From the NCBI RefSeq assembly GCF_030540835.1, contig NZ_JAUOEK010000178.1, positions 21,841 to 85,840 on the forward strand: DNA of 64,000 bases, given 5' to 3'. The translations under genes and the position numbers were made by a program. Positions 1 to 64,000 of this stretch are shown piece after piece. The stretch is from Flavivirga aquimarina. Its GTDB lineage: Bacteria > Bacteroidota > Bacteroidia > Flavobacteriales > Flavobacteriaceae. Numbering within the stretch: the stretch's first letter is position 1; every line of letters starts with the position of its first letter. The notes beneath the pieces were generated by a model. It saw only the letters and a list, made by a program, of their open reading frames with translations, did no database searches and had not been told where the DNA came from.

Positions 1-69
1 TGACAGGATTTGAACCTGCGACCACACGACCCCCAGCCGTGTACGCTAACCGGACTGCGCCACATCCCG
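1..69 (-). tRNA. tRNA-Pro(GGG), 3' end cut by window edge
   Basis: Read on the minus strand, the sequence begins CGGGATGTGGCGCAG, typical of bacterial tRNA-Pro. It has an anticodon arm CACGG/TCGTG enclosing the loop CTGGGGG, which puts the anticodon GGG at 32-34. The T arm GCAGG-TTCAAAT-CCTGT follows. The 5' acceptor strand CGGGATG is at 63-69, but only the first two bases (CA) of its partner strand are inside the window, so roughly 7-8 bases of the mature 3' end are missing. Confidence 0.93.
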
Positions 70-123
70 AATTATTTTAATAATTTTCAAAGAAAACTAT
101 ATTTTAATAAATCACAAAAATTT

Positions 124-158
124 AAATAAAAAAAGACTGCATTTTATGCAGTCTTAAA
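124..158 (-). terminator. Rho-independent terminator of trxB
   Basis: A perfect 9-bp stem AAGACTGCA (133-141) / TGCAGTCTT (147-155) with a 5-nt loop lies just past the trxB stop codon. On the minus strand it is followed by a run of T (the A run at 126-134). It separates trxB from the tRNA gene. Confidence 0.85.
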
Positions 159-176
159 TTTTATTTATTATTATTT

Positions 177-1127
177 CTATCCTTCTTTTGCTGCTAAATA
201 ACGTTCGGCATCAAGAGCTGCCATACAACCTGTTCCTGCAGCTGTAACTGCTTGTCTGTAAACATGATCTGCTGCATCTCCAGAAACAAAAACACCTTCT
301 ATATTTGTTTTAGATGTTCCAGGTACATTAATAATATAACCTGTTTCATCTAAGTCTAAGAAGTCTTTAAAAATATCTGTATTGGGTTTGTGCCCAATGG
401 CAACGAAAAATCCTGTAGCAGGAATATCATGCTTTTCATTCGTTTTATTATTAAAAACTCTAACGCCAGTAACTACTTGTCCATCTCCTAAAACCTCATC
501 AGTTTCTGTATTAAATAGTATTTCAATATTTTCAGTGTCTTTAACTCTTTTAGCCATGATCTTAGATGCTCTAAATTCATCTCTACGTACCAGCATTGTT
601 ACTTTTGAACATAGTTTCGATAAATAATGAGCTTCTTCACAGGCAGAATCTCCAGCGCCAACAATTACAACTTCTTGATTTCTATAAAAGAATCCGTCAC
701 ATACTGCACAAGCGGATACACCACCGCCTAGTTTCAAATATTTTTGTTCTGAATCTAATCCTAAATATTTTGCCGATGCTCCTGTCGATATTATAACTGT
801 TTCACAATGAATTTCTTTGGTATCGTTAACCCATACTTTATGAATGTCTCCAGAGAAATCAACTTTTGTAACCCAACCATCACGTACATCAGTATCAAAA
901 CGTTCTGCTTGTTTTTGTAATTCAATCATCATTTCTGGTCCTGTTACTCCTTCAGGGTAACCCGGAAAATTTTCAACTTCGTTAGTTGTTGTTAATTGAC
1001 CTCCTGGTTGGGTACCTTGATATAACACAGGCGACATATTAGCTCTTGCTGCATAAATAGCTGCCGTATAACCAGCTGGTCCGGAACCTATAATTAAGCA
1101 CTTAATTTTTTCTATTGTATCCGACAT
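177..1127 (-). CDS. trxB: Thioredoxin reductase (NADPH)
   Basis: A 316-residue protein of the usual length for bacterial thioredoxin reductase, which uses NADPH and FAD to reduce thioredoxin in the cytoplasm. Visible motifs are the N-terminal FAD-binding GSGPAGYTAA (about residues 14-23), the redox-active CAVC disulfide (about 139-142), the NADPH-binding GAGDSACEEA (about 157-166) and the C-terminal FAD motif with GDAAD followed by RQAVTAAGTGCMAA. The start is supported by the immediate onset of the first beta strand and by a good promoter element about 25 bp upstream. It has its own terminator. It is a housekeeping gene and probably marks the boundary of the carbohydrate locus. Confidence 0.97.
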   Translation of the reverse strand: MSDTIEKIKCLIIGSGPAGYTAAIYAARANMSPVLYQGTQPGGQLTTTNEVENFPGYPEGVTGPEMMIELQKQAERFDTDVRDGWVTKVDFSGDIHKVWVNDTKEIHCETVIISTGASAKYLGLDSEQKYLKLGGGVSACAVCDGFFYRNQEVVIVGAGDSACEEAHYLSKLCSKVTMLVRRDEFRASKIMAKRVKDTENIEILFNTETDEVLGDGQVVTGVRVFNNKTNEKHDIPATGFFVAIGHKPNTDIFKDFLDLDETGYIINVPGTSKTNIEGVFVSGDAADHVYRQAVTAAGTGCMAALDAERYLAAKEG

Positions 1128-1151
1128 AATATTTATAAAATTTAATCAAAG

Positions 1152-1159
1152 CAAAAGTA
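1152..1159 (-). promoter_or_regulatory. Bacteroidota -7 promoter element for trxB
   Basis: On the minus strand this reads TACTTTTG, an exact match to the TAnnTTTG -7 consensus of Bacteroidota housekeeping promoters. It lies about 25 bp before the trxB ATG, implying a leader of roughly 20 nt. No clear -33 TTTG partner is visible at the expected spacing, so the call rests on the -7 element and its position. Confidence 0.5.
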
Positions 1160-1242
1160 GAATTTTTGATTAAATCCTTACACATAAATTATCAATAGTT
1201 TTTATAAAAAGATAAAGTTTAATTATTTTTATTCTAAATGCT

Positions 1243-1401
1243 GAACTCGTTTAAACTTTTTGGATTTAAGCGAAAATTAGAAGTTTTTAGTTCTGTTGAA
1301 GGCTTTTTTGAGTTGCATAGCAGAGCTACGGAAGGAAAAAAGACAAAAACAGAGTTGAAAACAGCAATTTTTTAGCAAATTGAAAAAGTTTAAACGAGTT
1401 C
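1243..1401. repeat. 159-bp MITE-like or hairpin element with 19-bp terminal inverted repeats
   Basis: The ends are perfect 19-bp inverted repeats: GAACTCGTTTAAACTTTTT at 1243-1261 and its reverse complement at 1383-1401. The interior is also largely self-complementary: the region around 1280-1312 pairs imperfectly with about 1335-1372, and TAGC-AGA-GCTA sits near the centre (1318-1328). The element could therefore fold end to end into one long hairpin. It holds no ORF and lies between the last gene of the glycan locus and trxB. It may be a non-autonomous mobile element, a dispersed chromosomal repeat or a processed structured transcript end. Confidence 0.75.
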
Positions 1402-1439
1402 ACTATTAAAACATGACTCAATTGTAATACCTAGCCTTA

Positions 1440-3080
1440 TTATTTAGTACTTAAACTATGCTTGGCGTAATTTAAGCCCAATGCATCATACCGTTCTGCT
1501 AAATGTTTCAAACGCTTGTGAAAATCGTTCCAATTTCTAGAATTTTTTGAAGACCAAACAACCTCAGACAAAGCTGTTAATCTAGGCAAAATCATATACT
1601 CTACATGCTCTGTTGTTTTCATATATTCTGTCCAAACATTACCTTGTGCTCCTAAAATATATTTTTGTTCATCCTCGGTAAGCTCTTTTGGCGTTGGTTC
1701 GTACCCATATACGTCTTGAACGGTTGTTTTACCACCTATAGAGAGCGGTTCATTTTCTTTAACCTCTGTTTGATAAAAGTCAAAATAACAAGAATGTGTG
1801 GGAGTCATAACTACATTGTGTTGATGTTTCGCAGCCTCAATACCTCCTTTTTCACCACGCCACGACATGACGGTAGCGTTTGGTGCTAATCCGCCTTCTA
1901 AAATTTCATCCCATCCAATAATATTTTTTCCTTTTGAGTTTAAGAATTTTTCAATTCTTTTAATGAAATAGCTCTGTAATTCATGTTCATCTTTTAACCC
2001 CTCTCTTTTTATAACATCTTGAGCTAATTTACTTTGTTCCCATTGTAACTTAGGAGCCTCGTCACCACCAATATGAATTAACCCACTTGGAAATAAGTCT
2101 ACGACTTCTGTTAATACATCTTCTAAAAATTGAAAGGTTTCTTCGCTAGGAGCATAAATTTCCGGGAATACCCCCCATCTTGTACCTACTTCATACTGTT
2201 CTCCTGTATTTCCTAATTCTGGATAAGCCGCAATAGCAGCTAAAGAATGCCCCGGCAATTCAATTTCTGGAATTACGGTTACATGCCTTTTAGAGGCATA
2301 AGCAACAATATCTTTTATCTCTTCTTGAGTATAAAAACCGCCATAGCGAACACCGTCATACTTTACATCGTCATTTTTCCATGTATTGCCATGTCCTACA
2401 ATCGTTTCTTTTCTAAAAGCCCCTACTTCGGTTAGCTTTGGATATTTTTTAATTTCTATGCGCCAACCTTGGTCTTCTGTTAAATGCCAATGAAATGTAT
2501 TCATTTTATGCATCGCAATGATATCTATATACTTTTTAATAAAGTCAACAGGAAAAAAATGACGTGCCACATCTAAATGCATACCTCGGTACACATATCT
2601 TGGACTATCTTTAATTTGTGTTGCTGGAATGGTTAATTCAGTCTCTTTATCACTAGATTCAATAGATGAAGGCATTAACTGACGTAAGGTTTGTATACCA
2701 TAAAACACCCCTTTATTCGTTTTTCCTGAAATAGTTATTTGATCGTAAGTAACTGATAAGGTGTAGCCTTCATCATGAACTATATTTTCATCTAATTGTA
2801 AAACAATATTACCTTTAAGGTTTTTAGCATCCTTAAAAGAAATTTCTGTGCCTACTGCATTACTTAACATACCGGAAAGGTAATTACCTTCATTCTCTAA
2901 ATCTGATGTACCAATAATTTTTGTATTAGAATCTATCAAAAACCTTCCTTTTAGAATTTCTAATGATGTTGGTTTTGGTATGATTTGATAATCATCTTCT
3001 GAGTTTACAATATTTTGGTACTGGTTAGCGTATGAAAAAACAGTTGTAAAAGATAGTATTAATAAGAGTATCTGTTTCAT
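1440..3080 (-). CDS. GH20 beta-N-acetylhexosaminidase
   Basis: A 546-residue exo-hydrolase that removes terminal beta-GlcNAc or beta-GalNAc. A signal peptide covers about residues 1-19 (hydrophobic, ending SYA-NQ), so it is exported. An N-terminal GH20b-type domain (about 30-150) precedes the TIM barrel (about 160-500). The barrel shows HWHLTEDQGWR near 197-207 and the catalytic pair Asp340-Glu341 in HIGGDE, used in substrate-assisted catalysis. It lacks the C-terminal accessory domains of the two larger GH20 proteins in the locus. It is the last gene of the minus-strand series, 25 bp after the next GH20 gene. Linkage specificity cannot be read from the sequence. Confidence 0.95.
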   Translation of the reverse strand: MKQILLLILSFTTVFSYANQYQNIVNSEDDYQIIPKPTSLEILKGRFLIDSNTKIIGTSDLENEGNYLSGMLSNAVGTEISFKDAKNLKGNIVLQLDENIVHDEGYTLSVTYDQITISGKTNKGVFYGIQTLRQLMPSSIESSDKETELTIPATQIKDSPRYVYRGMHLDVARHFFPVDFIKKYIDIIAMHKMNTFHWHLTEDQGWRIEIKKYPKLTEVGAFRKETIVGHGNTWKNDDVKYDGVRYGGFYTQEEIKDIVAYASKRHVTVIPEIELPGHSLAAIAAYPELGNTGEQYEVGTRWGVFPEIYAPSEETFQFLEDVLTEVVDLFPSGLIHIGGDEAPKLQWEQSKLAQDVIKREGLKDEHELQSYFIKRIEKFLNSKGKNIIGWDEILEGGLAPNATVMSWRGEKGGIEAAKHQHNVVMTPTHSCYFDFYQTEVKENEPLSIGGKTTVQDVYGYEPTPKELTEDEQKYILGAQGNVWTEYMKTTEHVEYMILPRLTALSEVVWSSKNSRNWNDFHKRLKHLAERYDALGLNYAKHSLSTK

Positions 3081-3105
3081 ATCTATATTTATTTAAAAAT
3101 TTTAG

Positions 3106-5445
3106 TTAATAAATTACAACCTCATCTACCAAAATTCTTGAAGCATTTCCTGCTTGATGATGTCCTTCTGGTATAGGGTTTACACTTTTTGCTTTTATTT
3201 TTATCGATTTTACTAAGATTTTATCAAAACTTATTTCGCTCTTTACTTTATTTCTTCCTTGTGTATGACTCGCTTTGGTTTGATTAATTTTTCCTAATTT
3301 GGTATATGTTTTCCCATCTTGTGAACCAAAAACCTCTATATGTTCTGGTAGATAAACGCTACCAATAGTGAATCGTAAACTAGTCATCATTAATTTTTCA
3401 ATTTCTGTGGGTTGAGGAAAGATGATGTCTACTTCTAAATCCCCTTTTATAGTTTGCCAATTAGAATCCCATCGATGAAGTTTTCCATAATTTAAATCAA
3501 CTAGCTTATCTATTTCATCTGTTCCTTTAGGGTTAGCGGCATCTGAATGATAAATAACTTTAGCTCCAAAAGCTTTGTGTATAGGGAAATGTTTTTTCGA
3601 TATGTTTCCAACTTGTTTTCCATTTAAAAAACTAGTGGTCTTTAATGTCGTTGTTGCATCAATAGAAAACGCCTCTTCATATTTATTTGAACTTAAGGAA
3701 GGTTCACTACCGTCCAAAGTGTAATATATATCTAAACCTTCAGCTTCAGACTGTAAAGAAATATCAATAGCACCTTCTTCATTTCCGCTATGGTTTATTT
3801 TTACATTAAAAGCACTCGTTGCATAACGCACACCTTGCGCATCAAATCGTTTAAATTGGTTAAGCAGTCGTGTCGTAAAACTTTCCCAATTCTTAGATTT
3901 TTCTTGTGTCCAACCATTTTCTGCAATGGCATATAATCTTGGAAAAGTCATATAGGTTAACTTTCCCCAATCACTAATAGATTCTGTCCATAAATTACCC
4001 TGAATCCCCAAAACGTGTTTTCCTTGGGCTTGTGTTAAACTATCTGATATTATTTTATAGGTATAAGTATCTTTTAAAAAACTGTAACTATACCCTAAGT
4101 TAGGTTCTAAATCGTCATCGCCTTGTTTTAAATCTAAATAACAATATTTAGAAGGCGTCATAATGACATCGTGTCCTTCTCTTGCAGCTGCTATTCCTCC
4201 TTTTTCACCTCGCCATGACATGACTGTAGCGTTTGGCGCTAAACCGCCTTCTAAAATTTCATCCCAACCAATCATTTTTTTACCACGTGCATTAATCATT
4301 TTCTCTACACGCTTAACAAAATAACTTTGAAGTTCTTTCTCATCAGCTAAGTTTTCATCTTTTATGCGTTGTTGACAATCGGGGTCTATTTTCCAAGACT
4401 CTTTATTGCATTCATCACCTCCAATATGTACATATTCAAAAGGAAACAAATCCGTGACTTCTTCTAAAACATGTTCTACAAACTCAAAAGTCACCTCTTT
4501 ACCCGGGCAAAGTGTATTGTTCTTCATAACTCCACCAGTGGCAACATAAAATGGGCCACCTGTACACGAAATTTCTGGATAGGACGCTATGGTAGCAAGC
4601 GAATGTCCAGGCATATCTAATTCTGGTATTATTTCTACAAAACGTTCTTTGGCATATGCTACAATCTCTTTAATATCCTCTTGGGTATAAAATCCACCGT
4701 AAGTGGCTTTTTCTCCTTCTTTTTGTACAGGTCTGCCCCACCAATTCGAAATGCTCTCATCTGTAATGTTATAGTCAACGCGCCATGCGCCTACTTCTGT
4801 TAATTTAGGATATTTTTTAATCTCTAAACGCCATCCTTGATCGTCTGATAAATGCCAATGAAAACGGTTTAGTTTAATTTCAGACATATAATCAATGACA
4901 TCTTTAATCTGTTCTTTACTAAAAAAGTGACGAGACACATCTAGCATATGTCCTCTCCATTTAAAAGCAGGTTTATCTTTAATCGTAACAACAGGAACAC
5001 CCCAAACTACATTGTTTTGCTCCTTTTGTGAATAAAATGATGCTGGTAATAACTGTTTTAAACTTTGTAAAGCATAGAAAAAACCAACGCCTGATGCTGC
5101 TTTTATCTGGATGTCTGTTTTATTGATATAGAGTTGATATGCTTCTTCTTCTATAGAACTATCGGTACTAAATACAATATCTCCTTCTCCTTCTCCTAAC
5201 TTAACTTCTGGTATCCATCCCGACACGTTTTTAAATTGATTAAAAAAAGTAGAAGCAATTTCCAATTGCTCCTTATTTTCTACCAGAATGATTGTATTTT
5301 CATTAATTTCAAAATGCCCTTCACCAGCTATTAATTCTGCTGGTAATGGTGTAATAGCTATTTCACCTAATTGTAATTGTTTCTTATTAGTGCATGAAAT
5401 AATAATTAAAGCACCTATGAAACCTAATATTAATTTCTTTTTCAT
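3106..5445 (-). CDS. GH20 beta-N-acetylhexosaminidase, lipoprotein with C-terminal accessory domains
   Basis: A 779-residue protein with a lipoprotein signal (IIISC, Cys18), so probably attached to a membrane and perhaps surface-exposed. The order is a GH20b-like domain (about 28-155), a catalytic barrel (about 160-530) with HWHLSDDQGWR near 196-206 and catalytic Asp344-Glu345 in HIGGDE, and a short beta domain around 550-615 with YYTLDGSEPS, typical of the chitobiase/hexosaminidase C-terminal domain. A final region (about 635-779) resembles an F5/8 type C (discoidin-like) carbohydrate-binding fold. Close in sequence to the preceding 546-residue GH20. It starts 4 bp after the stop of the upstream GH92 gene, suggesting co-transcription. 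Confidence 0.95.
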   Translation of the reverse strand: MKKKLILGFIGALIIISCTNKKQLQLGEIAITPLPAELIAGEGHFEINENTIILVENKEQLEIASTFFNQFKNVSGWIPEVKLGEGEGDIVFSTDSSIEEEAYQLYINKTDIQIKAASGVGFFYALQSLKQLLPASFYSQKEQNNVVWGVPVVTIKDKPAFKWRGHMLDVSRHFFSKEQIKDVIDYMSEIKLNRFHWHLSDDQGWRLEIKKYPKLTEVGAWRVDYNITDESISNWWGRPVQKEGEKATYGGFYTQEDIKEIVAYAKERFVEIIPELDMPGHSLATIASYPEISCTGGPFYVATGGVMKNNTLCPGKEVTFEFVEHVLEEVTDLFPFEYVHIGGDECNKESWKIDPDCQQRIKDENLADEKELQSYFVKRVEKMINARGKKMIGWDEILEGGLAPNATVMSWRGEKGGIAAAREGHDVIMTPSKYCYLDLKQGDDDLEPNLGYSYSFLKDTYTYKIISDSLTQAQGKHVLGIQGNLWTESISDWGKLTYMTFPRLYAIAENGWTQEKSKNWESFTTRLLNQFKRFDAQGVRYATSAFNVKINHSGNEEGAIDISLQSEAEGLDIYYTLDGSEPSLSSNKYEEAFSIDATTTLKTTSFLNGKQVGNISKKHFPIHKAFGAKVIYHSDAANPKGTDEIDKLVDLNYGKLHRWDSNWQTIKGDLEVDIIFPQPTEIEKLMMTSLRFTIGSVYLPEHIEVFGSQDGKTYTKLGKINQTKASHTQGRNKVKSEISFDKILVKSIKIKAKSVNPIPEGHHQAGNASRILVDEVVIY

Positions 5446-5449
5446 AATT

Positions 5450-7675
5450 TTATTTTTTTATCAGCTCTTTATTTGGTTTGCTTCCCAATATATAATGAAG
5501 TTTTCCTCCTTGCATAATTTGCTTATGGTTTAAAGTCAACTTATCATAAGGTTTTCCGTTTAATGTTATGGATTGTATATAAAAATTTGCTTCTGTTTGG
5601 TTTTCTGCAGTAATAATGAATTGTTTTCCGTTTTCCAGTTTAATTATGGCTTCTTCATAAAGCGGTGATGTTAAACTATAAATGCCATTTGCCGGGTTGA
5701 TTGGATACATACCCATTGCTGAAAAAACCAACCATGCAGACATTTGCCCACAATCTTCATTACCACAATAACCGTTTGGTTTTGTACTGTATTGAGTTTC
5801 TATAATTTTACGAACCATTTGCTGCGTTTTCCAATGTTTTCCAATGTTATTATATAAATAGGAAACATGGTGACTGGGTTCATTTCCGTGGGCGTATTGA
5901 CCAATCATTCCTGTACTAAAAATAGGTAATTTGTCTTCTGCTGTTGGATAATACGTGAACATAGAATCTAATTTAACGGCAAACTTCTCCTTACCTAATG
6001 TGTTTATTAACCCATCTATATCGTGTGGCACAAACCAGAAATATTGCCATGCATTGCTTTCGCAAAACTCTCTGGTATATTCTTTTGCCGAAAATGGTGA
6101 ACCAAAATTTCCTTGTGCATCTTTAGGTCTAAAAAATGTTGAGGAATCGTCATAAAGGTTTTTCCAGTTGTTTGCTCTTTTTGAAAACGTTTTTTCTATG
6201 TCATTTTCCCCTAGTGCCTTAGCTAGTTGTGCGATACACCAATCATTATAAGCATATTCCAATGTTTTAGACACCGACCAGTTTTCGTGATTTTCTCCTG
6301 TTGGAACATAGCCTAATTCCATATAGGTATCTATTTGTCTGCCTTTTTCGGTAGCTGATGCGACACAAGCTTCTAAGGCTTTTTTTGCATCTATAGGAAT
6401 GTTTTTAAAATAGGCATCTACTATAACAGGAACGGCATGATACCCTATCATCATATTGGTTTCATTCCCTGCCAAAGACCACACTGGAAGTAACCCTGTT
6501 TCGTCATAATGCGATAAAAAGGATTTAACCATATCTTCCGTTTCTTCTGTGTTTAAAATGGTATATAGCGGATGTGTGGCCCTAAAAGTATCCCAAAGTG
6601 AAAATGTATCGTATTTGTTATAGCCATTAGCTGTATGAACCTTCCCATCGGCTCCTTTGTACGCACCATCTACATCACTATGCAATGATGGTGTTAAAAA
6701 ACAATGGTATAGATTTGTATAAAACAATTCTTTTTGAGACTCTGTTCCTTTTATTGTTATTTTAGATAAATACTGTTCCCATTTTGTTTCTGCTGCCGTT
6801 ACTGTTTGCTCAAAATTCCAATCTGGTAATTCTGCTTCTAAGTTTTTTCGAGCTCCGTCTATACTTGCTGAGGACAAAGCTACTTTTACCAATATTTTTT
6901 CATCGGTATCCGTCTTATAGTTAGCCACTATTCGGGTAAACTTTCCATTAACACTACTTGAGTCTTTTTCTTTTGAATTTTCAAACAATTGTATGCTATC
7001 AATAGGTTTTGAAAATTTCATTACAAAATACACGCGTTGGTCTCTTGCCCATCCTTTCGACTTTCTATATCCTGTAATGGTTTGTTTATCTTCAATAGTA
7101 ATTTTTGTATCTACTGGGGCATCCCAGTTTAAACTGTAACCCAAATCGAGTATGATTTGGCTTTTTTCATCCTTAGGAAATGTATATTGATGAAAGCCTA
7201 CGCGGGCTGTTGTTGTTAGTTCTACTTTAATTCCTGAGCTTAATAAATCTACCGTATAATATCCCGGACTCGCTTTTTCTTGATTGTGTGAAAACTTTGA
7301 ATAAGGTCTGTACCTTCCTTCGGGAGTCAAACTTTCGGTAAACCTGCTATTTAAAGGCATTAATAACAAATCATACATATCGCCTGCTCCGGTTCCAGAA
7401 AGATGTGTGTGGCTAAACCCTGCTATAGTTGAATCTGGCCAAAAATAGCCTGCAATTCTATCCCACCCCGGGAGTCCGTTATCTGGACTTAATTGTACCA
7501 TTCCAAAGGGTAAAACAGCGCCCGGATAGGTGTTTCCTGGACCATCTGTTCCTGTAAAGGTATTTACATAACTCGTTAACCCCTTTATTTTTTTAGTTTC
7601 GGGTTTCTTTTCTGTTTTACATGAAAAAAAACCTAAACATAATGTTAGTAATAATAGATAATTGTAACCCTTCAT
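5450..7675 (-). CDS. GH92 alpha-mannosidase, lipoprotein
   Basis: A 741-residue calcium-dependent exo-alpha-mannosidase family protein. The lipoprotein signal ends LGFFSC. The N-terminal beta-sandwich opens with VNTFTGTDGPGNTYPGAVLPFG, a family hallmark; the C-terminal alpha/alpha barrel carries HGNEPSHHVSY (Glu about 599, candidate general acid) and GNEDCGQMSAW (638-648, with the Asp of the base site). The HH and GNEDxGQ forms resemble the alpha-1,2-mannosidase branch, but linkage is an inference. It lies between a GH20 gene and an unrecognised TIM-barrel-like gene. It is one of five GH92 proteins in the window, with particularly strong similarity to the pair at 51101-53365 and 59525-61780. 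Confidence 0.95.
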   Translation of the reverse strand: MKGYNYLLLLTLCLGFFSCKTEKKPETKKIKGLTSYVNTFTGTDGPGNTYPGAVLPFGMVQLSPDNGLPGWDRIAGYFWPDSTIAGFSHTHLSGTGAGDMYDLLLMPLNSRFTESLTPEGRYRPYSKFSHNQEKASPGYYTVDLLSSGIKVELTTTARVGFHQYTFPKDEKSQIILDLGYSLNWDAPVDTKITIEDKQTITGYRKSKGWARDQRVYFVMKFSKPIDSIQLFENSKEKDSSSVNGKFTRIVANYKTDTDEKILVKVALSSASIDGARKNLEAELPDWNFEQTVTAAETKWEQYLSKITIKGTESQKELFYTNLYHCFLTPSLHSDVDGAYKGADGKVHTANGYNKYDTFSLWDTFRATHPLYTILNTEETEDMVKSFLSHYDETGLLPVWSLAGNETNMMIGYHAVPVIVDAYFKNIPIDAKKALEACVASATEKGRQIDTYMELGYVPTGENHENWSVSKTLEYAYNDWCIAQLAKALGENDIEKTFSKRANNWKNLYDDSSTFFRPKDAQGNFGSPFSAKEYTREFCESNAWQYFWFVPHDIDGLINTLGKEKFAVKLDSMFTYYPTAEDKLPIFSTGMIGQYAHGNEPSHHVSYLYNNIGKHWKTQQMVRKIIETQYSTKPNGYCGNEDCGQMSAWLVFSAMGMYPINPANGIYSLTSPLYEEAIIKLENGKQFIITAENQTEANFYIQSITLNGKPYDKLTLNHKQIMQGGKLHYILGSKPNKELIKK

Positions 7676-7731
7676 TTTTATTTTATTTTCAGCTTTAACA
7701 CACTGGCATTTACAGTGAACTCATCTATCCT

Positions 7732-9402
7732 TTAATTACTTCTTAATTTATTTACTTTAAGGTGTGCATTATTTGCAATATGTCTCTTATATTCTTGTGT
7801 ATAAAGTGTTGCTATTGAACTATATTTTTTTGCAAGCTTATTGTAATCTTTCCATGCCTTATCATACGCTTTAATCCATTTTTGAACTTCTTTGGTATCT
7901 TCTTTAGCTTCTGCATGTTTCATATAGATAAGCGTTCTATATATTTTATACAACTTTAATCCATATTCTGCAGATCCTACGGCATGATTTTTAGCGTCTT
8001 CATTTTGCCAATCAATTGATTTAGCCAACTTAACTATTTCTTTCCATTTTGCTATCGATTCATCTTTTTGAACCAAATTTCTTTCTTGTTCCAAGTCACC
8101 TTTTACTACCATTGGCCATGCAATACCTTGGTCTCTAGTCCACCATGGATTCATGTCCCTATAAGTACTATTTCTTCCTCTAACTACTGCTTCTGCAGAA
8201 AGTAAACATAGCTTTCTAAACTTAGCAATATCATCACCTTTTAAGTTTAAACGTTCTGTTGCATATCTGTTAAAAATAAATTCTTCGCTTTTATCGGTGT
8301 TTTGCCCCCATTGTGCCATAACCCAAGAGTTTAAATCGCACCACAATTCGTCTTTTATATAAGGACCATCCCATCCTCCTCCACGAGACCATGTCCAAAT
8401 ACCAGCATATAATTCAGGTTTTGTTTCTACAAACTCTCTAATACTATTTATTCGCTCTTCTGGCATTCTAGCATGTTCTTCGAAACCTTCAATAACACCA
8501 TTTGCAATATAATTAGGATAAGCGCCTTTTCCTTCATATTCGCGAGCAGATTGAACCTCAATAATTTGACGATGGCGTCCTTGGCCTATGACTTTACTAA
8601 ATGCGTTAGATCTATGAAAATCCCCTTCACAATGTTTGATACTAATAATTAAATTTTCATGTGGTTCTATAGCATTACTTACTTTCATGTAAGTTTTTAG
8701 ATTCCTGTCGAATGCTCCCCAGGTTCTGAAAATAAGTTGTTTATCTCTTTTTTCGCAAATCTCTTCTTTTAAGATCTTAATTAAAGGAATAATGGTTTTT
8801 TCTGCATTCATTTTCTCATCAATTGCTCCAAGATGATATGGTGCATCGTGTAAATAAGTTTCTCCTATACGAACAACTAGTCCATCTAGATCTGGAAACT
8901 GATCGAACATTTCATTAATTTGAGCTCTGATCAGTTTTTCGGTCAATGTATCGTTAGGGTTTCCAAATGTTTCTTTAATATTATATTTTTCAATCAATCT
9001 TTTTGGAAACAAAACAAGATCAGACATAGCATAAATGGCCATATCTTGTTCTTTACATGCTGCATGCATTTGTTTTATTTGTTTGGCTTTTTCATCTACC
9101 CATTTACGATCATCAGATCCTTTAGGTAAAATATCTGCATCTACAGACTCCCAATTAATAGCTAATGCTGGAGATTCAAAAAGAAAATAAACCTTACCAT
9201 TATACCCCATTTCTTTTATAATAGCTGGGTTATTGTACTTAGATTCATATGGAGCCTCTCCAGGGTTATGGTGAACCATATCTAAAATTAAAGGGGCTGA
9301 CGTGTTTTTCTTATTTTGACCAATCACTTTTGTCCCCAATGCACTAAAGACTATTATAAAAAACAGGACTCTTTTAACTAAATTTAATTCTTTTATATTC
9401 AT
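7732..9402 (-). CDS. Secreted protein of unrecognised family, possible TIM-barrel glycoside hydrolase
   Basis: A 556-residue protein with an N-terminal hydrophobic signal (about residues 12-28, ending VIG-QN). I do not recognise the family. It has features of a (beta/alpha)-barrel sugar hydrolase: strand-like segments ending in acidic residues such as LDGLVVRIGETYLHD (about 175-189), LIFRTWGAFDR and IISIKHCEGDFH, plus a tryptophan-rich stretch YAGIWTWSRGGGWDG. The C-terminal 130 residues look helical and rich in lysine. The overall style recalls alpha-glucuronidase-like (GH67-type) barrels, but this is weak. Its place between GH92 and GH20 genes suggests a role in glycan breakdown; the Glu in RIGETY would be a first candidate catalytic residue. 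Confidence 0.7.
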   Translation of the reverse strand: MNIKELNLVKRVLFFIIVFSALGTKVIGQNKKNTSAPLILDMVHHNPGEAPYESKYNNPAIIKEMGYNGKVYFLFESPALAINWESVDADILPKGSDDRKWVDEKAKQIKQMHAACKEQDMAIYAMSDLVLFPKRLIEKYNIKETFGNPNDTLTEKLIRAQINEMFDQFPDLDGLVVRIGETYLHDAPYHLGAIDEKMNAEKTIIPLIKILKEEICEKRDKQLIFRTWGAFDRNLKTYMKVSNAIEPHENLIISIKHCEGDFHRSNAFSKVIGQGRHRQIIEVQSAREYEGKGAYPNYIANGVIEGFEEHARMPEERINSIREFVETKPELYAGIWTWSRGGGWDGPYIKDELWCDLNSWVMAQWGQNTDKSEEFIFNRYATERLNLKGDDIAKFRKLCLLSAEAVVRGRNSTYRDMNPWWTRDQGIAWPMVVKGDLEQERNLVQKDESIAKWKEIVKLAKSIDWQNEDAKNHAVGSAEYGLKLYKIYRTLIYMKHAEAKEDTKEVQKWIKAYDKAWKDYNKLAKKYSSIATLYTQEYKRHIANNAHLKVNKLRSN

Positions 9403-9426
9403 TCTTATAAAGGTTATTTTTATCGG

Positions 9427-11727
9427 TTAAAAACCTGTAACCGAACTATTAATTGATTGTAAATTTTCTCCTTGTAGTGCATACCATACATTAATCATTC
9501 TCGGATTACTGCTAGGTTTATAACGTATTGAAATAGGATGCCAACCTTTTTTAAGTGCTACTTTTCCATAACGTTTTCTCGGCCCATGATATCCCCCATT
9601 ATTCACAATTTGTTCTCCGCCTATATAAAGAAGGCTTCCGCCATCCGATTTTGTTTCAAATTCATATATAGCATCTTTTTCGGCTTTAAAATAGCCCTCA
9701 TATATCATGGAAAATCTTGTCTGTTCTTTAAATGTTCCTAAAGCTATGGAATCTACTTTAATCCAGTCTTTGGAAACCGGCGATTTAATATCTTCTACTT
9801 TTTTATATTTCCCCTTGGTTATCCACCTTTTTAATCCGTTGTTTTCTGGAACTATATCTAAGGCTACTTTATATATTTTCCGTTCTACCTTATTCGTTTT
9901 AAGATCATTAAACATATCTCCTCTATAGGCACGTGCTTTTATTGTTCCTGTATCTTTTACCAAAAATGGTTTGTTATATTTTAATGAATTTTTAGTAGGT
10001 ATATTTCCATCAAATGTATAATAAATTTCAACGCCATCTAGTGGATATTTTAAATTCAAATTAACAAGCGTGCTATCTACTAAGGCTATTTTTTTCTCTA
10101 AGCCTTCTACTGCTGGGATGTAATAATAAACACCTAATACATCTAAACGATCATATTGTTTTTCTACTCTTTTATTAAAAGCCTCGAAGCTTTTGTTTTC
10201 CTTTTCTGCCCATCCATTCTCTGATACTGCTAACATTCTTGGAAATGCTTGATATTGCAATCGTTTAAAACTAGGAATCCATTCCGACCATAGATTTGCT
10301 TGTAAGCCTAATACTTGCTTGGTTTCTTTTGGGGTAAAACTTTTTGGAACGGGTTCGTAATTATATATTTTCTCTAACGAGTTACCTTCGTTTAAATAGT
10401 CAAAATAATAAGCATCGGTAGTCGTAACAACAATATTATTTCCATTTTCGGCTGCAATCTTAGGTGCTTTTGGCCTCCAACCTCGCCACCACATTATAGT
10501 CGCATCTTTTGTTAAGCCTCCTGTAACAATCTCGTCCCAACCCATTAATTGTTTTCCTTTGGATTGTAAAAATTGCTCTATATCTCTATTAAAATGCGAC
10601 TGCAATTCATGTTCATCTTTTAGTCCATGCTTTTTTATTTCTTTTTGACAATGTGAACATTCTTTCCATGAGGCAATATTAACTTCATCGCCTCCTATAT
10701 GAATATATTTTGAAGGGAAAAGTGCTACAACCTCATCTAAAATATTTTTCATAAACTCATAAGTAGTTTCTTTTCCGAGGCAAGATGGGTAGGTAAAAAC
10801 GGTATCCCAACCAGATTCTTCATTACAGGATAAAAACGGATAGTTATCTATGGCCGATTTAAAATGTCCGGGCATATCAATTTCTGGAATCACTGTTATG
10901 TTTCTTTCTTCTGCATAAGCTATAATCTCTTTTATTTGATCTTGAGTAAAGAAACCTCCATACTTTCGTTCTCCATCAATATTCTTAAAATTGGATTCAT
11001 CAATAGTATAGAGCTTATTTTCTTCTGCTCTATTCATACAAATCGTATCTTGATTGTTAGGAATTCGCCATGCGCCTTTTTCTGTTAACAGCGGATATTT
11101 TTTTATTTCTATACGCCACCCTTGGTCGTCTGTTAAATGCATGTGGTAGGTATTCAATTTGTACAGCGCCATATAGTCTAGAAAATCTTTTACCTCATCT
11201 ATATTAAAAAAATGACGACTAAAATCCATATGCATACCTCTCCAACTAAAACGGGGTTCATCTTCAATTAAAACACATGGTACAAACCATTTTGTACTTG
11301 TTATTTCTTTGCTTTCTATTTCTGGTGGTAATAGCTGACGTATGGTTTGTACTGCATTAAAGAAGCCACTTTCGCCAGATGCTTTGATTTGAACTTGTTT
11401 TGGGGTAATTTCTAATTGATATGCTTCTGATTTTAATCCTTCTATAGTTTCAAAAACAACCCCTTCGTCTGTTTTTATATTTGAAATTTCTAGTTTATAC
11501 CCTGCAGATTTTTCAAATAAGCCTATAAGATAATTTGCTGCTTTTTCCTGACTTTTGTCTTGAACTACAATATTTGTTGCCGATTTAAATTGATAGGAGC
11601 TTTCTTTTAATTCCAAAGTCGCTGGTTTTGGAATAATGGCAATGTCTTCTTGTTTAAATGTGGGGTTTGGATTTGAGCAGGAAACCAAAAACACTGTAAT
11701 TAGTAATAAGGTAATATATTTTTTCAT
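9427..11727 (-). CDS. GH20 beta-N-acetylhexosaminidase with C-terminal PA14 domain, lipoprotein
   Basis: A 766-residue protein with a lipoprotein signal (FLVSC, Cys17). A GH20b-like domain (about 28-150) precedes the barrel (about 158-520), with YHMHLTDDQGWR near 194-205 and catalytic Asp347-Glu348 in HIGGDE. A chitobiase-type C-terminal beta domain follows (about 555-615, YYTFDGNIPT). The last 140 residues look like a PA14 domain (YEGYFKAEKDAIYEFETKSD, then LLYIGGEQIVNNGG), a module found in glycosidases for carbohydrate binding. The different C-terminal module suggests a different substrate context from the other two GH20 proteins. Confidence 0.95.
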   Translation of the reverse strand: MKKYITLLLITVFLVSCSNPNPTFKQEDIAIIPKPATLELKESSYQFKSATNIVVQDKSQEKAANYLIGLFEKSAGYKLEISNIKTDEGVVFETIEGLKSEAYQLEITPKQVQIKASGESGFFNAVQTIRQLLPPEIESKEITSTKWFVPCVLIEDEPRFSWRGMHMDFSRHFFNIDEVKDFLDYMALYKLNTYHMHLTDDQGWRIEIKKYPLLTEKGAWRIPNNQDTICMNRAEENKLYTIDESNFKNIDGERKYGGFFTQDQIKEIIAYAEERNITVIPEIDMPGHFKSAIDNYPFLSCNEESGWDTVFTYPSCLGKETTYEFMKNILDEVVALFPSKYIHIGGDEVNIASWKECSHCQKEIKKHGLKDEHELQSHFNRDIEQFLQSKGKQLMGWDEIVTGGLTKDATIMWWRGWRPKAPKIAAENGNNIVVTTTDAYYFDYLNEGNSLEKIYNYEPVPKSFTPKETKQVLGLQANLWSEWIPSFKRLQYQAFPRMLAVSENGWAEKENKSFEAFNKRVEKQYDRLDVLGVYYYIPAVEGLEKKIALVDSTLVNLNLKYPLDGVEIYYTFDGNIPTKNSLKYNKPFLVKDTGTIKARAYRGDMFNDLKTNKVERKIYKVALDIVPENNGLKRWITKGKYKKVEDIKSPVSKDWIKVDSIALGTFKEQTRFSMIYEGYFKAEKDAIYEFETKSDGGSLLYIGGEQIVNNGGYHGPRKRYGKVALKKGWHPISIRYKPSSNPRMINVWYALQGENLQSINSSVTGF

Positions 11728-11774
11728 ATTTATTTTTATTTTTTCAATATGCTTATTTTTTAAAATTATGGCTG

Positions 11775-13898
11775 TTATCCCCTTTTCTGCAAACTATTAG
11801 TTTTCATATTTTCTTCAACGATTTTATCAAAGTCTTTTACAATTGATTGGGGTAATTTTGATTTTTCAATCCATTCTGCATCTCCATAAACTCCTGCTTT
11901 TGAATAGTCGAAAGGAATGAATTTTATTTTTTCAGAGTTTTTCTTTTTCTTAAATCTAAAGTCAAAATTAGAGGCATCCATAAAATATGGGTCTGCTATT
12001 ATACTGTGTTTGTCATGACCTAATTGTTGCCATTCATCAAAGGTATTTCCATTAAAATCATAGGCATCTTTATTAGTATTCCAATACATATTTTTACTTA
12101 TATGTATATTAATTTTATTCCATGCCCCTTTCATTACCATCCCTTCATTAAATACAATTATATTATTTACAAAATTAAATGACCGGTGTTTTTCTGCTCT
12201 TCCACATTGCAATTGATATGATTTGGCATAGGCAAAAATATTATTCCTTACTATATTGTTTTTACCATAATGCTGTTGAAACCCTCCTGTTTTCGTACTA
12301 TAAACTAAATTATTTTCTAATATAATATCTGATGATCCTTCGTCGGTATATAAGCCCCACCCCCCATAGGAGTATGCATGTATATGGTTAACAAGGTTAT
12401 TACTTATTACGGTGCCTTCTGATTTGCCTAAAGTATAAATCGCTGCCATATCGCTTAACAGCGCCCACCCTATATGATGTATATGATTGTAAGCTATTTT
12501 ATTTCTTTTGGCTAAACTTGGTTTATATCCCCAAACCCATCCTACTGATATTCCTGTGTAATAGAAATTACCAATATCGTTATGAGTAATTATATTATCG
12601 GAACTGTGTCCTACCCAAATCCCTACTGAAGCGGGAAATTCTTGACCGCCTGTTTGTATTATATTGTTATTAATTTTTATGTTTTGTGTATGTTCTACGC
12701 CTTCTAGGGCATTAAAATCTCCCAAGTATATACCGCCTCCTCCAAGGTTATGAAAGTAGCATTGTTCTACTACCGAATTACGACACCCCTTTCCAAACCA
12801 CAAAGCATGTTGTCCTATTTGCGAAATTTCACAGTTAGAAAAAGTGATATCTCTTGACCCTTCAAGCATTATAGCTGATGAATTAAGCTTAACTGCTGCC
12901 TGATTGGGTTCGAAACCTTTTATTGGGATACTATAATGACATTGCTTAAAACTAATGCCTTCAAAACGGATGTGCGCTACGAATAGATTATTAGTGGCAT
13001 CTCCTTTTAGGGTCACTAAGTTTTCTAAAACGGGTGCTATTACTTCTGTATTTTGCGGTGTTTCTCCCTTGAGAGGCTTATAATATAAGGTCCCTTTATC
13101 ATTAAGAAACCATTCGCCAACGGTATCTAAAGCTGCCGCATAGTTTTCAAATACAATACGTCCTCCTTTTTTTATAGGGTTCCAAGGTTTCATGCCTTTA
13201 CCGGAAGTCACTATGGATAAACTATCTTTATCTATTTTATCAATTGGGCGAAGTGTAAAATCCCATTTATGAAAAGCCCGAAATCTCACATGCTTTATGT
13301 CGTCCTCATCAATACCCTGTAAAGGTTTAAAATTTGTTTTATCGAAGCTGAGTTTTTGCTGTGCTTTTTCTGGTATGGACTTTACCCCTTTTTCCCAAAT
13401 ATATTGTTGGACATTATTAACTTTTAAAAACCCTGTATTGGGCGTGCGTGCCAGTATCGCTCTTTTATTATTTACATACAACTGATCGAATCGCCATTTG
13501 TAATACGTGCTTTCTGGTATCTTTGCCTCCCAAACACCATTTTCATTTACTGAAAATCCGGTTATCTTTTTCCCTCCGCTAAAAACCGGTTTCGCTCCTT
13601 TTGCTGCTTTATATATTATTGGAAAACCGGGAGATCCACTATCCTCTGGTGTTAACTCCAAAGGTTCTTTCATGGTATAAGTGCCTTCTGCAATTATAAC
13701 TGTAAACGATTGTTTCGTTGTCTGATCCTTTTTTTTATTGCGTATGGCATTACGCGCACCTGTTAATGATGCCAAAGGTTGCTCTGCTGTTCCTAAATTT
13801 AAATCGTTTCCCGTAGGAGAAACGTATAGTTCTGTTTGAGCATTTAAAGAGGTATTACAAAAAAGTAATACGGTTAGTATATAAATGATTTTTATCAT
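11775..13898 (-). CDS. Secreted right-handed beta-helix protein, possible GH141-like glycosidase
   Basis: A 707-residue protein from the chosen start; the frame stays open to 13979 upstream, but the Met at 13898 gives a normal signal peptide (MIKIIYILTVLLFCNTSLNA-QT) and avoids overlapping the next gene. The mature N-terminus, LYVSPTGNDLNLGTAEQPL followed by ARNAIRNKK, is the usual opening of secreted parallel beta-helix carbohydrate enzymes. Repeated NNIIxxT, NNLVxxx and VRNNIF segments between about 350 and 600 mark the helix turns. GH141 (fucosidase/xylanase family) and several polysaccharide lyase families share this architecture. GH141 is my best guess given the four fucosidases nearby, but no catalytic residue can be assigned. 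Confidence 0.75.
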   Translation of the reverse strand: MIKIIYILTVLLFCNTSLNAQTELYVSPTGNDLNLGTAEQPLASLTGARNAIRNKKKDQTTKQSFTVIIAEGTYTMKEPLELTPEDSGSPGFPIIYKAAKGAKPVFSGGKKITGFSVNENGVWEAKIPESTYYKWRFDQLYVNNKRAILARTPNTGFLKVNNVQQYIWEKGVKSIPEKAQQKLSFDKTNFKPLQGIDEDDIKHVRFRAFHKWDFTLRPIDKIDKDSLSIVTSGKGMKPWNPIKKGGRIVFENYAAALDTVGEWFLNDKGTLYYKPLKGETPQNTEVIAPVLENLVTLKGDATNNLFVAHIRFEGISFKQCHYSIPIKGFEPNQAAVKLNSSAIMLEGSRDITFSNCEISQIGQHALWFGKGCRNSVVEQCYFHNLGGGGIYLGDFNALEGVEHTQNIKINNNIIQTGGQEFPASVGIWVGHSSDNIITHNDIGNFYYTGISVGWVWGYKPSLAKRNKIAYNHIHHIGWALLSDMAAIYTLGKSEGTVISNNLVNHIHAYSYGGWGLYTDEGSSDIILENNLVYSTKTGGFQQHYGKNNIVRNNIFAYAKSYQLQCGRAEKHRSFNFVNNIIVFNEGMVMKGAWNKINIHISKNMYWNTNKDAYDFNGNTFDEWQQLGHDKHSIIADPYFMDASNFDFRFKKKKNSEKIKFIPFDYSKAGVYGDAEWIEKSKLPQSIVKDFDKIVEENMKTNSLQKRG

Positions 13899-13966
13899 TA
13901 CTTTTCTTGTATAGGAATCTTTATTAAGAGAAAAAATTAGTTTAAATCTTATAAAAGCTACGATTA

Positions 13967-16432
13967 TTAGTTTTTCCATTCTATATCACCATTTTCAATA
14001 CTCCAATCAGTTCCAAAATAACCTGCTACATTCACATTTTCTACACCCGATTTGTATATGGAAGATGTAAAAATCATCACATCTGGCACACCTGCACCCG
14101 ATGAAAAATATCTATTAGGTGTTGTCGCATTAAAGCCAACCATTCCAGAACCTGTTATGGCACCTACTGATGCTATTTGGCTATCTTTTCTTGGGTAAAT
14201 AAAATATGCGCCATATGTATCTCCTGTTAATTTCTTTTCACCAACTCTTATTTCATTACGCTTAACTTGTATTGGACTATCTGAAAGCAATAATTTCCAC
14301 ACAGCATTGGTTGATGCGTTACCGTAAATAATAACGGATCTATCTTTGAACTTCTTAAGCGAAAAGTCTTTATCTGAAATAACATCTATTGATCCATTCC
14401 CTTTATAATAAAAGGTTTCGGCATCAAATCGTGCTTTGTTGAAAGACCATTTATTTTCTTCTTTTGTTCCTTTGGTTCCATACACAAAAACCATATTGTT
14501 TTTGAAAGCATCTTTAAAAGTACCATATCGCAACGGATTTTTTTCAAAGGTATTTGATGGCTTTTTTGATAATATCCACGAATCGTTTTCTTTTTCAAAC
14601 CAAACATCTTTTCCTTTGTATGATGATACATCATCGAACGAATCATCATCAATTTTAACTTGAATGGTCTCTGAAGCCATGCAATGTTTTAAATTGATTT
14701 TAAACTTCTTTAAATTTTCTGTTTCTATGGTAATACTTCGTTTTTTTAAAGCTTCATTGTTTTTCTTTTGCTTTTCTGTACGTACATTTTGTTTCACTTT
14801 TACACCACAAAATTCAAATGATTTTTCTTGTTGGTAAAGGGTTACAAATCGACTCTCGTTAGAAACTCCCGGGCTTGCTGTTCTAAATTCAAAAGTCTTC
14901 ACATCACCATTATCTGGAATAGTATGCCACTTAAAATAATCGAATATGGTATTAAAATCTATTCCGAACCAATGCTTTTTGTCTTCATATTCAAGATATG
15001 CAAAATCGGGATGAAACTCGCTTAAATGTTTTTTCATAAACCTAGCTTGGTCTACCGATACTACATCATCTGCGTCTCCATGCTGAATATAAACTCCATG
15101 GTGTAGATAGTTTCTAGACAATTCTAGAGTATAACTCTGGTGGCTTGCTCTAGCAAACATATTCTCTAAAGGCTCTGGGTTTTCTTTTTTTTCTTTGTTA
15201 GCATAAGAGAAAAGCGAATACCAACCTGCTATTGGCGAAATGGCTGCCCATTTGTTTGGGTATGTAACGCCTACGTGCCATGTACCATGTCCTCCCATAG
15301 AATGTCCTTTTAGATAAGTTCTGCTAGGGTCTGTTCCATACATTTTTTCGGCAATGCCTTGTACTTCCATGGCATCCCATCTTCCCCAGTCTTCCCAATT
15401 AAAACCAAACGGTCTTCTATTGGTTGGTGCAATAACGTGTCCCCAATCTTTAGATTTATATTCTGCTGCTTGTCTTCTTGCTTCTACACTTGCTCCATGC
15501 AACGAAAGAAACATGGCTGGTTTTTTATCTGTTTTAATAGCGCCTTCTTTAACTGCAAAATACTGTACGCTACCATCTATTTTAGATGTAAACGTTCTTG
15601 AATACCATTGTTCTGGTGTTTTAACACGATATAAAACAGAGGCTTCATCTAGCAATTTAGACCCTGCATATAGTTTCACGTTAACTCTAACGGTATCTTT
15701 TTTAGTGTAAGCGTCTCGAACCTTATAAGGCACTTTTCGCATCGTTAATGGAATAATAGACGATACATTTGTTTCTGTTTTTACGCCGTTAGATTCGGAA
15801 ACCAGTTTGAGGTTTTTTAATGTTTTTGGTGTTGCATTTAATATTCGGATCGATCCTGTTTTTACATCATCTTCAGTAGTAAGAAAATCAGGAATAGTCA
15901 TATCCCTTTTCATTAAAGCAACTGGTTTTTTCACAGGTAATAACTGCATATTAACTTGTCCTCTACCTCCTTTTATTAAAAAAATATTTCTCCCTTTTTT
16001 CAAATTTACAGGATGAAAGGTTAAATGTTTATTATACACATCACCACTACGAGGAGTACCATTAACGAATACTTCGGAATGTCCGGATATTTCTAAAATT
16101 TTAATACCCGATTCTGGGGCATCATATGTAAGGTATAAATAACCTCTTCTTAACTTTCGGCTTTTAAAAACACCTTTATCATCAGCTTCTAATGGCTCCC
16201 ATTTCTCAACATCTCCTCGCCCGTTAATACCAACGGTATCATTTATAACTGGGGTTTTAAACGTTTTTGTAATAAGTTTATAATAAATAGAATCTGTAAA
16301 AATAATAGACCGATTCCCTTGATGTGTAGATCCAACTACAAGCCCTTTTTTAAAAGTAATGGTCTCTTGAGCATTAAGGTGTATACTCAAAAAAGAGATA
16401 GCTAAAAAAATTCCTAAACTATATTTTTTCAT
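13967..16432 (-). CDS. Secreted serine esterase or prolyl-oligopeptidase-like alpha/beta hydrolase
   Basis: An 821-residue exported protein (signal peptide about 1-21, LNA-QE). The N-terminal 270 residues contain a beta-rich region of the galactose-binding type (VFVNGTPRSGDVYNKH, GRNIFLIKGG). The alpha/beta-hydrolase core follows (about 290-510), with the nucleophile elbow GHSMGG (Ser378), an acidic loop HGDADDVVS (Asp455 or 456) and the candidate His487 in KKHWFG, forming a complete triad. The C-terminal 300 residues form a beta-rich domain of unknown type. In a glycan locus an esterase acting on acetyl or other acyl substituents is more plausible than a peptidase, but the sequence does not decide this. 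Thirteen bp separate it from the GH29 gene. Confidence 0.8.
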   Translation of the reverse strand: MKKYSLGIFLAISFLSIHLNAQETITFKKGLVVGSTHQGNRSIIFTDSIYYKLITKTFKTPVINDTVGINGRGDVEKWEPLEADDKGVFKSRKLRRGYLYLTYDAPESGIKILEISGHSEVFVNGTPRSGDVYNKHLTFHPVNLKKGRNIFLIKGGRGQVNMQLLPVKKPVALMKRDMTIPDFLTTEDDVKTGSIRILNATPKTLKNLKLVSESNGVKTETNVSSIIPLTMRKVPYKVRDAYTKKDTVRVNVKLYAGSKLLDEASVLYRVKTPEQWYSRTFTSKIDGSVQYFAVKEGAIKTDKKPAMFLSLHGASVEARRQAAEYKSKDWGHVIAPTNRRPFGFNWEDWGRWDAMEVQGIAEKMYGTDPSRTYLKGHSMGGHGTWHVGVTYPNKWAAISPIAGWYSLFSYANKEKKENPEPLENMFARASHQSYTLELSRNYLHHGVYIQHGDADDVVSVDQARFMKKHLSEFHPDFAYLEYEDKKHWFGIDFNTIFDYFKWHTIPDNGDVKTFEFRTASPGVSNESRFVTLYQQEKSFEFCGVKVKQNVRTEKQKKNNEALKKRSITIETENLKKFKINLKHCMASETIQVKIDDDSFDDVSSYKGKDVWFEKENDSWILSKKPSNTFEKNPLRYGTFKDAFKNNMVFVYGTKGTKEENKWSFNKARFDAETFYYKGNGSIDVISDKDFSLKKFKDRSVIIYGNASTNAVWKLLLSDSPIQVKRNEIRVGEKKLTGDTYGAYFIYPRKDSQIASVGAITGSGMVGFNATTPNRYFSSGAGVPDVMIFTSSIYKSGVENVNVAGYFGTDWSIENGDIEWKN

Positions 16433-16445
16433 AAGAGACTAAAAA

Positions 16446-17750
16446 CTATTTAATTTTGAGTTTGATTATATCATCTGCTGAATCTTCTAAATTCTTTTTA
16501 GTGTAAAGAAAAGTACCTTCTTTTAACTGCTTGAACTTAATTTTTGTTTTACCATCAAAAGAAGTCGCTGTACTAATCTTTTCTTTTAATTCCGGAATAA
16601 AAATATAGGGTTCAGAGGATGGGTTTAATATATGCACATATAAAGTCTTACCCTTTTTAGTAATGGTTCCCCAATCTTGGGTTTTAATAACATTACCTCT
16701 TGTTCCATATATACTTTCTCCATATTTATCTGTCCATTCTCCAACTTCTTTTAAAGTTTGCACAAATTCTGGTTGTATTTCACCATTTGGCATGGGGCCT
16801 ACATTTAATAATAAGTTACCGTTTTTACCGGCTGCTTTTACCAAGAAATGGATAAGTTGTTTTGTCGATTTATATTTTTTATCATTCAAGCTAAAACCCC
16901 AAGCCTTAGCCATAGTTGCACAAGACTCTAATGGTAATTGACTTACTTGAACTCCTGCACTATAACCGCCTTTATTTTCTCCGGGTAAATCACGTTCGAA
17001 AGTCTGAACATCTTCTCCTGGGATTGGTTGGATATGATGATTATTTGCTATTAGTGTATTTGGGCTTAACTTATGAATTAATGAATAAATTTCATCATAA
17101 TGCCAATTAGCTTGTTTTCTATCCCAGTGGCCATCGAACCATATACAACCTATTTCTCCATAATTTGTAAGAAGTTCGGTAAGTTGGGCTTTCATAAATT
17201 CTATATAGTCATTCCAAGCAGCCTCATCTCCTTTTTTACCATTTTTATAATCGTCACGTGCCCAATCTAAAAGCGAATAATAGAAATTTAATTTAATCCC
17301 TTCTTTTTTACATGCTTCTGCTAATTCTTTTAATGGATCTCTATCAAATCTTGTGGCATCTATAATATCATAATCTGTGGCTTTGGTATCGAACATACTA
17401 AAGCTATCATGATGACGAGATGTTATTGTGATGTATTTCATACCAGCAGATTTTGCAATTTGTACCCACTCCTCGGCATCAAAATCTTCTGGATTAAAAA
17501 ACTTAGTCAACTTTTTATAAGTGTCTAATTTAATTTTTTGTTGATACATAACCCATTCACCATCTCCTAATACACTGTAAACACCCCAATGAATAAACAT
17601 CCCGAATTTCATATCTTGAAATGCTTTACGCGCTTCTAAATTTCCTTCTGTAGGTGTATATTCCGGCATGGGGTAATCATAAATCTTTTGTGCATTAGCT
17701 ATACATACTATTAAACTGAATATGCCAATAATAACTGTCTTTCTCATCAC
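16446..17750 (-). CDS. GH29 alpha-L-fucosidase
   Basis: A 434-residue exported enzyme (signal peptide about 1-20, IANA-QK). Typical GH29 landmarks are MKFGMFIHWGVYS (47-59), ITSRHHDSFSMFD (109-121), FYYSLLDW (156-163) and the nucleophile region CIWFDGHWD with Asp206. A small C-terminal beta domain follows the barrel (about 350-434). It is expected to release alpha-linked fucose by a retaining mechanism. It lies between the esterase and a GH92 lipoprotein, with only 13 and 17 bp spacing. It is one of three GH29 proteins here, which are clearly divergent from one another and so probably act on different fucosyl linkages. Confidence 0.95.
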   Translation of the reverse strand: MMRKTVIIGIFSLIVCIANAQKIYDYPMPEYTPTEGNLEARKAFQDMKFGMFIHWGVYSVLGDGEWVMYQQKIKLDTYKKLTKFFNPEDFDAEEWVQIAKSAGMKYITITSRHHDSFSMFDTKATDYDIIDATRFDRDPLKELAEACKKEGIKLNFYYSLLDWARDDYKNGKKGDEAAWNDYIEFMKAQLTELLTNYGEIGCIWFDGHWDRKQANWHYDEIYSLIHKLSPNTLIANNHHIQPIPGEDVQTFERDLPGENKGGYSAGVQVSQLPLESCATMAKAWGFSLNDKKYKSTKQLIHFLVKAAGKNGNLLLNVGPMPNGEIQPEFVQTLKEVGEWTDKYGESIYGTRGNVIKTQDWGTITKKGKTLYVHILNPSSEPYIFIPELKEKISTATSFDGKTKIKFKQLKEGTFLYTKKNLEDSADDIIKLKIK

Positions 17751-17767
17751 TTTTTAATTATAATTTA

Positions 17768-20107
17768 TTATTCTTTTGATTCATTTATTTTTGGTTCTGG
17801 GCCCATTTCCATTTCTAAAACACCGCCTTTGGTTATTTCTTCATGGGTAATAAAAAATCTATGTAATGGCTTTCCATTTAACTGCATAGATTGTATATAA
17901 ATATTTTCTTTGGAATTATTATTTGCTATAATTTTAAATGTTTTACCCGAATAATAATTTGAATCTAGATTGATTTCAACACTATTAAAAACCGGACTTG
18001 TAATTTCGTACTTATTATCACCGGGACAAATTGGATGAATACCCATAGCTGCTAAAACGTACCATGCAGACATTTGCCCTACATCTTCATTTCCACACAA
18101 TCCATAAGGGTCTGTTCCGTAAGCATCAGCACATATTTTACGTGTCCATTTTTGGGTTAAATGCGGTACTCCTGCTTTATTTAACATAAAAGGGACATGG
18201 TGTACGGGTTCGTTAGGATGGTTGTAGTAATTATTCCAAAGGAAATCTTCTGGCGTGTTTTCAAAAAATGAAATCAACTCTTTTTTAAAAGCTTCTTCGC
18301 CGCCCATTAAAGCTTTTAAACCTTCTATATCGTGTGGTACAAACCAGCCTTGTTGATAGGGGTTACTTTCAATACAACCTTGTCCGTGTACAGTTTTCCC
18401 TTTCCATTCTAACCAATTGCCTGTACTATCTTTTGCTCTAAACCAATTGACTTCTTCGTTCCAAATATTCGCATAGTTTTTACTTTTCTTAAAGTATTCT
18501 TCAGCAGTGTTATGTTTATTTAAAGAAGTTGCTAATGTTGCTAAAGCCCAATCGGAATAGGCATATTCTAATGTTTTAGAAATATGTTTATGAGAATAAC
18601 CTAAGGTTCCATTTCCTGTATTATCTACCGTATTTTTAGAATAGATGAATGCTTTTTCAATATCGTAATTACGAATGCCTTTTTGATACGCATCTGTTAT
18701 TACTGAAACTGCCGGATTTCCTAACATACAACCCGAATACGAATTCAACATTTCCCAACGCGGTAAATAGTTGTTACCGCTATAGTCTGCCATTTGTATT
18801 AACGAATTAATTTCATCGTTAACCAAATCTGGGTTTATAATAGTTTGTAACGGAAATTGCGAACGAAATACATCCCAACCACTAAATATAGATCTATAAG
18901 TAAATCCTTTTGTTTGATGTACTTTTTTGTCTGCGCCTATATAATTACCATTAACATCTGAAAAGGCACGTGGGTCTATTAAAGTGTGATATAATGCTGT
19001 GTAAAAAATGATTTTTTCCTCTTCGGTTCCTCCTGAAACAATCACATCTTTTACGGCTTCATTCCATAGGTTACGAGCTTCGTCTCTGGTTTTGTTAAAA
19101 TCCCAATGGTTAATATCGTGCTCTAAGTTTGCCTTGGCACCTTCTATGCTTACAAAAGAAATACCGCTTTTTACTAAAACCTCCTCGTTAGCTTTGGTGC
19201 TAAAATTGGTATAAAATCCTAAATGCTTTCCTTGGAGTTCATTTTTACCTTCGTGAATTTTGGCATTTTTAACGGCATCTTGATAATTATCTCTCCTTAT
19301 AAAACGCATTTTTCTAGGCACATCAGGAATTTCGGCACTCCAAATACCATAGTCTTTTAAAGGTTTACTAAACTGACAATAAAAATAAACCATATAATCT
19401 GCTTTTCCTGCGCCTGCTCCCCAGCCTCCACCTTCGGGCGGACATTTCATCCAACCAGAAATGGTATTTTCATTCACAACTTTTATGTATTGTTCTGTTG
19501 AAGTGCCTCCAACTCTACGCGATAAATCTATTTGAACTCTAGAACTATCTTGTTCTGGAAATGTAAAACGGATAATTCCTGCTCTTGGTGCCGCAGTTAG
19601 CTCTGCCTTTACTTTATAATCGTCTAAAGTAACGGCATAATACCCAGCTTTGGTTGTCTCTGTATCGTGGGTGAAACGTGAACGATAACCGCTTTCTGGT
19701 TCTTTAGGCACACCTCTGTTGGTTTGTAATTTTCCTGTAGTTGGTGTTACTAAAAAGTTTCCTAAATCGCCAAACCAACCTACCCCACTCATGTGCGTAA
19801 AACTAAACCCTTCAAGTGTTGGATGTTCGTATGAATACCCAGAGCCATTATCGCCTCCAGTAAATGTATCTGGACTTAATTGCACCAAACCAAAGGGTGT
19901 TGCTGCTCCGGGAAATGTTTTCCCAAAACCATGGGCGTCTTTAGATTTTTTACCGTAAGTAATGGCGCCAATAATAGGATCTATATAATCTACAGGCTCT
20001 TTTCCTGATAACGTTGCCTTAGATTTTACATTTGATGAACAAGAAATGAGTACTAAAACACTTAGTGCAAAACAAAATTTATAAATTATTTTTTTGTCAA
20101 CTTTCAT
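17768..20107 (-). CDS. GH92 alpha-mannosidase, lipoprotein
   Basis: A 779-residue GH92 protein with lipobox LISC. The family start YIDPIIGAITYG is followed by FGKTFPGAATPFGLVQLSPDT, and the C-terminal domain has HPNEPVHHVPF (about 630) and GNEDVGQMSAWY (672-683). It differs from the HGNEPSHH group (5450, 51101, 59525) by insertions in the N-terminal domain and by ending with a GGVLEMEMGPEP tail shared with the GH92 at 42568. This suggests at least two GH92 subgroups, and by inference more than one mannose linkage, are served by the locus. It lies between a GH29 and a sulfatase gene. Confidence 0.94.
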   Translation of the reverse strand: MKVDKKIIYKFCFALSVLVLISCSSNVKSKATLSGKEPVDYIDPIIGAITYGKKSKDAHGFGKTFPGAATPFGLVQLSPDTFTGGDNGSGYSYEHPTLEGFSFTHMSGVGWFGDLGNFLVTPTTGKLQTNRGVPKEPESGYRSRFTHDTETTKAGYYAVTLDDYKVKAELTAAPRAGIIRFTFPEQDSSRVQIDLSRRVGGTSTEQYIKVVNENTISGWMKCPPEGGGWGAGAGKADYMVYFYCQFSKPLKDYGIWSAEIPDVPRKMRFIRRDNYQDAVKNAKIHEGKNELQGKHLGFYTNFSTKANEEVLVKSGISFVSIEGAKANLEHDINHWDFNKTRDEARNLWNEAVKDVIVSGGTEEEKIIFYTALYHTLIDPRAFSDVNGNYIGADKKVHQTKGFTYRSIFSGWDVFRSQFPLQTIINPDLVNDEINSLIQMADYSGNNYLPRWEMLNSYSGCMLGNPAVSVITDAYQKGIRNYDIEKAFIYSKNTVDNTGNGTLGYSHKHISKTLEYAYSDWALATLATSLNKHNTAEEYFKKSKNYANIWNEEVNWFRAKDSTGNWLEWKGKTVHGQGCIESNPYQQGWFVPHDIEGLKALMGGEEAFKKELISFFENTPEDFLWNNYYNHPNEPVHHVPFMLNKAGVPHLTQKWTRKICADAYGTDPYGLCGNEDVGQMSAWYVLAAMGIHPICPGDNKYEITSPVFNSVEINLDSNYYSGKTFKIIANNNSKENIYIQSMQLNGKPLHRFFITHEEITKGGVLEMEMGPEPKINESKE

Positions 20108-20141
20108 ACAGTGTTATATTGTATTGTTTTAGTCCTCTAGA

Positions 20142-21629
20142 TTAATGTTCTTGAAGTTTTTGAGCTCCATTGGTTTTATAAATATCTACAGATACATCAT
20201 TCTCTTGAGATGCACCACAGGTAGTTCTACCGTTTTCTACAATTTCTTTCAGTTCTTTTGTCAACTTTTTAACCACCTTAGGGTATTTGTCATAAACATT
20301 GGTAGTTTCTTCTTTATCCGCTATCATGTTGTATAGCTGAATGTCTGGTAGACCTTCCTTTTTAGCAGCATTGTCTTTTGGTGAAGTCCATCCACCCGAA
20401 CCCGGAGTTAGTTCCAACTTCCATTTTTTGTTTCTGATAGAAAACTTACCATTTATAGAGTGATGTACTACTAACTTGTAATCTGTTTTTGCTTTTTTAT
20501 TTTTTAACATGGGTAAAATACTATAAGAATCTACCCCTGCTTTTTCATTCAAATCTAAACCTGCAATTTCTGCGCAAGTGGCCATTAAATTGGTTTGGCA
20601 TATTAGCTTGTCATTTTTAGAGTCTGCTTCAATAATTCCGGGCCATCTTGCAATAAAAGGAATTCTGTGACCACCTTCCCAAATATCGGATTTGTATCCA
20701 CGGAAATCTGCACTAGGATAATGCCCGTAGTCTTTTTCTAATTTCCCTGCTTTAGATACGGGTGCAGAACATCCATTATCGCTCGTAAAAAACACCAATG
20801 TATTATCAGCAATACCACTCTTTTCCAAGGCTTTTAACACGCGGCCAACTACATCATCTGTTTCCATTACAAAATCTGCATAAGCTCCCATTCCACTCTT
20901 ACCTTGCCACTCTTTTGATGGCACTACTGGACTATGAGGAGAATTTAACGCCAAATACATAAAAAAAGGCGCTTCTTTATTAACTGCTTTAGAGATGTAA
21001 TCTTCGGCTTGATCTCCTAAAAACTGTAACATTTGTATTGGAGGCATTTTATCTATAACCTTATCATTTTTAATTACAGTTTGCATATCTCTGGAATGGT
21101 GAAAGCCAATATAACTATCGAAACCACGTGTTATTGGTCCGTTAGGAACAGTTGCTCCAATAGGAGCTCCAATCATCTTTTTTCCTTCATATAATTTATA
21201 GGGTTTACCATTATCATCTACATAATCAAACCCTAAGTGCCATTTACCAATGGCTGCTGTATGGTAACCAGCTCCTTTTAACATTTTTGGTACGGTTAAA
21301 AGATCTGCAGCAATTAAAGGGGTTACTTCTTCTCCGCCCGCTAAAACACCTTTTTGTAATCTAGAGCGCCACGAATAGCGGCCTGTTAATAAACTATAAC
21401 GAGATGGCGTACATACTGCCGATGCGGAATGTGCATCTGTAAATGTCATTCCCTGAGTTGCCAATTTATCTATTTGGGGTGTAAGTATCTTACCCTTTTC
21501 CGGATTTAAAAACTGAACATCGCCATACCCTAGATCATCACAAATAATGTAAACAATATTTGGTCGTTCTTGTGCTGATATATGACTTGCTACCAGTATA
21601 AAAAAGAGTGTTACTTTAAATATCTTCAT
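20142..21629 (-). CDS. S1-family sulfatase, arylsulfatase A-like
   Basis: A 495-residue exported sulfatase (signal about 1-19, HISA-QE). The formylglycine motif CTPSR starts at Cys73, followed by YSLLTGRYSWR; this Cys must be oxidised to formylglycine for activity. Metal-binding acids appear in IICDDLGYGD (about 28-37) and FFTSDNGCSAP, and AIGKWHLG is the conserved mid-domain motif. Sulfate is presumably removed from a sugar of the imported or surface-bound glycan. The LTGRYSWR sequence resembles arylsulfatases of a subgroup including galactose/GalNAc sulfatases, but the subfamily is not certain. It is sandwiched between GH92 and GH30 genes. Confidence 0.94.
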   Translation of the reverse strand: MKIFKVTLFFILVASHISAQERPNIVYIICDDLGYGDVQFLNPEKGKILTPQIDKLATQGMTFTDAHSASAVCTPSRYSLLTGRYSWRSRLQKGVLAGGEEVTPLIAADLLTVPKMLKGAGYHTAAIGKWHLGFDYVDDNGKPYKLYEGKKMIGAPIGATVPNGPITRGFDSYIGFHHSRDMQTVIKNDKVIDKMPPIQMLQFLGDQAEDYISKAVNKEAPFFMYLALNSPHSPVVPSKEWQGKSGMGAYADFVMETDDVVGRVLKALEKSGIADNTLVFFTSDNGCSAPVSKAGKLEKDYGHYPSADFRGYKSDIWEGGHRIPFIARWPGIIEADSKNDKLICQTNLMATCAEIAGLDLNEKAGVDSYSILPMLKNKKAKTDYKLVVHHSINGKFSIRNKKWKLELTPGSGGWTSPKDNAAKKEGLPDIQLYNMIADKEETTNVYDKYPKVVKKLTKELKEIVENGRTTCGASQENDVSVDIYKTNGAQKLQEH

Positions 21630-21645
21630 TTTATTTATCTTAGTC

Positions 21646-23082
21646 TCAATTTAAACTAACCGTTAATGTGTTGAACGATTTTGCATCCAATACTGCTTTA
21701 ATATTTTGTTGATTAACTGTTACGTTCAACGCTTGCTTTTCATCTTTATCATTGTATGTAAGCATGATAATTTCGTTACTGTTTTTATTTAAAAATGCTA
21801 TGGTGTTATCTGCATCTCCATTGGCTACTAATTTAACTGACCCCGGAGCGACATAAGCACTTAAATGTTTCATTAAATAAAACTCGGGGTTGTATACTAT
21901 TTTTTTGGTGTTGCTGTCAATTGAAATCATTGAGTTTTGCTTCCAACCCCATTGGCTTTTTCCTGTTTCGTCTAAAACCATATTCCAATACATGTATGAG
22001 TTTGCCCCGTTTTCAAAATAATGTTTCATTAAATTAAACGTGTGTTCTGCAGCTTTCCAATCGTTGGAACCATCGCCACATTCTGTTTCGGTTTGCATCA
22101 ATTGCATGTCTGGATATTCTCTATGAACTGCTTCTATAGCTCCTTTTCCTGCCCATTGAAAACCTACTCCTTCTACATAATCTTTGGTATTTTTATATTC
22201 TAATACATCTTTTACACGTTCTATTTGCGGACGTTCAACAGTACCTAACCAAATAGGTGTCTCTAAATTATCGGCTTTAAATTGTGGGCCTAAATAATCT
22301 GCAATAAATATGCCTAAATCTTGTGGTTTCCATACACATGACGGAAAGTTTTGCGCCGAATTAGGTTCATTCTGTACATGAACTGCACTAATATCAATCC
22401 CTTCTTTTTCGTAAGCTTTTACAAATTTTGAAAAGTATAAGGCATATGCCTTAAGGTAATCAGGCTCCATAATAAAGCGCGATACCAACTCTTCTGTTGA
22501 GCTCCATTCTATGGGTAAATCGTTAAATTTCGGATTCGATTTACATGCATAGTGTTTACTATGTTTCATCCATGACGGCGGACACCAAGGCGATGCCCAA
22601 ACCTCAATGTTAGGGTTGATCTTATGTGCTTCTTTTATGTATGGTATTAACCGTTTTTTGTCTCTGTTAATCGAGAAATTTTCCATAGCAAAATCGTCGG
22701 CAGTTTCGTTATGACTATACCAATCTACCGCATAATCGTTTGCTCCTATAGGCATTCTGCATATATTGAATTTACACCCCGAAATAGAGTCGAATAAATC
22801 GTTTAAAATTTGTTGTTTTTCTTCTGGGGTTACCATACCTAGTGCTTCCCAACCTAATTCATTAAAACAACCTCCAAAACCTGTAATGGTTTGTTGTTTC
22901 TTGGTAATATCTAGCGTAATATTTATATCTGGTAACGTTTCGTTGGTTGTAGCTTTATATACTTTTGTTTCCCATAGTTTATCGTTTGTTGAGCTTACCC
23001 AATCTACTTCCGCTTTGGGTTTTTGTTTACACGAAAAGCATACTATGACTCCTATAATTGCTATTAATTTCAATACTTTCAT
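21646..23082 (-). CDS. GH30 glycosidase, lipoprotein
   Basis: A 478-residue protein with lipobox VCFSC (Cys18). It shows GH30 features: QTITGFGGCFNELGWEAL (about 64-81), SPWCPPSWMK, the acid/base Glu239 in HVQNEPN and the nucleophile Glu332 in MQTETECGDGSN, with a C-terminal beta-sandwich made of strands flanking the barrel. Known GH30 activities include beta-glucosylceramidase, beta-1,6-glucanase, beta-xylosidase and beta-fucosidase; the TETECG form is similar to that of the beta-1,6-glucanase-like subgroup, but substrate is uncertain. In a glycoprotein-like locus it does not have an obvious task, which makes it worth testing. Confidence 0.9.
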   Translation of the reverse strand: MKVLKLIAIIGVIVCFSCKQKPKAEVDWVSSTNDKLWETKVYKATTNETLPDINITLDITKKQQTITGFGGCFNELGWEALGMVTPEEKQQILNDLFDSISGCKFNICRMPIGANDYAVDWYSHNETADDFAMENFSINRDKKRLIPYIKEAHKINPNIEVWASPWCPPSWMKHSKHYACKSNPKFNDLPIEWSSTEELVSRFIMEPDYLKAYALYFSKFVKAYEKEGIDISAVHVQNEPNSAQNFPSCVWKPQDLGIFIADYLGPQFKADNLETPIWLGTVERPQIERVKDVLEYKNTKDYVEGVGFQWAGKGAIEAVHREYPDMQLMQTETECGDGSNDWKAAEHTFNLMKHYFENGANSYMYWNMVLDETGKSQWGWKQNSMISIDSNTKKIVYNPEFYLMKHLSAYVAPGSVKLVANGDADNTIAFLNKNSNEIIMLTYNDKDEKQALNVTVNQQNIKAVLDAKSFNTLTVSLN

Positions 23083-23157
23083 TTATTTAATATTTTATAA
23101 TTTTTTGAAAATGAACAATCTATAAACTTATACACGTCCAGTAATTCACATAAATTA

Positions 23158-25836
23158 TTATTTTACGTTTAATATCCCTCTTAGGCGAATGTCTTTTGAT
23201 GATGCGCCAATCATAATTCTAAAATCCCCAGATTCTACTATTCGGTTTAAATCTTTGTCTAGCATAGACAAATCGTTTGGATTTAAAACAAAAATTACTT
23301 GCTTCTCTTCTCCTGCTTTTAAAGCGATACGCTCAAACCCTTTTAATTCTTTTATGGGGCGTGATACTGATGCTAATTCATCACGTATATAAAGTTGAAC
23401 AACCTCATCCCCATCTACTTTTCCAGTATTTTTTACGGTACACGAAATTTGAACTGTTTCGTTATTTGCGATATTATTTTTACTGAATTCTAAATTGGAA
23501 TATTCGAAAGTGGTATAGCTTAACCCAAAACCAAACGGATATAAAGGTTGTCCTGTTAGGTTATGGTAATTATCGCCTCGACCTGTTGGCTTGTTATTAT
23601 AATATAACGGGCATTGTGCTGCATCAACTGGAAATGTAATGGGCAAACGTCCTGCGGGGTTTTCATCTCCAAACAGAATATCTGCTAAACCGTTTCCGCC
23701 ATTTTCACCAGAATACCAAGACATTACTATACCATCTACATCGGGCTTCCAATTTGCCATGGTTATAGCACTACCTCCAACTAATACGACAACTGTTGGT
23801 TTGCCTGTTTTAGCAACTGCTTTAATTAACGCTTCTTGATGCCCTGGGAGGTTTAATAATGCTCTGTCTTGAAATTCGCCTTCATGTATTCCTGCTACCA
23901 CTACGGCAACATCACTTTGTTTAGCGATTGCAACTGCGTTGCCAATTTGTTTGTCTACGTTATCTTCAACACCATAATCCCAAATCATTTTGAATTTTGC
24001 ATTTCCTGCCGATTCAAAATATTCTAGTTTGATGTCATACGTTTGTCCTGTTTTAAAAGTAAATGGTTTTACTATAGTGTTGTATGATTGTTTCTGCCAA
24101 TTGTCAATAATCAACTCGCCATCTAAATACAATCGGTAACCATCATTGCCTTCTATACCAATATTAAAAACTCCAGATTTTGGGGCTTTTAATTTCCCTG
24201 TCCATCGTGCTGAAAACCAATCATACGGCAAATCTTTATGTGGAGAAAAGAGGGTCCAACCAAATTGAATTTTTTTATCGATGCGTTCTACTTTTGGTGT
24301 TCCGCTTAGTTTAATGTTATCAAAATACGTCGCTTTTAAACCTTTAGTTTCTTTTCCTTCTTTTACTGTTGACAAATATTCTGAAGCAACAACTTTATAA
24401 GTCTGTTCTTTAAATGGTACGCCTTCTGTATAGGATACATTTGCTTCTCCAATCTTATTGATTATACCATCGTACATGGACACTTTATCATTTCCAGGTC
24501 CGCTATAACCTCCTAAACGTGCTGCTTTGGCATCATAACCTATAAGCGCCACTTTAGCTGCTTTTTTTAATGGTAATACCTCATTTTCGTTCTTCAATAA
24601 AACCATCGCTTTTGCTGCTGCTGTTCTTGCCAATTCTCGGTGGTCTTTATGTCCGTTCCAAGTTGCAGCTTCTTTCACATCTACATAGGGGTTTTCAAAT
24701 AGTCCTAATTCAAATTTTGCTTTTAAGATGCGTCTAACGGCTTCATCAATCGCTTTTTCATCAACCATCCCTTTTTCGTAAGCTTCCCAAAACAATGGTT
24801 TATGATTGTAATTGGTTTGAAACATAACATCTAATCCTGCTTCTACAGCATCTTCGGTGGCTTCGGCATAATCTTTTGCTGTAAAATGTAATACATTCGC
24901 ACCTCCTGTAGCTCCTGCATCTGAAATAACAAAACCATCAAATCCCCATTCTTCTTTCAGTTTTTTACGTAGTAACCATTCGTTTGATGTACATGGTGTG
25001 CCATCTACAGAGTTATACGACGTCATAACCGACCTTGCTCCTGTTTTTTGAAATACCGTTTTAAACGCTGGAAAATATATTTCTTCTAACAATCGTTCGT
25101 TAAAACTAATCGGGTAACTATCGCGCCCTCCTGCACCTACATTGGCGACAAAGTGTTTGGGTGTGGTTATTACGCCTTCTCTTTCGAAAGCACCTATAAA
25201 TGCTGATGCCATTTGCGTCGTTAAATACGGGTCTTCTCCATAGGTCTCTTCGGTACGTCCCCAACGTACATCACGTGCAATGTTTAATACTGGTGATAGA
25301 ATTTGACGTATCCCTCTGGTTTTTGTTTCTTTAGTAATTGCCTTTGCGACATTAGCAACTAAAGTAGTATCCCATGTTGCTGCTAATGCTATGGCTTGTG
25401 GATATGCGGTTGCGCCATCTCGTGCTAAACCGTGTAAGGCTTCATTAAATGGAATTATGGGTATCCCTAAACGAGATTCTTCTAAAAAATAACGTTGAAT
25501 GTCGTTTATCTCTTCTGCCATTTGTTTGGCACTACCTGTTGACCCGTAGTCCATGATTTGCTCTGCGGCATTATCATTCTTTCCTTTTGAAGAAATTTGA
25601 AATCCGAAAATACCATGCGTAAGCTTATCTTTTCCAATACTTAAATCTCCGGGAATCATGAACATTTGCCAGAACTTTTCTTCTAAAGTCATTCGGCTCA
25701 TTAAATCATTTACGCGTTCTTCAACAGAAAGTTTTGGATTCTTGTATGCTGGATTTTCATCATTTGATTTTTTAGAACATGACCATATACATATTCCAAA
25801 TACTGCTATTAATATTATTCTTTTTGAGTACTTCAA
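23158..25836 (-). CDS. GH3 beta-glycosidase with inserted PA14 domain, lipoprotein
   Basis: An 892-residue protein with a lipoprotein signal (IWSC, Cys20). The GH3 N-terminal barrel (about 37-370) shows KHFVANVGAGGRDSYP and the nucleophile Asp306 in FVISDAGA. The C-terminal alpha/beta sandwich is interrupted by a PA14 domain (about 505-640, ATYFDNIKLSGTP, FNIGIEGNDGYRLYLDGELIIDNW). A fibronectin-III-like domain ends the protein (about 800-892). This three-domain layout is common in Bacteroidota beta-glucosidases. Whether it acts on beta-glucose, xylose or GlcNAc cannot be settled here. It is 12 bp after the sulfatase and 75 bp before the GH30 gene. Confidence 0.94.
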   Translation of the reverse strand: MKYSKRIILIAVFGICIWSCSKKSNDENPAYKNPKLSVEERVNDLMSRMTLEEKFWQMFMIPGDLSIGKDKLTHGIFGFQISSKGKNDNAAEQIMDYGSTGSAKQMAEEINDIQRYFLEESRLGIPIIPFNEALHGLARDGATAYPQAIALAATWDTTLVANVAKAITKETKTRGIRQILSPVLNIARDVRWGRTEETYGEDPYLTTQMASAFIGAFEREGVITTPKHFVANVGAGGRDSYPISFNERLLEEIYFPAFKTVFQKTGARSVMTSYNSVDGTPCTSNEWLLRKKLKEEWGFDGFVISDAGATGGANVLHFTAKDYAEATEDAVEAGLDVMFQTNYNHKPLFWEAYEKGMVDEKAIDEAVRRILKAKFELGLFENPYVDVKEAATWNGHKDHRELARTAAAKAMVLLKNENEVLPLKKAAKVALIGYDAKAARLGGYSGPGNDKVSMYDGIINKIGEANVSYTEGVPFKEQTYKVVASEYLSTVKEGKETKGLKATYFDNIKLSGTPKVERIDKKIQFGWTLFSPHKDLPYDWFSARWTGKLKAPKSGVFNIGIEGNDGYRLYLDGELIIDNWQKQSYNTIVKPFTFKTGQTYDIKLEYFESAGNAKFKMIWDYGVEDNVDKQIGNAVAIAKQSDVAVVVAGIHEGEFQDRALLNLPGHQEALIKAVAKTGKPTVVVLVGGSAITMANWKPDVDGIVMSWYSGENGGNGLADILFGDENPAGRLPITFPVDAAQCPLYYNNKPTGRGDNYHNLTGQPLYPFGFGLSYTTFEYSNLEFSKNNIANNETVQISCTVKNTGKVDGDEVVQLYIRDELASVSRPIKELKGFERIALKAGEEKQVIFVLNPNDLSMLDKDLNRIVESGDFRIMIGASSKDIRLRGILNVK

Positions 25837-25848
25837 CCGTCTTATTAA

Positions 25849-27216
25849 TTAAAATTGATGTTTATTTTGCTTTAAATCTTTATCAAAAGCGTTTATTTTC
25901 TTTCGTAACTTCTTTACTATTTTCGGATTGTTTTCTGCTACATTATTTTTTTCTGAAATATCGTTAGCAAGATTGTAAAGTTCTACTTTATCTTCTACTA
26001 TACGTAGCTTCCAATCGCCATACCTTACTGCTTCTAAAGTTGATTCTTTATAATAATAAAAACCTTCTTTTTTATGTGGTGATTTCGATTTCTTACCTGA
26101 TAATAACTTCCAGATATTTTTGCCGTCTATTGGTTTATTGGACATTTCACTATCTGTTACATGTGCAATGGTTGGTAGAAAATCTATGGTTGATGCTATT
26201 TCTTTACACACACTACCTGCTTCTATTTCTCCTTTCCATTGGGCTATCATAGGGACACGCATCCCGCCTTCGTAAGTTTGAAATTTAAACCCTCGCAGTG
26301 GCAAAGCACTTCCTCCGTTTCCATCTTTTAAATTCCATGGGCCATTATCAGATGTATAAATAACCAGCGTATTATCATCGATACCTAAGGTTTCTAAAGT
26401 CTTTAAAATTTTACCAACGCTCCAATCTATTTCTTCAATAACATCACCATATAAACCTCGCTTACTTTTTCCTTTAAAACCTTCTGAAGTATAAAGCGGA
26501 ATGTGAGGCATGGTGTGTGCCAAGTATAAAAAGAAGGGGGTATCTTTGTTTTCTGTAATAAAATTAACGGCTTCTGAAGTATATCGTTGTGTTAATGTTG
26601 TTTGATCCACAGGATATTCTATAACCTCATCTTGTTTCATTAAAGGGACTTTTCGTCCTCGCCATTTTTCTTGACGTAGACTATCTATAGTCATGCCTTC
26701 TCTAAAAATAATATCTTCTGAAACTTTAGACTTTGGATTAACCGACATATCGTTACTAAAAGGGATGCCGTAATAGTAATCGAACCCCTGTGTTGTTGGT
26801 AAATATTGAGGCTGATCTCCAAGATGCCATTTTCCTACGCAAGCTGTTGCATAGTTTTTAGTTTTTAACATGTCTGCAATTGTCAATTCTTGATTTGACA
26901 AACCTCCTTCTAAATTTGGCCATAACACCTTAGGCACACCTACTCTTGGTGGATATGATCCTGTTAATAAAGATGCTCTTGATGGTGAACATACGGATGA
27001 TGCTGAATAGAAATCTGTAAAGCGTATTCCGTTTGCTGCCATGTTATCTAGATTAGGCGTGCTTATTAATGGCGAACCATATACTCCCACATCTTGATAC
27101 CCTTGATCGTCTGTAAAAACAATAATGATATTAGGTTTAGAGGTTTTGCTTTGTGCTTTAACTGAAGCATTCCAATTAAAAAAAACAAGTATTATTATTA
27201 CTAATAATTTATTCAT
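25849..27216 (-). CDS. S1-family sulfatase
   Basis: A 455-residue exported sulfatase (signal about 1-21, VKA-QS). The formylglycine motif CSPSR starts at Cys76 in SASSVCSPSRASLLTGSYPPRVG. Acidic metal ligands lie in IIVFTDDQGYQDVG (31-44) and VIYTSDNGPW, and CVGKWHLGD is conserved. This is the shortest sulfatase of the five. The SYPPRVG sequence after the motif resembles subfamilies that include galactose and other hexose sulfatases, with no firm assignment. It starts 6 bp past the GH95 stop, so the two are probably co-transcribed and may act in succession on fucosylated sulfated chains. Confidence 0.94.
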   Translation of the reverse strand: MNKLLVIIILVFFNWNASVKAQSKTSKPNIIIVFTDDQGYQDVGVYGSPLISTPNLDNMAANGIRFTDFYSASSVCSPSRASLLTGSYPPRVGVPKVLWPNLEGGLSNQELTIADMLKTKNYATACVGKWHLGDQPQYLPTTQGFDYYYGIPFSNDMSVNPKSKVSEDIIFREGMTIDSLRQEKWRGRKVPLMKQDEVIEYPVDQTTLTQRYTSEAVNFITENKDTPFFLYLAHTMPHIPLYTSEGFKGKSKRGLYGDVIEEIDWSVGKILKTLETLGIDDNTLVIYTSDNGPWNLKDGNGGSALPLRGFKFQTYEGGMRVPMIAQWKGEIEAGSVCKEIASTIDFLPTIAHVTDSEMSNKPIDGKNIWKLLSGKKSKSPHKKEGFYYYKESTLEAVRYGDWKLRIVEDKVELYNLANDISEKNNVAENNPKIVKKLRKKINAFDKDLKQNKHQF

Positions 27217-27222
27217 ACTGCT

Positions 27223-29544
27223 TTATTCTTTTGCCTTTAACTCACTATTAAATTGATATGTTTCTCCTTTTGCTGTGTCAAATTCAACACGTTTATCTTT
27301 ATAAACTAATGTACATTTACCTCCACTTTTTGATAAAACTTTAACGCCTGTTAACGCTGCGTTTTCCCAAGTGAAACTAAGTTCAAAACCGCCTCTTGCA
27401 CATACTCCTGAAATGTTTCCTTTTGGAAGTGCGCCAGGTAATGCTGGTAATAGCTCTATTTTATCTAAATGACTTTGAATAAGCATTTCTACCATACCTG
27501 CTGCTCCGCCAAAATTTCCATCTATTTGAAACGGCGGGTGTGCATCAAATAAATTTGGATATGAGCCTCCTCTAATCTTACGTTCTGGTATTTCTGCTGG
27601 ACTCAATAACATATGTACTAATTTATAAGCTCTATCTCCATCTCTAAATCGAGACCAAAAGTTTATTTTCCAGGCTAGGCTCCAACCGGTACCTTTATCG
27701 CCTCTAAACTCTAAAGATTGTTTAGCAGCTTTCATTAAGTCTGGCGTATCTTCATAATTAATTTCGTTCCAGGGATGAACAGCCCACAAATGTGATACAT
27801 GCCTATGTTTAACTTCTGGGTTGTCTTTATCTTCTAACCATTCTTGTAATTGTCCATGCTGCCCAATTTGGTTTGGAGCTATTTGTGGCACCATGATTTT
27901 TAACTTTTCTGCAAATTCCGCATCTTCGCCTAAAACCTCAGACGCTTCTATTGTAATATTGAATAATGCTCTTATAATTTGGTGATCCATCGTTGGTCCT
28001 GCAACCAAACCTCCTATTTCGGGTGAATTTGATGGCGTACTTATTAAGTAACCTGTATTAGGGTCTTTGTATAAAAATTGAGAATAAAACAATGCTGCAT
28101 CTCTAAGTAACGGGTATTTTTCTTTTAAAAATGCTTTGTCTTGTGTAAAGAGGTAATGTTCCCAAATATGCGTACACAACCATCCGCCACCGCCTAGCCA
28201 AATACCATGGTTTGATGCATTTACCGGGGCTGCGCCTCGCCAGATATCAACATTATGGTGCATGATCCATCCGTCTGCATTATAATGCTCTTTTGCTACT
28301 ATTTTTCCTGTTTTTGAAACGTCTTCAATAAAATCGAATAATGGTTCATGACATTCGCTTAAATTGGTCATTTCTACCGCCCAATAATTCATTTCTAAAT
28401 TGATATTGGTGGTATAACTACTAAACCATGGTGGTTTTATTTTATGGTTCCAAATACCTTGAAGGGTTGGGGGGTTGGTTCCCGGACGACTTGAAGCTAT
28501 TGTTAAATAACGTGCGTATTGTATGTATAATGCCAATAATTGCGGGTCGTCCGGGTTTTTCCAGAAATCATAAATTCTTTGGTTAGTTACTAATTCTGAT
28601 TTTCCGTTATCTCCAAAATCTATGCTAAAACGATTATATAGAGATTGATAATCTTTAATATGGGTTTCTTTTACCTTATCATAACCTTTATTTTCTATAT
28701 TTTTTAGTGTTTTAGCAACTATGACATTTGGTTCTCCTGATACGTCTTTGAAATTTTTATAGTTTGTTGCTGCCGATAAATAAAGGGTCGCTTTTGATGC
28801 TTCTGTTATTTGTAATTGCCCGTTTGAAGTGACTACTTTTCCATCTGTTTCTATTTTTATGGTGGCTACTCCCCATAATACGCCGTCTTTTACTTTTACT
28901 ACGATGGTTTGTGAATCGTTATCGGTTTTAAGGGTTTTATCTTCATGTAGAGCATCTAAAAACAAATTAAAATTCAACGCTTTTGATTGGCTTGCTGATA
29001 GATTTACAACGATAACTTTATCTGGATGGCTCGAAAATACCTGGCGGTTATAGGTTACATTGCCTACTTTGTATGAGACTTTGCTAATGGCTTTATCTAA
29101 ATTAAGGCTTCTAGAATAATTTGTAAAGTTTTCATGTTCGGGGAAATCAATGTAGATATCTGCAAATGGTTGATAGTGTATTTGTTTTAAAGGGTTGCTC
29201 ATAAATTCTTTTGTCGCCAAATTTTGAGCTTCTCTTTGTTTTCCTTCTGTAAGCAGTGTTCTTATTTCTGATAAATATTTGCCAGCACCTTTATTTGAAT
29301 AATCGTGTGGTTGCCCTCTCCAAAGCGTTTCTTCATTAAACTGAATGTGTTCTTGTTGTACACCACCAAAAATCATGGCTCCCAAGTTGCCATTACCAAT
29401 AGGTAAGGCTTCTGTCCATTTTTCGGCTGGTTCATTGTAAAATAACCTAAAATCATCTTGGGCTTGTGTACAACTTAGTGAAAGGAAAAGCAGTGTATAA
29501 CCTAAAAATAGTTTTAGACCTCTCTGCTCATTAATCATTCCCAT
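27223..29544 (-). CDS. GH95 alpha-L-fucosidase (or alpha-L-galactosidase)
   Basis: About 773 residues from the chosen Met (29544); the frame is open to 29586, but the shorter start leaves a plain signal sequence (LFLGYTLLFLSLSCTQA-QD) and sits after AATTAATACAGAA, a pattern also seen before the GH130 start. Family landmarks are LPIGNGNLGAMIFGG near the N-terminus, TTNINLEMNYW with the paired Asn of the active site, STPSNSPEIGG with the candidate acid Glu, and QIDGNFGGAAGM with the candidate base Asp. GH95 enzymes invert and mostly hydrolyse alpha-1,2-fucose. The 5' end has been duplicated three times upstream, which separates this gene from the sulfatase at 30246 by about 700 bp. Confidence 0.93.
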   Translation of the reverse strand: MGMINEQRGLKLFLGYTLLFLSLSCTQAQDDFRLFYNEPAEKWTEALPIGNGNLGAMIFGGVQQEHIQFNEETLWRGQPHDYSNKGAGKYLSEIRTLLTEGKQREAQNLATKEFMSNPLKQIHYQPFADIYIDFPEHENFTNYSRSLNLDKAISKVSYKVGNVTYNRQVFSSHPDKVIVVNLSASQSKALNFNLFLDALHEDKTLKTDNDSQTIVVKVKDGVLWGVATIKIETDGKVVTSNGQLQITEASKATLYLSAATNYKNFKDVSGEPNVIVAKTLKNIENKGYDKVKETHIKDYQSLYNRFSIDFGDNGKSELVTNQRIYDFWKNPDDPQLLALYIQYARYLTIASSRPGTNPPTLQGIWNHKIKPPWFSSYTTNINLEMNYWAVEMTNLSECHEPLFDFIEDVSKTGKIVAKEHYNADGWIMHHNVDIWRGAAPVNASNHGIWLGGGGWLCTHIWEHYLFTQDKAFLKEKYPLLRDAALFYSQFLYKDPNTGYLISTPSNSPEIGGLVAGPTMDHQIIRALFNITIEASEVLGEDAEFAEKLKIMVPQIAPNQIGQHGQLQEWLEDKDNPEVKHRHVSHLWAVHPWNEINYEDTPDLMKAAKQSLEFRGDKGTGWSLAWKINFWSRFRDGDRAYKLVHMLLSPAEIPERKIRGGSYPNLFDAHPPFQIDGNFGGAAGMVEMLIQSHLDKIELLPALPGALPKGNISGVCARGGFELSFTWENAALTGVKVLSKSGGKCTLVYKDKRVEFDTAKGETYQFNSELKAKE

Positions 29545-29637
29545 GTTCTGTATTAATTTTATGAATTTGCTCATTATCGGTATCAATTAATTTTAATAAT
29601 TCCCTTAGTTATGATCTGTTATTTGCTTAATAATGAT

Positions 29638-29718
29638 AACCTAAAATCTTCTTGAGCATCTATATGCTGATTGGTTAGAGAAATCTGCATAAGATTAACT
29701 CAAGAATAATTTTAAGTT
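29638..29718 (-). other. Hairpin 1 of the GH95 upstream repeats
   Basis: Arms AACCTAAAATCTTCTTGAG (29638-29656) and CTCAAGAATAATTTTAAGTT (29699-29718) pair around a 42-nt loop. In the minus-strand transcript the fourth base pair is a U-G wobble, halfway between the C-G of hairpin 3 and the U-A of hairpin 2. Confidence 0.7.
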
Positions 29719-29799
29719 CTTCTGGATTGCTATTAATCAGTTCCAGTATTCTTTTATTATAATTATTAATTTTCTCTTTGGTTCACTTAAAATAATGAT

Positions 29800-29879
29800 A
29801 ACTTAAAATTACCTTGAACTTATATAATACTGCTTAGTGAAAGATCACAATATATATAGTTCAAGAATAACTTTAAGTT
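29800..29879 (-). other. Hairpin 2 of the GH95 upstream repeats
   Basis: Arms AACTTAAAATTACCTTGAAC (29800-29819) and the 21-base partner at 29859-29879 pair almost completely, with two G-U wobbles and one bulge on the minus-strand RNA. Compared with hairpin 3, two positions differ in both arms so that pairing is kept. Confidence 0.72.
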
Positions 29880-29996
29880 GGTTTGCTATCAATCAATCTA
29901 ATACTTTTTATATTATTAATTTTCTCATTATCAACATCTATTTCTTCTAAAACCTTTTTGGTTTTTAATCTCTTTTTTGTTCGCTTTGCTAATAAT

Positions 29997-30077
29997 AACC
30001 TAAAATTATCTTGAGTTTGGGTTGATACTACTTAGTGAGAGTTTACAGTATAATTAGCTCAAGATTAATTTTAGGTT
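29997..30077 (-). other. Hairpin 3 of the GH95 upstream repeats
   Basis: Arms AACCTAAAATTATCTTGAG (29997-30015) and CTCAAGATTAATTTTAGGTT (30058-30077) form a 19-bp stem with a single bulged base and a 42-nt loop. This is the most perfect stem of the three. Confidence 0.75.
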
Positions 30078-30245
30078 GGTGCGCTATCAATCATTTTCAT
30101 GTTCTTTTATTAATATTATGAACTTCTTCATCTTATCCCTCAGCACCAATTTCACTTGATAGCCTTTTTTATTCATTAATCTTTTATTTTCTTAAAATGC
30201 AATAGTCTAAATTCATAGTTAAATGTTTTTAAAACATTTTATTTT

Positions 30246-31841
30246 TTAACTTTCCCAATAGTCAGCAATAATTTGCAGTACTTCTTCATTATCCTGATCT
30301 GTATCACCAAGCATATCACGTTGCGCTAAAATTTCTGCTTTCATTTGCTTTATAATGTCTTGATATTCTGCGTCGTTATATGCATTGTGTGTTTCGCTAG
30401 GGTCTTTCTCTAAATCGAAGAAATCCCAAAACTTCTTTGGCTGGTTTTCTTTTGTATAACCGTTTACTTTAAGTGCATTTCCGTAATAAAAAGCTAGTTT
30501 GTAGCGTTCTCCTCTAATTCCAAAATGTCCCGGGCGGTCACTTGAGTGATCCCAATATCTGTAATAACCATACTTACGCCAATCGCTAGGTGTGTTTCCT
30601 TTTAAATTCTCACGGAAACTATGTCCTTGCATGGTTTCTGGATATTCTAAGCCTGCATAATCTGCAAATAATGCTGAGAAATCTGCATTTTCAATAAGAT
30701 CTGAATTTCTTTTTCCTGCTGGTATTTCTTTCGGGTAACGAATTACAAATGGCATGTGGATAGATTCTTCGTAAATTAAGCGTTTATCGAACCATCCGTG
30801 CTCTCCTAAAAAGTAACCTTGGTCTGCTGTATAAATTACAATCGTATTTTCTGCTAATCCTGATTTGTCAAGATATTCCAATAATTTACCAATATTATCA
30901 TCTATAGCAGCTCCACAACGCATAAAATCTTTTACATATTTCTGATATGTTTTATAACGTGCTTGCATTTTATCTAATCCATCTACGGTTAAGGGTAACT
31001 CTGGATACTTCATATAACCAGGAACATTCTCTGGATCTTTTGAAGCTCTTAAATACCTAGCTTTTAAACTATCTATAGACTGACCTCTAAAAGATCTTCC
31101 TGTTGTTTCTGGTCCTTCATCATAAAATGTAGCTGGAATAGGTATATCGCCATCTCTGTATAAGTGCTTAAATCTTTCGGGATAATCAAACGGTTCATGT
31201 GTTGCTTTAAAATGACACATCGCCATGAATGGTTTAGATTTATCTCTGTTTTCAATCCAATCTATAGTCTTATCTGCAATAACATCGGTACTAAATCCTT
31301 TATAAGGTTTACCTCCTTCTGTATAATCTTGCCAATTTTCCTTGGTTTTCATAACAGGATCCCAGTATCTTCCTTGTCCAGGTAAAACACAATAATAATC
31401 GAAATCGGGAGTAGGTTCTTGTTTTAAGTGCCACTTTCCAATAACGGATGTTTGATAACCACCTCGTTGCAATACGCCTGCAATGGTTGGGTGTTCTGGC
31501 GATAATCCAGCTCCTAAGGTTATTACGCCATTTTTATGACTATACTGTCCTGTAAGCACAGTTGCTCTACTGGGTGTACAAATAGAATTGGACACCAAAC
31601 AGTTATCTAATACTGTGCCTTCTGATGCTAGACGTTGGATGTTTGGTGTATGTACATAATCTTTTAGTATACCGCCATATATCCCCCATGCTTGTGATGT
31701 ATGATCATCGGACATAATATAAAGGATATTGGGTCGTTTGGGTTCACTCTCTTCTGTTTTTTCTTCTGTTTTATTTTTACAACTTGTTGCGATAAAAGAA
31801 ATAAAAACAGATAAAGCGCATAATCGAAATAATCTCTTCAT
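30246..31841 (-). CDS. S1-family sulfatase, N-acetylglucosamine-6-sulfatase-like, lipoprotein
   Basis: A 531-residue sulfatase with lipobox IATSC (Cys21). The formylglycine motif CTPSR starts at Cys88 in SNSICTPSRATVLTGQYSHKNGV. Metal-binding segments are YIMSDDHTSQAW (41-52) and VIYTADQGYFLGEHGWFDKR. The SDDH opening, the SICxPSR form and the GEHGWFDKRLIYEES segment are shared with the sulfatase at 40951 and resemble the GlcNAc-6-O-sulfatase/choline-sulfatase-like branch of S1 (S1_11 type); that subfamily is an inference. It follows a GH3 gene by 18 bp and ends just before the 700-bp repeat region upstream of GH95. Confidence 0.94.
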   Translation of the reverse strand: MKRLFRLCALSVFISFIATSCKNKTEEKTEESEPKRPNILYIMSDDHTSQAWGIYGGILKDYVHTPNIQRLASEGTVLDNCLVSNSICTPSRATVLTGQYSHKNGVITLGAGLSPEHPTIAGVLQRGGYQTSVIGKWHLKQEPTPDFDYYCVLPGQGRYWDPVMKTKENWQDYTEGGKPYKGFSTDVIADKTIDWIENRDKSKPFMAMCHFKATHEPFDYPERFKHLYRDGDIPIPATFYDEGPETTGRSFRGQSIDSLKARYLRASKDPENVPGYMKYPELPLTVDGLDKMQARYKTYQKYVKDFMRCGAAIDDNIGKLLEYLDKSGLAENTIVIYTADQGYFLGEHGWFDKRLIYEESIHMPFVIRYPKEIPAGKRNSDLIENADFSALFADYAGLEYPETMQGHSFRENLKGNTPSDWRKYGYYRYWDHSSDRPGHFGIRGERYKLAFYYGNALKVNGYTKENQPKKFWDFFDLEKDPSETHNAYNDAEYQDIIKQMKAEILAQRDMLGDTDQDNEEVLQIIADYWES

Positions 31842-31859
31842 TTTAAAGTTAATTTTAGT

Positions 31860-34448
31860 TTAGTTTATTATTTGTAATTCGATTGTTTCGTAATTATTCG
31901 ATGCTGGGCCAATACCAATCTCAAAAGCTCCTGGCTCAACTATTTTTTTATGCTTTTCAATATCAAAATAGGATAAGTCCTCGGGAGTTATATCAAAATG
32001 TACAACACGCGATTCTTTAGGTTTTAAAAAAATTCTCTTTATTCCTCTTAGACTTTTTAGAGGTCTAACTACCGAACTTTCTAAATCCTTCACATACAAT
32101 TGCACCACTTCGTCTCCTGCATAATCACCAGTATTAGTCACTACAGCAGATATTTTACACGTCTCTGTTGCGGTCATTTTTAGCTTAGATAATTTTAAAT
32201 TTTCATAACTAAACTTTGTATAGCTTAAACCAAATCCAAAAGGGTAAAGTGCTTCGCCTTCAAAATATCTATACGTTCGCCCTTTCATACTATAATTAAC
32301 AAACGGCGATAATTCTTTTGTTGATTTATAAAAAGTAACCGGCAGTCTTCCTGAAGGGTTATAATCGCCAAAAAGTACATCGGCAATAGCAGTACCTCCC
32401 AGTTCTCCAGGATACCATGCCTCAATAATTGAAGACAAGTTTTCATTTTCCCAATTAACAGCTAAGGCACTACCATTAAGTAAAATCAAAACTACTGGTT
32501 TTCCTGTAGCGTGTAAGGCTTTAATAAGTTCTTTTTGAACTTTTGGAAGCTCTATATTTGTTTTATCTCCACCATCGAAACCTGTGGAATTAACCGGCAT
32601 TTGTTCTCCTTCTACTTTTGGTGAGATTCCGCCAACAAAAATGACAACTTCAGATTTTTCTGCAAGATCAATTGCTTTTTCAAATGAAGTCTTGTCTGGT
32701 GATGACCATAAAAATTCTAATTTTGCCGGGTATCCTTTATGAAAATGTTCTATTGAAATTTCATATGCTTTTCCTTTTTCCAGATATATTTTTTCTTTTA
32801 AAAGTCTTCTCTTTGGTTTTTCCCAATTATCAATAATTACTTTTTTATCAACAGTCAATTTATAGCCATTATTACTATGTAACCCTAAAGTATATTCCCC
32901 TGAAACTTCTACTTTTATCTTTCCTGTGTATTGTACTGAAAAGTTAGCTTCATTTAAGCTTTTAACCGGGTTTGAATTCCAATTAGAATTAATTCCCTGC
33001 TCTAATCGTTTGGTGATTGGTTTTCCCGATAGGTCTGTATTATTATAATATGTAGCTTGTAGTCCTGTTTTGTTTTTAAAGCTTAAAACGTCTGCCGGAA
33101 TTAAAGACATGGCAGATTCTTCGGCTATTAAGTTACATCCGGACTCGTAATACAATTCGGTACCTTTAGGAATCTTGTTTTTTATACCTTCTAAAGGTGT
33201 AAAATACTGCGAAGGAAATCCATTGTAATTCCCTAGCAAAACATCTAAATTATTAGCGTTTGGGCCAATAACTGCTATCGATTTTATATCTTTTTTAAGC
33301 GGTAAGGTATTATCCGTGTTTTTTAATAACACAATCGATTTCTTAGCTGTTTCCAGTGCTAATTCTCTATGCTTTTTCGAACTTACGACACTTGTTGGGA
33401 TACTGGCATAGGGTACAACCTCTGGGGGATCGAACATACCTAATTTAAAACGGGCTACAAATAATCTTTTTAAGGAGACATCTATTTCATCTTCTGTAAT
33501 ATCTCCTTCTGCAACAGCATTTATCAAATATTCATAGCGCGATCCACAGTTTAAATCGCAACCTGCTTTAACTGCAACAGCTGCCGCTTCTTCTTTAGAA
33601 TCTACATAATTATGATAATCGTGAATATCGCGTATGGCATTACAATCTGAAACTACATAGCCATCGAAACCCCAATCTTTTCGTAAAATATCTTCTAATA
33701 GTTGATGGCTTGCACAACAAGGTTTACCCATATACCTATTGTAAGCTGCCATTATAGAATAGGCTTTTCCTTCTACTACACAGGCTTCAAAAGCTGGTAA
33801 ATAGGTATCATATAAGTCTCGTTTTGTCGTTGTGGCATCAAAAAAATGTCTTTCGGGTTCGGGACCACTATGCACAGCATAATGTTTAGGTGTAGCTACT
33901 AGTTTTAAATACTTAGAATCGTCACCTTGCATACCTTTTACAAAATTAACTCCCATGCGTGCTGTTAAATATGGGTCTTCTCCGTAGGTTTCTTGACCTC
34001 TTCCCCAGCGTGGGTCTCTAAATATATTAATATTAGGCGTCCAATAGGTTAATCCTTTATATCTACCATAATCCTCATTTCTTAATGCTTCATGGTGTTT
34101 GGCTCTTGCTTCATCTGAAATTACAACTGCCGATTTATATATCAAATTAGTATCCCATGTAGCCGCTAACCCAATTGCCTGTGGAAAAACAGTTGCTTTC
34201 CCTGCTCTTGCTACGCCATGTAAACATTCATTCCACCATTCATATTCTGGAATATTAAGCCTTTTAATTTCAGGGGATTTGTTCATCATCTGAGAAACTT
34301 TTTCTTCTAAAGTCATCCTTGAAACCAGATCATTTACGCGTTCTTCTATAGAAAGCTTATAATTTTCAAATGGAAATTGATAATCCTGTGCATAGCCTGT
34401 GCTTATTATTAAAAACACACAGACTAAGAATAACCTGTTTGAGTTCAT
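31860..34448 (-). CDS. GH3 beta-glycosidase with PA14 domain, xylosidase-like type
   Basis: About 862 residues from the Met at 34448, chosen because it directly opens a signal peptide (MNSNRLFLVCVFLIISTGYA-QD); an upstream Met at 34472 adds only a charged leader. The GH3 barrel shows FRDPRWGRGQETYGEDP, KHYAVHSGPEPERH and nucleophile Asp (268 in this numbering) in YVVSDCNAIRDI. A PA14 domain lies around 440-575 (YTLGLHSNNGYKLTVDKKVIIDNW), then the second GH3 domain and a fibronectin-III-like tail. The SDCNAI and NECLHGVARAG motifs are those of the beta-xylosidase/beta-glucosidase type, distinct from the GH3 at 23158. Its substrate here is unknown. Confidence 0.93.
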   Translation of the reverse strand: MNSNRLFLVCVFLIISTGYAQDYQFPFENYKLSIEERVNDLVSRMTLEEKVSQMMNKSPEIKRLNIPEYEWWNECLHGVARAGKATVFPQAIGLAATWDTNLIYKSAVVISDEARAKHHEALRNEDYGRYKGLTYWTPNINIFRDPRWGRGQETYGEDPYLTARMGVNFVKGMQGDDSKYLKLVATPKHYAVHSGPEPERHFFDATTTKRDLYDTYLPAFEACVVEGKAYSIMAAYNRYMGKPCCASHQLLEDILRKDWGFDGYVVSDCNAIRDIHDYHNYVDSKEEAAAVAVKAGCDLNCGSRYEYLINAVAEGDITEDEIDVSLKRLFVARFKLGMFDPPEVVPYASIPTSVVSSKKHRELALETAKKSIVLLKNTDNTLPLKKDIKSIAVIGPNANNLDVLLGNYNGFPSQYFTPLEGIKNKIPKGTELYYESGCNLIAEESAMSLIPADVLSFKNKTGLQATYYNNTDLSGKPITKRLEQGINSNWNSNPVKSLNEANFSVQYTGKIKVEVSGEYTLGLHSNNGYKLTVDKKVIIDNWEKPKRRLLKEKIYLEKGKAYEISIEHFHKGYPAKLEFLWSSPDKTSFEKAIDLAEKSEVVIFVGGISPKVEGEQMPVNSTGFDGGDKTNIELPKVQKELIKALHATGKPVVLILLNGSALAVNWENENLSSIIEAWYPGELGGTAIADVLFGDYNPSGRLPVTFYKSTKELSPFVNYSMKGRTYRYFEGEALYPFGFGLSYTKFSYENLKLSKLKMTATETCKISAVVTNTGDYAGDEVVQLYVKDLESSVVRPLKSLRGIKRIFLKPKESRVVHFDITPEDLSYFDIEKHKKIVEPGAFEIGIGPASNNYETIELQIIN

Positions 34449-34491
34449 TATTCTTTTACCTGCTTTTAACATTTCTTCTTTCTTTATTTTT

Positions 34492-36144
34492 TTAAAAATA
34501 TGCTTTCAATACTATAGGGTAACTTCTACCATTAATATCTGAAACTGTTATAGTTGTACTTTCTTTGGTTTGCACAAATTTTATTTTGTCATTATTGTCC
34601 AATCTTACCAGTTTTTTAAATTTCCCTGGACTCATTTTATTATTTAAACCAAATGTCGGAATTTTAACATCACCCTTTTTAGGATTCATAACCATTATAT
34701 ATAAATTATTACCCTTTTTGGTGAATCTAACCTCATCATTCGCAAATGGAGATGTAGCTGTTGTACGCTGGTTATAATGTTCTCCTTTTTTTGTTTTTTC
34801 AGCAATATCATCTCCTGCATTTCTTATTTCTCCATTACTAGTTATTTCACTATCTCCACGTATACTTTTACCATCTCCATAAACTTTCCATGGTCGTGTT
34901 CCGTATATGGCTTCGCCATTTATTTTTAACCAATCGCCTACAATGTTTATTATCACTTCTTGTTCTTTAGGAATAGTACCATCTGGATGTAGTTCTATAT
35001 TAAGCAATAAGTTTCCATTTTTACTAACTGCTTCTATAAGCATTTCTATAATGGTCCGTGCATTATGGGTTAAGTGTCTATCTTTTTTATAGAACCAATC
35101 TGTAAACGTAATTTCTGATTGCCATGGATATTCTCGTAACGTATTACTTCCTCCTGATTCTACTTCGTTAACCGTTCCTTTTTCTTTCCTTTTTAATAGC
35201 ATTACTGCATTAACAAAACCATTTTCATTATAGCTGTTGTTGTACAATTTACGAGCAACCTCTTGTCCGTATTTACCATAGGAAAAGTTAAAACCATCAT
35301 TGTACAACAAATCTGGCTTGTATTTATTTACCAATTCAATATGACGTTTTTGCCAGTTCTTTTTAATTGCCTCAATAACTTCTGGGGTACGGTCTTCTGG
35401 AGCAGGACCGTATAAATCTTTAGGATCTAAACCTTCCCACCATTTTCCTTTTCCATCTTCTTTGGTTAAGCGTCCATCGTAAGGAACTCCTTTATAAATG
35501 CCTTCTTTATCAGCCCCAAATGCAGGTTTCCACCAGTTTAAAAAACGATCGTCATGACTGGTAACTCCAAATTTTAAATTCTCATTTCTAGTGGCTTTGG
35601 CAAATTCGCCTATAATATCTCTTTTCGGACCAACATTTACCGAATTCCATGGGTGGTGTGAGGAGTCGAACAAATCAAAATGATCATGATGATTTGCTAA
35701 GGCTACTATATATTTTGCTCCATTTCTTTTTGAAAAACGAACTAACGCTTCTGCATCAAACTTTTCTGCTTTCCATGAATTAATAACGTCTTTAAAACCA
35801 AATTCTGAAGGGTGTCCATACGTTTGCAAGTGATATGGATTAGCCATTTTTCCAAATTTTTGGCGCCCTACATCTTTCATATACATATGTCTTGCATACC
35901 AACCGCCACCTTGTTCTGGTACACTTTGCGGCCCCCAGTGAAACCAAATACCAAACTTGGCATCTCTAAACCATTCTGGACATTCGTATTCGTTTGCTAA
36001 TGCTTCCCATGATAATTCCTTTTCTTGGGCCATAGCACCGTTAGTACTTAAAAGGAATAAAATGCCAACAAAAAACAAATTGACAACATTCTTTTTTTTA
36101 AGACTAACTTTTAAAATTTTCTTACTTGAAAAAACAAAAATCAT
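34492..36144 (-). CDS. GH29 alpha-L-fucosidase, divergent type
   Basis: A 550-residue exported protein with a long N-region before the hydrophobic core (about 20-37, GAMA-QE). GH29 landmarks are DAKFGIWFHWGPQS (61-74), LANHHDHFDLFDS (149-161), FGVTSHDD and the nucleophile region LLYNDGFNFSYG with Asp283. The YNDG form and the SNTLREYPWQSEITFTDWFY stretch set it apart from the other two GH29 proteins, which have WFDG. It has an additional C-terminal beta domain (about 440-550). Six bp separate it from the preceding sulfatase stop-to-start junction. Likely specificity is alpha-fucose, possibly a substituted or internal linkage, which I infer only from its divergence. Confidence 0.92.
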   Translation of the reverse strand: MIFVFSSKKILKVSLKKKNVVNLFFVGILFLLSTNGAMAQEKELSWEALANEYECPEWFRDAKFGIWFHWGPQSVPEQGGGWYARHMYMKDVGRQKFGKMANPYHLQTYGHPSEFGFKDVINSWKAEKFDAEALVRFSKRNGAKYIVALANHHDHFDLFDSSHHPWNSVNVGPKRDIIGEFAKATRNENLKFGVTSHDDRFLNWWKPAFGADKEGIYKGVPYDGRLTKEDGKGKWWEGLDPKDLYGPAPEDRTPEVIEAIKKNWQKRHIELVNKYKPDLLYNDGFNFSYGKYGQEVARKLYNNSYNENGFVNAVMLLKRKEKGTVNEVESGGSNTLREYPWQSEITFTDWFYKKDRHLTHNARTIIEMLIEAVSKNGNLLLNIELHPDGTIPKEQEVIINIVGDWLKINGEAIYGTRPWKVYGDGKSIRGDSEITSNGEIRNAGDDIAEKTKKGEHYNQRTTATSPFANDEVRFTKKGNNLYIMVMNPKKGDVKIPTFGLNNKMSPGKFKKLVRLDNNDKIKFVQTKESTTITVSDINGRSYPIVLKAYF

Positions 36145-36150
36145 TGTATA

Positions 36151-37662
36151 TTATTTTTTAAAATTAAAAGCTTCAAGATTATCAAAAAGCCCAAACTCCT
36201 TTTTATCTAATTGTGCTGGATCTCCAACTTCTTTAATAAGTTTTTGCAGCTCATTTAGCAGATCTTTCTTAACATCTTTAAAAGCTTCATCATCTACCAA
36301 ATTATTAAGTTCCCAAGGGTCTTTTTCTACGTTAAATAATTGATAGGTAAACGCATCGTGTTTAGCGCTAACAATAAGTTTAAAATCTCCTTTACGTACA
36401 GCTCTATGACCTCCTCCTGGATTATGTTTTTGGTTCTTATTTAATAAATCTCCAGGCCAAGAATTGTAGGCATAGAACATACTAGATCTTACGTCTTGTT
36501 TTTCTCCTTTTAAAACTGGTGTTAAATCTTTGGTTTCTATAGATTTTGGAATTTCTAATCCTGTTAAACCACATAATGTTGGAAATACATCATGCAAATA
36601 TGCTAAGGCATCGTTATTTACATTTTTAGGAATATTTGGTCCACAAAAAACTAATGGTACGTTTACACTATGTTCGTATACATTTTGTTTTCCTAATAAC
36701 CCATGCTGTCCTAATGCTAACCCATTATCGCCTGCAAAAACTATTATTGTGTTTTCTGCTTGACCAGAGGCTTCTAAGGCTTTTAAAATACGTCCTATCT
36801 GTGCATCGGTTGCCGTAATCATGGCATAGTAATCGGAGATTTCTTTTTTTACTATAGCTTCTGTTCTTGGGAACGGTGCTAATACTTCATCTCTAATTTT
36901 ATCGTCTGCGATTTCAAAAGGATGTTCTGGCATGAAATTATCTGGCAATACGATATTTTCATGTGGGTACATATCATGAAATTCTTGTGGTGCTGTACGT
37001 GGATCATGTGGTGCAGTAAAAGCGACATACATTAAAAATGGCTCTTCTTTTTTATAAGTATCTAAAAAGTTAACTGCAGCATCTGCGAATACTTCGCTAC
37101 TAAATTTTTCTTTATTTTGATAGGCTTTCGACCAACCTGTTTCTGGTGTATAATCTTTTACTTTGGTTCCAAAATGAGTAGTCATTCCTCCTAAAAAGAC
37201 CGACTTAATTTGTTTAAAACCTCTTTCCAACCAGATGTTACCATTATGTTGTTTTCCTGTCGCAAAAGTCTCATAACCATTTGCTTTAAAATATTCTGGA
37301 AACGTTAATAAATCGCTTTTTCCTTTTTCTTCTTTTGGAAATGCAAATTGCGCATATACATTAGGTTCTATATTAAAATAGTGACGTCCCGTCATTAACA
37401 TAGCTCTACTTGGTGAACAAACCGCCGCTGTTGTGGCTCCTAAAATATAGGAGTTTGTAAATGATGTGCCGTTTTGAACCAACTTGTCCATATTTGGCGT
37501 TTTTACATTATTTTTATGCATAACTCCAATAGTCCCCCCTCTTTGGTCGTCTGTAAAAAGGAAAAGTATGTTTGGCTTTTTTGTTTCCTTTTTAGGTGCG
37601 GTTTTACAACCAATTAACAGAATAATACTTAATAAGGATAAGATTTTAACTGTGTTTTGCAT
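36151..37662 (-). CDS. S1-family sulfatase, lipoprotein
   Basis: A 503-residue sulfatase with a lipoprotein signal (LLIGC, Cys19). The formylglycine motif CSPSR starts at Cys82 in TTAAVCSPSRAMLMTGRHYF. Metal-binding segments are FLFTDDQRGGTIG (34-46) and VFAGDNGLALGQHGLLGKQN, the latter typical of the iduronate-2-sulfatase/hexose-sulfatase branch. The substrate is not predictable. It differs clearly from the four other sulfatases, implying another sulfate position or sugar. It abuts the divergent GH29 (6 bp), and the two probably act on the same fucosylated, sulfated motif. Confidence 0.94.
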   Translation of the reverse strand: MQNTVKILSLLSIILLIGCKTAPKKETKKPNILFLFTDDQRGGTIGVMHKNNVKTPNMDKLVQNGTSFTNSYILGATTAAVCSPSRAMLMTGRHYFNIEPNVYAQFAFPKEEKGKSDLLTFPEYFKANGYETFATGKQHNGNIWLERGFKQIKSVFLGGMTTHFGTKVKDYTPETGWSKAYQNKEKFSSEVFADAAVNFLDTYKKEEPFLMYVAFTAPHDPRTAPQEFHDMYPHENIVLPDNFMPEHPFEIADDKIRDEVLAPFPRTEAIVKKEISDYYAMITATDAQIGRILKALEASGQAENTIIVFAGDNGLALGQHGLLGKQNVYEHSVNVPLVFCGPNIPKNVNNDALAYLHDVFPTLCGLTGLEIPKSIETKDLTPVLKGEKQDVRSSMFYAYNSWPGDLLNKNQKHNPGGGHRAVRKGDFKLIVSAKHDAFTYQLFNVEKDPWELNNLVDDEAFKDVKKDLLNELQKLIKEVGDPAQLDKKEFGLFDNLEAFNFKK

Positions 37663-37701
37663 TTTTATATTTTTTTTAATTTCAGTTTTAATTTTTGAGT
37701 T

Positions 37702-39834
37702 TTATTTATCCCCATTAATTATGGGAAGCGGTGGCTCATCAACGACTGTTCCAAAAGGAATAGGTTCTTTATATGGTATACCTCCAAATTTTTGTCGAAG
37801 TACTTTAACGCCATTTACTGGGCCATTCCACAAGCTTAATAAATTACCAACACACCCTCTATCTGGATTTATTTGTGCATACAAATGAGTATATTGCTCA
37901 AAAAGTGCTAACATTTCGTTGCATATTCCAACATACTTTATTCTATTTTCTTCAGTAAGTGTGTTATTAGTATCAAATTGTTTTAGTTCACGCCCCTTTT
38001 CAAAGGCTTTAATGTAGATGATTGTTGTTCGAATACGATTATCCAATAAAGCTAATATGGAACGACCATTTTTATTTTTTGTTTCTTGAGTACACGATTT
38101 AAGTTGTAATAAAACATCTTCGTATGCATGTCTAACTTTTTGCGATTTTTCGATTGGATATGCGCTTAACGGTCCTCCTCTTTTCCAACGTCCTTTCCAA
38201 CAAAAAGCAAAACTACTTACGTTTTTTATTGATATTGAATCTGCTTCACTTAATTTTTTCATGGCTATTGCAAAGTCTGTTTCGCTAACTATCCCATTTG
38301 TTTTTGCATAATCCTTATAAAAAACTTCTGGGTCTACAGCCCCATATAAACTTGAAATAGCCGAATATCGTGCGGAGATTTTATTCTCCGCAGTTCTCCA
38401 GTGATTGAACAAAATAGCATTCCCACGATAATCGGTTGAGTTTTTTACAGCTTGATCTACTATGCCTCTAATCCCTGAAATTGCGTTTTGTTGAATAAAC
38501 ATCATACCGTCTAACTCAATCCAAGAATACACCATTGATTTATCCCAATCATTCGTGTTTTTAATAATATTGGGGATATTATTTTGTACATTTAAACTAT
38601 GATGTTCCGACAGAATCGCTACTTCAGTTTCAGGAGCAAATTTTCGAGCCAAATAATAAGCGGGAGTTGCATATTCTGAGATTACAACATAAATGCCTAA
38701 TTTTAAAGGAAAATCCTTCGGTACTACTTTATTTTCTTTTAAATAATTTATTACTTTAATAGAGTGACCGACCTGTCCGTAAATGTATGCAAGATCCGAT
38801 TGATTATCTACTACAGGTTTCATCACGATGCTATCATTCAAGGATGCCTCTCCAAAATGTTCAGCAATCGTTTTTTTAGTTTGTTCCTTAGTTGTGCGTG
38901 GCCCCCAGCCTCCAGATTCCTCTGTGATCAATTCTAAGGCATCAATCATTGGGTAGTCTTTTAAGATGGCTTTGGTTGTTTCTACGGTTTTAGAAACACT
39001 AGGACTAGTATCTCTTGGTTCAAAAGAAAATTGAACGAACATTCCTGTTTTTTTTGCTTCCAAAATAACTTTTTGAAGCCATTCAATGGACTTCTTACTT
39101 TTTACCGCTTTGTCTTCATAAAAAGGTTCTATTTCGGGAATGCAAAAGTATTTCTTATTGCCTACAATAGCTTTTATATCTTTTTGATCAGGAATAGCAT
39201 ATTCGTCACCATAAAAATAATGCCCTGCATACTCTGTTGTGTCTTTTCTAACCACTTCATACCACTGGCCAGGATAACTATGAAAAGTTATAGCATTAAA
39301 TCGCATCCTAGCAAGGTTTTGGATGTATTCTTTTGCAGTTTCTAAAGGCCATGCAGAAATGTCCATCGGAAAGTTAATGTGCTGTCTTATCCCTCTTTTT
39401 TTAATAGCTGGAATAATTTTATCCTTATAATTCTTTAGCGGTTCCCAATTAAATTGCTTAGGTAAAACTGGACCAGTGATGTCAAAAAGATACCCGCCTT
39501 TTTCAAGAAGTGTATAAGCCGCATAAAGTACATCTGACGGAGTTTTTCCAGACAATTCTACATTTAAAACACCTTTACTTAATTTTGAATCAATACTAAA
39601 AGTCGCTTCTTCAAAATTCGGTTTCAATCTAAATTTAAATGCAATATGATTGATTTTGCTATTGCTAGCGTTGCTCAAAACTGTATCGTTTAGAAAAAAA
39701 GTCAATTCAGACTTAACATATTCATACTGAATTTGATCTTTGGTGTTTTCAAATGATATCTTTACCTTCTCTTGTAAAGATGTCAATACAAATAGAATAA
39801 AAAACACGGATAATATTAAGACTATTTTTTTCAT
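37702..39834 (-). CDS. Exported protein of unknown family with alpha-glucuronidase/GH20-like architecture
   Basis: A 710-residue protein with an N-terminal signal (about 1-20). I cannot name the family. Residues about 25-130 look like the GH20b-type alpha/beta domain found before the barrels of GH20, GH67 and GH115 enzymes (TPSDVLYAAYTLLEKGGYLFD). A barrel-like region follows, starting at KRGIRQHINFPMDISAW (about 147-163) and including FNAITFHSYPGQWYEV, FCIPEIEPFYED, MFVQFSFEPRD and ALELITEESGGWGP with paired acids. The C-terminal 200 residues appear helical. The pattern suggests a glycosidase. It lies between a sulfatase and a GH29, and is a candidate for the missing endo-acting or uronic-acid step. 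Confidence 0.7.
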   Translation of the reverse strand: MKKIVLILSVFFILFVLTSLQEKVKISFENTKDQIQYEYVKSELTFFLNDTVLSNASNSKINHIAFKFRLKPNFEEATFSIDSKLSKGVLNVELSGKTPSDVLYAAYTLLEKGGYLFDITGPVLPKQFNWEPLKNYKDKIIPAIKKRGIRQHINFPMDISAWPLETAKEYIQNLARMRFNAITFHSYPGQWYEVVRKDTTEYAGHYFYGDEYAIPDQKDIKAIVGNKKYFCIPEIEPFYEDKAVKSKKSIEWLQKVILEAKKTGMFVQFSFEPRDTSPSVSKTVETTKAILKDYPMIDALELITEESGGWGPRTTKEQTKKTIAEHFGEASLNDSIVMKPVVDNQSDLAYIYGQVGHSIKVINYLKENKVVPKDFPLKLGIYVVISEYATPAYYLARKFAPETEVAILSEHHSLNVQNNIPNIIKNTNDWDKSMVYSWIELDGMMFIQQNAISGIRGIVDQAVKNSTDYRGNAILFNHWRTAENKISARYSAISSLYGAVDPEVFYKDYAKTNGIVSETDFAIAMKKLSEADSISIKNVSSFAFCWKGRWKRGGPLSAYPIEKSQKVRHAYEDVLLQLKSCTQETKNKNGRSILALLDNRIRTTIIYIKAFEKGRELKQFDTNNTLTEENRIKYVGICNEMLALFEQYTHLYAQINPDRGCVGNLLSLWNGPVNGVKVLRQKFGGIPYKEPIPFGTVVDEPPLPIINGDK

Positions 39835-39863
39835 TTTTATTTTATAAAATAGGGCGATTTCAA

Positions 39864-40928
39864 TTAGTTCTTTCTATCATTTTTCAACATTTCACCTACT
39901 TCCTTTAAAATTTTTGCAGATTCTTTTGGAATTTTGCCATCGCCATCTGGACCAACATTTAGTAAAAAATTACCGCCCTTCCCATGAATGTCTTTTAGTT
40001 TTTCATAAACCTCTTCGGCACGTTTCCAATCTTTATCTTTTATTTTAAAACCCCAAGAATCGTTCATGGTATAACAGGCTTCCCAATAATGTTTTAATGT
40101 AGAATCTGGATGAAATTGTTCGGGTGTCCCAAAATCTTTTTTGAATATTTTACGCTTTGAAACTCTATTATTGATAATAATTTCAGGTTTAAGTTCCCTT
40201 ATGTATTGATACAAATCATTACCATCTTCAAGTGTCCACCAGTCTGTCCAATCGCCATCAAACCACAATATTTCAGTATCATAGTTTTCTATTAATTCCT
40301 TAATTTGATTCTTCATATATTGAACATACTCTTGTTTTTTACCTTCCTTCATTTTTGGTTGTCCCCAATTCCTTTTAGAGGTTTCAGTATCAATAGTTAC
40401 ATGTTGAGATGGGTGATGCCAATCTATAATGCTATAATAAGTACCAAAGTGAATCCCTTCTTTTTTACAGGCATCAGCTAATTCTTTTATAAAATCGCGC
40501 CCTTTCATAGGCGTTTTTGCAATATCAAAATCTGTATATTCTGAATTCCATAAGCAAAAACCTTCATGGTGTTTTGTGGTAACCACCAAATACTTCATAC
40601 CAGCTTTTTTTGCTAATTTCACAATCTTATTAGCATCAAAATTTTTAGGATTCCAAGTATCCATTAATTTAGCGTATTCTTCTGTTGGTATATCTTGGTT
40701 TCCTTGAATCCATTCTGCATATCTACCTTCATCATTCCCTTTGTATATACCACCCAATTGACTATATAAACCAAAATGGATAAACATGCCATATTTTGCA
40801 TCATTAAACCATGCCATTCTTTGGCTAAAATCGGCCTCAGATTCTTCCAGATAATTAATTTTTACCTGGGCATACCCAGATATTATAACTAATAGCAGCA
40901 TAAAAAACGTTACATATAGCTTCTTCAT
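39864..40928 (-). CDS. GH29 alpha-L-fucosidase, short form
   Basis: A 354-residue exported enzyme (signal about 1-20, SGYA-QV). Landmarks are DAKYGMFIHFGLYS (43-56), VTTKHHEGFCLWNS (116-129), FGTYYSIIDWHHPS (161-174) and the nucleophile region ILWFDGDWTDWW with Asp224. It ends soon after the barrel (LLNVGPDGDGKIP near 325) and so lacks the C-terminal beta domain of most GH29 proteins, which may open the active site to larger substrates. It lies between the 710-residue unknown and a GlcNAc-6-sulfatase-like gene with 22-29 bp spacing. Confidence 0.94.
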   Translation of the reverse strand: MKKLYVTFFMLLLVIISGYAQVKINYLEESEADFSQRMAWFNDAKYGMFIHFGLYSQLGGIYKGNDEGRYAEWIQGNQDIPTEEYAKLMDTWNPKNFDANKIVKLAKKAGMKYLVVTTKHHEGFCLWNSEYTDFDIAKTPMKGRDFIKELADACKKEGIHFGTYYSIIDWHHPSQHVTIDTETSKRNWGQPKMKEGKKQEYVQYMKNQIKELIENYDTEILWFDGDWTDWWTLEDGNDLYQYIRELKPEIIINNRVSKRKIFKKDFGTPEQFHPDSTLKHYWEACYTMNDSWGFKIKDKDWKRAEEVYEKLKDIHGKGGNFLLNVGPDGDGKIPKESAKILKEVGEMLKNDRKN

Positions 40929-40950
40929 TTTGTTATATTTTAATTGGTCT

Positions 40951-42558
40951 TTAGTTTTTTTTCTTTGCTTTTGCTTTCAAATATTGTTCTAAATGATATG
41001 CATTAAGTTCATCATTATCGCCATATTTAGTTCTCATGGCTTCCAAATGCTTATGCATATCTTCCTTAACTTTTGCATAAGATGGATCATTATAAACGTT
41101 TGTCATTTCGGAAGGATCTTTTTCTAAATCGTATAATTCCCATAAATCAATATCATAATAAAAATGAATTAATTTATAACGATCTGTTCTAACTCCATAG
41201 TGACGTTTTACATGATGTTCTCCTGGAAATTCGTAATAGGTATAGTAAATAGCATCCCGCCACTCACTAGCTTCTCCATTTACTAGTTTTCTAAAAGATT
41301 CTCCTTGAATACTCTCATCAATATCTACTCCGGCATAATCTAAAAATGTGGGTGCAAAATCTAAATTTTGTACCAAATCATCAATTACTGTACCAGCTTT
41401 AATTTCTTTAGGATATTTAATTAATAAAGGGGTTCTAAACGATTCTTCGTACATAAATCGCTTATCAAACCAACCATGTTCTCCTAAATAAAATCCTTGA
41501 TCTGAGGTATATACAACTATCGTGTTTTCTTCAAGTCCATTTTCTTTTAAATAATCTAAAACTTCACCAACACCATCATCAACCGACTGAATGGTTCTTA
41601 AGTAGTCTTTCATGTATCTGTTATACTTCCACAGAGCCAAGTCTTTTCCTTCTAATTTTTTAGATTTGAAATCTTCAATAATAGGATCGTAATGTGCATC
41701 CCAAGCTGCTTTTTGCTTCTCATCCATTCTATTATACTGTCCTTGAAAAGCATTTCTATATTTTGTTTTTATATCTCCTTCTTTATCTAACATCTTCAAA
41801 TCGTACACTAAATCCATGTCTTTGTAAATACCCATTTCATGTTTAGCTGCAGCTGGTCTCCCTTCATAGGTATCAAAAAAATTCGCTGGTGGGTCAAATG
41901 TTTTATTTGCGAACGAGTCTAAATATTTTTCTTCTGGCATCCAAGTCCTGTGTGGTGCTTTTTGGTGGTATAACAATAGGAAAGGCTTCTCTTTATCTCT
42001 TTTATTATTTAACCAATCTAAGGCAATATCTGTAGTTACTTGTGTTACGTATCCTGGGTATTTCTTTTTTACACCATTCTCAATAAAGTCTGGCGCATAA
42101 TATTGTCCTTGCCCTGGAAGTACATTGGAATAATTAAACCCTTGTGGTAAACCTTTTAAATGAATTTTTCCAACTAGCGCTGTTTGGTAACCTGATTTTT
42201 GTAGGGCTTTTGCAAAGTTATCTTGATCCCAATTAAAAGGGTCTATATTATCTACCTTTCCATTTATATGGCTATGTTTACCTGTAAGCATAACGGCTCT
42301 ACTAGGTGCGCAGATAGAATTTGTTACAAAGCCTCTATTAAAAATAGCACCTTCGTTTGCTATTCTATCAATATTGGGTGTGTTATTTAATTTATGCCCA
42401 TAAGCACTGATGGCTTGATACGCATGATCATCACTCATGATGAAAACGATGTTTGGTCGCTTTGGCTTTTCTTCTTTTGTTTCTTTTGCTTTTTTGCAAC
42501 TTACCATTGCAAGAACTAAACACAATAAAAAACTAATTTGCTTTAATTTTATTTTCAT
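40951..42558 (-). CDS. S1-family sulfatase, N-acetylglucosamine-6-sulfatase-like, lipoprotein
   Basis: A 535-residue sulfatase with lipobox AMVSC (Cys21). The formylglycine motif is CAPSR from Cys83 in TNSICAPSRAVMLTGKHSHINGK. Metal sites are FIMSDDHAYQAISAYGH (39-55) and VVYTSDQGFYLGEHGWFDKRF. It is the close relative of the sulfatase at 30246. The SDDHAYQA opening and the HINGK stretch resemble S1_11 enzymes that desulfate GlcNAc-6-sulfate, an inference from family memory. Located directly before a GH92 gene in the transcription order, with 9 bp between them. Confidence 0.94.
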   Translation of the reverse strand: MKIKLKQISFLLCLVLAMVSCKKAKETKEEKPKRPNIVFIMSDDHAYQAISAYGHKLNNTPNIDRIANEGAIFNRGFVTNSICAPSRAVMLTGKHSHINGKVDNIDPFNWDQDNFAKALQKSGYQTALVGKIHLKGLPQGFNYSNVLPGQGQYYAPDFIENGVKKKYPGYVTQVTTDIALDWLNNKRDKEKPFLLLYHQKAPHRTWMPEEKYLDSFANKTFDPPANFFDTYEGRPAAAKHEMGIYKDMDLVYDLKMLDKEGDIKTKYRNAFQGQYNRMDEKQKAAWDAHYDPIIEDFKSKKLEGKDLALWKYNRYMKDYLRTIQSVDDGVGEVLDYLKENGLEENTIVVYTSDQGFYLGEHGWFDKRFMYEESFRTPLLIKYPKEIKAGTVIDDLVQNLDFAPTFLDYAGVDIDESIQGESFRKLVNGEASEWRDAIYYTYYEFPGEHHVKRHYGVRTDRYKLIHFYYDIDLWELYDLEKDPSEMTNVYNDPSYAKVKEDMHKHLEAMRTKYGDNDELNAYHLEQYLKAKAKKKN

Positions 42559-42567
42559 CTGTTTATT

Positions 42568-44811
42568 TTATTTTTTAGGATTAGGCCCCATTTCTAACTC
42601 TAAAACGCCTCCATTTACAATCTCTTCGTGGGTGATCCAGTAACGTTTTAATGAATGCCCGTTAAGTTTAATGGATTGTATATAGATGTTTTCTTTAGAG
42701 TTATTTTTAGTCATTACTGTAAATGTTTTTCCTGGATAGTATTTAGAGTCTAAACTGACTTCTATTTTATCATATACTGGGCTGGTAATTTGGTATTTGT
42801 TATCTCCTAGTGATGCGGGATAAATACCCATCATAGAATATACTAACCATGCCGACATAGTTCCTGTATCATCATTTCCAGGTAATCCTTTGGGTTTATT
42901 TTTAAAATATTGATTGGCCAGATGTCTTACTGTTTTTTGGCTTCTCCATGCTTCACCTTTTACATAGTTAAACCAAAATGGGTAAGCAATATCTGGTTCG
43001 TTCGCCATATCAAATTGATTGTCATCAAACACTTTCTGTAATTGGTTGACGAAATTTTCATCTCCTCCCATTAATTTCTTAAGTCCTTTTATATCGTGAG
43101 GTATCATAAATGCATATTGCCAGGCATTACCTTCTATATATCCTACACTTTTAGTGAAATTTGCTCCTGCTAAAGGGTTAAAAGGTTCGTAAAAAGTACC
43201 ATCTGGATTTCTAGGCCTTAGTAGATTATAATTCTTATCGAATAGTTTTTTATATGAAAGTGACCGCTTTTTAAATGTTTTATAATCTTCGGTTTTCCCC
43301 AATGCTTTTGCTAACATGGCAATGGAATAATCTGCAGCATTATATTCTTGAGTTGTAGAAACTGATCCTACTGAGCTTGTAGTTAAATAACCTTTTTCTA
43401 TATAATCTTTTAGCCCCGGTCGCAATGGGTTGTTTTCTATTTGATTGGCGCTTTTCAGCATCGCCCCATAGGCCTTTTCAACATCAAAATCTTGAATACC
43501 TTTTAAATAGGTATCTGTAATAACTATACTTGCCGGATCTCCAACCATGGTAAACGTCTCGGTTGAATTTAATTCCCATTTGGGCAACCAACCATTTTCA
43601 TCATACATAGCCAACATGCTTTTTATCATGTTTGACTGTTGTTGTGGGTATACCAAAGACATTAATTGATGTAAATTTCTATAGGTGTCCCATAATGAAA
43701 AAACGGTGTATCGTGTGCCTGTCGTGTTGCTTATTTTACCTGTTTTAATTTCTGGATATTCACCATTAAAATCATTTAAAGTATTTGGATGAATTAATGT
43801 GTGGTATAGCGCTGTATAAAAGTTAATTTTATCTTCTTCTGATCCGCCTTCTACTTTTATTTTTGAAAGTAATTGATTCCATTCGTTAAATGTTTCTTTA
43901 TAAATGGTTTCAAATGACTTATCGGACGTTTCTTCTTCTAAATTTTCTCTCGCATTTTCAATGCTAACATAGGAGACTCCTATTTTCACCTCAACGGTTT
44001 CTTGTTTTGAGAAATTATAGGTAAAATAAGTGCCTATACTATCGCCTACAACCATTTTGGTGGCGTTATCCATGATACGGGTTTTTCCATTATAGGTCAT
44101 CCATTCAGCTTCTGCACCTTCATACAAACGCGGTTTTTTCCAAACACCAAACTTGTCTGCTGGTTTTGAAAATTTAGCTACAAAGTAAACTGGATATGCC
44201 GATTCTGGATTGTTATAACAGAATGACCCAACGCTACGCATACCTTCAATTTCTGTAGAAGATATTATTTTAACCATAGCACCTTCTTCATTGGTAAGCC
44301 CTAAACCTAAGTTTAATAGTATATTGGATTGTCCTTCTGGAAATGTGAACTTACTAACTCCAACTCGTTTTGATGTTGTAAATTCGGTTTTGATATTGTA
44401 CTTGTCTAATGTATTGCTGTAATAGCCTGCTTTAGCTACTTCATCGGAATATGTTGATCCGTATTTTAAATGGTTCGTTTCTACTTTACCTGTAGTCGGC
44501 ATAACTAAAATAACACCTAAATCTGGGCAGCCCACTCCACTGAGGTTTACTTGACTAAAACCTGTTAAAAATGTGTTTTCATGCACGTACGGATTAGAAA
44601 GCCACATACTATCTTTTTCCATTATGTTTTGCTTGCCTGCTACATTAAAGGGTGCTATACTTGCCATTCCTCTGGGCGCTACAGGTCCTGGATATGTTGC
44701 TCCAAAATTTGAAGTTCCTATAAAAGGGTTTACATAATTAGCTACATCTTGCGATGCTACACCTGTAACATTGCAAAAAACAAAAAGTAACAAAAGGACT
44801 ACTTTATACAT
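42568..44811 (-). CDS. GH92 alpha-mannosidase, divergent motif variant
   Basis: A 747-residue protein with a signal peptide (about 1-20, VTGVASQD). It opens YVNPFIGTSNFGATYPGPVAPRG, a GH92 start, but its catalytic-domain motifs differ from the other four: NEPDIAYPFWF (about 604) in place of NEPxHHxxY, and GNDDTGTMSAW (645-655) in place of GNEDxGQMSAW. The two His of the NEPxHH motif are therefore absent. Within GH92 such differences go with different linkage preferences, so this enzyme may cut a linkage other than alpha-1,2. The C-terminal strand segment GGVLELEMGPNP matches the 17768 protein. It lies beside the glycosylasparaginase gene. Confidence 0.93.
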   Translation of the reverse strand: MYKVVLLLLFVFCNVTGVASQDVANYVNPFIGTSNFGATYPGPVAPRGMASIAPFNVAGKQNIMEKDSMWLSNPYVHENTFLTGFSQVNLSGVGCPDLGVILVMPTTGKVETNHLKYGSTYSDEVAKAGYYSNTLDKYNIKTEFTTSKRVGVSKFTFPEGQSNILLNLGLGLTNEEGAMVKIISSTEIEGMRSVGSFCYNNPESAYPVYFVAKFSKPADKFGVWKKPRLYEGAEAEWMTYNGKTRIMDNATKMVVGDSIGTYFTYNFSKQETVEVKIGVSYVSIENARENLEEETSDKSFETIYKETFNEWNQLLSKIKVEGGSEEDKINFYTALYHTLIHPNTLNDFNGEYPEIKTGKISNTTGTRYTVFSLWDTYRNLHQLMSLVYPQQQSNMIKSMLAMYDENGWLPKWELNSTETFTMVGDPASIVITDTYLKGIQDFDVEKAYGAMLKSANQIENNPLRPGLKDYIEKGYLTTSSVGSVSTTQEYNAADYSIAMLAKALGKTEDYKTFKKRSLSYKKLFDKNYNLLRPRNPDGTFYEPFNPLAGANFTKSVGYIEGNAWQYAFMIPHDIKGLKKLMGGDENFVNQLQKVFDDNQFDMANEPDIAYPFWFNYVKGEAWRSQKTVRHLANQYFKNKPKGLPGNDDTGTMSAWLVYSMMGIYPASLGDNKYQITSPVYDKIEVSLDSKYYPGKTFTVMTKNNSKENIYIQSIKLNGHSLKRYWITHEEIVNGGVLELEMGPNPKK

Positions 44812-44831
44812 TCGATTTTTTATTTTTATTA

Positions 44832-45842
44832 TTATTCTTTCACCATTTTAGATGCTGCAGATTCCATTCTGTTCCCTTCTATAGTATCATATACAGCATA
44901 ATTAAATCCGGGTCTTATGCTATAGCCTGCATGTTCGCCTTGCTTATTAATAGCTATAAATCCAACTTGTAGGTATTCCATATCTTTATGGTTTTTATGC
45001 TTGTTATAAATGCGTTCCACGATCTCCTTACAGGCTTCAAAGGGTGTTTTTCCTTGACGCATTAATTCGACAACCATAGCGCTTCCCGATGTTCTTATAA
45101 CTGCTTCTCCTAAACCTGTAGCGGCGGCAGCTCCTACATCATTATCTAAAAACAGACCGGCACCAATAATAGGCGAATCTCCTACTCTACCATGCATTTT
45201 CCATGCTGCTCCACTTGTTGTACAGCCACCGGATAAATTACCTGCTTCATCAAGGGCCAACATACTAATTGTATCGTGGTTCTCTATATTTATTACTGGT
45301 TTATATTTCGAATTTTCCAGCCATTTTTTCCATCTTTCTTTTGACTTTTCCGTGAGCAAATTCTCTTCTTTAAAACCTTCTGATAACGCAAATTGTAATG
45401 CGCCTTTACCAGATAGCATTACATGGGGCGTATTTTCCAATACTTTTTTTGCTACTGCTATGGGATGTTTTATGCCTTGTAAAAAGGATACTGAACCACA
45501 GTCACTGTTATGATCCATAATACAGGCATCTAGGGTTACTTTTCCCTCTCTATCGGGCAGTCCGCCATAGCCTACACTTTGTACGTTGGGATCTGCTTCC
45601 GAAATTCCTACACCAGATACAATGGCATCTAATGCTGGTTTTTTACTTTTTAGTTGTTTCCATGCTTCTTCATTAGCTGCTAGACCGTGTCTCCAAGTAG
45701 AAATTATTATAGGCTTTTTTTGTGTTTTCACACTTGCCACGCCACTATGTTTTTCTTCAGCTGATTTACCGCAATTTAAAACGGTACTTATACCGATAGT
45801 TCCTATAGTAGCTTTTTTTATAAAATCTCTTCTACTTGACAT
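44832..45842 (-). CDS. N4-(beta-N-acetylglucosaminyl)-L-asparaginase (glycosylasparaginase), Tat-exported
   Basis: A 336-residue Ntn-hydrolase that splits the GlcNAc-Asn bond of N-glycans once the asparagine is free of flanking peptide. The N-terminus has a twin-arginine signal (SRRDFIKKATIGTIG), pointing to export of the folded protein. The autoprocessing site is NHD-TISML, giving Thr191 as the new N-terminal nucleophile. The downstream GGCTTSG and HGRVGDSPIIGAGLFLDN stretches match the flavobacterial and human enzymes. It is the clearest indication that the locus handles Asn-linked glycans. It lies between a GH92 and a GHL10-type gene, 6-20 bp apart. Confidence 0.95.
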   Translation of the reverse strand: MSSRRDFIKKATIGTIGISTVLNCGKSAEEKHSGVASVKTQKKPIIISTWRHGLAANEEAWKQLKSKKPALDAIVSGVGISEADPNVQSVGYGGLPDREGKVTLDACIMDHNSDCGSVSFLQGIKHPIAVAKKVLENTPHVMLSGKGALQFALSEGFKEENLLTEKSKERWKKWLENSKYKPVINIENHDTISMLALDEAGNLSGGCTTSGAAWKMHGRVGDSPIIGAGLFLDNDVGAAAATGLGEAVIRTSGSAMVVELMRQGKTPFEACKEIVERIYNKHKNHKDMEYLQVGFIAINKQGEHAGYSIRPGFNYAVYDTIEGNRMESAASKMVKE

Positions 45843-45848
45843 GTATTT

Positions 45849-46958
45849 TTACTCTTTTGAATTTTTTATAATTTCAAACTGCTTATCAGTAAGCGTATAA
45901 TCATCAAAAAACGCTACTCCGGAAGCGCCATTATCTTTTGCTAATTGTATGGCCGATTTTAAACCTATTGGGGTTAACTTAGGTGTATACAAACCGGTGT
46001 GCAGTTCTACTTGCTTGCCTTCTAAATCTTTTACACCTTGTTGTGTTGCGTACCCGATCCAATCCAATTCTTCATTATAAAAATTATAATAAATCATAGG
46101 TAATACCATATCTATACTCCATTTATCCCAACGTTGACGTACCATATGGTCTGCCATTTCTGGATATGGAAAAACAGCTGCACTTAATTTCTTATTATGT
46201 TTATGAACTATAGTATATGCCTCGTCTACCAAAGATTTTATTTCGTTTAAACGAAAATTTTTCCATTCTATATCTATAGCTGGGTTTTTCATTTCTCTAG
46301 GGTCTTTATGGTGTAGCTTTATAAACTTTTCTACACTGGCATCAGAATAATCGAAATCAAAATCTGGTAATTCTTCTTCTTGTTTTAAATCATATTTAGG
46401 AAGTAATCCTATAGGTAAATACACATCTGGGTAGCGGATGTAATCTAAATGTACACTACTAACTCCTTCTACTTTAGCTAAACCTTCAACTAGACTTAAA
46501 ATATGTTTTCTAGCATCTGGATGGCTTGGGGATAACCACTGATAATAATTCACATAAGGGCGCTCATCAAAACACGACTTTCCACTTCTGCTCACCATAT
46601 ACCAATCTGGATGTTGTAGGGCTATGGAGTCTCCTGGTCTGTTAGTGGTAAACATCCATGCATGTACTTCTAACCCTGCCGCTTTAGCTAATGGTGTTAA
46701 TCGGTTTAACAGTTTAGGGTCTGCTCCTGTATTCATTAAAACGGCATCTATGCCGTTACTTTTTAATTTATTGAAATGTACCGTATAAGCAGAATCAGAT
46801 TTTTTGTTCCCAACAGTCATCCAGTTCCAATATTTGAATTTTGACTCTTGCTCTGTTGTTTCTTTAGTTTCGGTTATTTCTTCTTTAACTTTTTCTTTGG
46901 TATTGCATGATACCATACTAAGTAAAATGCAAAAAAATGTTATTCTTAGTACGTTCAT
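45849..46958 (-). CDS. GHL10-type putative glycoside hydrolase, lipoprotein
   Basis: About 369 residues from the Met at 46958, chosen because it begins a clean lipoprotein signal (LRITFFCILLSMVSC) and removes an overlap with the upstream gene; the frame runs to 47000. The protein fits the GHL10 (DUF187-like) barrel family: NGIDAVLMNTGAD, LEVHAWMFTTNRPGD, YYQWLSPSHPDARKHIL, VSSVHLDYIRYPDVY and DMVLPMIYYNF. The LDYIRYP motif and the acidic residues at strand ends are usual for the family; no activity is firmly established for most members. It follows the CBM9-like gene and precedes glycosylasparaginase, so it may act on the glycan core. Confidence 0.85.
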   Translation of the reverse strand: MNVLRITFFCILLSMVSCNTKEKVKEEITETKETTEQESKFKYWNWMTVGNKKSDSAYTVHFNKLKSNGIDAVLMNTGADPKLLNRLTPLAKAAGLEVHAWMFTTNRPGDSIALQHPDWYMVSRSGKSCFDERPYVNYYQWLSPSHPDARKHILSLVEGLAKVEGVSSVHLDYIRYPDVYLPIGLLPKYDLKQEEELPDFDFDYSDASVEKFIKLHHKDPREMKNPAIDIEWKNFRLNEIKSLVDEAYTIVHKHNKKLSAAVFPYPEMADHMVRQRWDKWSIDMVLPMIYYNFYNEELDWIGYATQQGVKDLEGKQVELHTGLYTPKLTPIGLKSAIQLAKDNGASGVAFFDDYTLTDKQFEIIKNSKE

Positions 46959-46965
46959 ATTTAAT

Positions 46966-48036
46966 TTATTTTGATATAAATTTTCCATTTTCTTTAACAA
47001 TCAATAATTTATTTGTGTAAGGACTTCTAACTGATAAATTCCATCCTGTACTATGGTTTTCAAGTATTGGTTTTAGCTCTTTTCCATGAACTTTAATAGG
47101 TGTGTTTGTTAAACTATCTATCGAGGTAAAATAACTGCCATGTTTTTTATAATGTGCATTTTGAACTCGGTACATCTTATACAATTCCCACTTTATTTTT
47201 TCGTCTTTGGGAATGGCAAAACTATCTAATTCTCCAACTTGTGTTGAGGAAAAGTAAACATATCCCCATTTTTCTGGTTCATGCATATTAATAACTCCTA
47301 ATGGAGACCACACCCAATTATACTCATGCAAAAGTTTACCTTTTTCGTCTCTCTTTCTTTCGTACGTTCCATCTGTAACTTGAAAATCCCAATTCACTCT
47401 GGAAAAATTAACTCTCCAAAATTTATCTGTTGGCACATTTTTCTGAAAATATCCGGTTTTATAAGCTGCCCATGGTATGGCCATTTCTAGAACCCATCCT
47501 GCATCTATATCGTTTGGGTTATTAAGTGTTCCGTTTACTTTTACTGCCGACTTTAAGCCTGTTATATTCCAATCATTTAAAACCGCATTCTCATTTCTGT
47601 ATGGTTTTGTTATAAACAAATCCCAGGCGGTGTTTAAAGCATTTATTTCCAATTCGTAATAATTATGGGTATCTCCATCTGGATCTATAAAAACCTCAAA
47701 ATCATTATTATAAAAAATAATGGTATCTCTTTTCTTTAAACTCGCCCACACATGGGGTTCTTCCATTTTCGCCAATATATAGAAATAGGTGTCGTCCCAT
47801 AACATTTTTACCTGTGTTTTATATTTAGGCTGTTTTTCTCCTTCTATATCGATAAAAGAATCTGACCAATCTGCTTTACGCCATGCATCATCTATATCAT
47901 CACCATCAATTTTAATTTTTTCAGATGTTTTGTATGCTATATAGTTTTTTGGTATTATTTCTTTACTCGATTGCGCACAATTGGTTAAGGAAATACTCCC
48001 AAATAATAAGGCTAAGAATTTAACTTTTAAATGCAT
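46966..48036 (-). CDS. CBM9-like carbohydrate-binding lipoprotein
   Basis: A 356-residue protein with lipobox SLTNC (Cys20). Residues about 35-235 match the CBM9/DOMON-like fold seen in many Bacteroidota surface proteins: KIDGDDIDDAWRKADW, VKMLWDDTYFYILAKMEEPHVWASL, NNDFEVFIDPDGDTHNYYELEINALNTAWDL and WRVNFSRVNWDFQV. The C-terminal 100 residues (LYKMYRVQNAHYKKHGSYFTS) have no motif I recognise. No catalytic residues are apparent, so it probably binds sugar. It lies between GH130 and GHL10 genes, spaced 7-9 bp. Confidence 0.88.
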   Translation of the reverse strand: MHLKVKFLALLFGSISLTNCAQSSKEIIPKNYIAYKTSEKIKIDGDDIDDAWRKADWSDSFIDIEGEKQPKYKTQVKMLWDDTYFYILAKMEEPHVWASLKKRDTIIFYNNDFEVFIDPDGDTHNYYELEINALNTAWDLFITKPYRNENAVLNDWNITGLKSAVKVNGTLNNPNDIDAGWVLEMAIPWAAYKTGYFQKNVPTDKFWRVNFSRVNWDFQVTDGTYERKRDEKGKLLHEYNWVWSPLGVINMHEPEKWGYVYFSSTQVGELDSFAIPKDEKIKWELYKMYRVQNAHYKKHGSYFTSIDSLTNTPIKVHGKELKPILENHSTGWNLSVRSPYTNKLLIVKENGKFISK

Positions 48037-48045
48037 ACATCTATA

Positions 48046-49011
48046 TTATAAACTATTGTCTTTAGTAAATTTAATGATTTCACTAATTCTTCCAAATGCC
48101 AGAGCGACAACTGTATCTGCAGCACCATAATAGACTGCTAATTTATCTTGTTCTATATCGTGTAAAGCTGCACATGGAAACACTACATTGGGTACGTCTC
48201 CAACTTGCTCATATATTTCGGCAGGTCCTAACAAATAAGGTTGTGTTCTATATTTAACTTTATCGGGTTCATTTTCATCTAAAATAGCCGCACCCATAGT
48301 ATATCGAAACCCATTGCACGTGTTTATTACACCATGATATATCATAAGCCATCCTTCTTTAGTAAGTATAGGAATTGGTCCTGCACCAACTTTTGTACAT
48401 TGCCAAGCACTATCTTCAAATTTGGTTGCTTTCATAACACATCGATGTTCTCCCCAATACTTCATATCTGGGCTATAGCTTATGTATATATCACCAAATG
48501 CGGTATGCCCATTATCACTTGGCCTGCTTAACATAGCGTATTTACCGTTTATTTTTTGAGGAAATAATACACCGTTTCTATTAAAAGGCAAAAATGCATT
48601 TTCGCATTGAAAAAACTCTTTAAAATCAAAGGTGTACCCAATACCTATTGTTGGTCCATGATATCCATTACACCAGGTAATCCAGTACCTATCTTCTATA
48701 AAAACAACACGTGGGTCGTATTTATAATCGGAATCGATCATTTGGGTGTTTCCAGCTTTCATTTTTATTGGGTCGTGATTTATATCCCAATGGATGCCAT
48801 CTTTGCTAAAGCCAGCAAAAATATTCATTTGTACTGCTTTATTATCGCATCTAAAAACACCTGCAAAACCATCTTTATAGGGAACGACTGCACTATTAAA
48901 AACACTATTGGATGACGGTATGGCATATCTATCTATTATGGGGTTAGCATGGTAACGCCACATAACGTCTTTACAATTTTCCGGCTTATCTTGCCATGGA
49001 ATTGAATTCAT
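48046..49011 (-). CDS. GH130 mannoside phosphorylase
   Basis: A 321-residue protein without signal peptide, so cytoplasmic. The five-bladed propeller family is shown by the segments [96 protein letters not shown] and [24 protein letters not shown]130 enzymes use phosphate to cut beta-mannosides, giving mannose-1-phosphate; this form resembles those acting on Man-beta-1,4-GlcNAc of the N-glycan core or beta-1,4-mannooligosaccharides. With the symporter upstream it would form an import-and-phosphorolyse step. Its first nine codons were copied into the small ORF just upstream. Confidence 0.92.
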
Positions 49012-49400
49012 ATTCTGTATTAATTTTATATATATTTTGTTTTATCTAACCAGGTATATTTTAAAATGATTGATGTTATAATAAATACACTTAGTGCCAT
49101 TAGAGCTTTATAAAAATCTTTCATCATAAAAAATATTGGTAATAAAATCATGCTTGATTGCCAAATAATACCAAGCATACAGTTCAACCTATTTTGCTTT
49201 GTAATTGAATTCATAATCAGTATTAATTTTTATATTTTCTAACTTTATCTAACCAGGTGTACTTTAAAACGATTGAGGTTATAACAAATACACTTAATGT
49301 CATTAAAGTTTTAGGGTAATCTCTTATCATAAAAAATATTGGCAATAAAATCATACTTGATTGCCAAATAATTCCAATGATACAATTTAACATATCACTT
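49001..49400. repeat. 203-bp tandem duplication across the symporter/GH130 junction
   Basis: ATTGAATTCAT at 49001 recurs at 49204 and TAACCAGG at 49047 recurs at 49250, both a period of 203 bp. Sequence between is conserved with substitutions. The unit comprises the first codons of GH130, the intergenic spacer and about the last 53 codons of the symporter. Confidence 0.85.
49026..49214 (-). CDS. 62-residue chimeric fragment of the SSS symporter C-terminus
   Basis: Residues about 10-60 match the last 50 residues of the symporter ([15 protein letters not shown], then LKYTWLDK), while residues 1-9 (MNSITKQNR) match the GH130 start (MNSIPWQDK). It arose by the 203-bp tandem duplication. It encodes two hydrophobic segments and keeps an open frame despite substitutions, but has no obvious independent function and is probably a remnant. 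It lies in the same direction between the symporter (8 bp) and GH130 (14 bp). Confidence 0.55.
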
Positions 49401-51100
49401 ATAAAGTCTTTATTTTTAGTAAAGTCTTTATCTTCTTTTTTTAATGCTTTATAAACAGGATGCCACCAACCCCAAGGTCTCACATTAGTATAAAACTTTT
49501 TTAAAGTATTCATATCTGTTGCTGGGGTAAGTAATGTACCTAAAAATGAGCCTAAAAGAGATACTATAAAAATAACAGGAAAAATGTAAATAGCAGGTAT
49601 TTGTGCTAAATAAAACAAATTAGAATCTATATCAAAATTTGCTTTATTCTGATCGAGTAAAAATTGTAATGTCGCAATAATTAACCCTGAAGTCATACCC
49701 CAGAAATACCCCCAACCGTTAAAACGCCACCATATCCATTTTAAAAAGTTAGCAGCTACGTACCCGCCGTAAAGCGCACTTGTAATCCAAAGTGTTAATG
49801 AATTAATAGACTCTGCAAAGAATCCCATAGTAACCCCTAAAACAACTATTAAAAAAGACGCTATATGGCTTATTTTTATATAATGTTTTTCTAAAGCTTT
49901 TGGCTTATAATATTTTTTATAAATATCATTTACTATATATGCAGGGGCCGAATTTACAAAGGCTGAAAACGTAGACATAAATGCCGCCAAAAGCCCTGCA
50001 AGCAATAAGCCTTTTATTCCTACTGGCACATGAAAATTAATAATTTTAGGTAAAATAATTTCTAAATCTCCTAAACTTAATTGATTAGACGCTGCCATTT
50101 GTGGTGCTAAAAGTACCAATCCAAGAACCACAATGCCTCCAATAAGCAAATATCTTGGAATGAATAAAATCAAGTTTGTAAATCCACTCATATAGGCCGC
50201 TTCTTTTACCGTTCTGGTAGATAGAATACGTTGCATATCAAAGCCAGGTGTCGGACCTGCAATACTTGCAAAAAATCCTTTAAAAAGAGACATTCCTATA
50301 AGTGCTCCAAACATTTTATAACCCTGAGTATCTATTAGATTATTAAATGCTTCGTACTTTCCCGTCCATGAACCTTTGAGTTCGTTACTAAAGAAAATAT
50401 TAGTCCATTCTGCAGAAATAACATTATTTATTTCAACATCTGTTACCGCAACAAACGCATAAATTGCAATTAAAACTCCTGCAATCACCATAATACCATA
50501 TTGTAATACTTCTGTAGCTACTACCGAAAACATACCTCCCTTAATGGTATAAATAGTTGTTACTAAAATTATTAGCAAAGCATAACTTTGATCGGATGTT
50601 AGCAGTATACTGTTATTAAGAACAAGTGACAAATCCCATGGAAGGATTACGGTCATAAACTTTCCAACACCTTCAAAAAAGTAAGCAATCCAGCCTATAG
50701 CTGCTACTACAGCAAAAATAGCGACTATAAGATGTGAGGCTCTACCGGCTTTATCATCTCCAAAACGTGTTAAAATCCATTCGGAACCAGTCATAATGTT
50801 TGAACGCCTAATCCAAGCCGCTAAAAAGATCATGATGAAAATCTGATTCCAAACAGGCCAGAGCCACATAAACATAAAGCTTTTAGCTCCATACAAAAAT
50901 AATATCCCAACCATCCACGCTGTTCCAGAAACATCGAACATTCCAGACCCATTACTTAATCCTAGATAGTACCATTTAATTGTTTTTCCTCCAAGGAAAT
51001 AAGAATTTAACCCTTTAGAAGCTCTTTTAGACACCCAGACACCAACGCCAAGTGTCAAAACGATGTACAATATTATTATTAAAGCATCAATAATATCCAT
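49223..51100 (-). CDS. SSS-family sodium:solute symporter
   Basis: A 625-residue inner-membrane protein with many hydrophobic segments in the pattern of the sodium/solute symporter family (LeuT-like fold with roughly 13-14 helices). Landmarks are LTLGVGVWVSKRASKGLNSYFLGG near the N-terminus, GSGMFDVSGTAWMVG (sodium-site region), FFEGVGKFM and LLAGLLAAFMSTFSAFVNS, the last being the conserved helix with the Ser/Thr sodium ligands. It probably takes up a mono- or disaccharide released by the locus. Its ATG directly adjoins the GH92 stop at 51101, and GH130 lies downstream. The 5' end of this gene exists a second time as a remnant next to the GH92 at 59525. Confidence 0.92.
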   Translation of the reverse strand: MDIIDALIIILYIVLTLGVGVWVSKRASKGLNSYFLGGKTIKWYYLGLSNGSGMFDVSGTAWMVGILFLYGAKSFMFMWLWPVWNQIFIMIFLAAWIRRSNIMTGSEWILTRFGDDKAGRASHLIVAIFAVVAAIGWIAYFFEGVGKFMTVILPWDLSLVLNNSILLTSDQSYALLIILVTTIYTIKGGMFSVVATEVLQYGIMVIAGVLIAIYAFVAVTDVEINNVISAEWTNIFFSNELKGSWTGKYEAFNNLIDTQGYKMFGALIGMSLFKGFFASIAGPTPGFDMQRILSTRTVKEAAYMSGFTNLILFIPRYLLIGGIVVLGLVLLAPQMAASNQLSLGDLEIILPKIINFHVPVGIKGLLLAGLLAAFMSTFSAFVNSAPAYIVNDIYKKYYKPKALEKHYIKISHIASFLIVVLGVTMGFFAESINSLTLWITSALYGGYVAANFLKWIWWRFNGWGYFWGMTSGLIIATLQFLLDQNKANFDIDSNLFYLAQIPAIYIFPVIFIVSLLGSFLGTLLTPATDMNTLKKFYTNVRPWGWWHPVYKALKKEDKDFTKNKDFISDMLNCIIGIIWQSSMILLPIFFMIRDYPKTLMTLSVFVITSIVLKYTWLDKVRKYKN

Positions 51101-53365
51101 TTAATTTTGAGTGTTTTTTGTGATTCCCCAATTTTTATTTGGTGTAGTTCCCATTACAAATTCTAAAGTTCCACCTTCCAATAACTGTTTATGAGTGATT
51201 ACGGTTTTATTAAATGGTTTTCCATTTAATTTAGCGGATTGAATATAGATATGGTCTTCTGAAACGTTTTCAGCCTTTATTACAAAAGATTTGTTTTCTG
51301 ACACATTGATTGTGGTTTTTTTAAATAAAGGACTTCCTATTTGATAATTTCCTGAAGCTGGGCTAAAAGGATATAAACCTATAGAACTAAATACATACCA
51401 CGCAGACATTTGCCCACAATCTTCATTCCCACTTAATCCTTCTGGAGTGGCATCGTATTGCGTTTTTAATATTTCATGAACCCAATATTGTGTTTTCCAA
51501 GGTTTATTTGCAAAATTGAACATATAAGCAATATGGTGGCTTGGTTCGTTTCCATGCGCATATTGCCCCACTAAACCAGATATATCTGCCGAAACATTTT
51601 CTCCTGTAATTTCAGAAGATTCTGTAAATAATTGCTCTAGCTTACTGGTAAATGCTTCTTCGCCGCCGTGCATTTCAATTAAGTTTTTGGTGTCGTGTAA
51701 TACAAACCAACTATGTTGCCACGCATTGCCTTCTGTATATTCGGCATGAACTCTATGTGCTGAATATTTAGGATCAAAAGGTGTTTTCCAGGCATTTCCT
51801 GCTTTATTTTTCCCTCTCATAAATCCTGTTTCTGGATCAAATAAATGTTTATACGCTTCAGACCTCTTTATAAAATAATTGTAATCGGCATCTTTCCCAA
51901 GAGCTTTAGCCATCATAGCTACACACCAATCGTTATAAGCATATTCTAAAGTTATAGTAACCGATTCATCTAACAAATCATGTGGCACATAACCATATTT
52001 TTTGTAATGATTTAATCCGCGTTCGTCTTGCATCATGGTAGTCTTCATGGCTTCATATGCTTTTTCGGCATCAAAACCTTTAATACCTTTTTTAAATGCT
52101 TCTGCTATAACTGGAATAGAATGATATCCTGTCATGGTATTCGTTTCATTACCATACAAAGTCCATACAGGTAATATATTTTTAACTTCAAAATAAGCTA
52201 ACATGGAGTTTATGATATCTGCTACTTTATCTTGTGAAGTAATTGTTAACAAAGGATGTTCTGCTCTAAACGTATCCCATAGTGATAATGTTGAATATGC
52301 CGTATAATTTGAAGCTTTTTCAATACTATCATTTTCTTTTCTGAATTCACCATTGACATCACTAAAAGTAACTGGCGCTATTTGTGTATGATATAAAGCA
52401 GTGTAGAATATGGTTTTTAAATTGTCATTATCTGTTTCAACTGTGATTTTTGATAAATTCTCTTCCCAAACAGCGTTGGCTTCACTTTTAATATTTTCAA
52501 AATCAATCTCTTTATCTGATAAATTCAAAAGCGCATTTTCTTCACTTACAGAAGACACCGCTACTTTAACTAATAATTCTTCTTTAGCTTCTGAATTAAA
52601 AAATAATTGCGCGTATGTTTTTTCACCAATAACATTATTTATCTCAGTTATGTAATTTTCATCTTGAACCAGTTCATAGTTGTTTATAGGTTTAGAAAAT
52701 TTCGCCACAAAAAATACTTTTTGATTTTTCGCCCAACCTGTACTGTGTCTATAACCAGAAATAGTATAGTTATCTATAATAGAAATTTTAGTATCTGTAG
52801 GCTTATCCCAATTGATTTTAAATCCTAAATCGATAACGACCGATTGTTCATCGCCTTTAGCATAGGTATATTTATGATAGGCTGTTCGTAAGCTAGAAGT
52901 TAATTCAGCTTTTATATTATGGTCTTTTAAAAACACACTATAGTAACCCGCACTTGCTGTTTCATTAGCATGAGAATAAGACGATTTGTAAGGAACATCG
53001 TCGCGAGAGTTTATAGGAATTGATAAATCTATTTTTTTATTTATAGGCATCAATCGAATATCTGCTAAATCGCCAATACCTGTACCACTTAAATGTAAAT
53101 GACTAAAACCAATGGTGATGGAATCTGAGTAGTGGTATCCCGAACACCAATCCCAATCTGAAATGCCATTATCGGGGCTCACCTGTAACATTCCAAAGGG
53201 CACTGTTGCACCAGGATAGGTATGCCCATGACCACCCGTTCCTATAAATGGATTGACATAGTAAACAAAAGGGGGTGTTTTGATTGGAATATCGCTTTTT
53301 TCTTTTTTACAAGAATGAAATGACATTAATAATATTAGTGCAAATAATACATGTACGCTCTTCAC
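51101..53365 (-). CDS. GH92 alpha-mannosidase, lipoprotein (left paralogue)
   Basis: A 754-residue GH92 protein with lipobox FHSC. It shows YVNPFIGTGGHGHTYPGAT, HGNEPSHHIAY and GNEDCGQMSAWY (646-657), the complete motif set, so an active exo-alpha-mannosidase of the HGNEPSHH subgroup is expected. It is closely similar along its whole length to the GH92 at 59525, and both are the survivors of a segmental duplication. This is the first gene of the long minus-strand series and is divergent from susC; its promoter should lie in the 53366-53510 region. Confidence 0.95.
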   Translation of the reverse strand: MKSVHVLFALILLMSFHSCKKEKSDIPIKTPPFVYYVNPFIGTGGHGHTYPGATVPFGMLQVSPDNGISDWDWCSGYHYSDSITIGFSHLHLSGTGIGDLADIRLMPINKKIDLSIPINSRDDVPYKSSYSHANETASAGYYSVFLKDHNIKAELTSSLRTAYHKYTYAKGDEQSVVIDLGFKINWDKPTDTKISIIDNYTISGYRHSTGWAKNQKVFFVAKFSKPINNYELVQDENYITEINNVIGEKTYAQLFFNSEAKEELLVKVAVSSVSEENALLNLSDKEIDFENIKSEANAVWEENLSKITVETDNDNLKTIFYTALYHTQIAPVTFSDVNGEFRKENDSIEKASNYTAYSTLSLWDTFRAEHPLLTITSQDKVADIINSMLAYFEVKNILPVWTLYGNETNTMTGYHSIPVIAEAFKKGIKGFDAEKAYEAMKTTMMQDERGLNHYKKYGYVPHDLLDESVTITLEYAYNDWCVAMMAKALGKDADYNYFIKRSEAYKHLFDPETGFMRGKNKAGNAWKTPFDPKYSAHRVHAEYTEGNAWQHSWFVLHDTKNLIEMHGGEEAFTSKLEQLFTESSEITGENVSADISGLVGQYAHGNEPSHHIAYMFNFANKPWKTQYWVHEILKTQYDATPEGLSGNEDCGQMSAWYVFSSIGLYPFSPASGNYQIGSPLFKKTTINVSENKSFVIKAENVSEDHIYIQSAKLNGKPFNKTVITHKQLLEGGTLEFVMGTTPNKNWGITKNTQN

Positions 53366-53455
53366 AGATAAAATATTTATAGTTAGTTATTACTGATAAA
53401 TTATAAAAATCTATTACAACATAAATATTTGTAATTTTTAATTTTTAAAAAATTA

Positions 53456-53500
53456 TATTAGACGGATAACACGGCAAGTCAGCTAAACACCAAAAAAAAT
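53456..53500. promoter_or_regulatory. Conserved intergenic block, left copy
   Basis: TTAGACGGATAACA followed by AGCTAAACACCAAAAAA here matches TTAGACGGGCAACA and AGCTAAACATCAAAAAA at 61855-61900. Both blocks lie between a GH92 on the minus strand and a kinase start (intact or decayed) on the plus strand. The block remained while the adjacent kinase copy decayed, which suggests it holds the GH92/operon promoter or an operator. No exact TAnnTTTG element is seen. Confidence 0.45.
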
Positions 53501-53515
53501 GCATATATTAAAAAA

Positions 53516-53780
53516 ATGTTGGTACAAATAATATATGTGAAATCACTTGGGAACATCACCTCTTTTTCTGGGTTATTTATTTCTTGGTAAATACGCTTAA
53601 ATGGGAAGCTACTACTGGGGTTTATTTGTATTCCTTCAAAACCAATTTATTTGGCTTTACTATTCATATAACATTATGCTATTTGAATATTTACTTTATC
53701 ATGCCCAAGTTGCTGTTTTAAGAAAAAAAAAGCTATTGTTTAATATCATTTTAATTTTAGCTTTAGTTTTATCATGGTAA
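53516..53780 (+). pseudogene. Decayed 5' fragment of a LytS-type histidine kinase
   Basis: The ATG at 53516 lines up with the start of the intact kinase at 61920, and TTAAATGGGAAGCTA corresponds to its RWGSY codons. Around 53640-53720 one frame reads KTNLFGFTIHITLC then YLNIYFIMPKLLF, against RTNLLGFPIHMILC and YLNIYVLMPKLAF in the kinase. The copy has a stop after 24 codons, frameshifts and further stops, and similarity fades near 53780; the dimerisation and ATPase parts are missing. It is the relic of a duplicated regulatory gene. Confidence 0.88.
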
Positions 53781-54293
53781 TTAGTCTCGAAAATCTGAAT
53801 CGGTTGTTTATTTGTGGATTCTTTTTTTTGAATGCTAAAATTTATTTTGATTACCAAAATACTTCTTATACAATTGTAAATGAACTCATCTTGACTTTTT
53901 CGCTCTCTATTTCAAGCTTATTTTAACCCAAAATTCAGCCTTACAATTGAAAATAATATAACAAATATTAACTTAAAATTAATACAACTTTAACTATTAG
54001 ATGGGAATTACTTGTTTATAGTTTTTGTCGACGCGTAGAAGTTATTGGTCGAAATTTTAGTTTCCAAGAAAAAGAAAATCCTAACCTTTATTAGCACAAT
54101 ATTTAATATTACACCTTATTAAGCACTTATAATATAACCTTTTATAAATCACTCTTTTTTATTAATCACTAACTAAAACAAAACAATATGATATAAAACC
54201 ACAGTATAAAATATTTAACAGATTCGATTAAAAAAAAACATAAAAAAGATCTAACCTCTTTTTTATTTACACTAATAATTAAACTCGCATTTT
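53781..54293 (+). promoter_or_regulatory. AT-rich upstream region of susC
   Basis: About 510 bp without a credible gene lie before susC. TATAGTTTTTG near 54016-54026 is one base off the Bacteroidota TAnnTTTG form and would give a leader of over 250 nt. The A/T-rich stretch close to the ATG is common before such genes. No clear terminator, riboswitch or direct-repeat operator was found. Confidence 0.35.
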
Positions 54294-57200
54294 ATGAAAA
54301 TCAAATTAAACAATAGCTTTTTATTCTTAAAAAGAAGGCTATCCATTCTCATTATGAGAATCTTTATTTTTTTGGGCTTTACTACAGCTTTTGGTTTTTC
54401 GCCAAATAACGTAATAGCATCAGAAAATATTAATAATAATTTACAACAACAAATTAGTGGTACTGTTACAGATACCAACGGCCAACCAATTCCAGGTGTT
54501 AATGTTCTAGAAAAAGGCACTAATAATGGTGTTTATACAGATTTTGACGGTACATTCTCAATAACTTTACAAAATCAAAATTCTACATTAGTATTATCTT
54601 ATATTGGATTTATAACTAAAGAAGTTGCTGCTAACCAAAATAGCATAGCCATAACTTTAGAGGAAGATATATCTGTCCTTGAAGAAGTGGTTGTAGTAGG
54701 TTATGGTACACGAAAAAAAGCAACTGTAACGTCTGCAGTTGCACAAATAGACTCTGAAACTTTTGAAAACAGAGCTATTGCAAGTGTATCTAATGGCTTA
54801 CAAGGAGCTGTTTCAGGACTTCAAATTACAAACTCTGCTAATGGTGGTGAGCCAGGAGCTACACAAAATATCAACATTAGAGGATTAATGACTGGTACTC
54901 TCAATAATGATGGAACTACAGGTATAGGAAATGCTGGGCCTTTGGTACTTATAGATGGTGCGGTGATGGATATAAACGACATTAACCCAGAAGACATTGA
55001 AACTGTTACGGTACTAAAAGATGCCGCTTCTGCATCTATTTATGGTTCTAGAGCTGCTGCTGGTGCTATTCTAATAACCACTAAAAGTGGTAAAGATATG
55101 AAAGGCGGTATGAAAGTTAACTACTCTAACAACTTCTCCTTTTCTACCTATACGCAGTGGCCCGATCAAACTGACGCATTGATTTATACGACTGTAATGA
55201 ATGAAGCAGGCTTTAATAACACGGGTCGTAACAATGTTTTTTTTAGTGAAGACGCTATTGATAGGATAGAACAAAATATAGCTGTGCCTGGTAGCGCACC
55301 AACATTGATTACTAAAAATAATGATCTAGACTGGGATGTAAGTAGTGGCGGCCTTTATGCTAGTGGAAATACCGATTGGAAAAAATTTCTTTTTAATGAT
55401 TTTGCAGTAAAATCTATACACAACCTAAGTTTTAGAGGTGGTGATGAAAAATTAAATTATTACATATCGGCAGGGGCTTACTCAGAAGACGGTTTATTTA
55501 AAGTCGCAGAAAACACTTTTGACAGATATAATTTAGATGCAAAAATAGCTGCAAAACCTTCGGAATGGTTAGCATTCGAACTTTTAACTAAACTACAAAG
55601 AAGTGATGCCGTGTTCCCTTGGGATCCCAATTATGGTAGAGGTAGAGTATTTGATCAATTATCAAAACTAAAACCTACCATGCCTACTGTAGACCCTATT
55701 TATGGAGAACCGCTTCCTAATGCGTATTATCCTGCTTGGCAGCACTCCAGTGAAGTCAACACAAAAAACCAATTAGTTTTACTGCCTAGAATTGTTATAG
55801 AGCCTTTTAAAGATTGGCTTATTAACTTAGAATACAACTATAGAACAAATAACAATAAAACGGTTTATTCTACTTCACAATACGAATCACTACGTCCAAA
55901 TGGTGATACCAAAATCGAAATTTCAAGAGATCAAACTCGTGTTACTCCTACATTAGCTACCAATGATTATTGGTCTCCAAATTTATATACCAGTTACAGT
56001 AAATCAATAAAAGGACATAATTTTGACGTAACCGCTGGGTATCAAAGTGAACGATATAATGTATACAACTTAAATGCAAATGCATATGGTTTATTATCGG
56101 ATAATGTTACAGCGATATCTGCTGCCGTAGGTGAACAAACAGTTTCTGATGATATTTCTCATTGGTCAACAGAGAGTGTATTTGGTAGGTTTGGTTATAA
56201 TTATGAAGGAAAATATATAGCAAGGGTAACTTACCGTAGAGATGGTTCCTCAAAGTTTGAATCTGGTAACAGGTGGGCTGGTTTTCCTTCTTTTGAGTTA
56301 GGCTATAACGTAGCAAAAGAAAACTTCTGGCCAATTGAAGATATTAGTATGTTTAAGCTACGCGCAACTAAAGGTTCTCTTGGAAATCTAAATGTTGCTA
56401 ACTATTTATATGTACCTAGAATCCCAGTTGCTAATGGTTTTTATCTATTTAATGGAGAAAGAGAATATACTGCTAACGTGCCAGACCTAACAAGTATAAA
56501 CCTTACATGGGAAACCGTTAAAACTACCGACATTGGTATCGATATTTTAGCATTAAATAACAAATTAGGCTTTTCTTTTGATTGGTACCGTTCAGATATT
56601 GAAGACATGGCTACTACAGGCGTATCTTTACCTGCTACACTTGGAACAGAATCTCCTTTTATAAACGGCGGTATTACACGAACTCAAGGATGGGAAATCG
56701 AAGCAAATTGGCAACAAACATTAGGTAATTTTAAGTATAGCATTAGAGCTACACTCTCAGATTATAAACAAACCATAGTAGATTTTCCTAATGAAACAAA
56801 ATTACTAACGGACTTTTACACAGGGAGAGATCTTGGAGATGTATGGGGATTAACTTGGGAAGGTTGGTTTACAAGTGACCAAGAAGCCTTGGATAGAGAG
56901 TCTATTGTAAATCAAAGATGGGTGCATAACAGTCAATTTGGTGAAGGAGATACTAAATACGTCGATATAAACGGTGATGGTGTTATTAACAATGGTTCGG
57001 GAACAGTAGATGATCATGGTGATTATACTGTAATAGGAAATACCACTCCTAGATACCAATATGGAATTACGCTTGGTGCTAGTTGGAAAGGTCTTGACTT
57101 TAGCATGTTTGTACAAGGTGTAGGAAAAAGAGATATAGCACCACTAACCAATGCTTATAAAAAACAATTTTTAGGGCCGGCTCAGGGGCCATTCCACTCT

Positions 57201-57584
57201 AATGTATATGCTGAACATTTAGACTATTATAGACCTGAAGATACCTCAAGTCCTTTAGGATCAAATACAGATGCTTATTTTGCCAGACCTTATGCTGTGA
57301 ATAATGGTAAAAATAACAGAAATTACTCAAGACAAGTAGATCGTTATATACAAAATGGTGCATATGCTAGATTAAAAACAATACAACTTGGATATACAAT
57401 TTCTAAAAAAATAACTGATAAGTATAATATTGATAGATTTAGAATATTTGTTACAGGAGAAAATGTTTTAACAGTATCTGATCTTTTGTTTTATGATCCA
57501 GAATCAGTTGCAGGTGAGTTTAGTGGTGGTTCATCTTACCCCTTGTCAAAAGTTTTTTCAACAGGAATTAATATTTCATTTTAA
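54294..57584 (+). CDS. SusC-like TonB-dependent outer-membrane transporter
   Basis: A 1096-residue protein, normal length for SusC family. The N-terminus has a signal with a long N-region (about 1-43, NVIASEN), followed by a carboxypeptidase-regulatory-like domain (about 50-130, QISGTVTDTNGQPIPGVNV), the TonB-box-like EEVVVVGYG and the plug domain (about 145-265, with NINIRGLMTGT and VLKDAASASIYGSRAAAGAI). The remainder is the 22-strand barrel, ending in an aromatic residue (ISF) as expected. It imports oligosaccharides through the outer membrane with its SusD partner, 15 bp downstream. This is the only SusC in the window, although it is divergent from the enzymes. Confidence 0.97.
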   Translation: MKIKLNNSFLFLKRRLSILIMRIFIFLGFTTAFGFSPNNVIASENINNNLQQQISGTVTDTNGQPIPGVNVLEKGTNNGVYTDFDGTFSITLQNQNSTLVLSYIGFITKEVAANQNSIAITLEEDISVLEEVVVVGYGTRKKATVTSAVAQIDSETFENRAIASVSNGLQGAVSGLQITNSANGGEPGATQNINIRGLMTGTLNNDGTTGIGNAGPLVLIDGAVMDINDINPEDIETVTVLKDAASASIYGSRAAAGAILITTKSGKDMKGGMKVNYSNNFSFSTYTQWPDQTDALIYTTVMNEAGFNNTGRNNVFFSEDAIDRIEQNIAVPGSAPTLITKNNDLDWDVSSGGLYASGNTDWKKFLFNDFAVKSIHNLSFRGGDEKLNYYISAGAYSEDGLFKVAENTFDRYNLDAKIAAKPSEWLAFELLTKLQRSDAVFPWDPNYGRGRVFDQLSKLKPTMPTVDPIYGEPLPNAYYPAWQHSSEVNTKNQLVLLPRIVIEPFKDWLINLEYNYRTNNNKTVYSTSQYESLRPNGDTKIEISRDQTRVTPTLATNDYWSPNLYTSYSKSIKGHNFDVTAGYQSERYNVYNLNANAYGLLSDNVTAISAAVGEQTVSDDISHWSTESVFGRFGYNYEGKYIARVTYRRDGSSKFESGNRWAGFPSFELGYNVAKENFWPIEDISMFKLRATKGSLGNLNVANYLYVPRIPVANGFYLFNGEREYTANVPDLTSINLTWETVKTTDIGIDILALNNKLGFSFDWYRSDIEDMATTGVSLPATLGTESPFINGGITRTQGWEIEANWQQTLGNFKYSIRATLSDYKQTIVDFPNETKLLTDFYTGRDLGDVWGLTWEGWFTSDQEALDRESIVNQRWVHNSQFGEGDTKYVDINGDGVINNGSGTVDDHGDYTVIGNTTPRYQYGITLGASWKGLDFSMFVQGVGKRDIAPLTNAYKKQFLGPAQGPFHSNVYAEHLDYYRPEDTSSPLGSNTDAYFARPYAVNNGKNNRNYSRQVDRYIQNGAYARLKTIQLGYTISKKITDKYNIDRFRIFVTGENVLTVSDLLFYDPESVAGEFSGGSSYPLSKVFSTGINISF

Positions 57585-57605
57585 AATTTAATTTATAATA
57601 TGATT

Positions 57606-59306
57606 ATGAAAAAAATATTTTATTTTCTAACAATATGCTCGGTACTTTCATTAGTGTCGTGTGACGATGATTTATTAGAGAGAACACCTCTAGACGAAAT
57701 ATCTGAGCCAGAATTCTGGAAAACAACAAGTGATTTAGAGTTATATGCAAACTCCTTTTATAATAAATTACCAGGATGGTCTGGTGTAGGTTTTGGTAGT
57801 GCTCAAATGCCAGATGTTGGTACAGATTTAGGAATGGGAACGGGGATATCATCTAGATTACATGGAACTCAAGGCATCCCTACCAGCAATACTAATTCTC
57901 TTTGGAGTTGGGATGAAGTAAGACAAGTTAATTACTTCGTATCAAATGTATCTAAAGCTGAAGGTTTAGAGGCTGATATTAATCAATTTACAGGCGAAGG
58001 TTATTTCTTTAGAGCCTATTTTTATTATGATTTATTAAAAAAATATGGTGACTTACCTATTTATGAAGAGTATTTTGATAATTTAAATACAGACGCGTTA
58101 TATAGAGCTAGATCGCCACGTAATGAAGTAGCTGATTTTATGCTTGCAGATCTAGATAAGGCAATTTCATTACTTAAACCCAAAAGTGAGCTTGTAGCTC
58201 CTCGTGTAAATAAAGAAGCTGCTCAATTGTTAAAAGCAACGATTGCACTTTATGAAGGCACCTGGGAAAAATACCATAATGGGACCGCTTTTGGCGTAGC
58301 AGGCTCAACGGGCACTACTTATTTAGAACAAGCTGCCGATGCTGCTAAAGATCTTATAGATGGAGGGACAAGAACTCTAAATCCAAGCTATGGCGATTTA
58401 TTCAACCAAACAAACCTAAGTACTAATAGCGAAATTATTCTTTGGAAAGAATATGATTTTGTTGGTTTAGGAAATTCTTTTGGTAATGATGCACAACTTA
58501 GTTGGCCAAATAATTTTTCTTATTCATTAGATGCCATACGCAGTTACTTATGTATAGATGGTTTACCTACATCTGAAAGTGCTCTACCCACAGATGATAC
58601 TATGCTAGCGAACATTGAAACAAATAGAGATCCAAGGCTTGCAGAAACACTTATGGTTCCTGGAGATGTAACTGTTGTTAATATTGATGGCTCAATGACA
58701 TATTGGACAGAGCCAACAGTAGGTGAAAGTGTGGGAGCGTATGAGTCTCAAAAATATAGAATTACGACATTAGATGCTTCTACTAATGATTATAGCAGAA
58801 ATACTGCAAAAATTATTATGAGATATGGAGAAGCATTACTTATCTATGCTGAAGCTAAAGCTGAATTAGGGACTATAACACAAGGTGATTTAGACATTTC
58901 TATCAACAAATTACGTGATAGAGCAGGTATGCCTGATCTAACCTTAAATCCTATTACAGACCCTAATTGGCCAGATTATGGTCACACTTTAACACCTATT
59001 ATTCAAGAAATAAGAAGAGAAAGAGTGGTCGAGTTAATGAATGAAGGCTTTAGATTAGACGACTTAATGCGTTGGAGAGCACATAACCTTTTTGTAGGCA
59101 AAAGACCAAAAGGAGCTTATTATGAGACTTTAATATATAATGTAGCACAAAACCTAGCAGTTGATGCAAATGATTACTTAGATCCATATTCTGTAGATCT
59201 TGCAAGTGGTTATGGTTTTGATCCAGATCGAGATTATTTACTTGCAATACCTTCGGAAGAATTGGTACTTAACCCTAACTTAGAACCTCAAAATCCAGGA
59301 TGGTAA
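57606..59306 (+). CDS. SusD-like surface glycan-binding lipoprotein
   Basis: About 566 residues from the Met at 57606 (an ATG two codons upstream is in frame at 57600). The lipobox LSLVSC is followed by Asp residues, a common export signal to the cell surface in Bacteroidota. The protein shows the SusD/RagB pattern: N-terminal ERTPLDEISEPEFWKTTSDLELYANSFY, TPR-like helices with GEGYFFRAYFYYDLLKKYGDLP, and the C-terminal SusD domain with EIRRERVVELMNEGFRLDDLMRW. It caps the SusC barrel and holds the glycan. A strong terminator follows. Confidence 0.97.
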   Translation: MKKIFYFLTICSVLSLVSCDDDLLERTPLDEISEPEFWKTTSDLELYANSFYNKLPGWSGVGFGSAQMPDVGTDLGMGTGISSRLHGTQGIPTSNTNSLWSWDEVRQVNYFVSNVSKAEGLEADINQFTGEGYFFRAYFYYDLLKKYGDLPIYEEYFDNLNTDALYRARSPRNEVADFMLADLDKAISLLKPKSELVAPRVNKEAAQLLKATIALYEGTWEKYHNGTAFGVAGSTGTTYLEQAADAAKDLIDGGTRTLNPSYGDLFNQTNLSTNSEIILWKEYDFVGLGNSFGNDAQLSWPNNFSYSLDAIRSYLCIDGLPTSESALPTDDTMLANIETNRDPRLAETLMVPGDVTVVNIDGSMTYWTEPTVGESVGAYESQKYRITTLDASTNDYSRNTAKIIMRYGEALLIYAEAKAELGTITQGDLDISINKLRDRAGMPDLTLNPITDPNWPDYGHTLTPIIQEIRRERVVELMNEGFRLDDLMRWRAHNLFVGKRPKGAYYETLIYNVAQNLAVDANDYLDPYSVDLASGYGFDPDRDYLLAIPSEELVLNPNLEPQNPGW

Positions 59307-59370
59307 AAATATATAGAATTAATAGCAAAAAAATAAAGTTTAAGTTTTGAGTTAGTTTATTTTAGTTTTT

Positions 59371-59407
59371 AAGGGTTGTTCGAAAATTTTGAACAGCCCT
59401 TTTTTTA
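59371..59407 (+). terminator. Rho-independent terminator after susD
   Basis: AGGGTTGTTC (59372-59381) pairs with GAACAGCCCT (59391-59400), one G-U wobble, followed by a run of T to 59406. It closes the susCD unit 65 bp after the stop. Confidence 0.88.
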
Positions 59408-59408
59408 T

Positions 59409-59524
59409 GTCTTATTATTTCTCTTAAGGATATGAGAATTTAATCTTTTAGAAACTCTTTTGGAAACCCAAATACCAACATCAGGTATTATTACACTAAT
59501 AAATTAAGCATCTTTATAATGCAT
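59409..59524 (-). pseudogene. 5' remnant of an SSS symporter gene
   Basis: The minus-strand frame from the ATG at 59524 reads MHYKDA, a stop, then PDVGIWVSKRVSKRLNSHIL, against MDIIDA and LGVGVWVSKRASKGLNSYFL at the start of the intact symporter (51100). As in the intact copy, its ATG directly adjoins the stop of the GH92 gene. Similarity ends at the susD terminator, after about 38 codons. It is the other half of the segmental duplication described at 53516. Confidence 0.88.
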
Positions 59525-61780
59525 TTATTGGTTTCCGTTTTTAATAATCCCCCAATTTTTATTAGGTGTATCTCCCATAATAAAATGAAGTGTCCCTCCA
59601 TTTAATAGTGTTGCATTAGAAATTATAGTTTGATTGAACAATCTACCATTGAGTGTTGCTGATTGTATATAAATATTTTTATCTGAAACATTTTCAGCTT
59701 CAATGACGAAGGTTTTTCCATCTGAAACGTTAATGATTGTTTTTTCATAAAGAGGGCTTCCAATTTCATATTCGGTTGACGCTGGGTTCATAGGATATAG
59801 CCCCATAGAGCTTAATACATACCATGCACTCATTTGTCCGCAGTCTTCATTTCCACTTAAACCATTTGGTGTTGTGTTGTATTGCGTATCTAAAATATAC
59901 CGCGACCAATACTGCGTACGCCATGGTTTATTGGCATGGTTAAATAAGTACGCTATATGGTGGCTTGGTTCGTTACCATGCGCATATTGTCCAATTAAAC
60001 CGGAAATATCTGCTGAAACATTTTTCCCGGTAATTTCAGAACTTTCGGTAAACAACTGTTCTAAACGGTTAGTAAACGTTTCATTACTTCCATGAAGGGA
60101 AATAAAACCTTTAACATCGTGCGGTACAAACCAACTGTGTTGCCACGCATTCCCTTCGGTATAATCGGTATGTTCTCTATGATTGGAATATTTAGCATCA
60201 AAAGGTTCGTTCCACGATGTGCCATCTTCGGACTTTCCTCTCATAAAACCGGTTTCGACATCGAATAAATGCTGATATGCTTTAGAGCGGTTTAAAAAGA
60301 ATTTATAATCGGCTTCCTTCCCTAAAACTTTAGCCATTTGTGCCACACACCAATCATCATAAGCATATTCTAATGTAATAGTAACCGATTCGTCTAACAG
60401 ATTATAAGGAATATACCCATGTTTTTTATAATGGCCTAAACCACGTTCGTCCTGCATCATGGTGATTTTCATAGCTTGATAGGCTTTTTCGGCATTAAAG
60501 CCTTTAATTCCTTTTAGGTATGCTTCAACAATCACAGGAATAGAATGATAGCCTGTCATGGTATTTGTTTCATTCGCATAAAGTGTCCAAACCGGAAGTA
60601 TTTTTTTTGTTTCGTAATAAGAAAGCATCGTGTTTATTATATCGGCAACTTTATCTGGAGCTATTAACGTTAATAATGGATGTTCTGCTCTAAAAGTATC
60701 CCAAAGTGATAAGGTTGAATATGCAGTATAATTGTTAGCTGTAACGATACTATCATTCTCTTTTCTATACTGTCCGTTTTTATCACTATAGGTTACAGGT
60801 GCCAATTGTGCATGATACATGGCTGTGTAAAAAATGGTTTTTAGTGAGTCTACAGAAGTTTCAATCTTAATTTTAGACAAAGCATCATTCCAAGTATTTT
60901 CTGCTTGTTCTTTTACTGTGTTAAAATTAAAAACTCCACTATCTAAATTATCTTTTGCATTATCTATACTTACTGAGGATAATGCTACTTTTGTAAGTAA
61001 TTCATTACCTGCATTGGCATTAAAAAACAATTGTGCAGCAGCTTTTACACCTTGACCCTTATTTTCTTTAATCGCTTTTTTATCTGTAACTATATTATAT
61101 TTAATTATTGGTTTAGAAAACTTTGCAACAAAAAACACCTTTTGGTTTTTTGCCCATCCTTTACTAAAACGATAACCACTTATTGTATAATCATCTTCTA
61201 TTTTTAAAGCTGTATTTGTCGCTTTATCCCAATTAATAGCAAAACCTAAATCTATAACGACAGATTGTGTATCGTTTTCTGCATAGGTATATTTATGAAA
61301 CGCCGTGCGCAATGTTGTTGTTAGCTCTACATTTACTTCATGATCTTCAAGAAATACTTGATAATATCCTGGACTTGCTTTTTCATTAGTATGGCTATAG
61401 GATGATTTATAAGGAAGTGAATCGCGGGAGGTAGGCATCTCAGATAAGTCTAGGTCTTTATTTACTGGCATAAATAACACATCGGCTAAGTCGCCAATAC
61501 CGGTTCCACTCAAGCTTAAATGGCTAAACCCTACTGCTATAGAATCGGAATAATGATACCCAGAACACCAATCCCAACTGCTAATACCATTTACAGGGCT
61601 AACCTGGACCATTCCAAAAGGAACTGTTGCCCCTGGATACGTATGACCGTGACCACCAGTACCAATAAATGGATTTACATGTTTTATTAATCGTTCTTCA
61701 CTTTGGTGCTTTTTCTCGATATTTTTTTTGCAACTAGTCGTTGAAATTATTATTAGAAAAAATAGAGTAATATTTCTCAT
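59525..61780 (-). CDS. GH92 alpha-mannosidase, lipoprotein (right paralogue)
   Basis: About 751 residues from the Met at 61780, which opens a lipoprotein signal (ITLFFLIIISTTSC); the frame is open to 61822. The family start HVNPFIGTGGHGHTYPGAT, HGNEPSHHIAY and GNEDCGQMSAWY are complete, so it should be active. It closely resembles the GH92 at 51101 throughout, including the ending NKNWGI. It is separate from the long series, lying between the susD terminator and the kinase gene, and is probably transcribed alone from the conserved block at 61855-61900. Retaining both paralogues suggests dosage or differing specificity. Confidence 0.95.
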   Translation of the reverse strand: MRNITLFFLIIISTTSCKKNIEKKHQSEERLIKHVNPFIGTGGHGHTYPGATVPFGMVQVSPVNGISSWDWCSGYHYSDSIAVGFSHLSLSGTGIGDLADVLFMPVNKDLDLSEMPTSRDSLPYKSSYSHTNEKASPGYYQVFLEDHEVNVELTTTLRTAFHKYTYAENDTQSVVIDLGFAINWDKATNTALKIEDDYTISGYRFSKGWAKNQKVFFVAKFSKPIIKYNIVTDKKAIKENKGQGVKAAAQLFFNANAGNELLTKVALSSVSIDNAKDNLDSGVFNFNTVKEQAENTWNDALSKIKIETSVDSLKTIFYTAMYHAQLAPVTYSDKNGQYRKENDSIVTANNYTAYSTLSLWDTFRAEHPLLTLIAPDKVADIINTMLSYYETKKILPVWTLYANETNTMTGYHSIPVIVEAYLKGIKGFNAEKAYQAMKITMMQDERGLGHYKKHGYIPYNLLDESVTITLEYAYDDWCVAQMAKVLGKEADYKFFLNRSKAYQHLFDVETGFMRGKSEDGTSWNEPFDAKYSNHREHTDYTEGNAWQHSWFVPHDVKGFISLHGSNETFTNRLEQLFTESSEITGKNVSADISGLIGQYAHGNEPSHHIAYLFNHANKPWRTQYWSRYILDTQYNTTPNGLSGNEDCGQMSAWYVLSSMGLYPMNPASTEYEIGSPLYEKTIINVSDGKTFVIEAENVSDKNIYIQSATLNGRLFNQTIISNATLLNGGTLHFIMGDTPNKNWGIIKNGNQ

Positions 61781-61854
61781 AAAATGATTATACTGTTTAA
61801 TATATAATATATAAAAATTCATAAATTTAACCAGTATTAAAAGTAATAAAGTAA

Positions 61855-61900
61855 TTTAGACGGGCAACATAATATAAGCTAAACATCAAAAAATACACAC
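61855..61900. promoter_or_regulatory. Conserved intergenic block, right copy
   Basis: Counterpart of the block at 53456-53500, located in the 140-bp divergent region between GH92 (minus) and the kinase (plus). TTAGACGG, CAACA and AGCTAAACA with a CAAAAAA run are kept in both copies. It probably carries one or both promoters or a regulator site. Confidence 0.45.
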
Positions 61901-61919
61901 TACAAATCATTCTTAAAAA

Positions 61920-62993
61920 ATGAATTTTAACTCCAGACAACTCTATAAAGTATCACTTATTCATCATATCATTTTTTGGTCTGTATATTTTCTTTTTAAT
62001 TTTTTTAGATGGGGAAGCTATTTTAGCGAGGTTAAAGAACTACCTTACTTATACTCTTTAAGAACTAATTTATTAGGGTTTCCAATACATATGATTTTAT
62101 GTTATTTAAACATCTATGTTTTAATGCCAAAATTAGCTTTTAAGAAAAAGTACATATCGTATATATTTTTAATATTATCTGCCATATTTTTGATGGTTCT
62201 TGTTAAATTTAATTTGACCTACTATCTAGTTAGTACCGATGTCTGGCCTGAAGGTCCAAAACCTATCAGTAATATAACTCTTAACTATGCGATTGAAATG
62301 ATGATTGGTGAGCTTTATGTTATTACGTTTGCTACCGCTATTAAAATAACTTTAGATTTTTTAAAAGAGCATAAAAGAGTAGCCGATTTAGAAAAAGTAC
62401 AACTAGAAACTGAGCTCTTGTTTTTAAAAACCCAAATTTCACCTCATTTCTTTTTTAACACGCTTAATAATATTTATTCTTTAGCGGTAGAAAAATCTAA
62501 AAAGACACCCAAAATAATTCTAATGCTATCAGAATTAATGCGCTATCTACTTTATGAAACAAAGAACAAACAACAGTCTTTAGAGAATGAAATACTTTGT
62601 ATTCAAAATTATTTGGATTTAGAACGTATTCGACATAACGAGAATTTAGAGGTAAACATGTACATATCTGGGGATATACAGGATAAACATATAGCCCCTA
62701 TTTTATTATTATCGTTTGTAGAAAATGCTTTTAAGCATGGCGCTTATAAAAATATAGGGGAAGTAAAAATTAATATTAATTTAATAATTAAAAAAGATTT
62801 TCTTTATTTTACAATCTCTAATCCTATGCCCAAGTTAACAGAACATAAAGAATCTTTTAACCATTCAAGTGGTATTGGCCTTGAAAATGTAAAGAAACGA
62901 CTAGCTTTAGGATATAAAGAAAATGACTATAAACTAACTATTGGAAACAAAAATAATTTATTTGTGGTGAAACTTAAAATTAAAGTATCATGA
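61920..62993 (+). CDS. LytS/YehU-type sensor histidine kinase
   Basis: A 357-residue membrane sensor. Four hydrophobic segments (about 13-28, 47-66, 78-97 and 122-145) lie before a short coiled linker and the His_kinase domain, with the phospho-acceptor His176 in QISPHFFFNTLNNIYSL. The ATPase part shows SFVENAFKHGAYK (N box, about 265-277) and SGIGLENVKKRL (G box, about 318-329). It has no large periplasmic sensor domain, so how it perceives its signal is unclear. The response regulator follows 85 bp downstream. A truncated duplicate of this gene lies beside susC. Confidence 0.95.
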   Translation: MNFNSRQLYKVSLIHHIIFWSVYFLFNFFRWGSYFSEVKELPYLYSLRTNLLGFPIHMILCYLNIYVLMPKLAFKKKYISYIFLILSAIFLMVLVKFNLTYYLVSTDVWPEGPKPISNITLNYAIEMMIGELYVITFATAIKITLDFLKEHKRVADLEKVQLETELLFLKTQISPHFFFNTLNNIYSLAVEKSKKTPKIILMLSELMRYLLYETKNKQQSLENEILCIQNYLDLERIRHNENLEVNMYISGDIQDKHIAPILLLSFVENAFKHGAYKNIGEVKININLIIKKDFLYFTISNPMPKLTEHKESFNHSSGIGLENVKKRLALGYKENDYKLTIGNKNNLFVVKLKIKVS

Positions 62994-63078
62994 CATAATC
63001 CATAAAAGCCCTAACTACCAATTAAGATATTTGATAACAAATTACATCTGACCAATGTAAATAATAAATTTAATACAG

Positions 63079-63789
63079 ATGAAAGTAAAGTGCCTTATTA
63101 TTGATGATGAGCCTTTAGCAATTAATGTTATTAAAAACTACTTGCTACAGATAGATGATTTCGAAATTTCCGAAACATTTAATAATGCTATTGATGCTTT
63201 AAATTTTTTAAAAAGCAATACTGTAAATGTTATATTTTTAGATATTAACATGCCCGTGCTTGACGGTATAAATTTTATAAAAAGCTTAGAAGATCCTCCT
63301 TTGTTAATTATTACTAGTGCTTATGATGAATTTGCTTTAGAAACTTATGAGTTAGATGTCTTAGATTACTTAATTAAACCTATAGAGTTCCCAAGGTTTA
63401 TGAAAGCTTTAAATAAGATAAACAGAAGGTTGGAAAACAATAAAGTTGTTAGTGATACGACTAAAGATCGTCCTTATCTTTTTATTAAAATTGATAAAAA
63501 GAAAATGAAAAAGATTTTTTTAGATGAGATATTAACGGTAGAATCGTTAAAGGATTACCTAAAAATTAACACAACTACTGGTAAATATATTATACACAGT
63601 ACCCTGTCTGATTTCACAAATTTATTGCCTAGTAAAGATTTTATAAGAATACACAGGTCTTATACCATTGCTATAGACAAAATAGATGCTGTTGAAGGTA
63701 ATAGTGTAGAAATTGAAGGTCTTAGATATGTTATTGGCAGATCGTATATTGAAGAAGTAAAACAAAAAATCTTAAATTCTTCTATATAA
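63079..63789 (+). CDS. LytTR-family response regulator
   Basis: A 236-residue DNA-binding regulator. The receiver domain (about 1-120) has CLIIDDEP with the acidic pocket, phospho-acceptor Asp55 in IFLDINMP, and the conserved SAYDEFALE and LIKPI with the switch Lys. The LytTR domain (about 133-232) shows FLDEILTVESLKDYLKI and FIRIHRSYTIAIDKID, as in LytR/AlgR proteins. It pairs with the kinase just upstream. No other transcription regulator (HTCS, AraC, ECF sigma/anti-sigma) is present in the window, so it is the best candidate for control of susCD and the enzyme series, which remains an inference. Confidence 0.95.
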   Translation: MKVKCLIIDDEPLAINVIKNYLLQIDDFEISETFNNAIDALNFLKSNTVNVIFLDINMPVLDGINFIKSLEDPPLLIITSAYDEFALETYELDVLDYLIKPIEFPRFMKALNKINRRLENNKVVSDTTKDRPYLFIKIDKKKMKKIFLDEILTVESLKDYLKINTTTGKYIIHSTLSDFTNLLPSKDFIRIHRSYTIAIDKIDAVEGNSVEIEGLRYVIGRSYIEEVKQKILNSSI

Positions 63790-63928
63790 GACCTTAAATC
63801 ACCTTATTAATAATCTTAATTAACGTGAATCTTCTTTTAAGAGTTCAATATGTTACTTCGAGACCCGTGTTAAAATTTAACTAGCGTAAGCAATGACGTA
63901 GTCGAAATGATAGTTCCATTGTCCTCCT

Positions 63929-63983
63929 GAGCGCAGTCGAAGGACTTGTTAGTTATTACCTTTAAAGCGTTTCGACTGCGCTC
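63929..63983. repeat. Inverted repeat of the flavobacterial dispersed type
   Basis: GAGCGCAGTCGAA (63929-63941) and its exact complement TTCGACTGCGCTC (63971-63983) are 29 nt apart. The 63790-64000 region contains no gene. Such GCGCAGTCGAA palindromes are, from memory, scattered in many Flavobacteriaceae genomes; here it may end transcription of the kinase/regulator pair. Confidence 0.7.
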
Positions 63984-64000
63984 AACGTGACATATTAGAT

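Follow-up and report, generated by a model that had tools for sequence, protein, structure and literature searches.

Which glycan does a locus digest that combines a glycosylasparaginase (AGA) with alpha-mannosidases, hexosaminidases, fucosidases and five sulfatases? This question is raised by the stretch of 64,000 nucleotides from Flavivirga aquimarina analysed here (the window). The locus consists of two modules, A and B, which are fused, with all five sulfatases, in the window and in eight other genomes. It seems fairly probable that the two joined modules work as a single pathway that imports and digests N-glycans, which are predicted to be sulfated, fucosylated and probably xylosylated.

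Gene content and layout

The locus comprises 33 adjoining genes, most of them in similar order in the eight other genomes. Twenty-eight are co-stranded from 53365 down to 1440, with gaps of at most 75 bp apart from two larger ones of 659 bp (29587-30245) and 211 bp (49012-49222); a decayed sulfatase sought in the 659-bp gap was not found there. The sequence-only reading had listed one AGA, one GH130, five GH92, three GH20, three GH29, one GH95, five S1 sulfatases and one SusCD pair, and this inventory was confirmed with strong Pfam scores throughout. Beyond it, we identified two xylosidase-like GH3, a GH30, a GH141-like beta-helix, an esterase-like protein, GHL10, CBM9, an SSF symporter, a histidine kinase, a LytTR regulator and two GH-like proteins without Pfam family; xylose (GH3) had no place in that reading. 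Five of the seven GH92 and five of the 38 S1 matches of the whole genome fall inside the window, so that the clustering exceeds chance. SusC and SusD genes are adjacent and surrounded by GH20, GH92, GH29, GH95, GH3, GH30, GH130 and S1 genes, the arrangement of a polysaccharide utilization locus (PUL).

All genes lie on the minus strand unless given as plus, and bit scores refer to Pfam unless a structure or other model is named. The beta-hexosaminidases GH20a (1440..3080, 409 bits) and GH20b (3106..5445, 406 bits; Fn3-associated domain, lipobox) both carry an HIGGDE motif, while GH20c of module B (9427..11727, 371 bits) has a PA14 domain and shares 69-74% identity with its counterparts in all eight other fused loci. 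The alpha-mannosidases are GH92a (5450..7675, 602 bits), GH92b of module B (17768..20107, 506 bits), GH92c of module A (42568..44811), GH92d (51101..53365, 70% identical to GH92e) and GH92e (59525..61822, 582 bits). Fucose removal is represented by the alpha-L-fucosidases GH29a (16446..17750, 335 bits), GH29b (34492..36144, 281 bits) and GH29c (39864..40928, 297 bits) and by a GH95 of the alpha-L-fucosidase/galactosidase type (27223..29586, 570 bits). GH3a (23158..25836) is xylosidase/glucosidase-like with PA14 and an ISD nucleophile motif, and GH3b (31860..34472) is beta-xylosidase-like, with 1052 bits to NF041776 (Xyl3A), the best NCBIfam model, which has a cut-off of 1250 that the match does not reach. 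The GH30 (21646..23082, 137 bits) has 5ngk as its nearest solved structure (156 bits). Less readily classified are a GH67/GH138-like TIM-barrel protein without Pfam family (7732..9402), the right-handed beta-helix protein (11775..13979), whose GH141-like match is below cut-off, an esterase/peptidase S9-like alpha/beta hydrolase (13967..16432) and U710 (37702..39834), for which no family was found in Pfam or NCBIfam and only clan-level fold matches point to the GH20/GH84/GH67/GH115 clan.

All five S1 sulfatases have an intact C-x-P-S-R motif and are mutually only 22-38% identical. Judged by the nearest solved structure, two are closest to hexose-6-sulfatases, namely S1c (CTPSR, 30246..31841; 405 bits to the exo-L-galactose-6-sulfatase 7lha and 352 to the GlcNAc-6-sulfatase 5g2v) and S1e (CAPSR, 40951..42558; GlcNAc-6-sulfatase type, 602 bits to 7p24 and 554 to 5g2v). 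S1a (CTPSR, 20142..21629) is nearest to S1_15-type 6-sulfatases, enzymes for 6-sulfated Gal/GalNAc (7oze, 238 bits; 9bas S1_15A, 226; the GalNAc-6-O-sulfatase 6s20, 218). S1b (CSPSR, 25849..27216; about 258 bits to steryl-sulfatase/arylsulfatase A, with several families close behind) and S1d (CSPSR, 36151..37662; best match 5g2v at only 166 bits) allow no assignment of a position. Sulfated N-glycans occur in marine animals and arthropods, according to passages of PMC6994554, and a gut sulfatase works on GlcNAc-6-sulfate of N-glycans, as described in part of PMC8379841. Oyster-type sulfated N-glycans would need a galactosidase, and the absence of any galactosidase family from Pfam scans of the window proteins counts against them.

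The AGA (44832..45842; Tat-like signal) is the predicted enzyme for the Asn-GlcNAc linkage: it scores 405 bits against the E. meningoseptica glycosylasparaginase (3ljq) vs at most 124 bits against isoaspartyl peptidases, and its Thr191 directly follows His-Asp at the cleavage site. Beside it lie a GHL10 putative glycosidase (45849..47000, 43 bits), lipoprotein-like and a candidate endo-enzyme that gave no match among solved structures, a CBM9-like lipoprotein (46966..48036, 49 bits), a GH130 phosphorylase of UhgbMP type in which no signal peptide was seen (48046..49011; 507 bits to 4udg) and an SSF sodium:solute symporter (49223..51100, 92 bits). E. coli DigH may be a GHL10 relative, although passages on DigH do not name its family. 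Five GH92 together with a GH130 so close to UhgbMP fit an N-glycan locus, the linkage specificities being predicted ones. On the plus strand, the SusC-like TonB-dependent transporter (54294..57584) and the SusD-like glycan-binding lipoprotein (57600..59306) have counterparts of 52-53% and 56-57% identity, respectively, in two loci that hold module B only (genomes G236 and G011), and the histidine kinase (61920..62993, plus; 77-80%) and LytTR response regulator (63079..63789, plus; 82-90%) recur in all eight other fused loci. The contig ends shortly past the regulator gene.

Recurrence of the core and release of the glycan

Module A consists of GH92, SSF, GH130, CBM9, GHL10, AGA and the sensor/regulator, each present in 33-41 of 50 loci with this type of AGA. 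These 50 loci (AGA identity at least 60%) are what remained of 53, window included, after three below 60% had been excluded; 20 AGA loci of 53-58% identity, picked from the lower-identity matches listed and not all of them, served as controls. The stretches span about 7 to 76 kb and the controls 19-20 kb, and absences in short stretches carry little weight. GHL10 and CBM9 were each found in 41 of the 50 loci, GH130 and SSF each in 39 and any GH20 in 31, vs none of the 20 controls in every case, while any GH92 occurred in 40 loci vs a single control with a GH92-like gene. Likewise, a gene for GH92, GH20 or GHL10 was found in every one of 29 short stretches of 2.5-4 kb around the AGA genes that match best outside the window. 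PNGase F accompanies 15 of the 50 loci in the fetched stretches and none of the controls, which ties module A to N-glycans. The N-glycan part of the sequence-only reading is well supported by the recurring AGA-GHL10-CBM9-GH130-SSF-GH92 core and by PNGase F.

In the window's own genome, no PNGase F was recognisable in a profile search. The model itself works, given that it matches 94 of 397 genomes of the family, the own genome not being among them. No PNGase remnant was detected in the window (best tblastn E 0.25) and no GH85 in the genome, and the window has no PNGase, GH18 or GH85 as release enzyme. Release may therefore proceed via AGA or an unproven endo-enzyme. The one GH18 of the genome, generic-looking and on another contig (C19) outside the locus, is a poor fit for this role. 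U710 has likewise lost ground as an N-glycan-specific endo-enzyme: among 397 genomes of the family only the window's own has it, one of the eight other fused loci contains it, and elsewhere it occurs in many dissimilar neighbourhoods. The PNGase F gene adjoins GH92c in four of the eight other fused loci; it has this place in Flavobacterium algicola MBE-1, whose locus is syntenic with the window, and in G121 (both Pfam-confirmed), as well as in the fused loci of G321 and G335. In 15 of 15 short PNGases from related loci the aligned residue is Asp, which would speak against a plant-type core alpha1,3-fucose if our alignment column corresponds to that of the published enzyme.

Candidate substrates

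Module B, i.e. SusCD, sulfatases, GH29, GH95, GH92, GH20 and sometimes GH3, is also found alone and may therefore act on something other than the N-glycan of module A. Two substrates might share one locus: ordinary N-glycans of high-mannose or paucimannose type would fall to module A, and module B would attack another glycan of the food particle, one with sulfate and fucose (a free polysaccharide, an O-glycan or a matrix glycan), the modules being joined for co-regulation. We regard this as rather unlikely. In its favour, module B has its own SusCD in G236 and G011, two genomes that gave no GH130 relative at E 1e-40, and in G212 lies on a different contig from a core-like locus, and S1 genes are absent from the fetched stretches of 34 of the 41 AGA loci with GHL10. 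Moreover, second SusCD pairs at the loci of G323 and F. algicola are what two substrates would need and weaken the one-pathway reading, although the window shows one pair on a contig that ends soon after the regulator. On the other hand, module B itself carries the mannose and HexNAc enzymes GH92 and GH20 in each of the three genomes that have it away from the core, the five sulfatases are kept in all eight other fused loci (67-89% identity), and in G229 module B is nested inside module A, between CBM9 and GH130. Eight fused loci, the window included and G229 not in the tree, form one clade (support 1.0) among the 39 core loci that have all three marker genes. The modules vary in detail: G212 and G011 have four sulfatases in 40 kb, S1e missing, the F. 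algicola locus is without AGA and SSF (an AGA of 61% lies elsewhere in its genome), and that of G229 is without PNGase and this AGA type (an AGA of 55% elsewhere). That sulfate and several fucoses decorate the same glycan, as the sequence-only reading had proposed, is plausible, and sulfate would then be located on the N-glycan itself; the sulfatase/fucosidase module is separable.

As target, a sulfated alpha-mannan or glucuronomannan from diatoms or brown algae seems quite improbable. Several GH92 and up to six sulfatases do typify Polaribacter/Formosa PULs, but in the parts of PMC6298971 and PMC6794258 concerned these come with GH2, GH3, GH43_2 or GH88 and a distant GH99. None of the partners GH88, GH99, GH76 and GH125 gave a Pfam match (E 0.001) among the 33 locus proteins or the 34 window proteins scanned, and what the window does have is AGA, three GH20 and a GH130 of UhgbMP type, to which related loci add PNGase. 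Highly improbable, too, is a locus for plant-type N-glycans with core alpha1,3-fucose, beta1,2-xylose and Lewis a antennae; to our knowledge, no plant N-glycan is known on which five sulfatases could act, and the window lacks GH2. GH3, GH29, GH92 and GH130 match the gene set of Bacteroides massiliensis, in which, according to passages of PMC9522356, a sulfatase gene even accompanies GH3 and GH2; that system, however, relies on a group 2 PNGase, which has Gly where the related loci have Asp, and the window's genome has no recognisable PNGase.

Proposed pathway and known systems

In the one-pathway reading that we favour, glycopeptides or glycans would be imported across the outer membrane by SusCD, and the five sulfatases would take off sulfate that would otherwise block exo-enzymes. 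GH29 and GH95 would strip fucose, also from the core, where it would stand in the way of AGA, while GH3 would release beta-xylose, GH20 antennal HexNAc, and the GH92 enzymes would trim mannose until the beta-mannosyl core is left. In the window, AGA would then cleave the link between Asn and GlcNAc, a step for which most relatives would use PNGase, AGA or both, with GHL10 as the best candidate for endo-cleavage of the chitobiose core. The short core saccharide would enter the cytoplasm through SSF, where GH130 may phosphorolyse Man-beta1,4-GlcNAc(2); the histidine kinase/LytTR pair is taken as the switch. More tentatively, a free-standing desulfating/defucosylating operon might have been fused to a widespread N-glycan core operon into a complete pathway for sulfated, xylosylated, multiply fucosylated N-glycans of marine eukaryotes, in which the window's lineage would have given up PNGase in favour of a lysosome-like glycosylasparaginase route.

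Sulfated N-glycans of marine life are thus probably bacterial food. A 2023 review notes, in the part concerned, that no CAZymes dedicated to the N-glycans of algae, molluscs and similar organisms have been discovered so far (PMC10154615), and the locus and its relatives, including that of the named strain F. algicola MBE-1, provide a defined, conserved enzyme set that makes the N-glycan question directly testable. If the reading is true, protein-bound sulfated glycans would serve marine life as a dedicated source of carbon beside algal polysaccharides, and analysts would gain enzymes, missing so far, for N-glycans that carry sulfate and xylose. The locus also cautions that a PUL with GH92 and sulfatases need not imply sulfated mannan.

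Among known systems, the type A PULs of Polaribacter/Formosa (Kappelmann 2018, PMC6298971) share several GH92 and several sulfatases with the window, and a glycoprotein substrate has already been suggested for them; unlike the window, they are described there with GH2, GH3 and GH88 and a proposed glucuronomannan, and the main text passages mention no GH20. The sulfatase-free GH92/GH130/GH20/GH18/CBM9 PULs of marine Flavobacteriia, classed under alpha-mannose-rich substrates, resemble module A, with no mention of AGA, GHL10 or PNGase in the relevant passages (Krueger 2019, PMC6794258). In the high-mannose N-glycan PUL of Bacteroides thetaiotaomicron, a GH92 set works after import, as in the window, but a surface GH18 frees the glycan; sulfatase, fucosidase and AGA do not feature in those parts of PMC10154615. 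The plant complex N-glycan pathway of B. massiliensis (Crouch 2022, PMC9522356, in the sections concerned) shares GH92, GH29, a GH3 xylosidase and SusCD, is tied to an N-glycan-releasing enzyme and has GH130 in the loci of related species; its genes are spread over several loci with a group 2 PNGase and one sulfatase gene, whereas the window holds one contiguous locus with five sulfatases, GH95 and AGA and no PNGase. A literature text search found no co-occurrence of glycosylasparaginase with polysaccharide utilization, and only a gut paper for PNGase, sulfatase, polysaccharide utilization and marine together. In lysosomal N-glycoprotein breakdown, a fucosidase acts first and glycosylasparaginase then cuts the Asn-GlcNAc bond, the same order as proposed here, although in a eukaryotic organelle without SusCD import or a phosphorylase.

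Gene content of the locus

Between positions 1440 and 63789 of the window, which spans bases 21841-85840 of an 85,840-base contig in a draft genome of 5.29 Mb, we found 33 genes, including an almost gapless minus-strand run of 28 genes from 53365 down to 1440. All enzyme families named in the sequence-only reading were recovered by Pfam, and its five distinct S1 sulfatases (S1a-S1e) are indeed distinct, with an intact C-x-P-S-R motif in each and a mutual identity of only 22-38%. Pfam further added two GH3, GH30, a GH141-like beta-helix protein, an esterase-like protein, GHL10, CBM9, an SSF symporter, a histidine kinase (HK) and a LytTR regulator. Two proteins had no family match in Pfam or NCBIfam. 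The GH67-like one (7732-9402) belongs to a highly conserved family (62-85% identity to it across 41 aligned homologues) that is common in marine Flavobacteriia, with two copies in at least one genome. The other, U710 (37702-39834), is a glycosidase-like protein of an unclassified family (710 residues, invariant Glu and Asp, pLDDT 93) whose relatives, in bacteria from the gut, the rumen, fresh water and the sea, have dissimilar gene neighbourhoods. At its slot between S1d and S1e, genome G173 encodes a DUF5703 protein weakly similar to GH95 (L138:9060-11357), and G348 and G335 have ORFs with similar starts (only the G173 copy was scanned).

A 659 bp gap (29587-30245) without a detectable gene relic interrupts the minus-strand run, and several relatives carry an extra sulfatase gene at the matching site. 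A thioredoxin-reductase-like gene (177-1127) adjoins the locus; past the opposite end of the G348 locus is a gene whose start is nearly identical, perhaps reflecting a shared insertion site. The contig ends 211 bases past the regulator gene (63790-64000), so more locus genes may sit on another contig.

A conserved neighbourhood of glycosylasparaginase

Relatives of the glycosylasparaginase (AGA) occur in 265 of 397 family genomes (E 1e-60). We examined 53 AGA loci, the window included, and kept the 50 with at least 60% identity for co-occurrence counts. GHL10 and CBM9 were each present in 41, any GH92 in 40, GH130 (at least 70% identity) and SSF in 39 each, the response regulator (RR) in 34, HK in 33, any GH20 in 31 and PNGase F in 15. 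At the same thresholds, 20 control loci, each centred on a more distant AGA relative (53-58% identity), contained no GHL10, CBM9, GH130, SSF, HK, RR, GH20 or PNGase, and only one had a GH92-like gene. Both N-glycanase domains were confirmed in the two PNGase genes inspected, those of G121 and of the syntenic locus in Flavobacterium algicola. PNGase and AGA share the Asn-GlcNAc bond as their target, and their common neighbourhood is strong evidence that this module (module A: GH92, SSF, GH130, CBM9, GHL10, AGA, HK and RR) feeds on N-glycans. Two more neighbours were picked out, one each in G323 and G121: a glucosamine-6-phosphate isomerase-type protein, with relatives in 12 of the 50 loci, and a sugar-permease-type MFS protein, with relatives in 6. 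Beside the G323 locus (L131:6077-8002) lies a fusion of glucosamine-6-phosphate isomerase and PIG-L deacetylase domains, with an 85% identical relative in the window's own genome (contig C19).

Fused and separate modules

The second module (module B) comprises SusCD, S1 sulfatases, GH29, GH95, GH92, GH20 and sometimes GH3. S1d relatives were found in 12 of 397 family genomes (E 1e-150, own included), eight of which hold both modules in one locus (own, G323, G229, G173, G348, G121, G321, G335); a ninth fused locus, in F. algicola, came from a separate search. The eight other fused loci all keep the five sulfatases at 67-89% identity and, at 60% or more, GH95, GH3a, GH92a, GH92b, GH92c, GH92e, GH20c, GHL10, CBM9, GH130, HK and RR; the GH92a copy of G335 may be another gene, since it reaches only 62% and adjoins AGA. 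Variable genes among seven of them were GH30 (7), GH29b and GH141-like (6 each), GH3b, esterase-like and GH67-like (5 each), GH29a and GH29c (4 each) and U710 (1). The eighth, G229, has GH29a and GH29b of these, and its module B enzyme genes are nested within module A, flanked by CBM9 and GH130. In a GHL10+GH130+CBM9 tree of 39 loci, eight fused loci formed a single clade with support 1.0 (G229 left out). The locus was probably gained horizontally, as suggested by two genomes of the same genus (G019, G248) that carry module A with PNGase, lack sulfatases in the stretches examined as well as any S1d relative (E 1e-150), and branch far from the window's locus in the tree of core genes.

The sequence-only reading had proposed one sulfated, fucosylated N-glycan as substrate. 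Its N-glycan part gains from the PNGase F in AGA loci, while a single substrate is made less convincing by module B lying apart from A in three of the 12 S1d genomes (G212, G236, G011). In G212 a core-like locus (GH92c, CBM9, GH130, SSF, HK, RR) lies on a contig other than that of module B, with neither GHL10 nor AGA in the 16 kb seen, and G236 and G011 lack any GH130 relative (E 1e-40). The B-only locus of G236 (L263, L264, L271) holds all five sulfatases, GH3a and its own SusCD; that of G011 (L265, L266) also has its own SusCD. S1a-S1d are present in G212 and G011, with no S1e or GH3a in 40 kb, and in the twelfth genome, G238, an S1d of about 52% lies in a different setting. Module B can therefore function without A, yet in all three genomes it retains GH92 and GH20, enzyme families for mannose and HexNAc. 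Because the SusCD pairs beside separate B modules are related to that of the window (52-57% identity in G236 and G011, 32-36% in G212), its only pair was probably brought in by module B. A second SusCD pair at the locus in G323 and in F. algicola also speaks against a single substrate.

Glycan release, substrate source and known systems

PNGase F has no match in the window's own genome (94 of 397 family genomes match), GH85 was not found there, and the single GH18 (other contig, 603 residues, transmembrane-like end) looks, by eye, unrelated to N-glycan release. Among the nine fused loci, PNGase is present in four (F. algicola, G121, G321, G335) and window-type AGA in seven (window, G323, G121, G173, G348, G321, G335). 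F. algicola combines PNGase inside the locus with an AGA of 61% encoded elsewhere. G229 fits poorly: its genome has no PNGase, its locus no window-type AGA, and the AGA that it encodes outside the locus is at 55%. GH92c and S1e are 9 bp apart in the window, at the site that PNGase occupies in four relatives. The window lineage may thus have lost PNGase, and AGA would cut instead, after proteolysis and defucosylation, an order similar to that in the lysosome. GHL10, near AGA in most loci and present in all nine fused ones, would be, as a guess from position, the best candidate for additional endo-cleavage.

Aligning 16 PNGases from related loci showed Asp in all 15 short ones at the position where the lone 567-residue one has Gly. 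In the available text of Crouch et al. (PMC9522356), Asp marks group 1, of which a tested member was inactive on plant N-glycans, and Gly group 2. If the two columns correspond, as we infer, Asp favours a core fucose that is alpha1,6-linked or missing, and hence animal-like over plant-like glycans. According to the accessible portions of two further sources, beta1,2-xylose and core alpha1,6-fucose can occur together in snail N-glycans (PMC8699351), and N-glycans carry sulfate on mannose and core fucose in lobster and insects, and on galactose in oyster (PMC6994554). The oyster type fits poorly because Pfam scans detected no galactosidase family in the window; algal N-glycans are a possible substrate.

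As far as the parts available go, published marine PULs match the locus by halves: GH92 with sulfatases (Kappelmann 2018, PMC6298971) and sulfatase-free GH92/GH130/GH20/GH18/CBM9 (Krueger 2019, PMC6794258), the GH92-sulfatase PULs being read in these two papers as targeting glucuronomannan or perhaps glycoprotein. A 2023 review (PMC10154615), in the section available, describes CAZymes for algal and mollusc N-glycans as yet to be discovered. Our literature searches found nothing joining glycosylasparaginase with PULs, and PNGase, sulfatase, PULs and marine together only in a gut study. This kind of locus is already known, while its combination, conservation and two-module make-up appear new within the literature searched.
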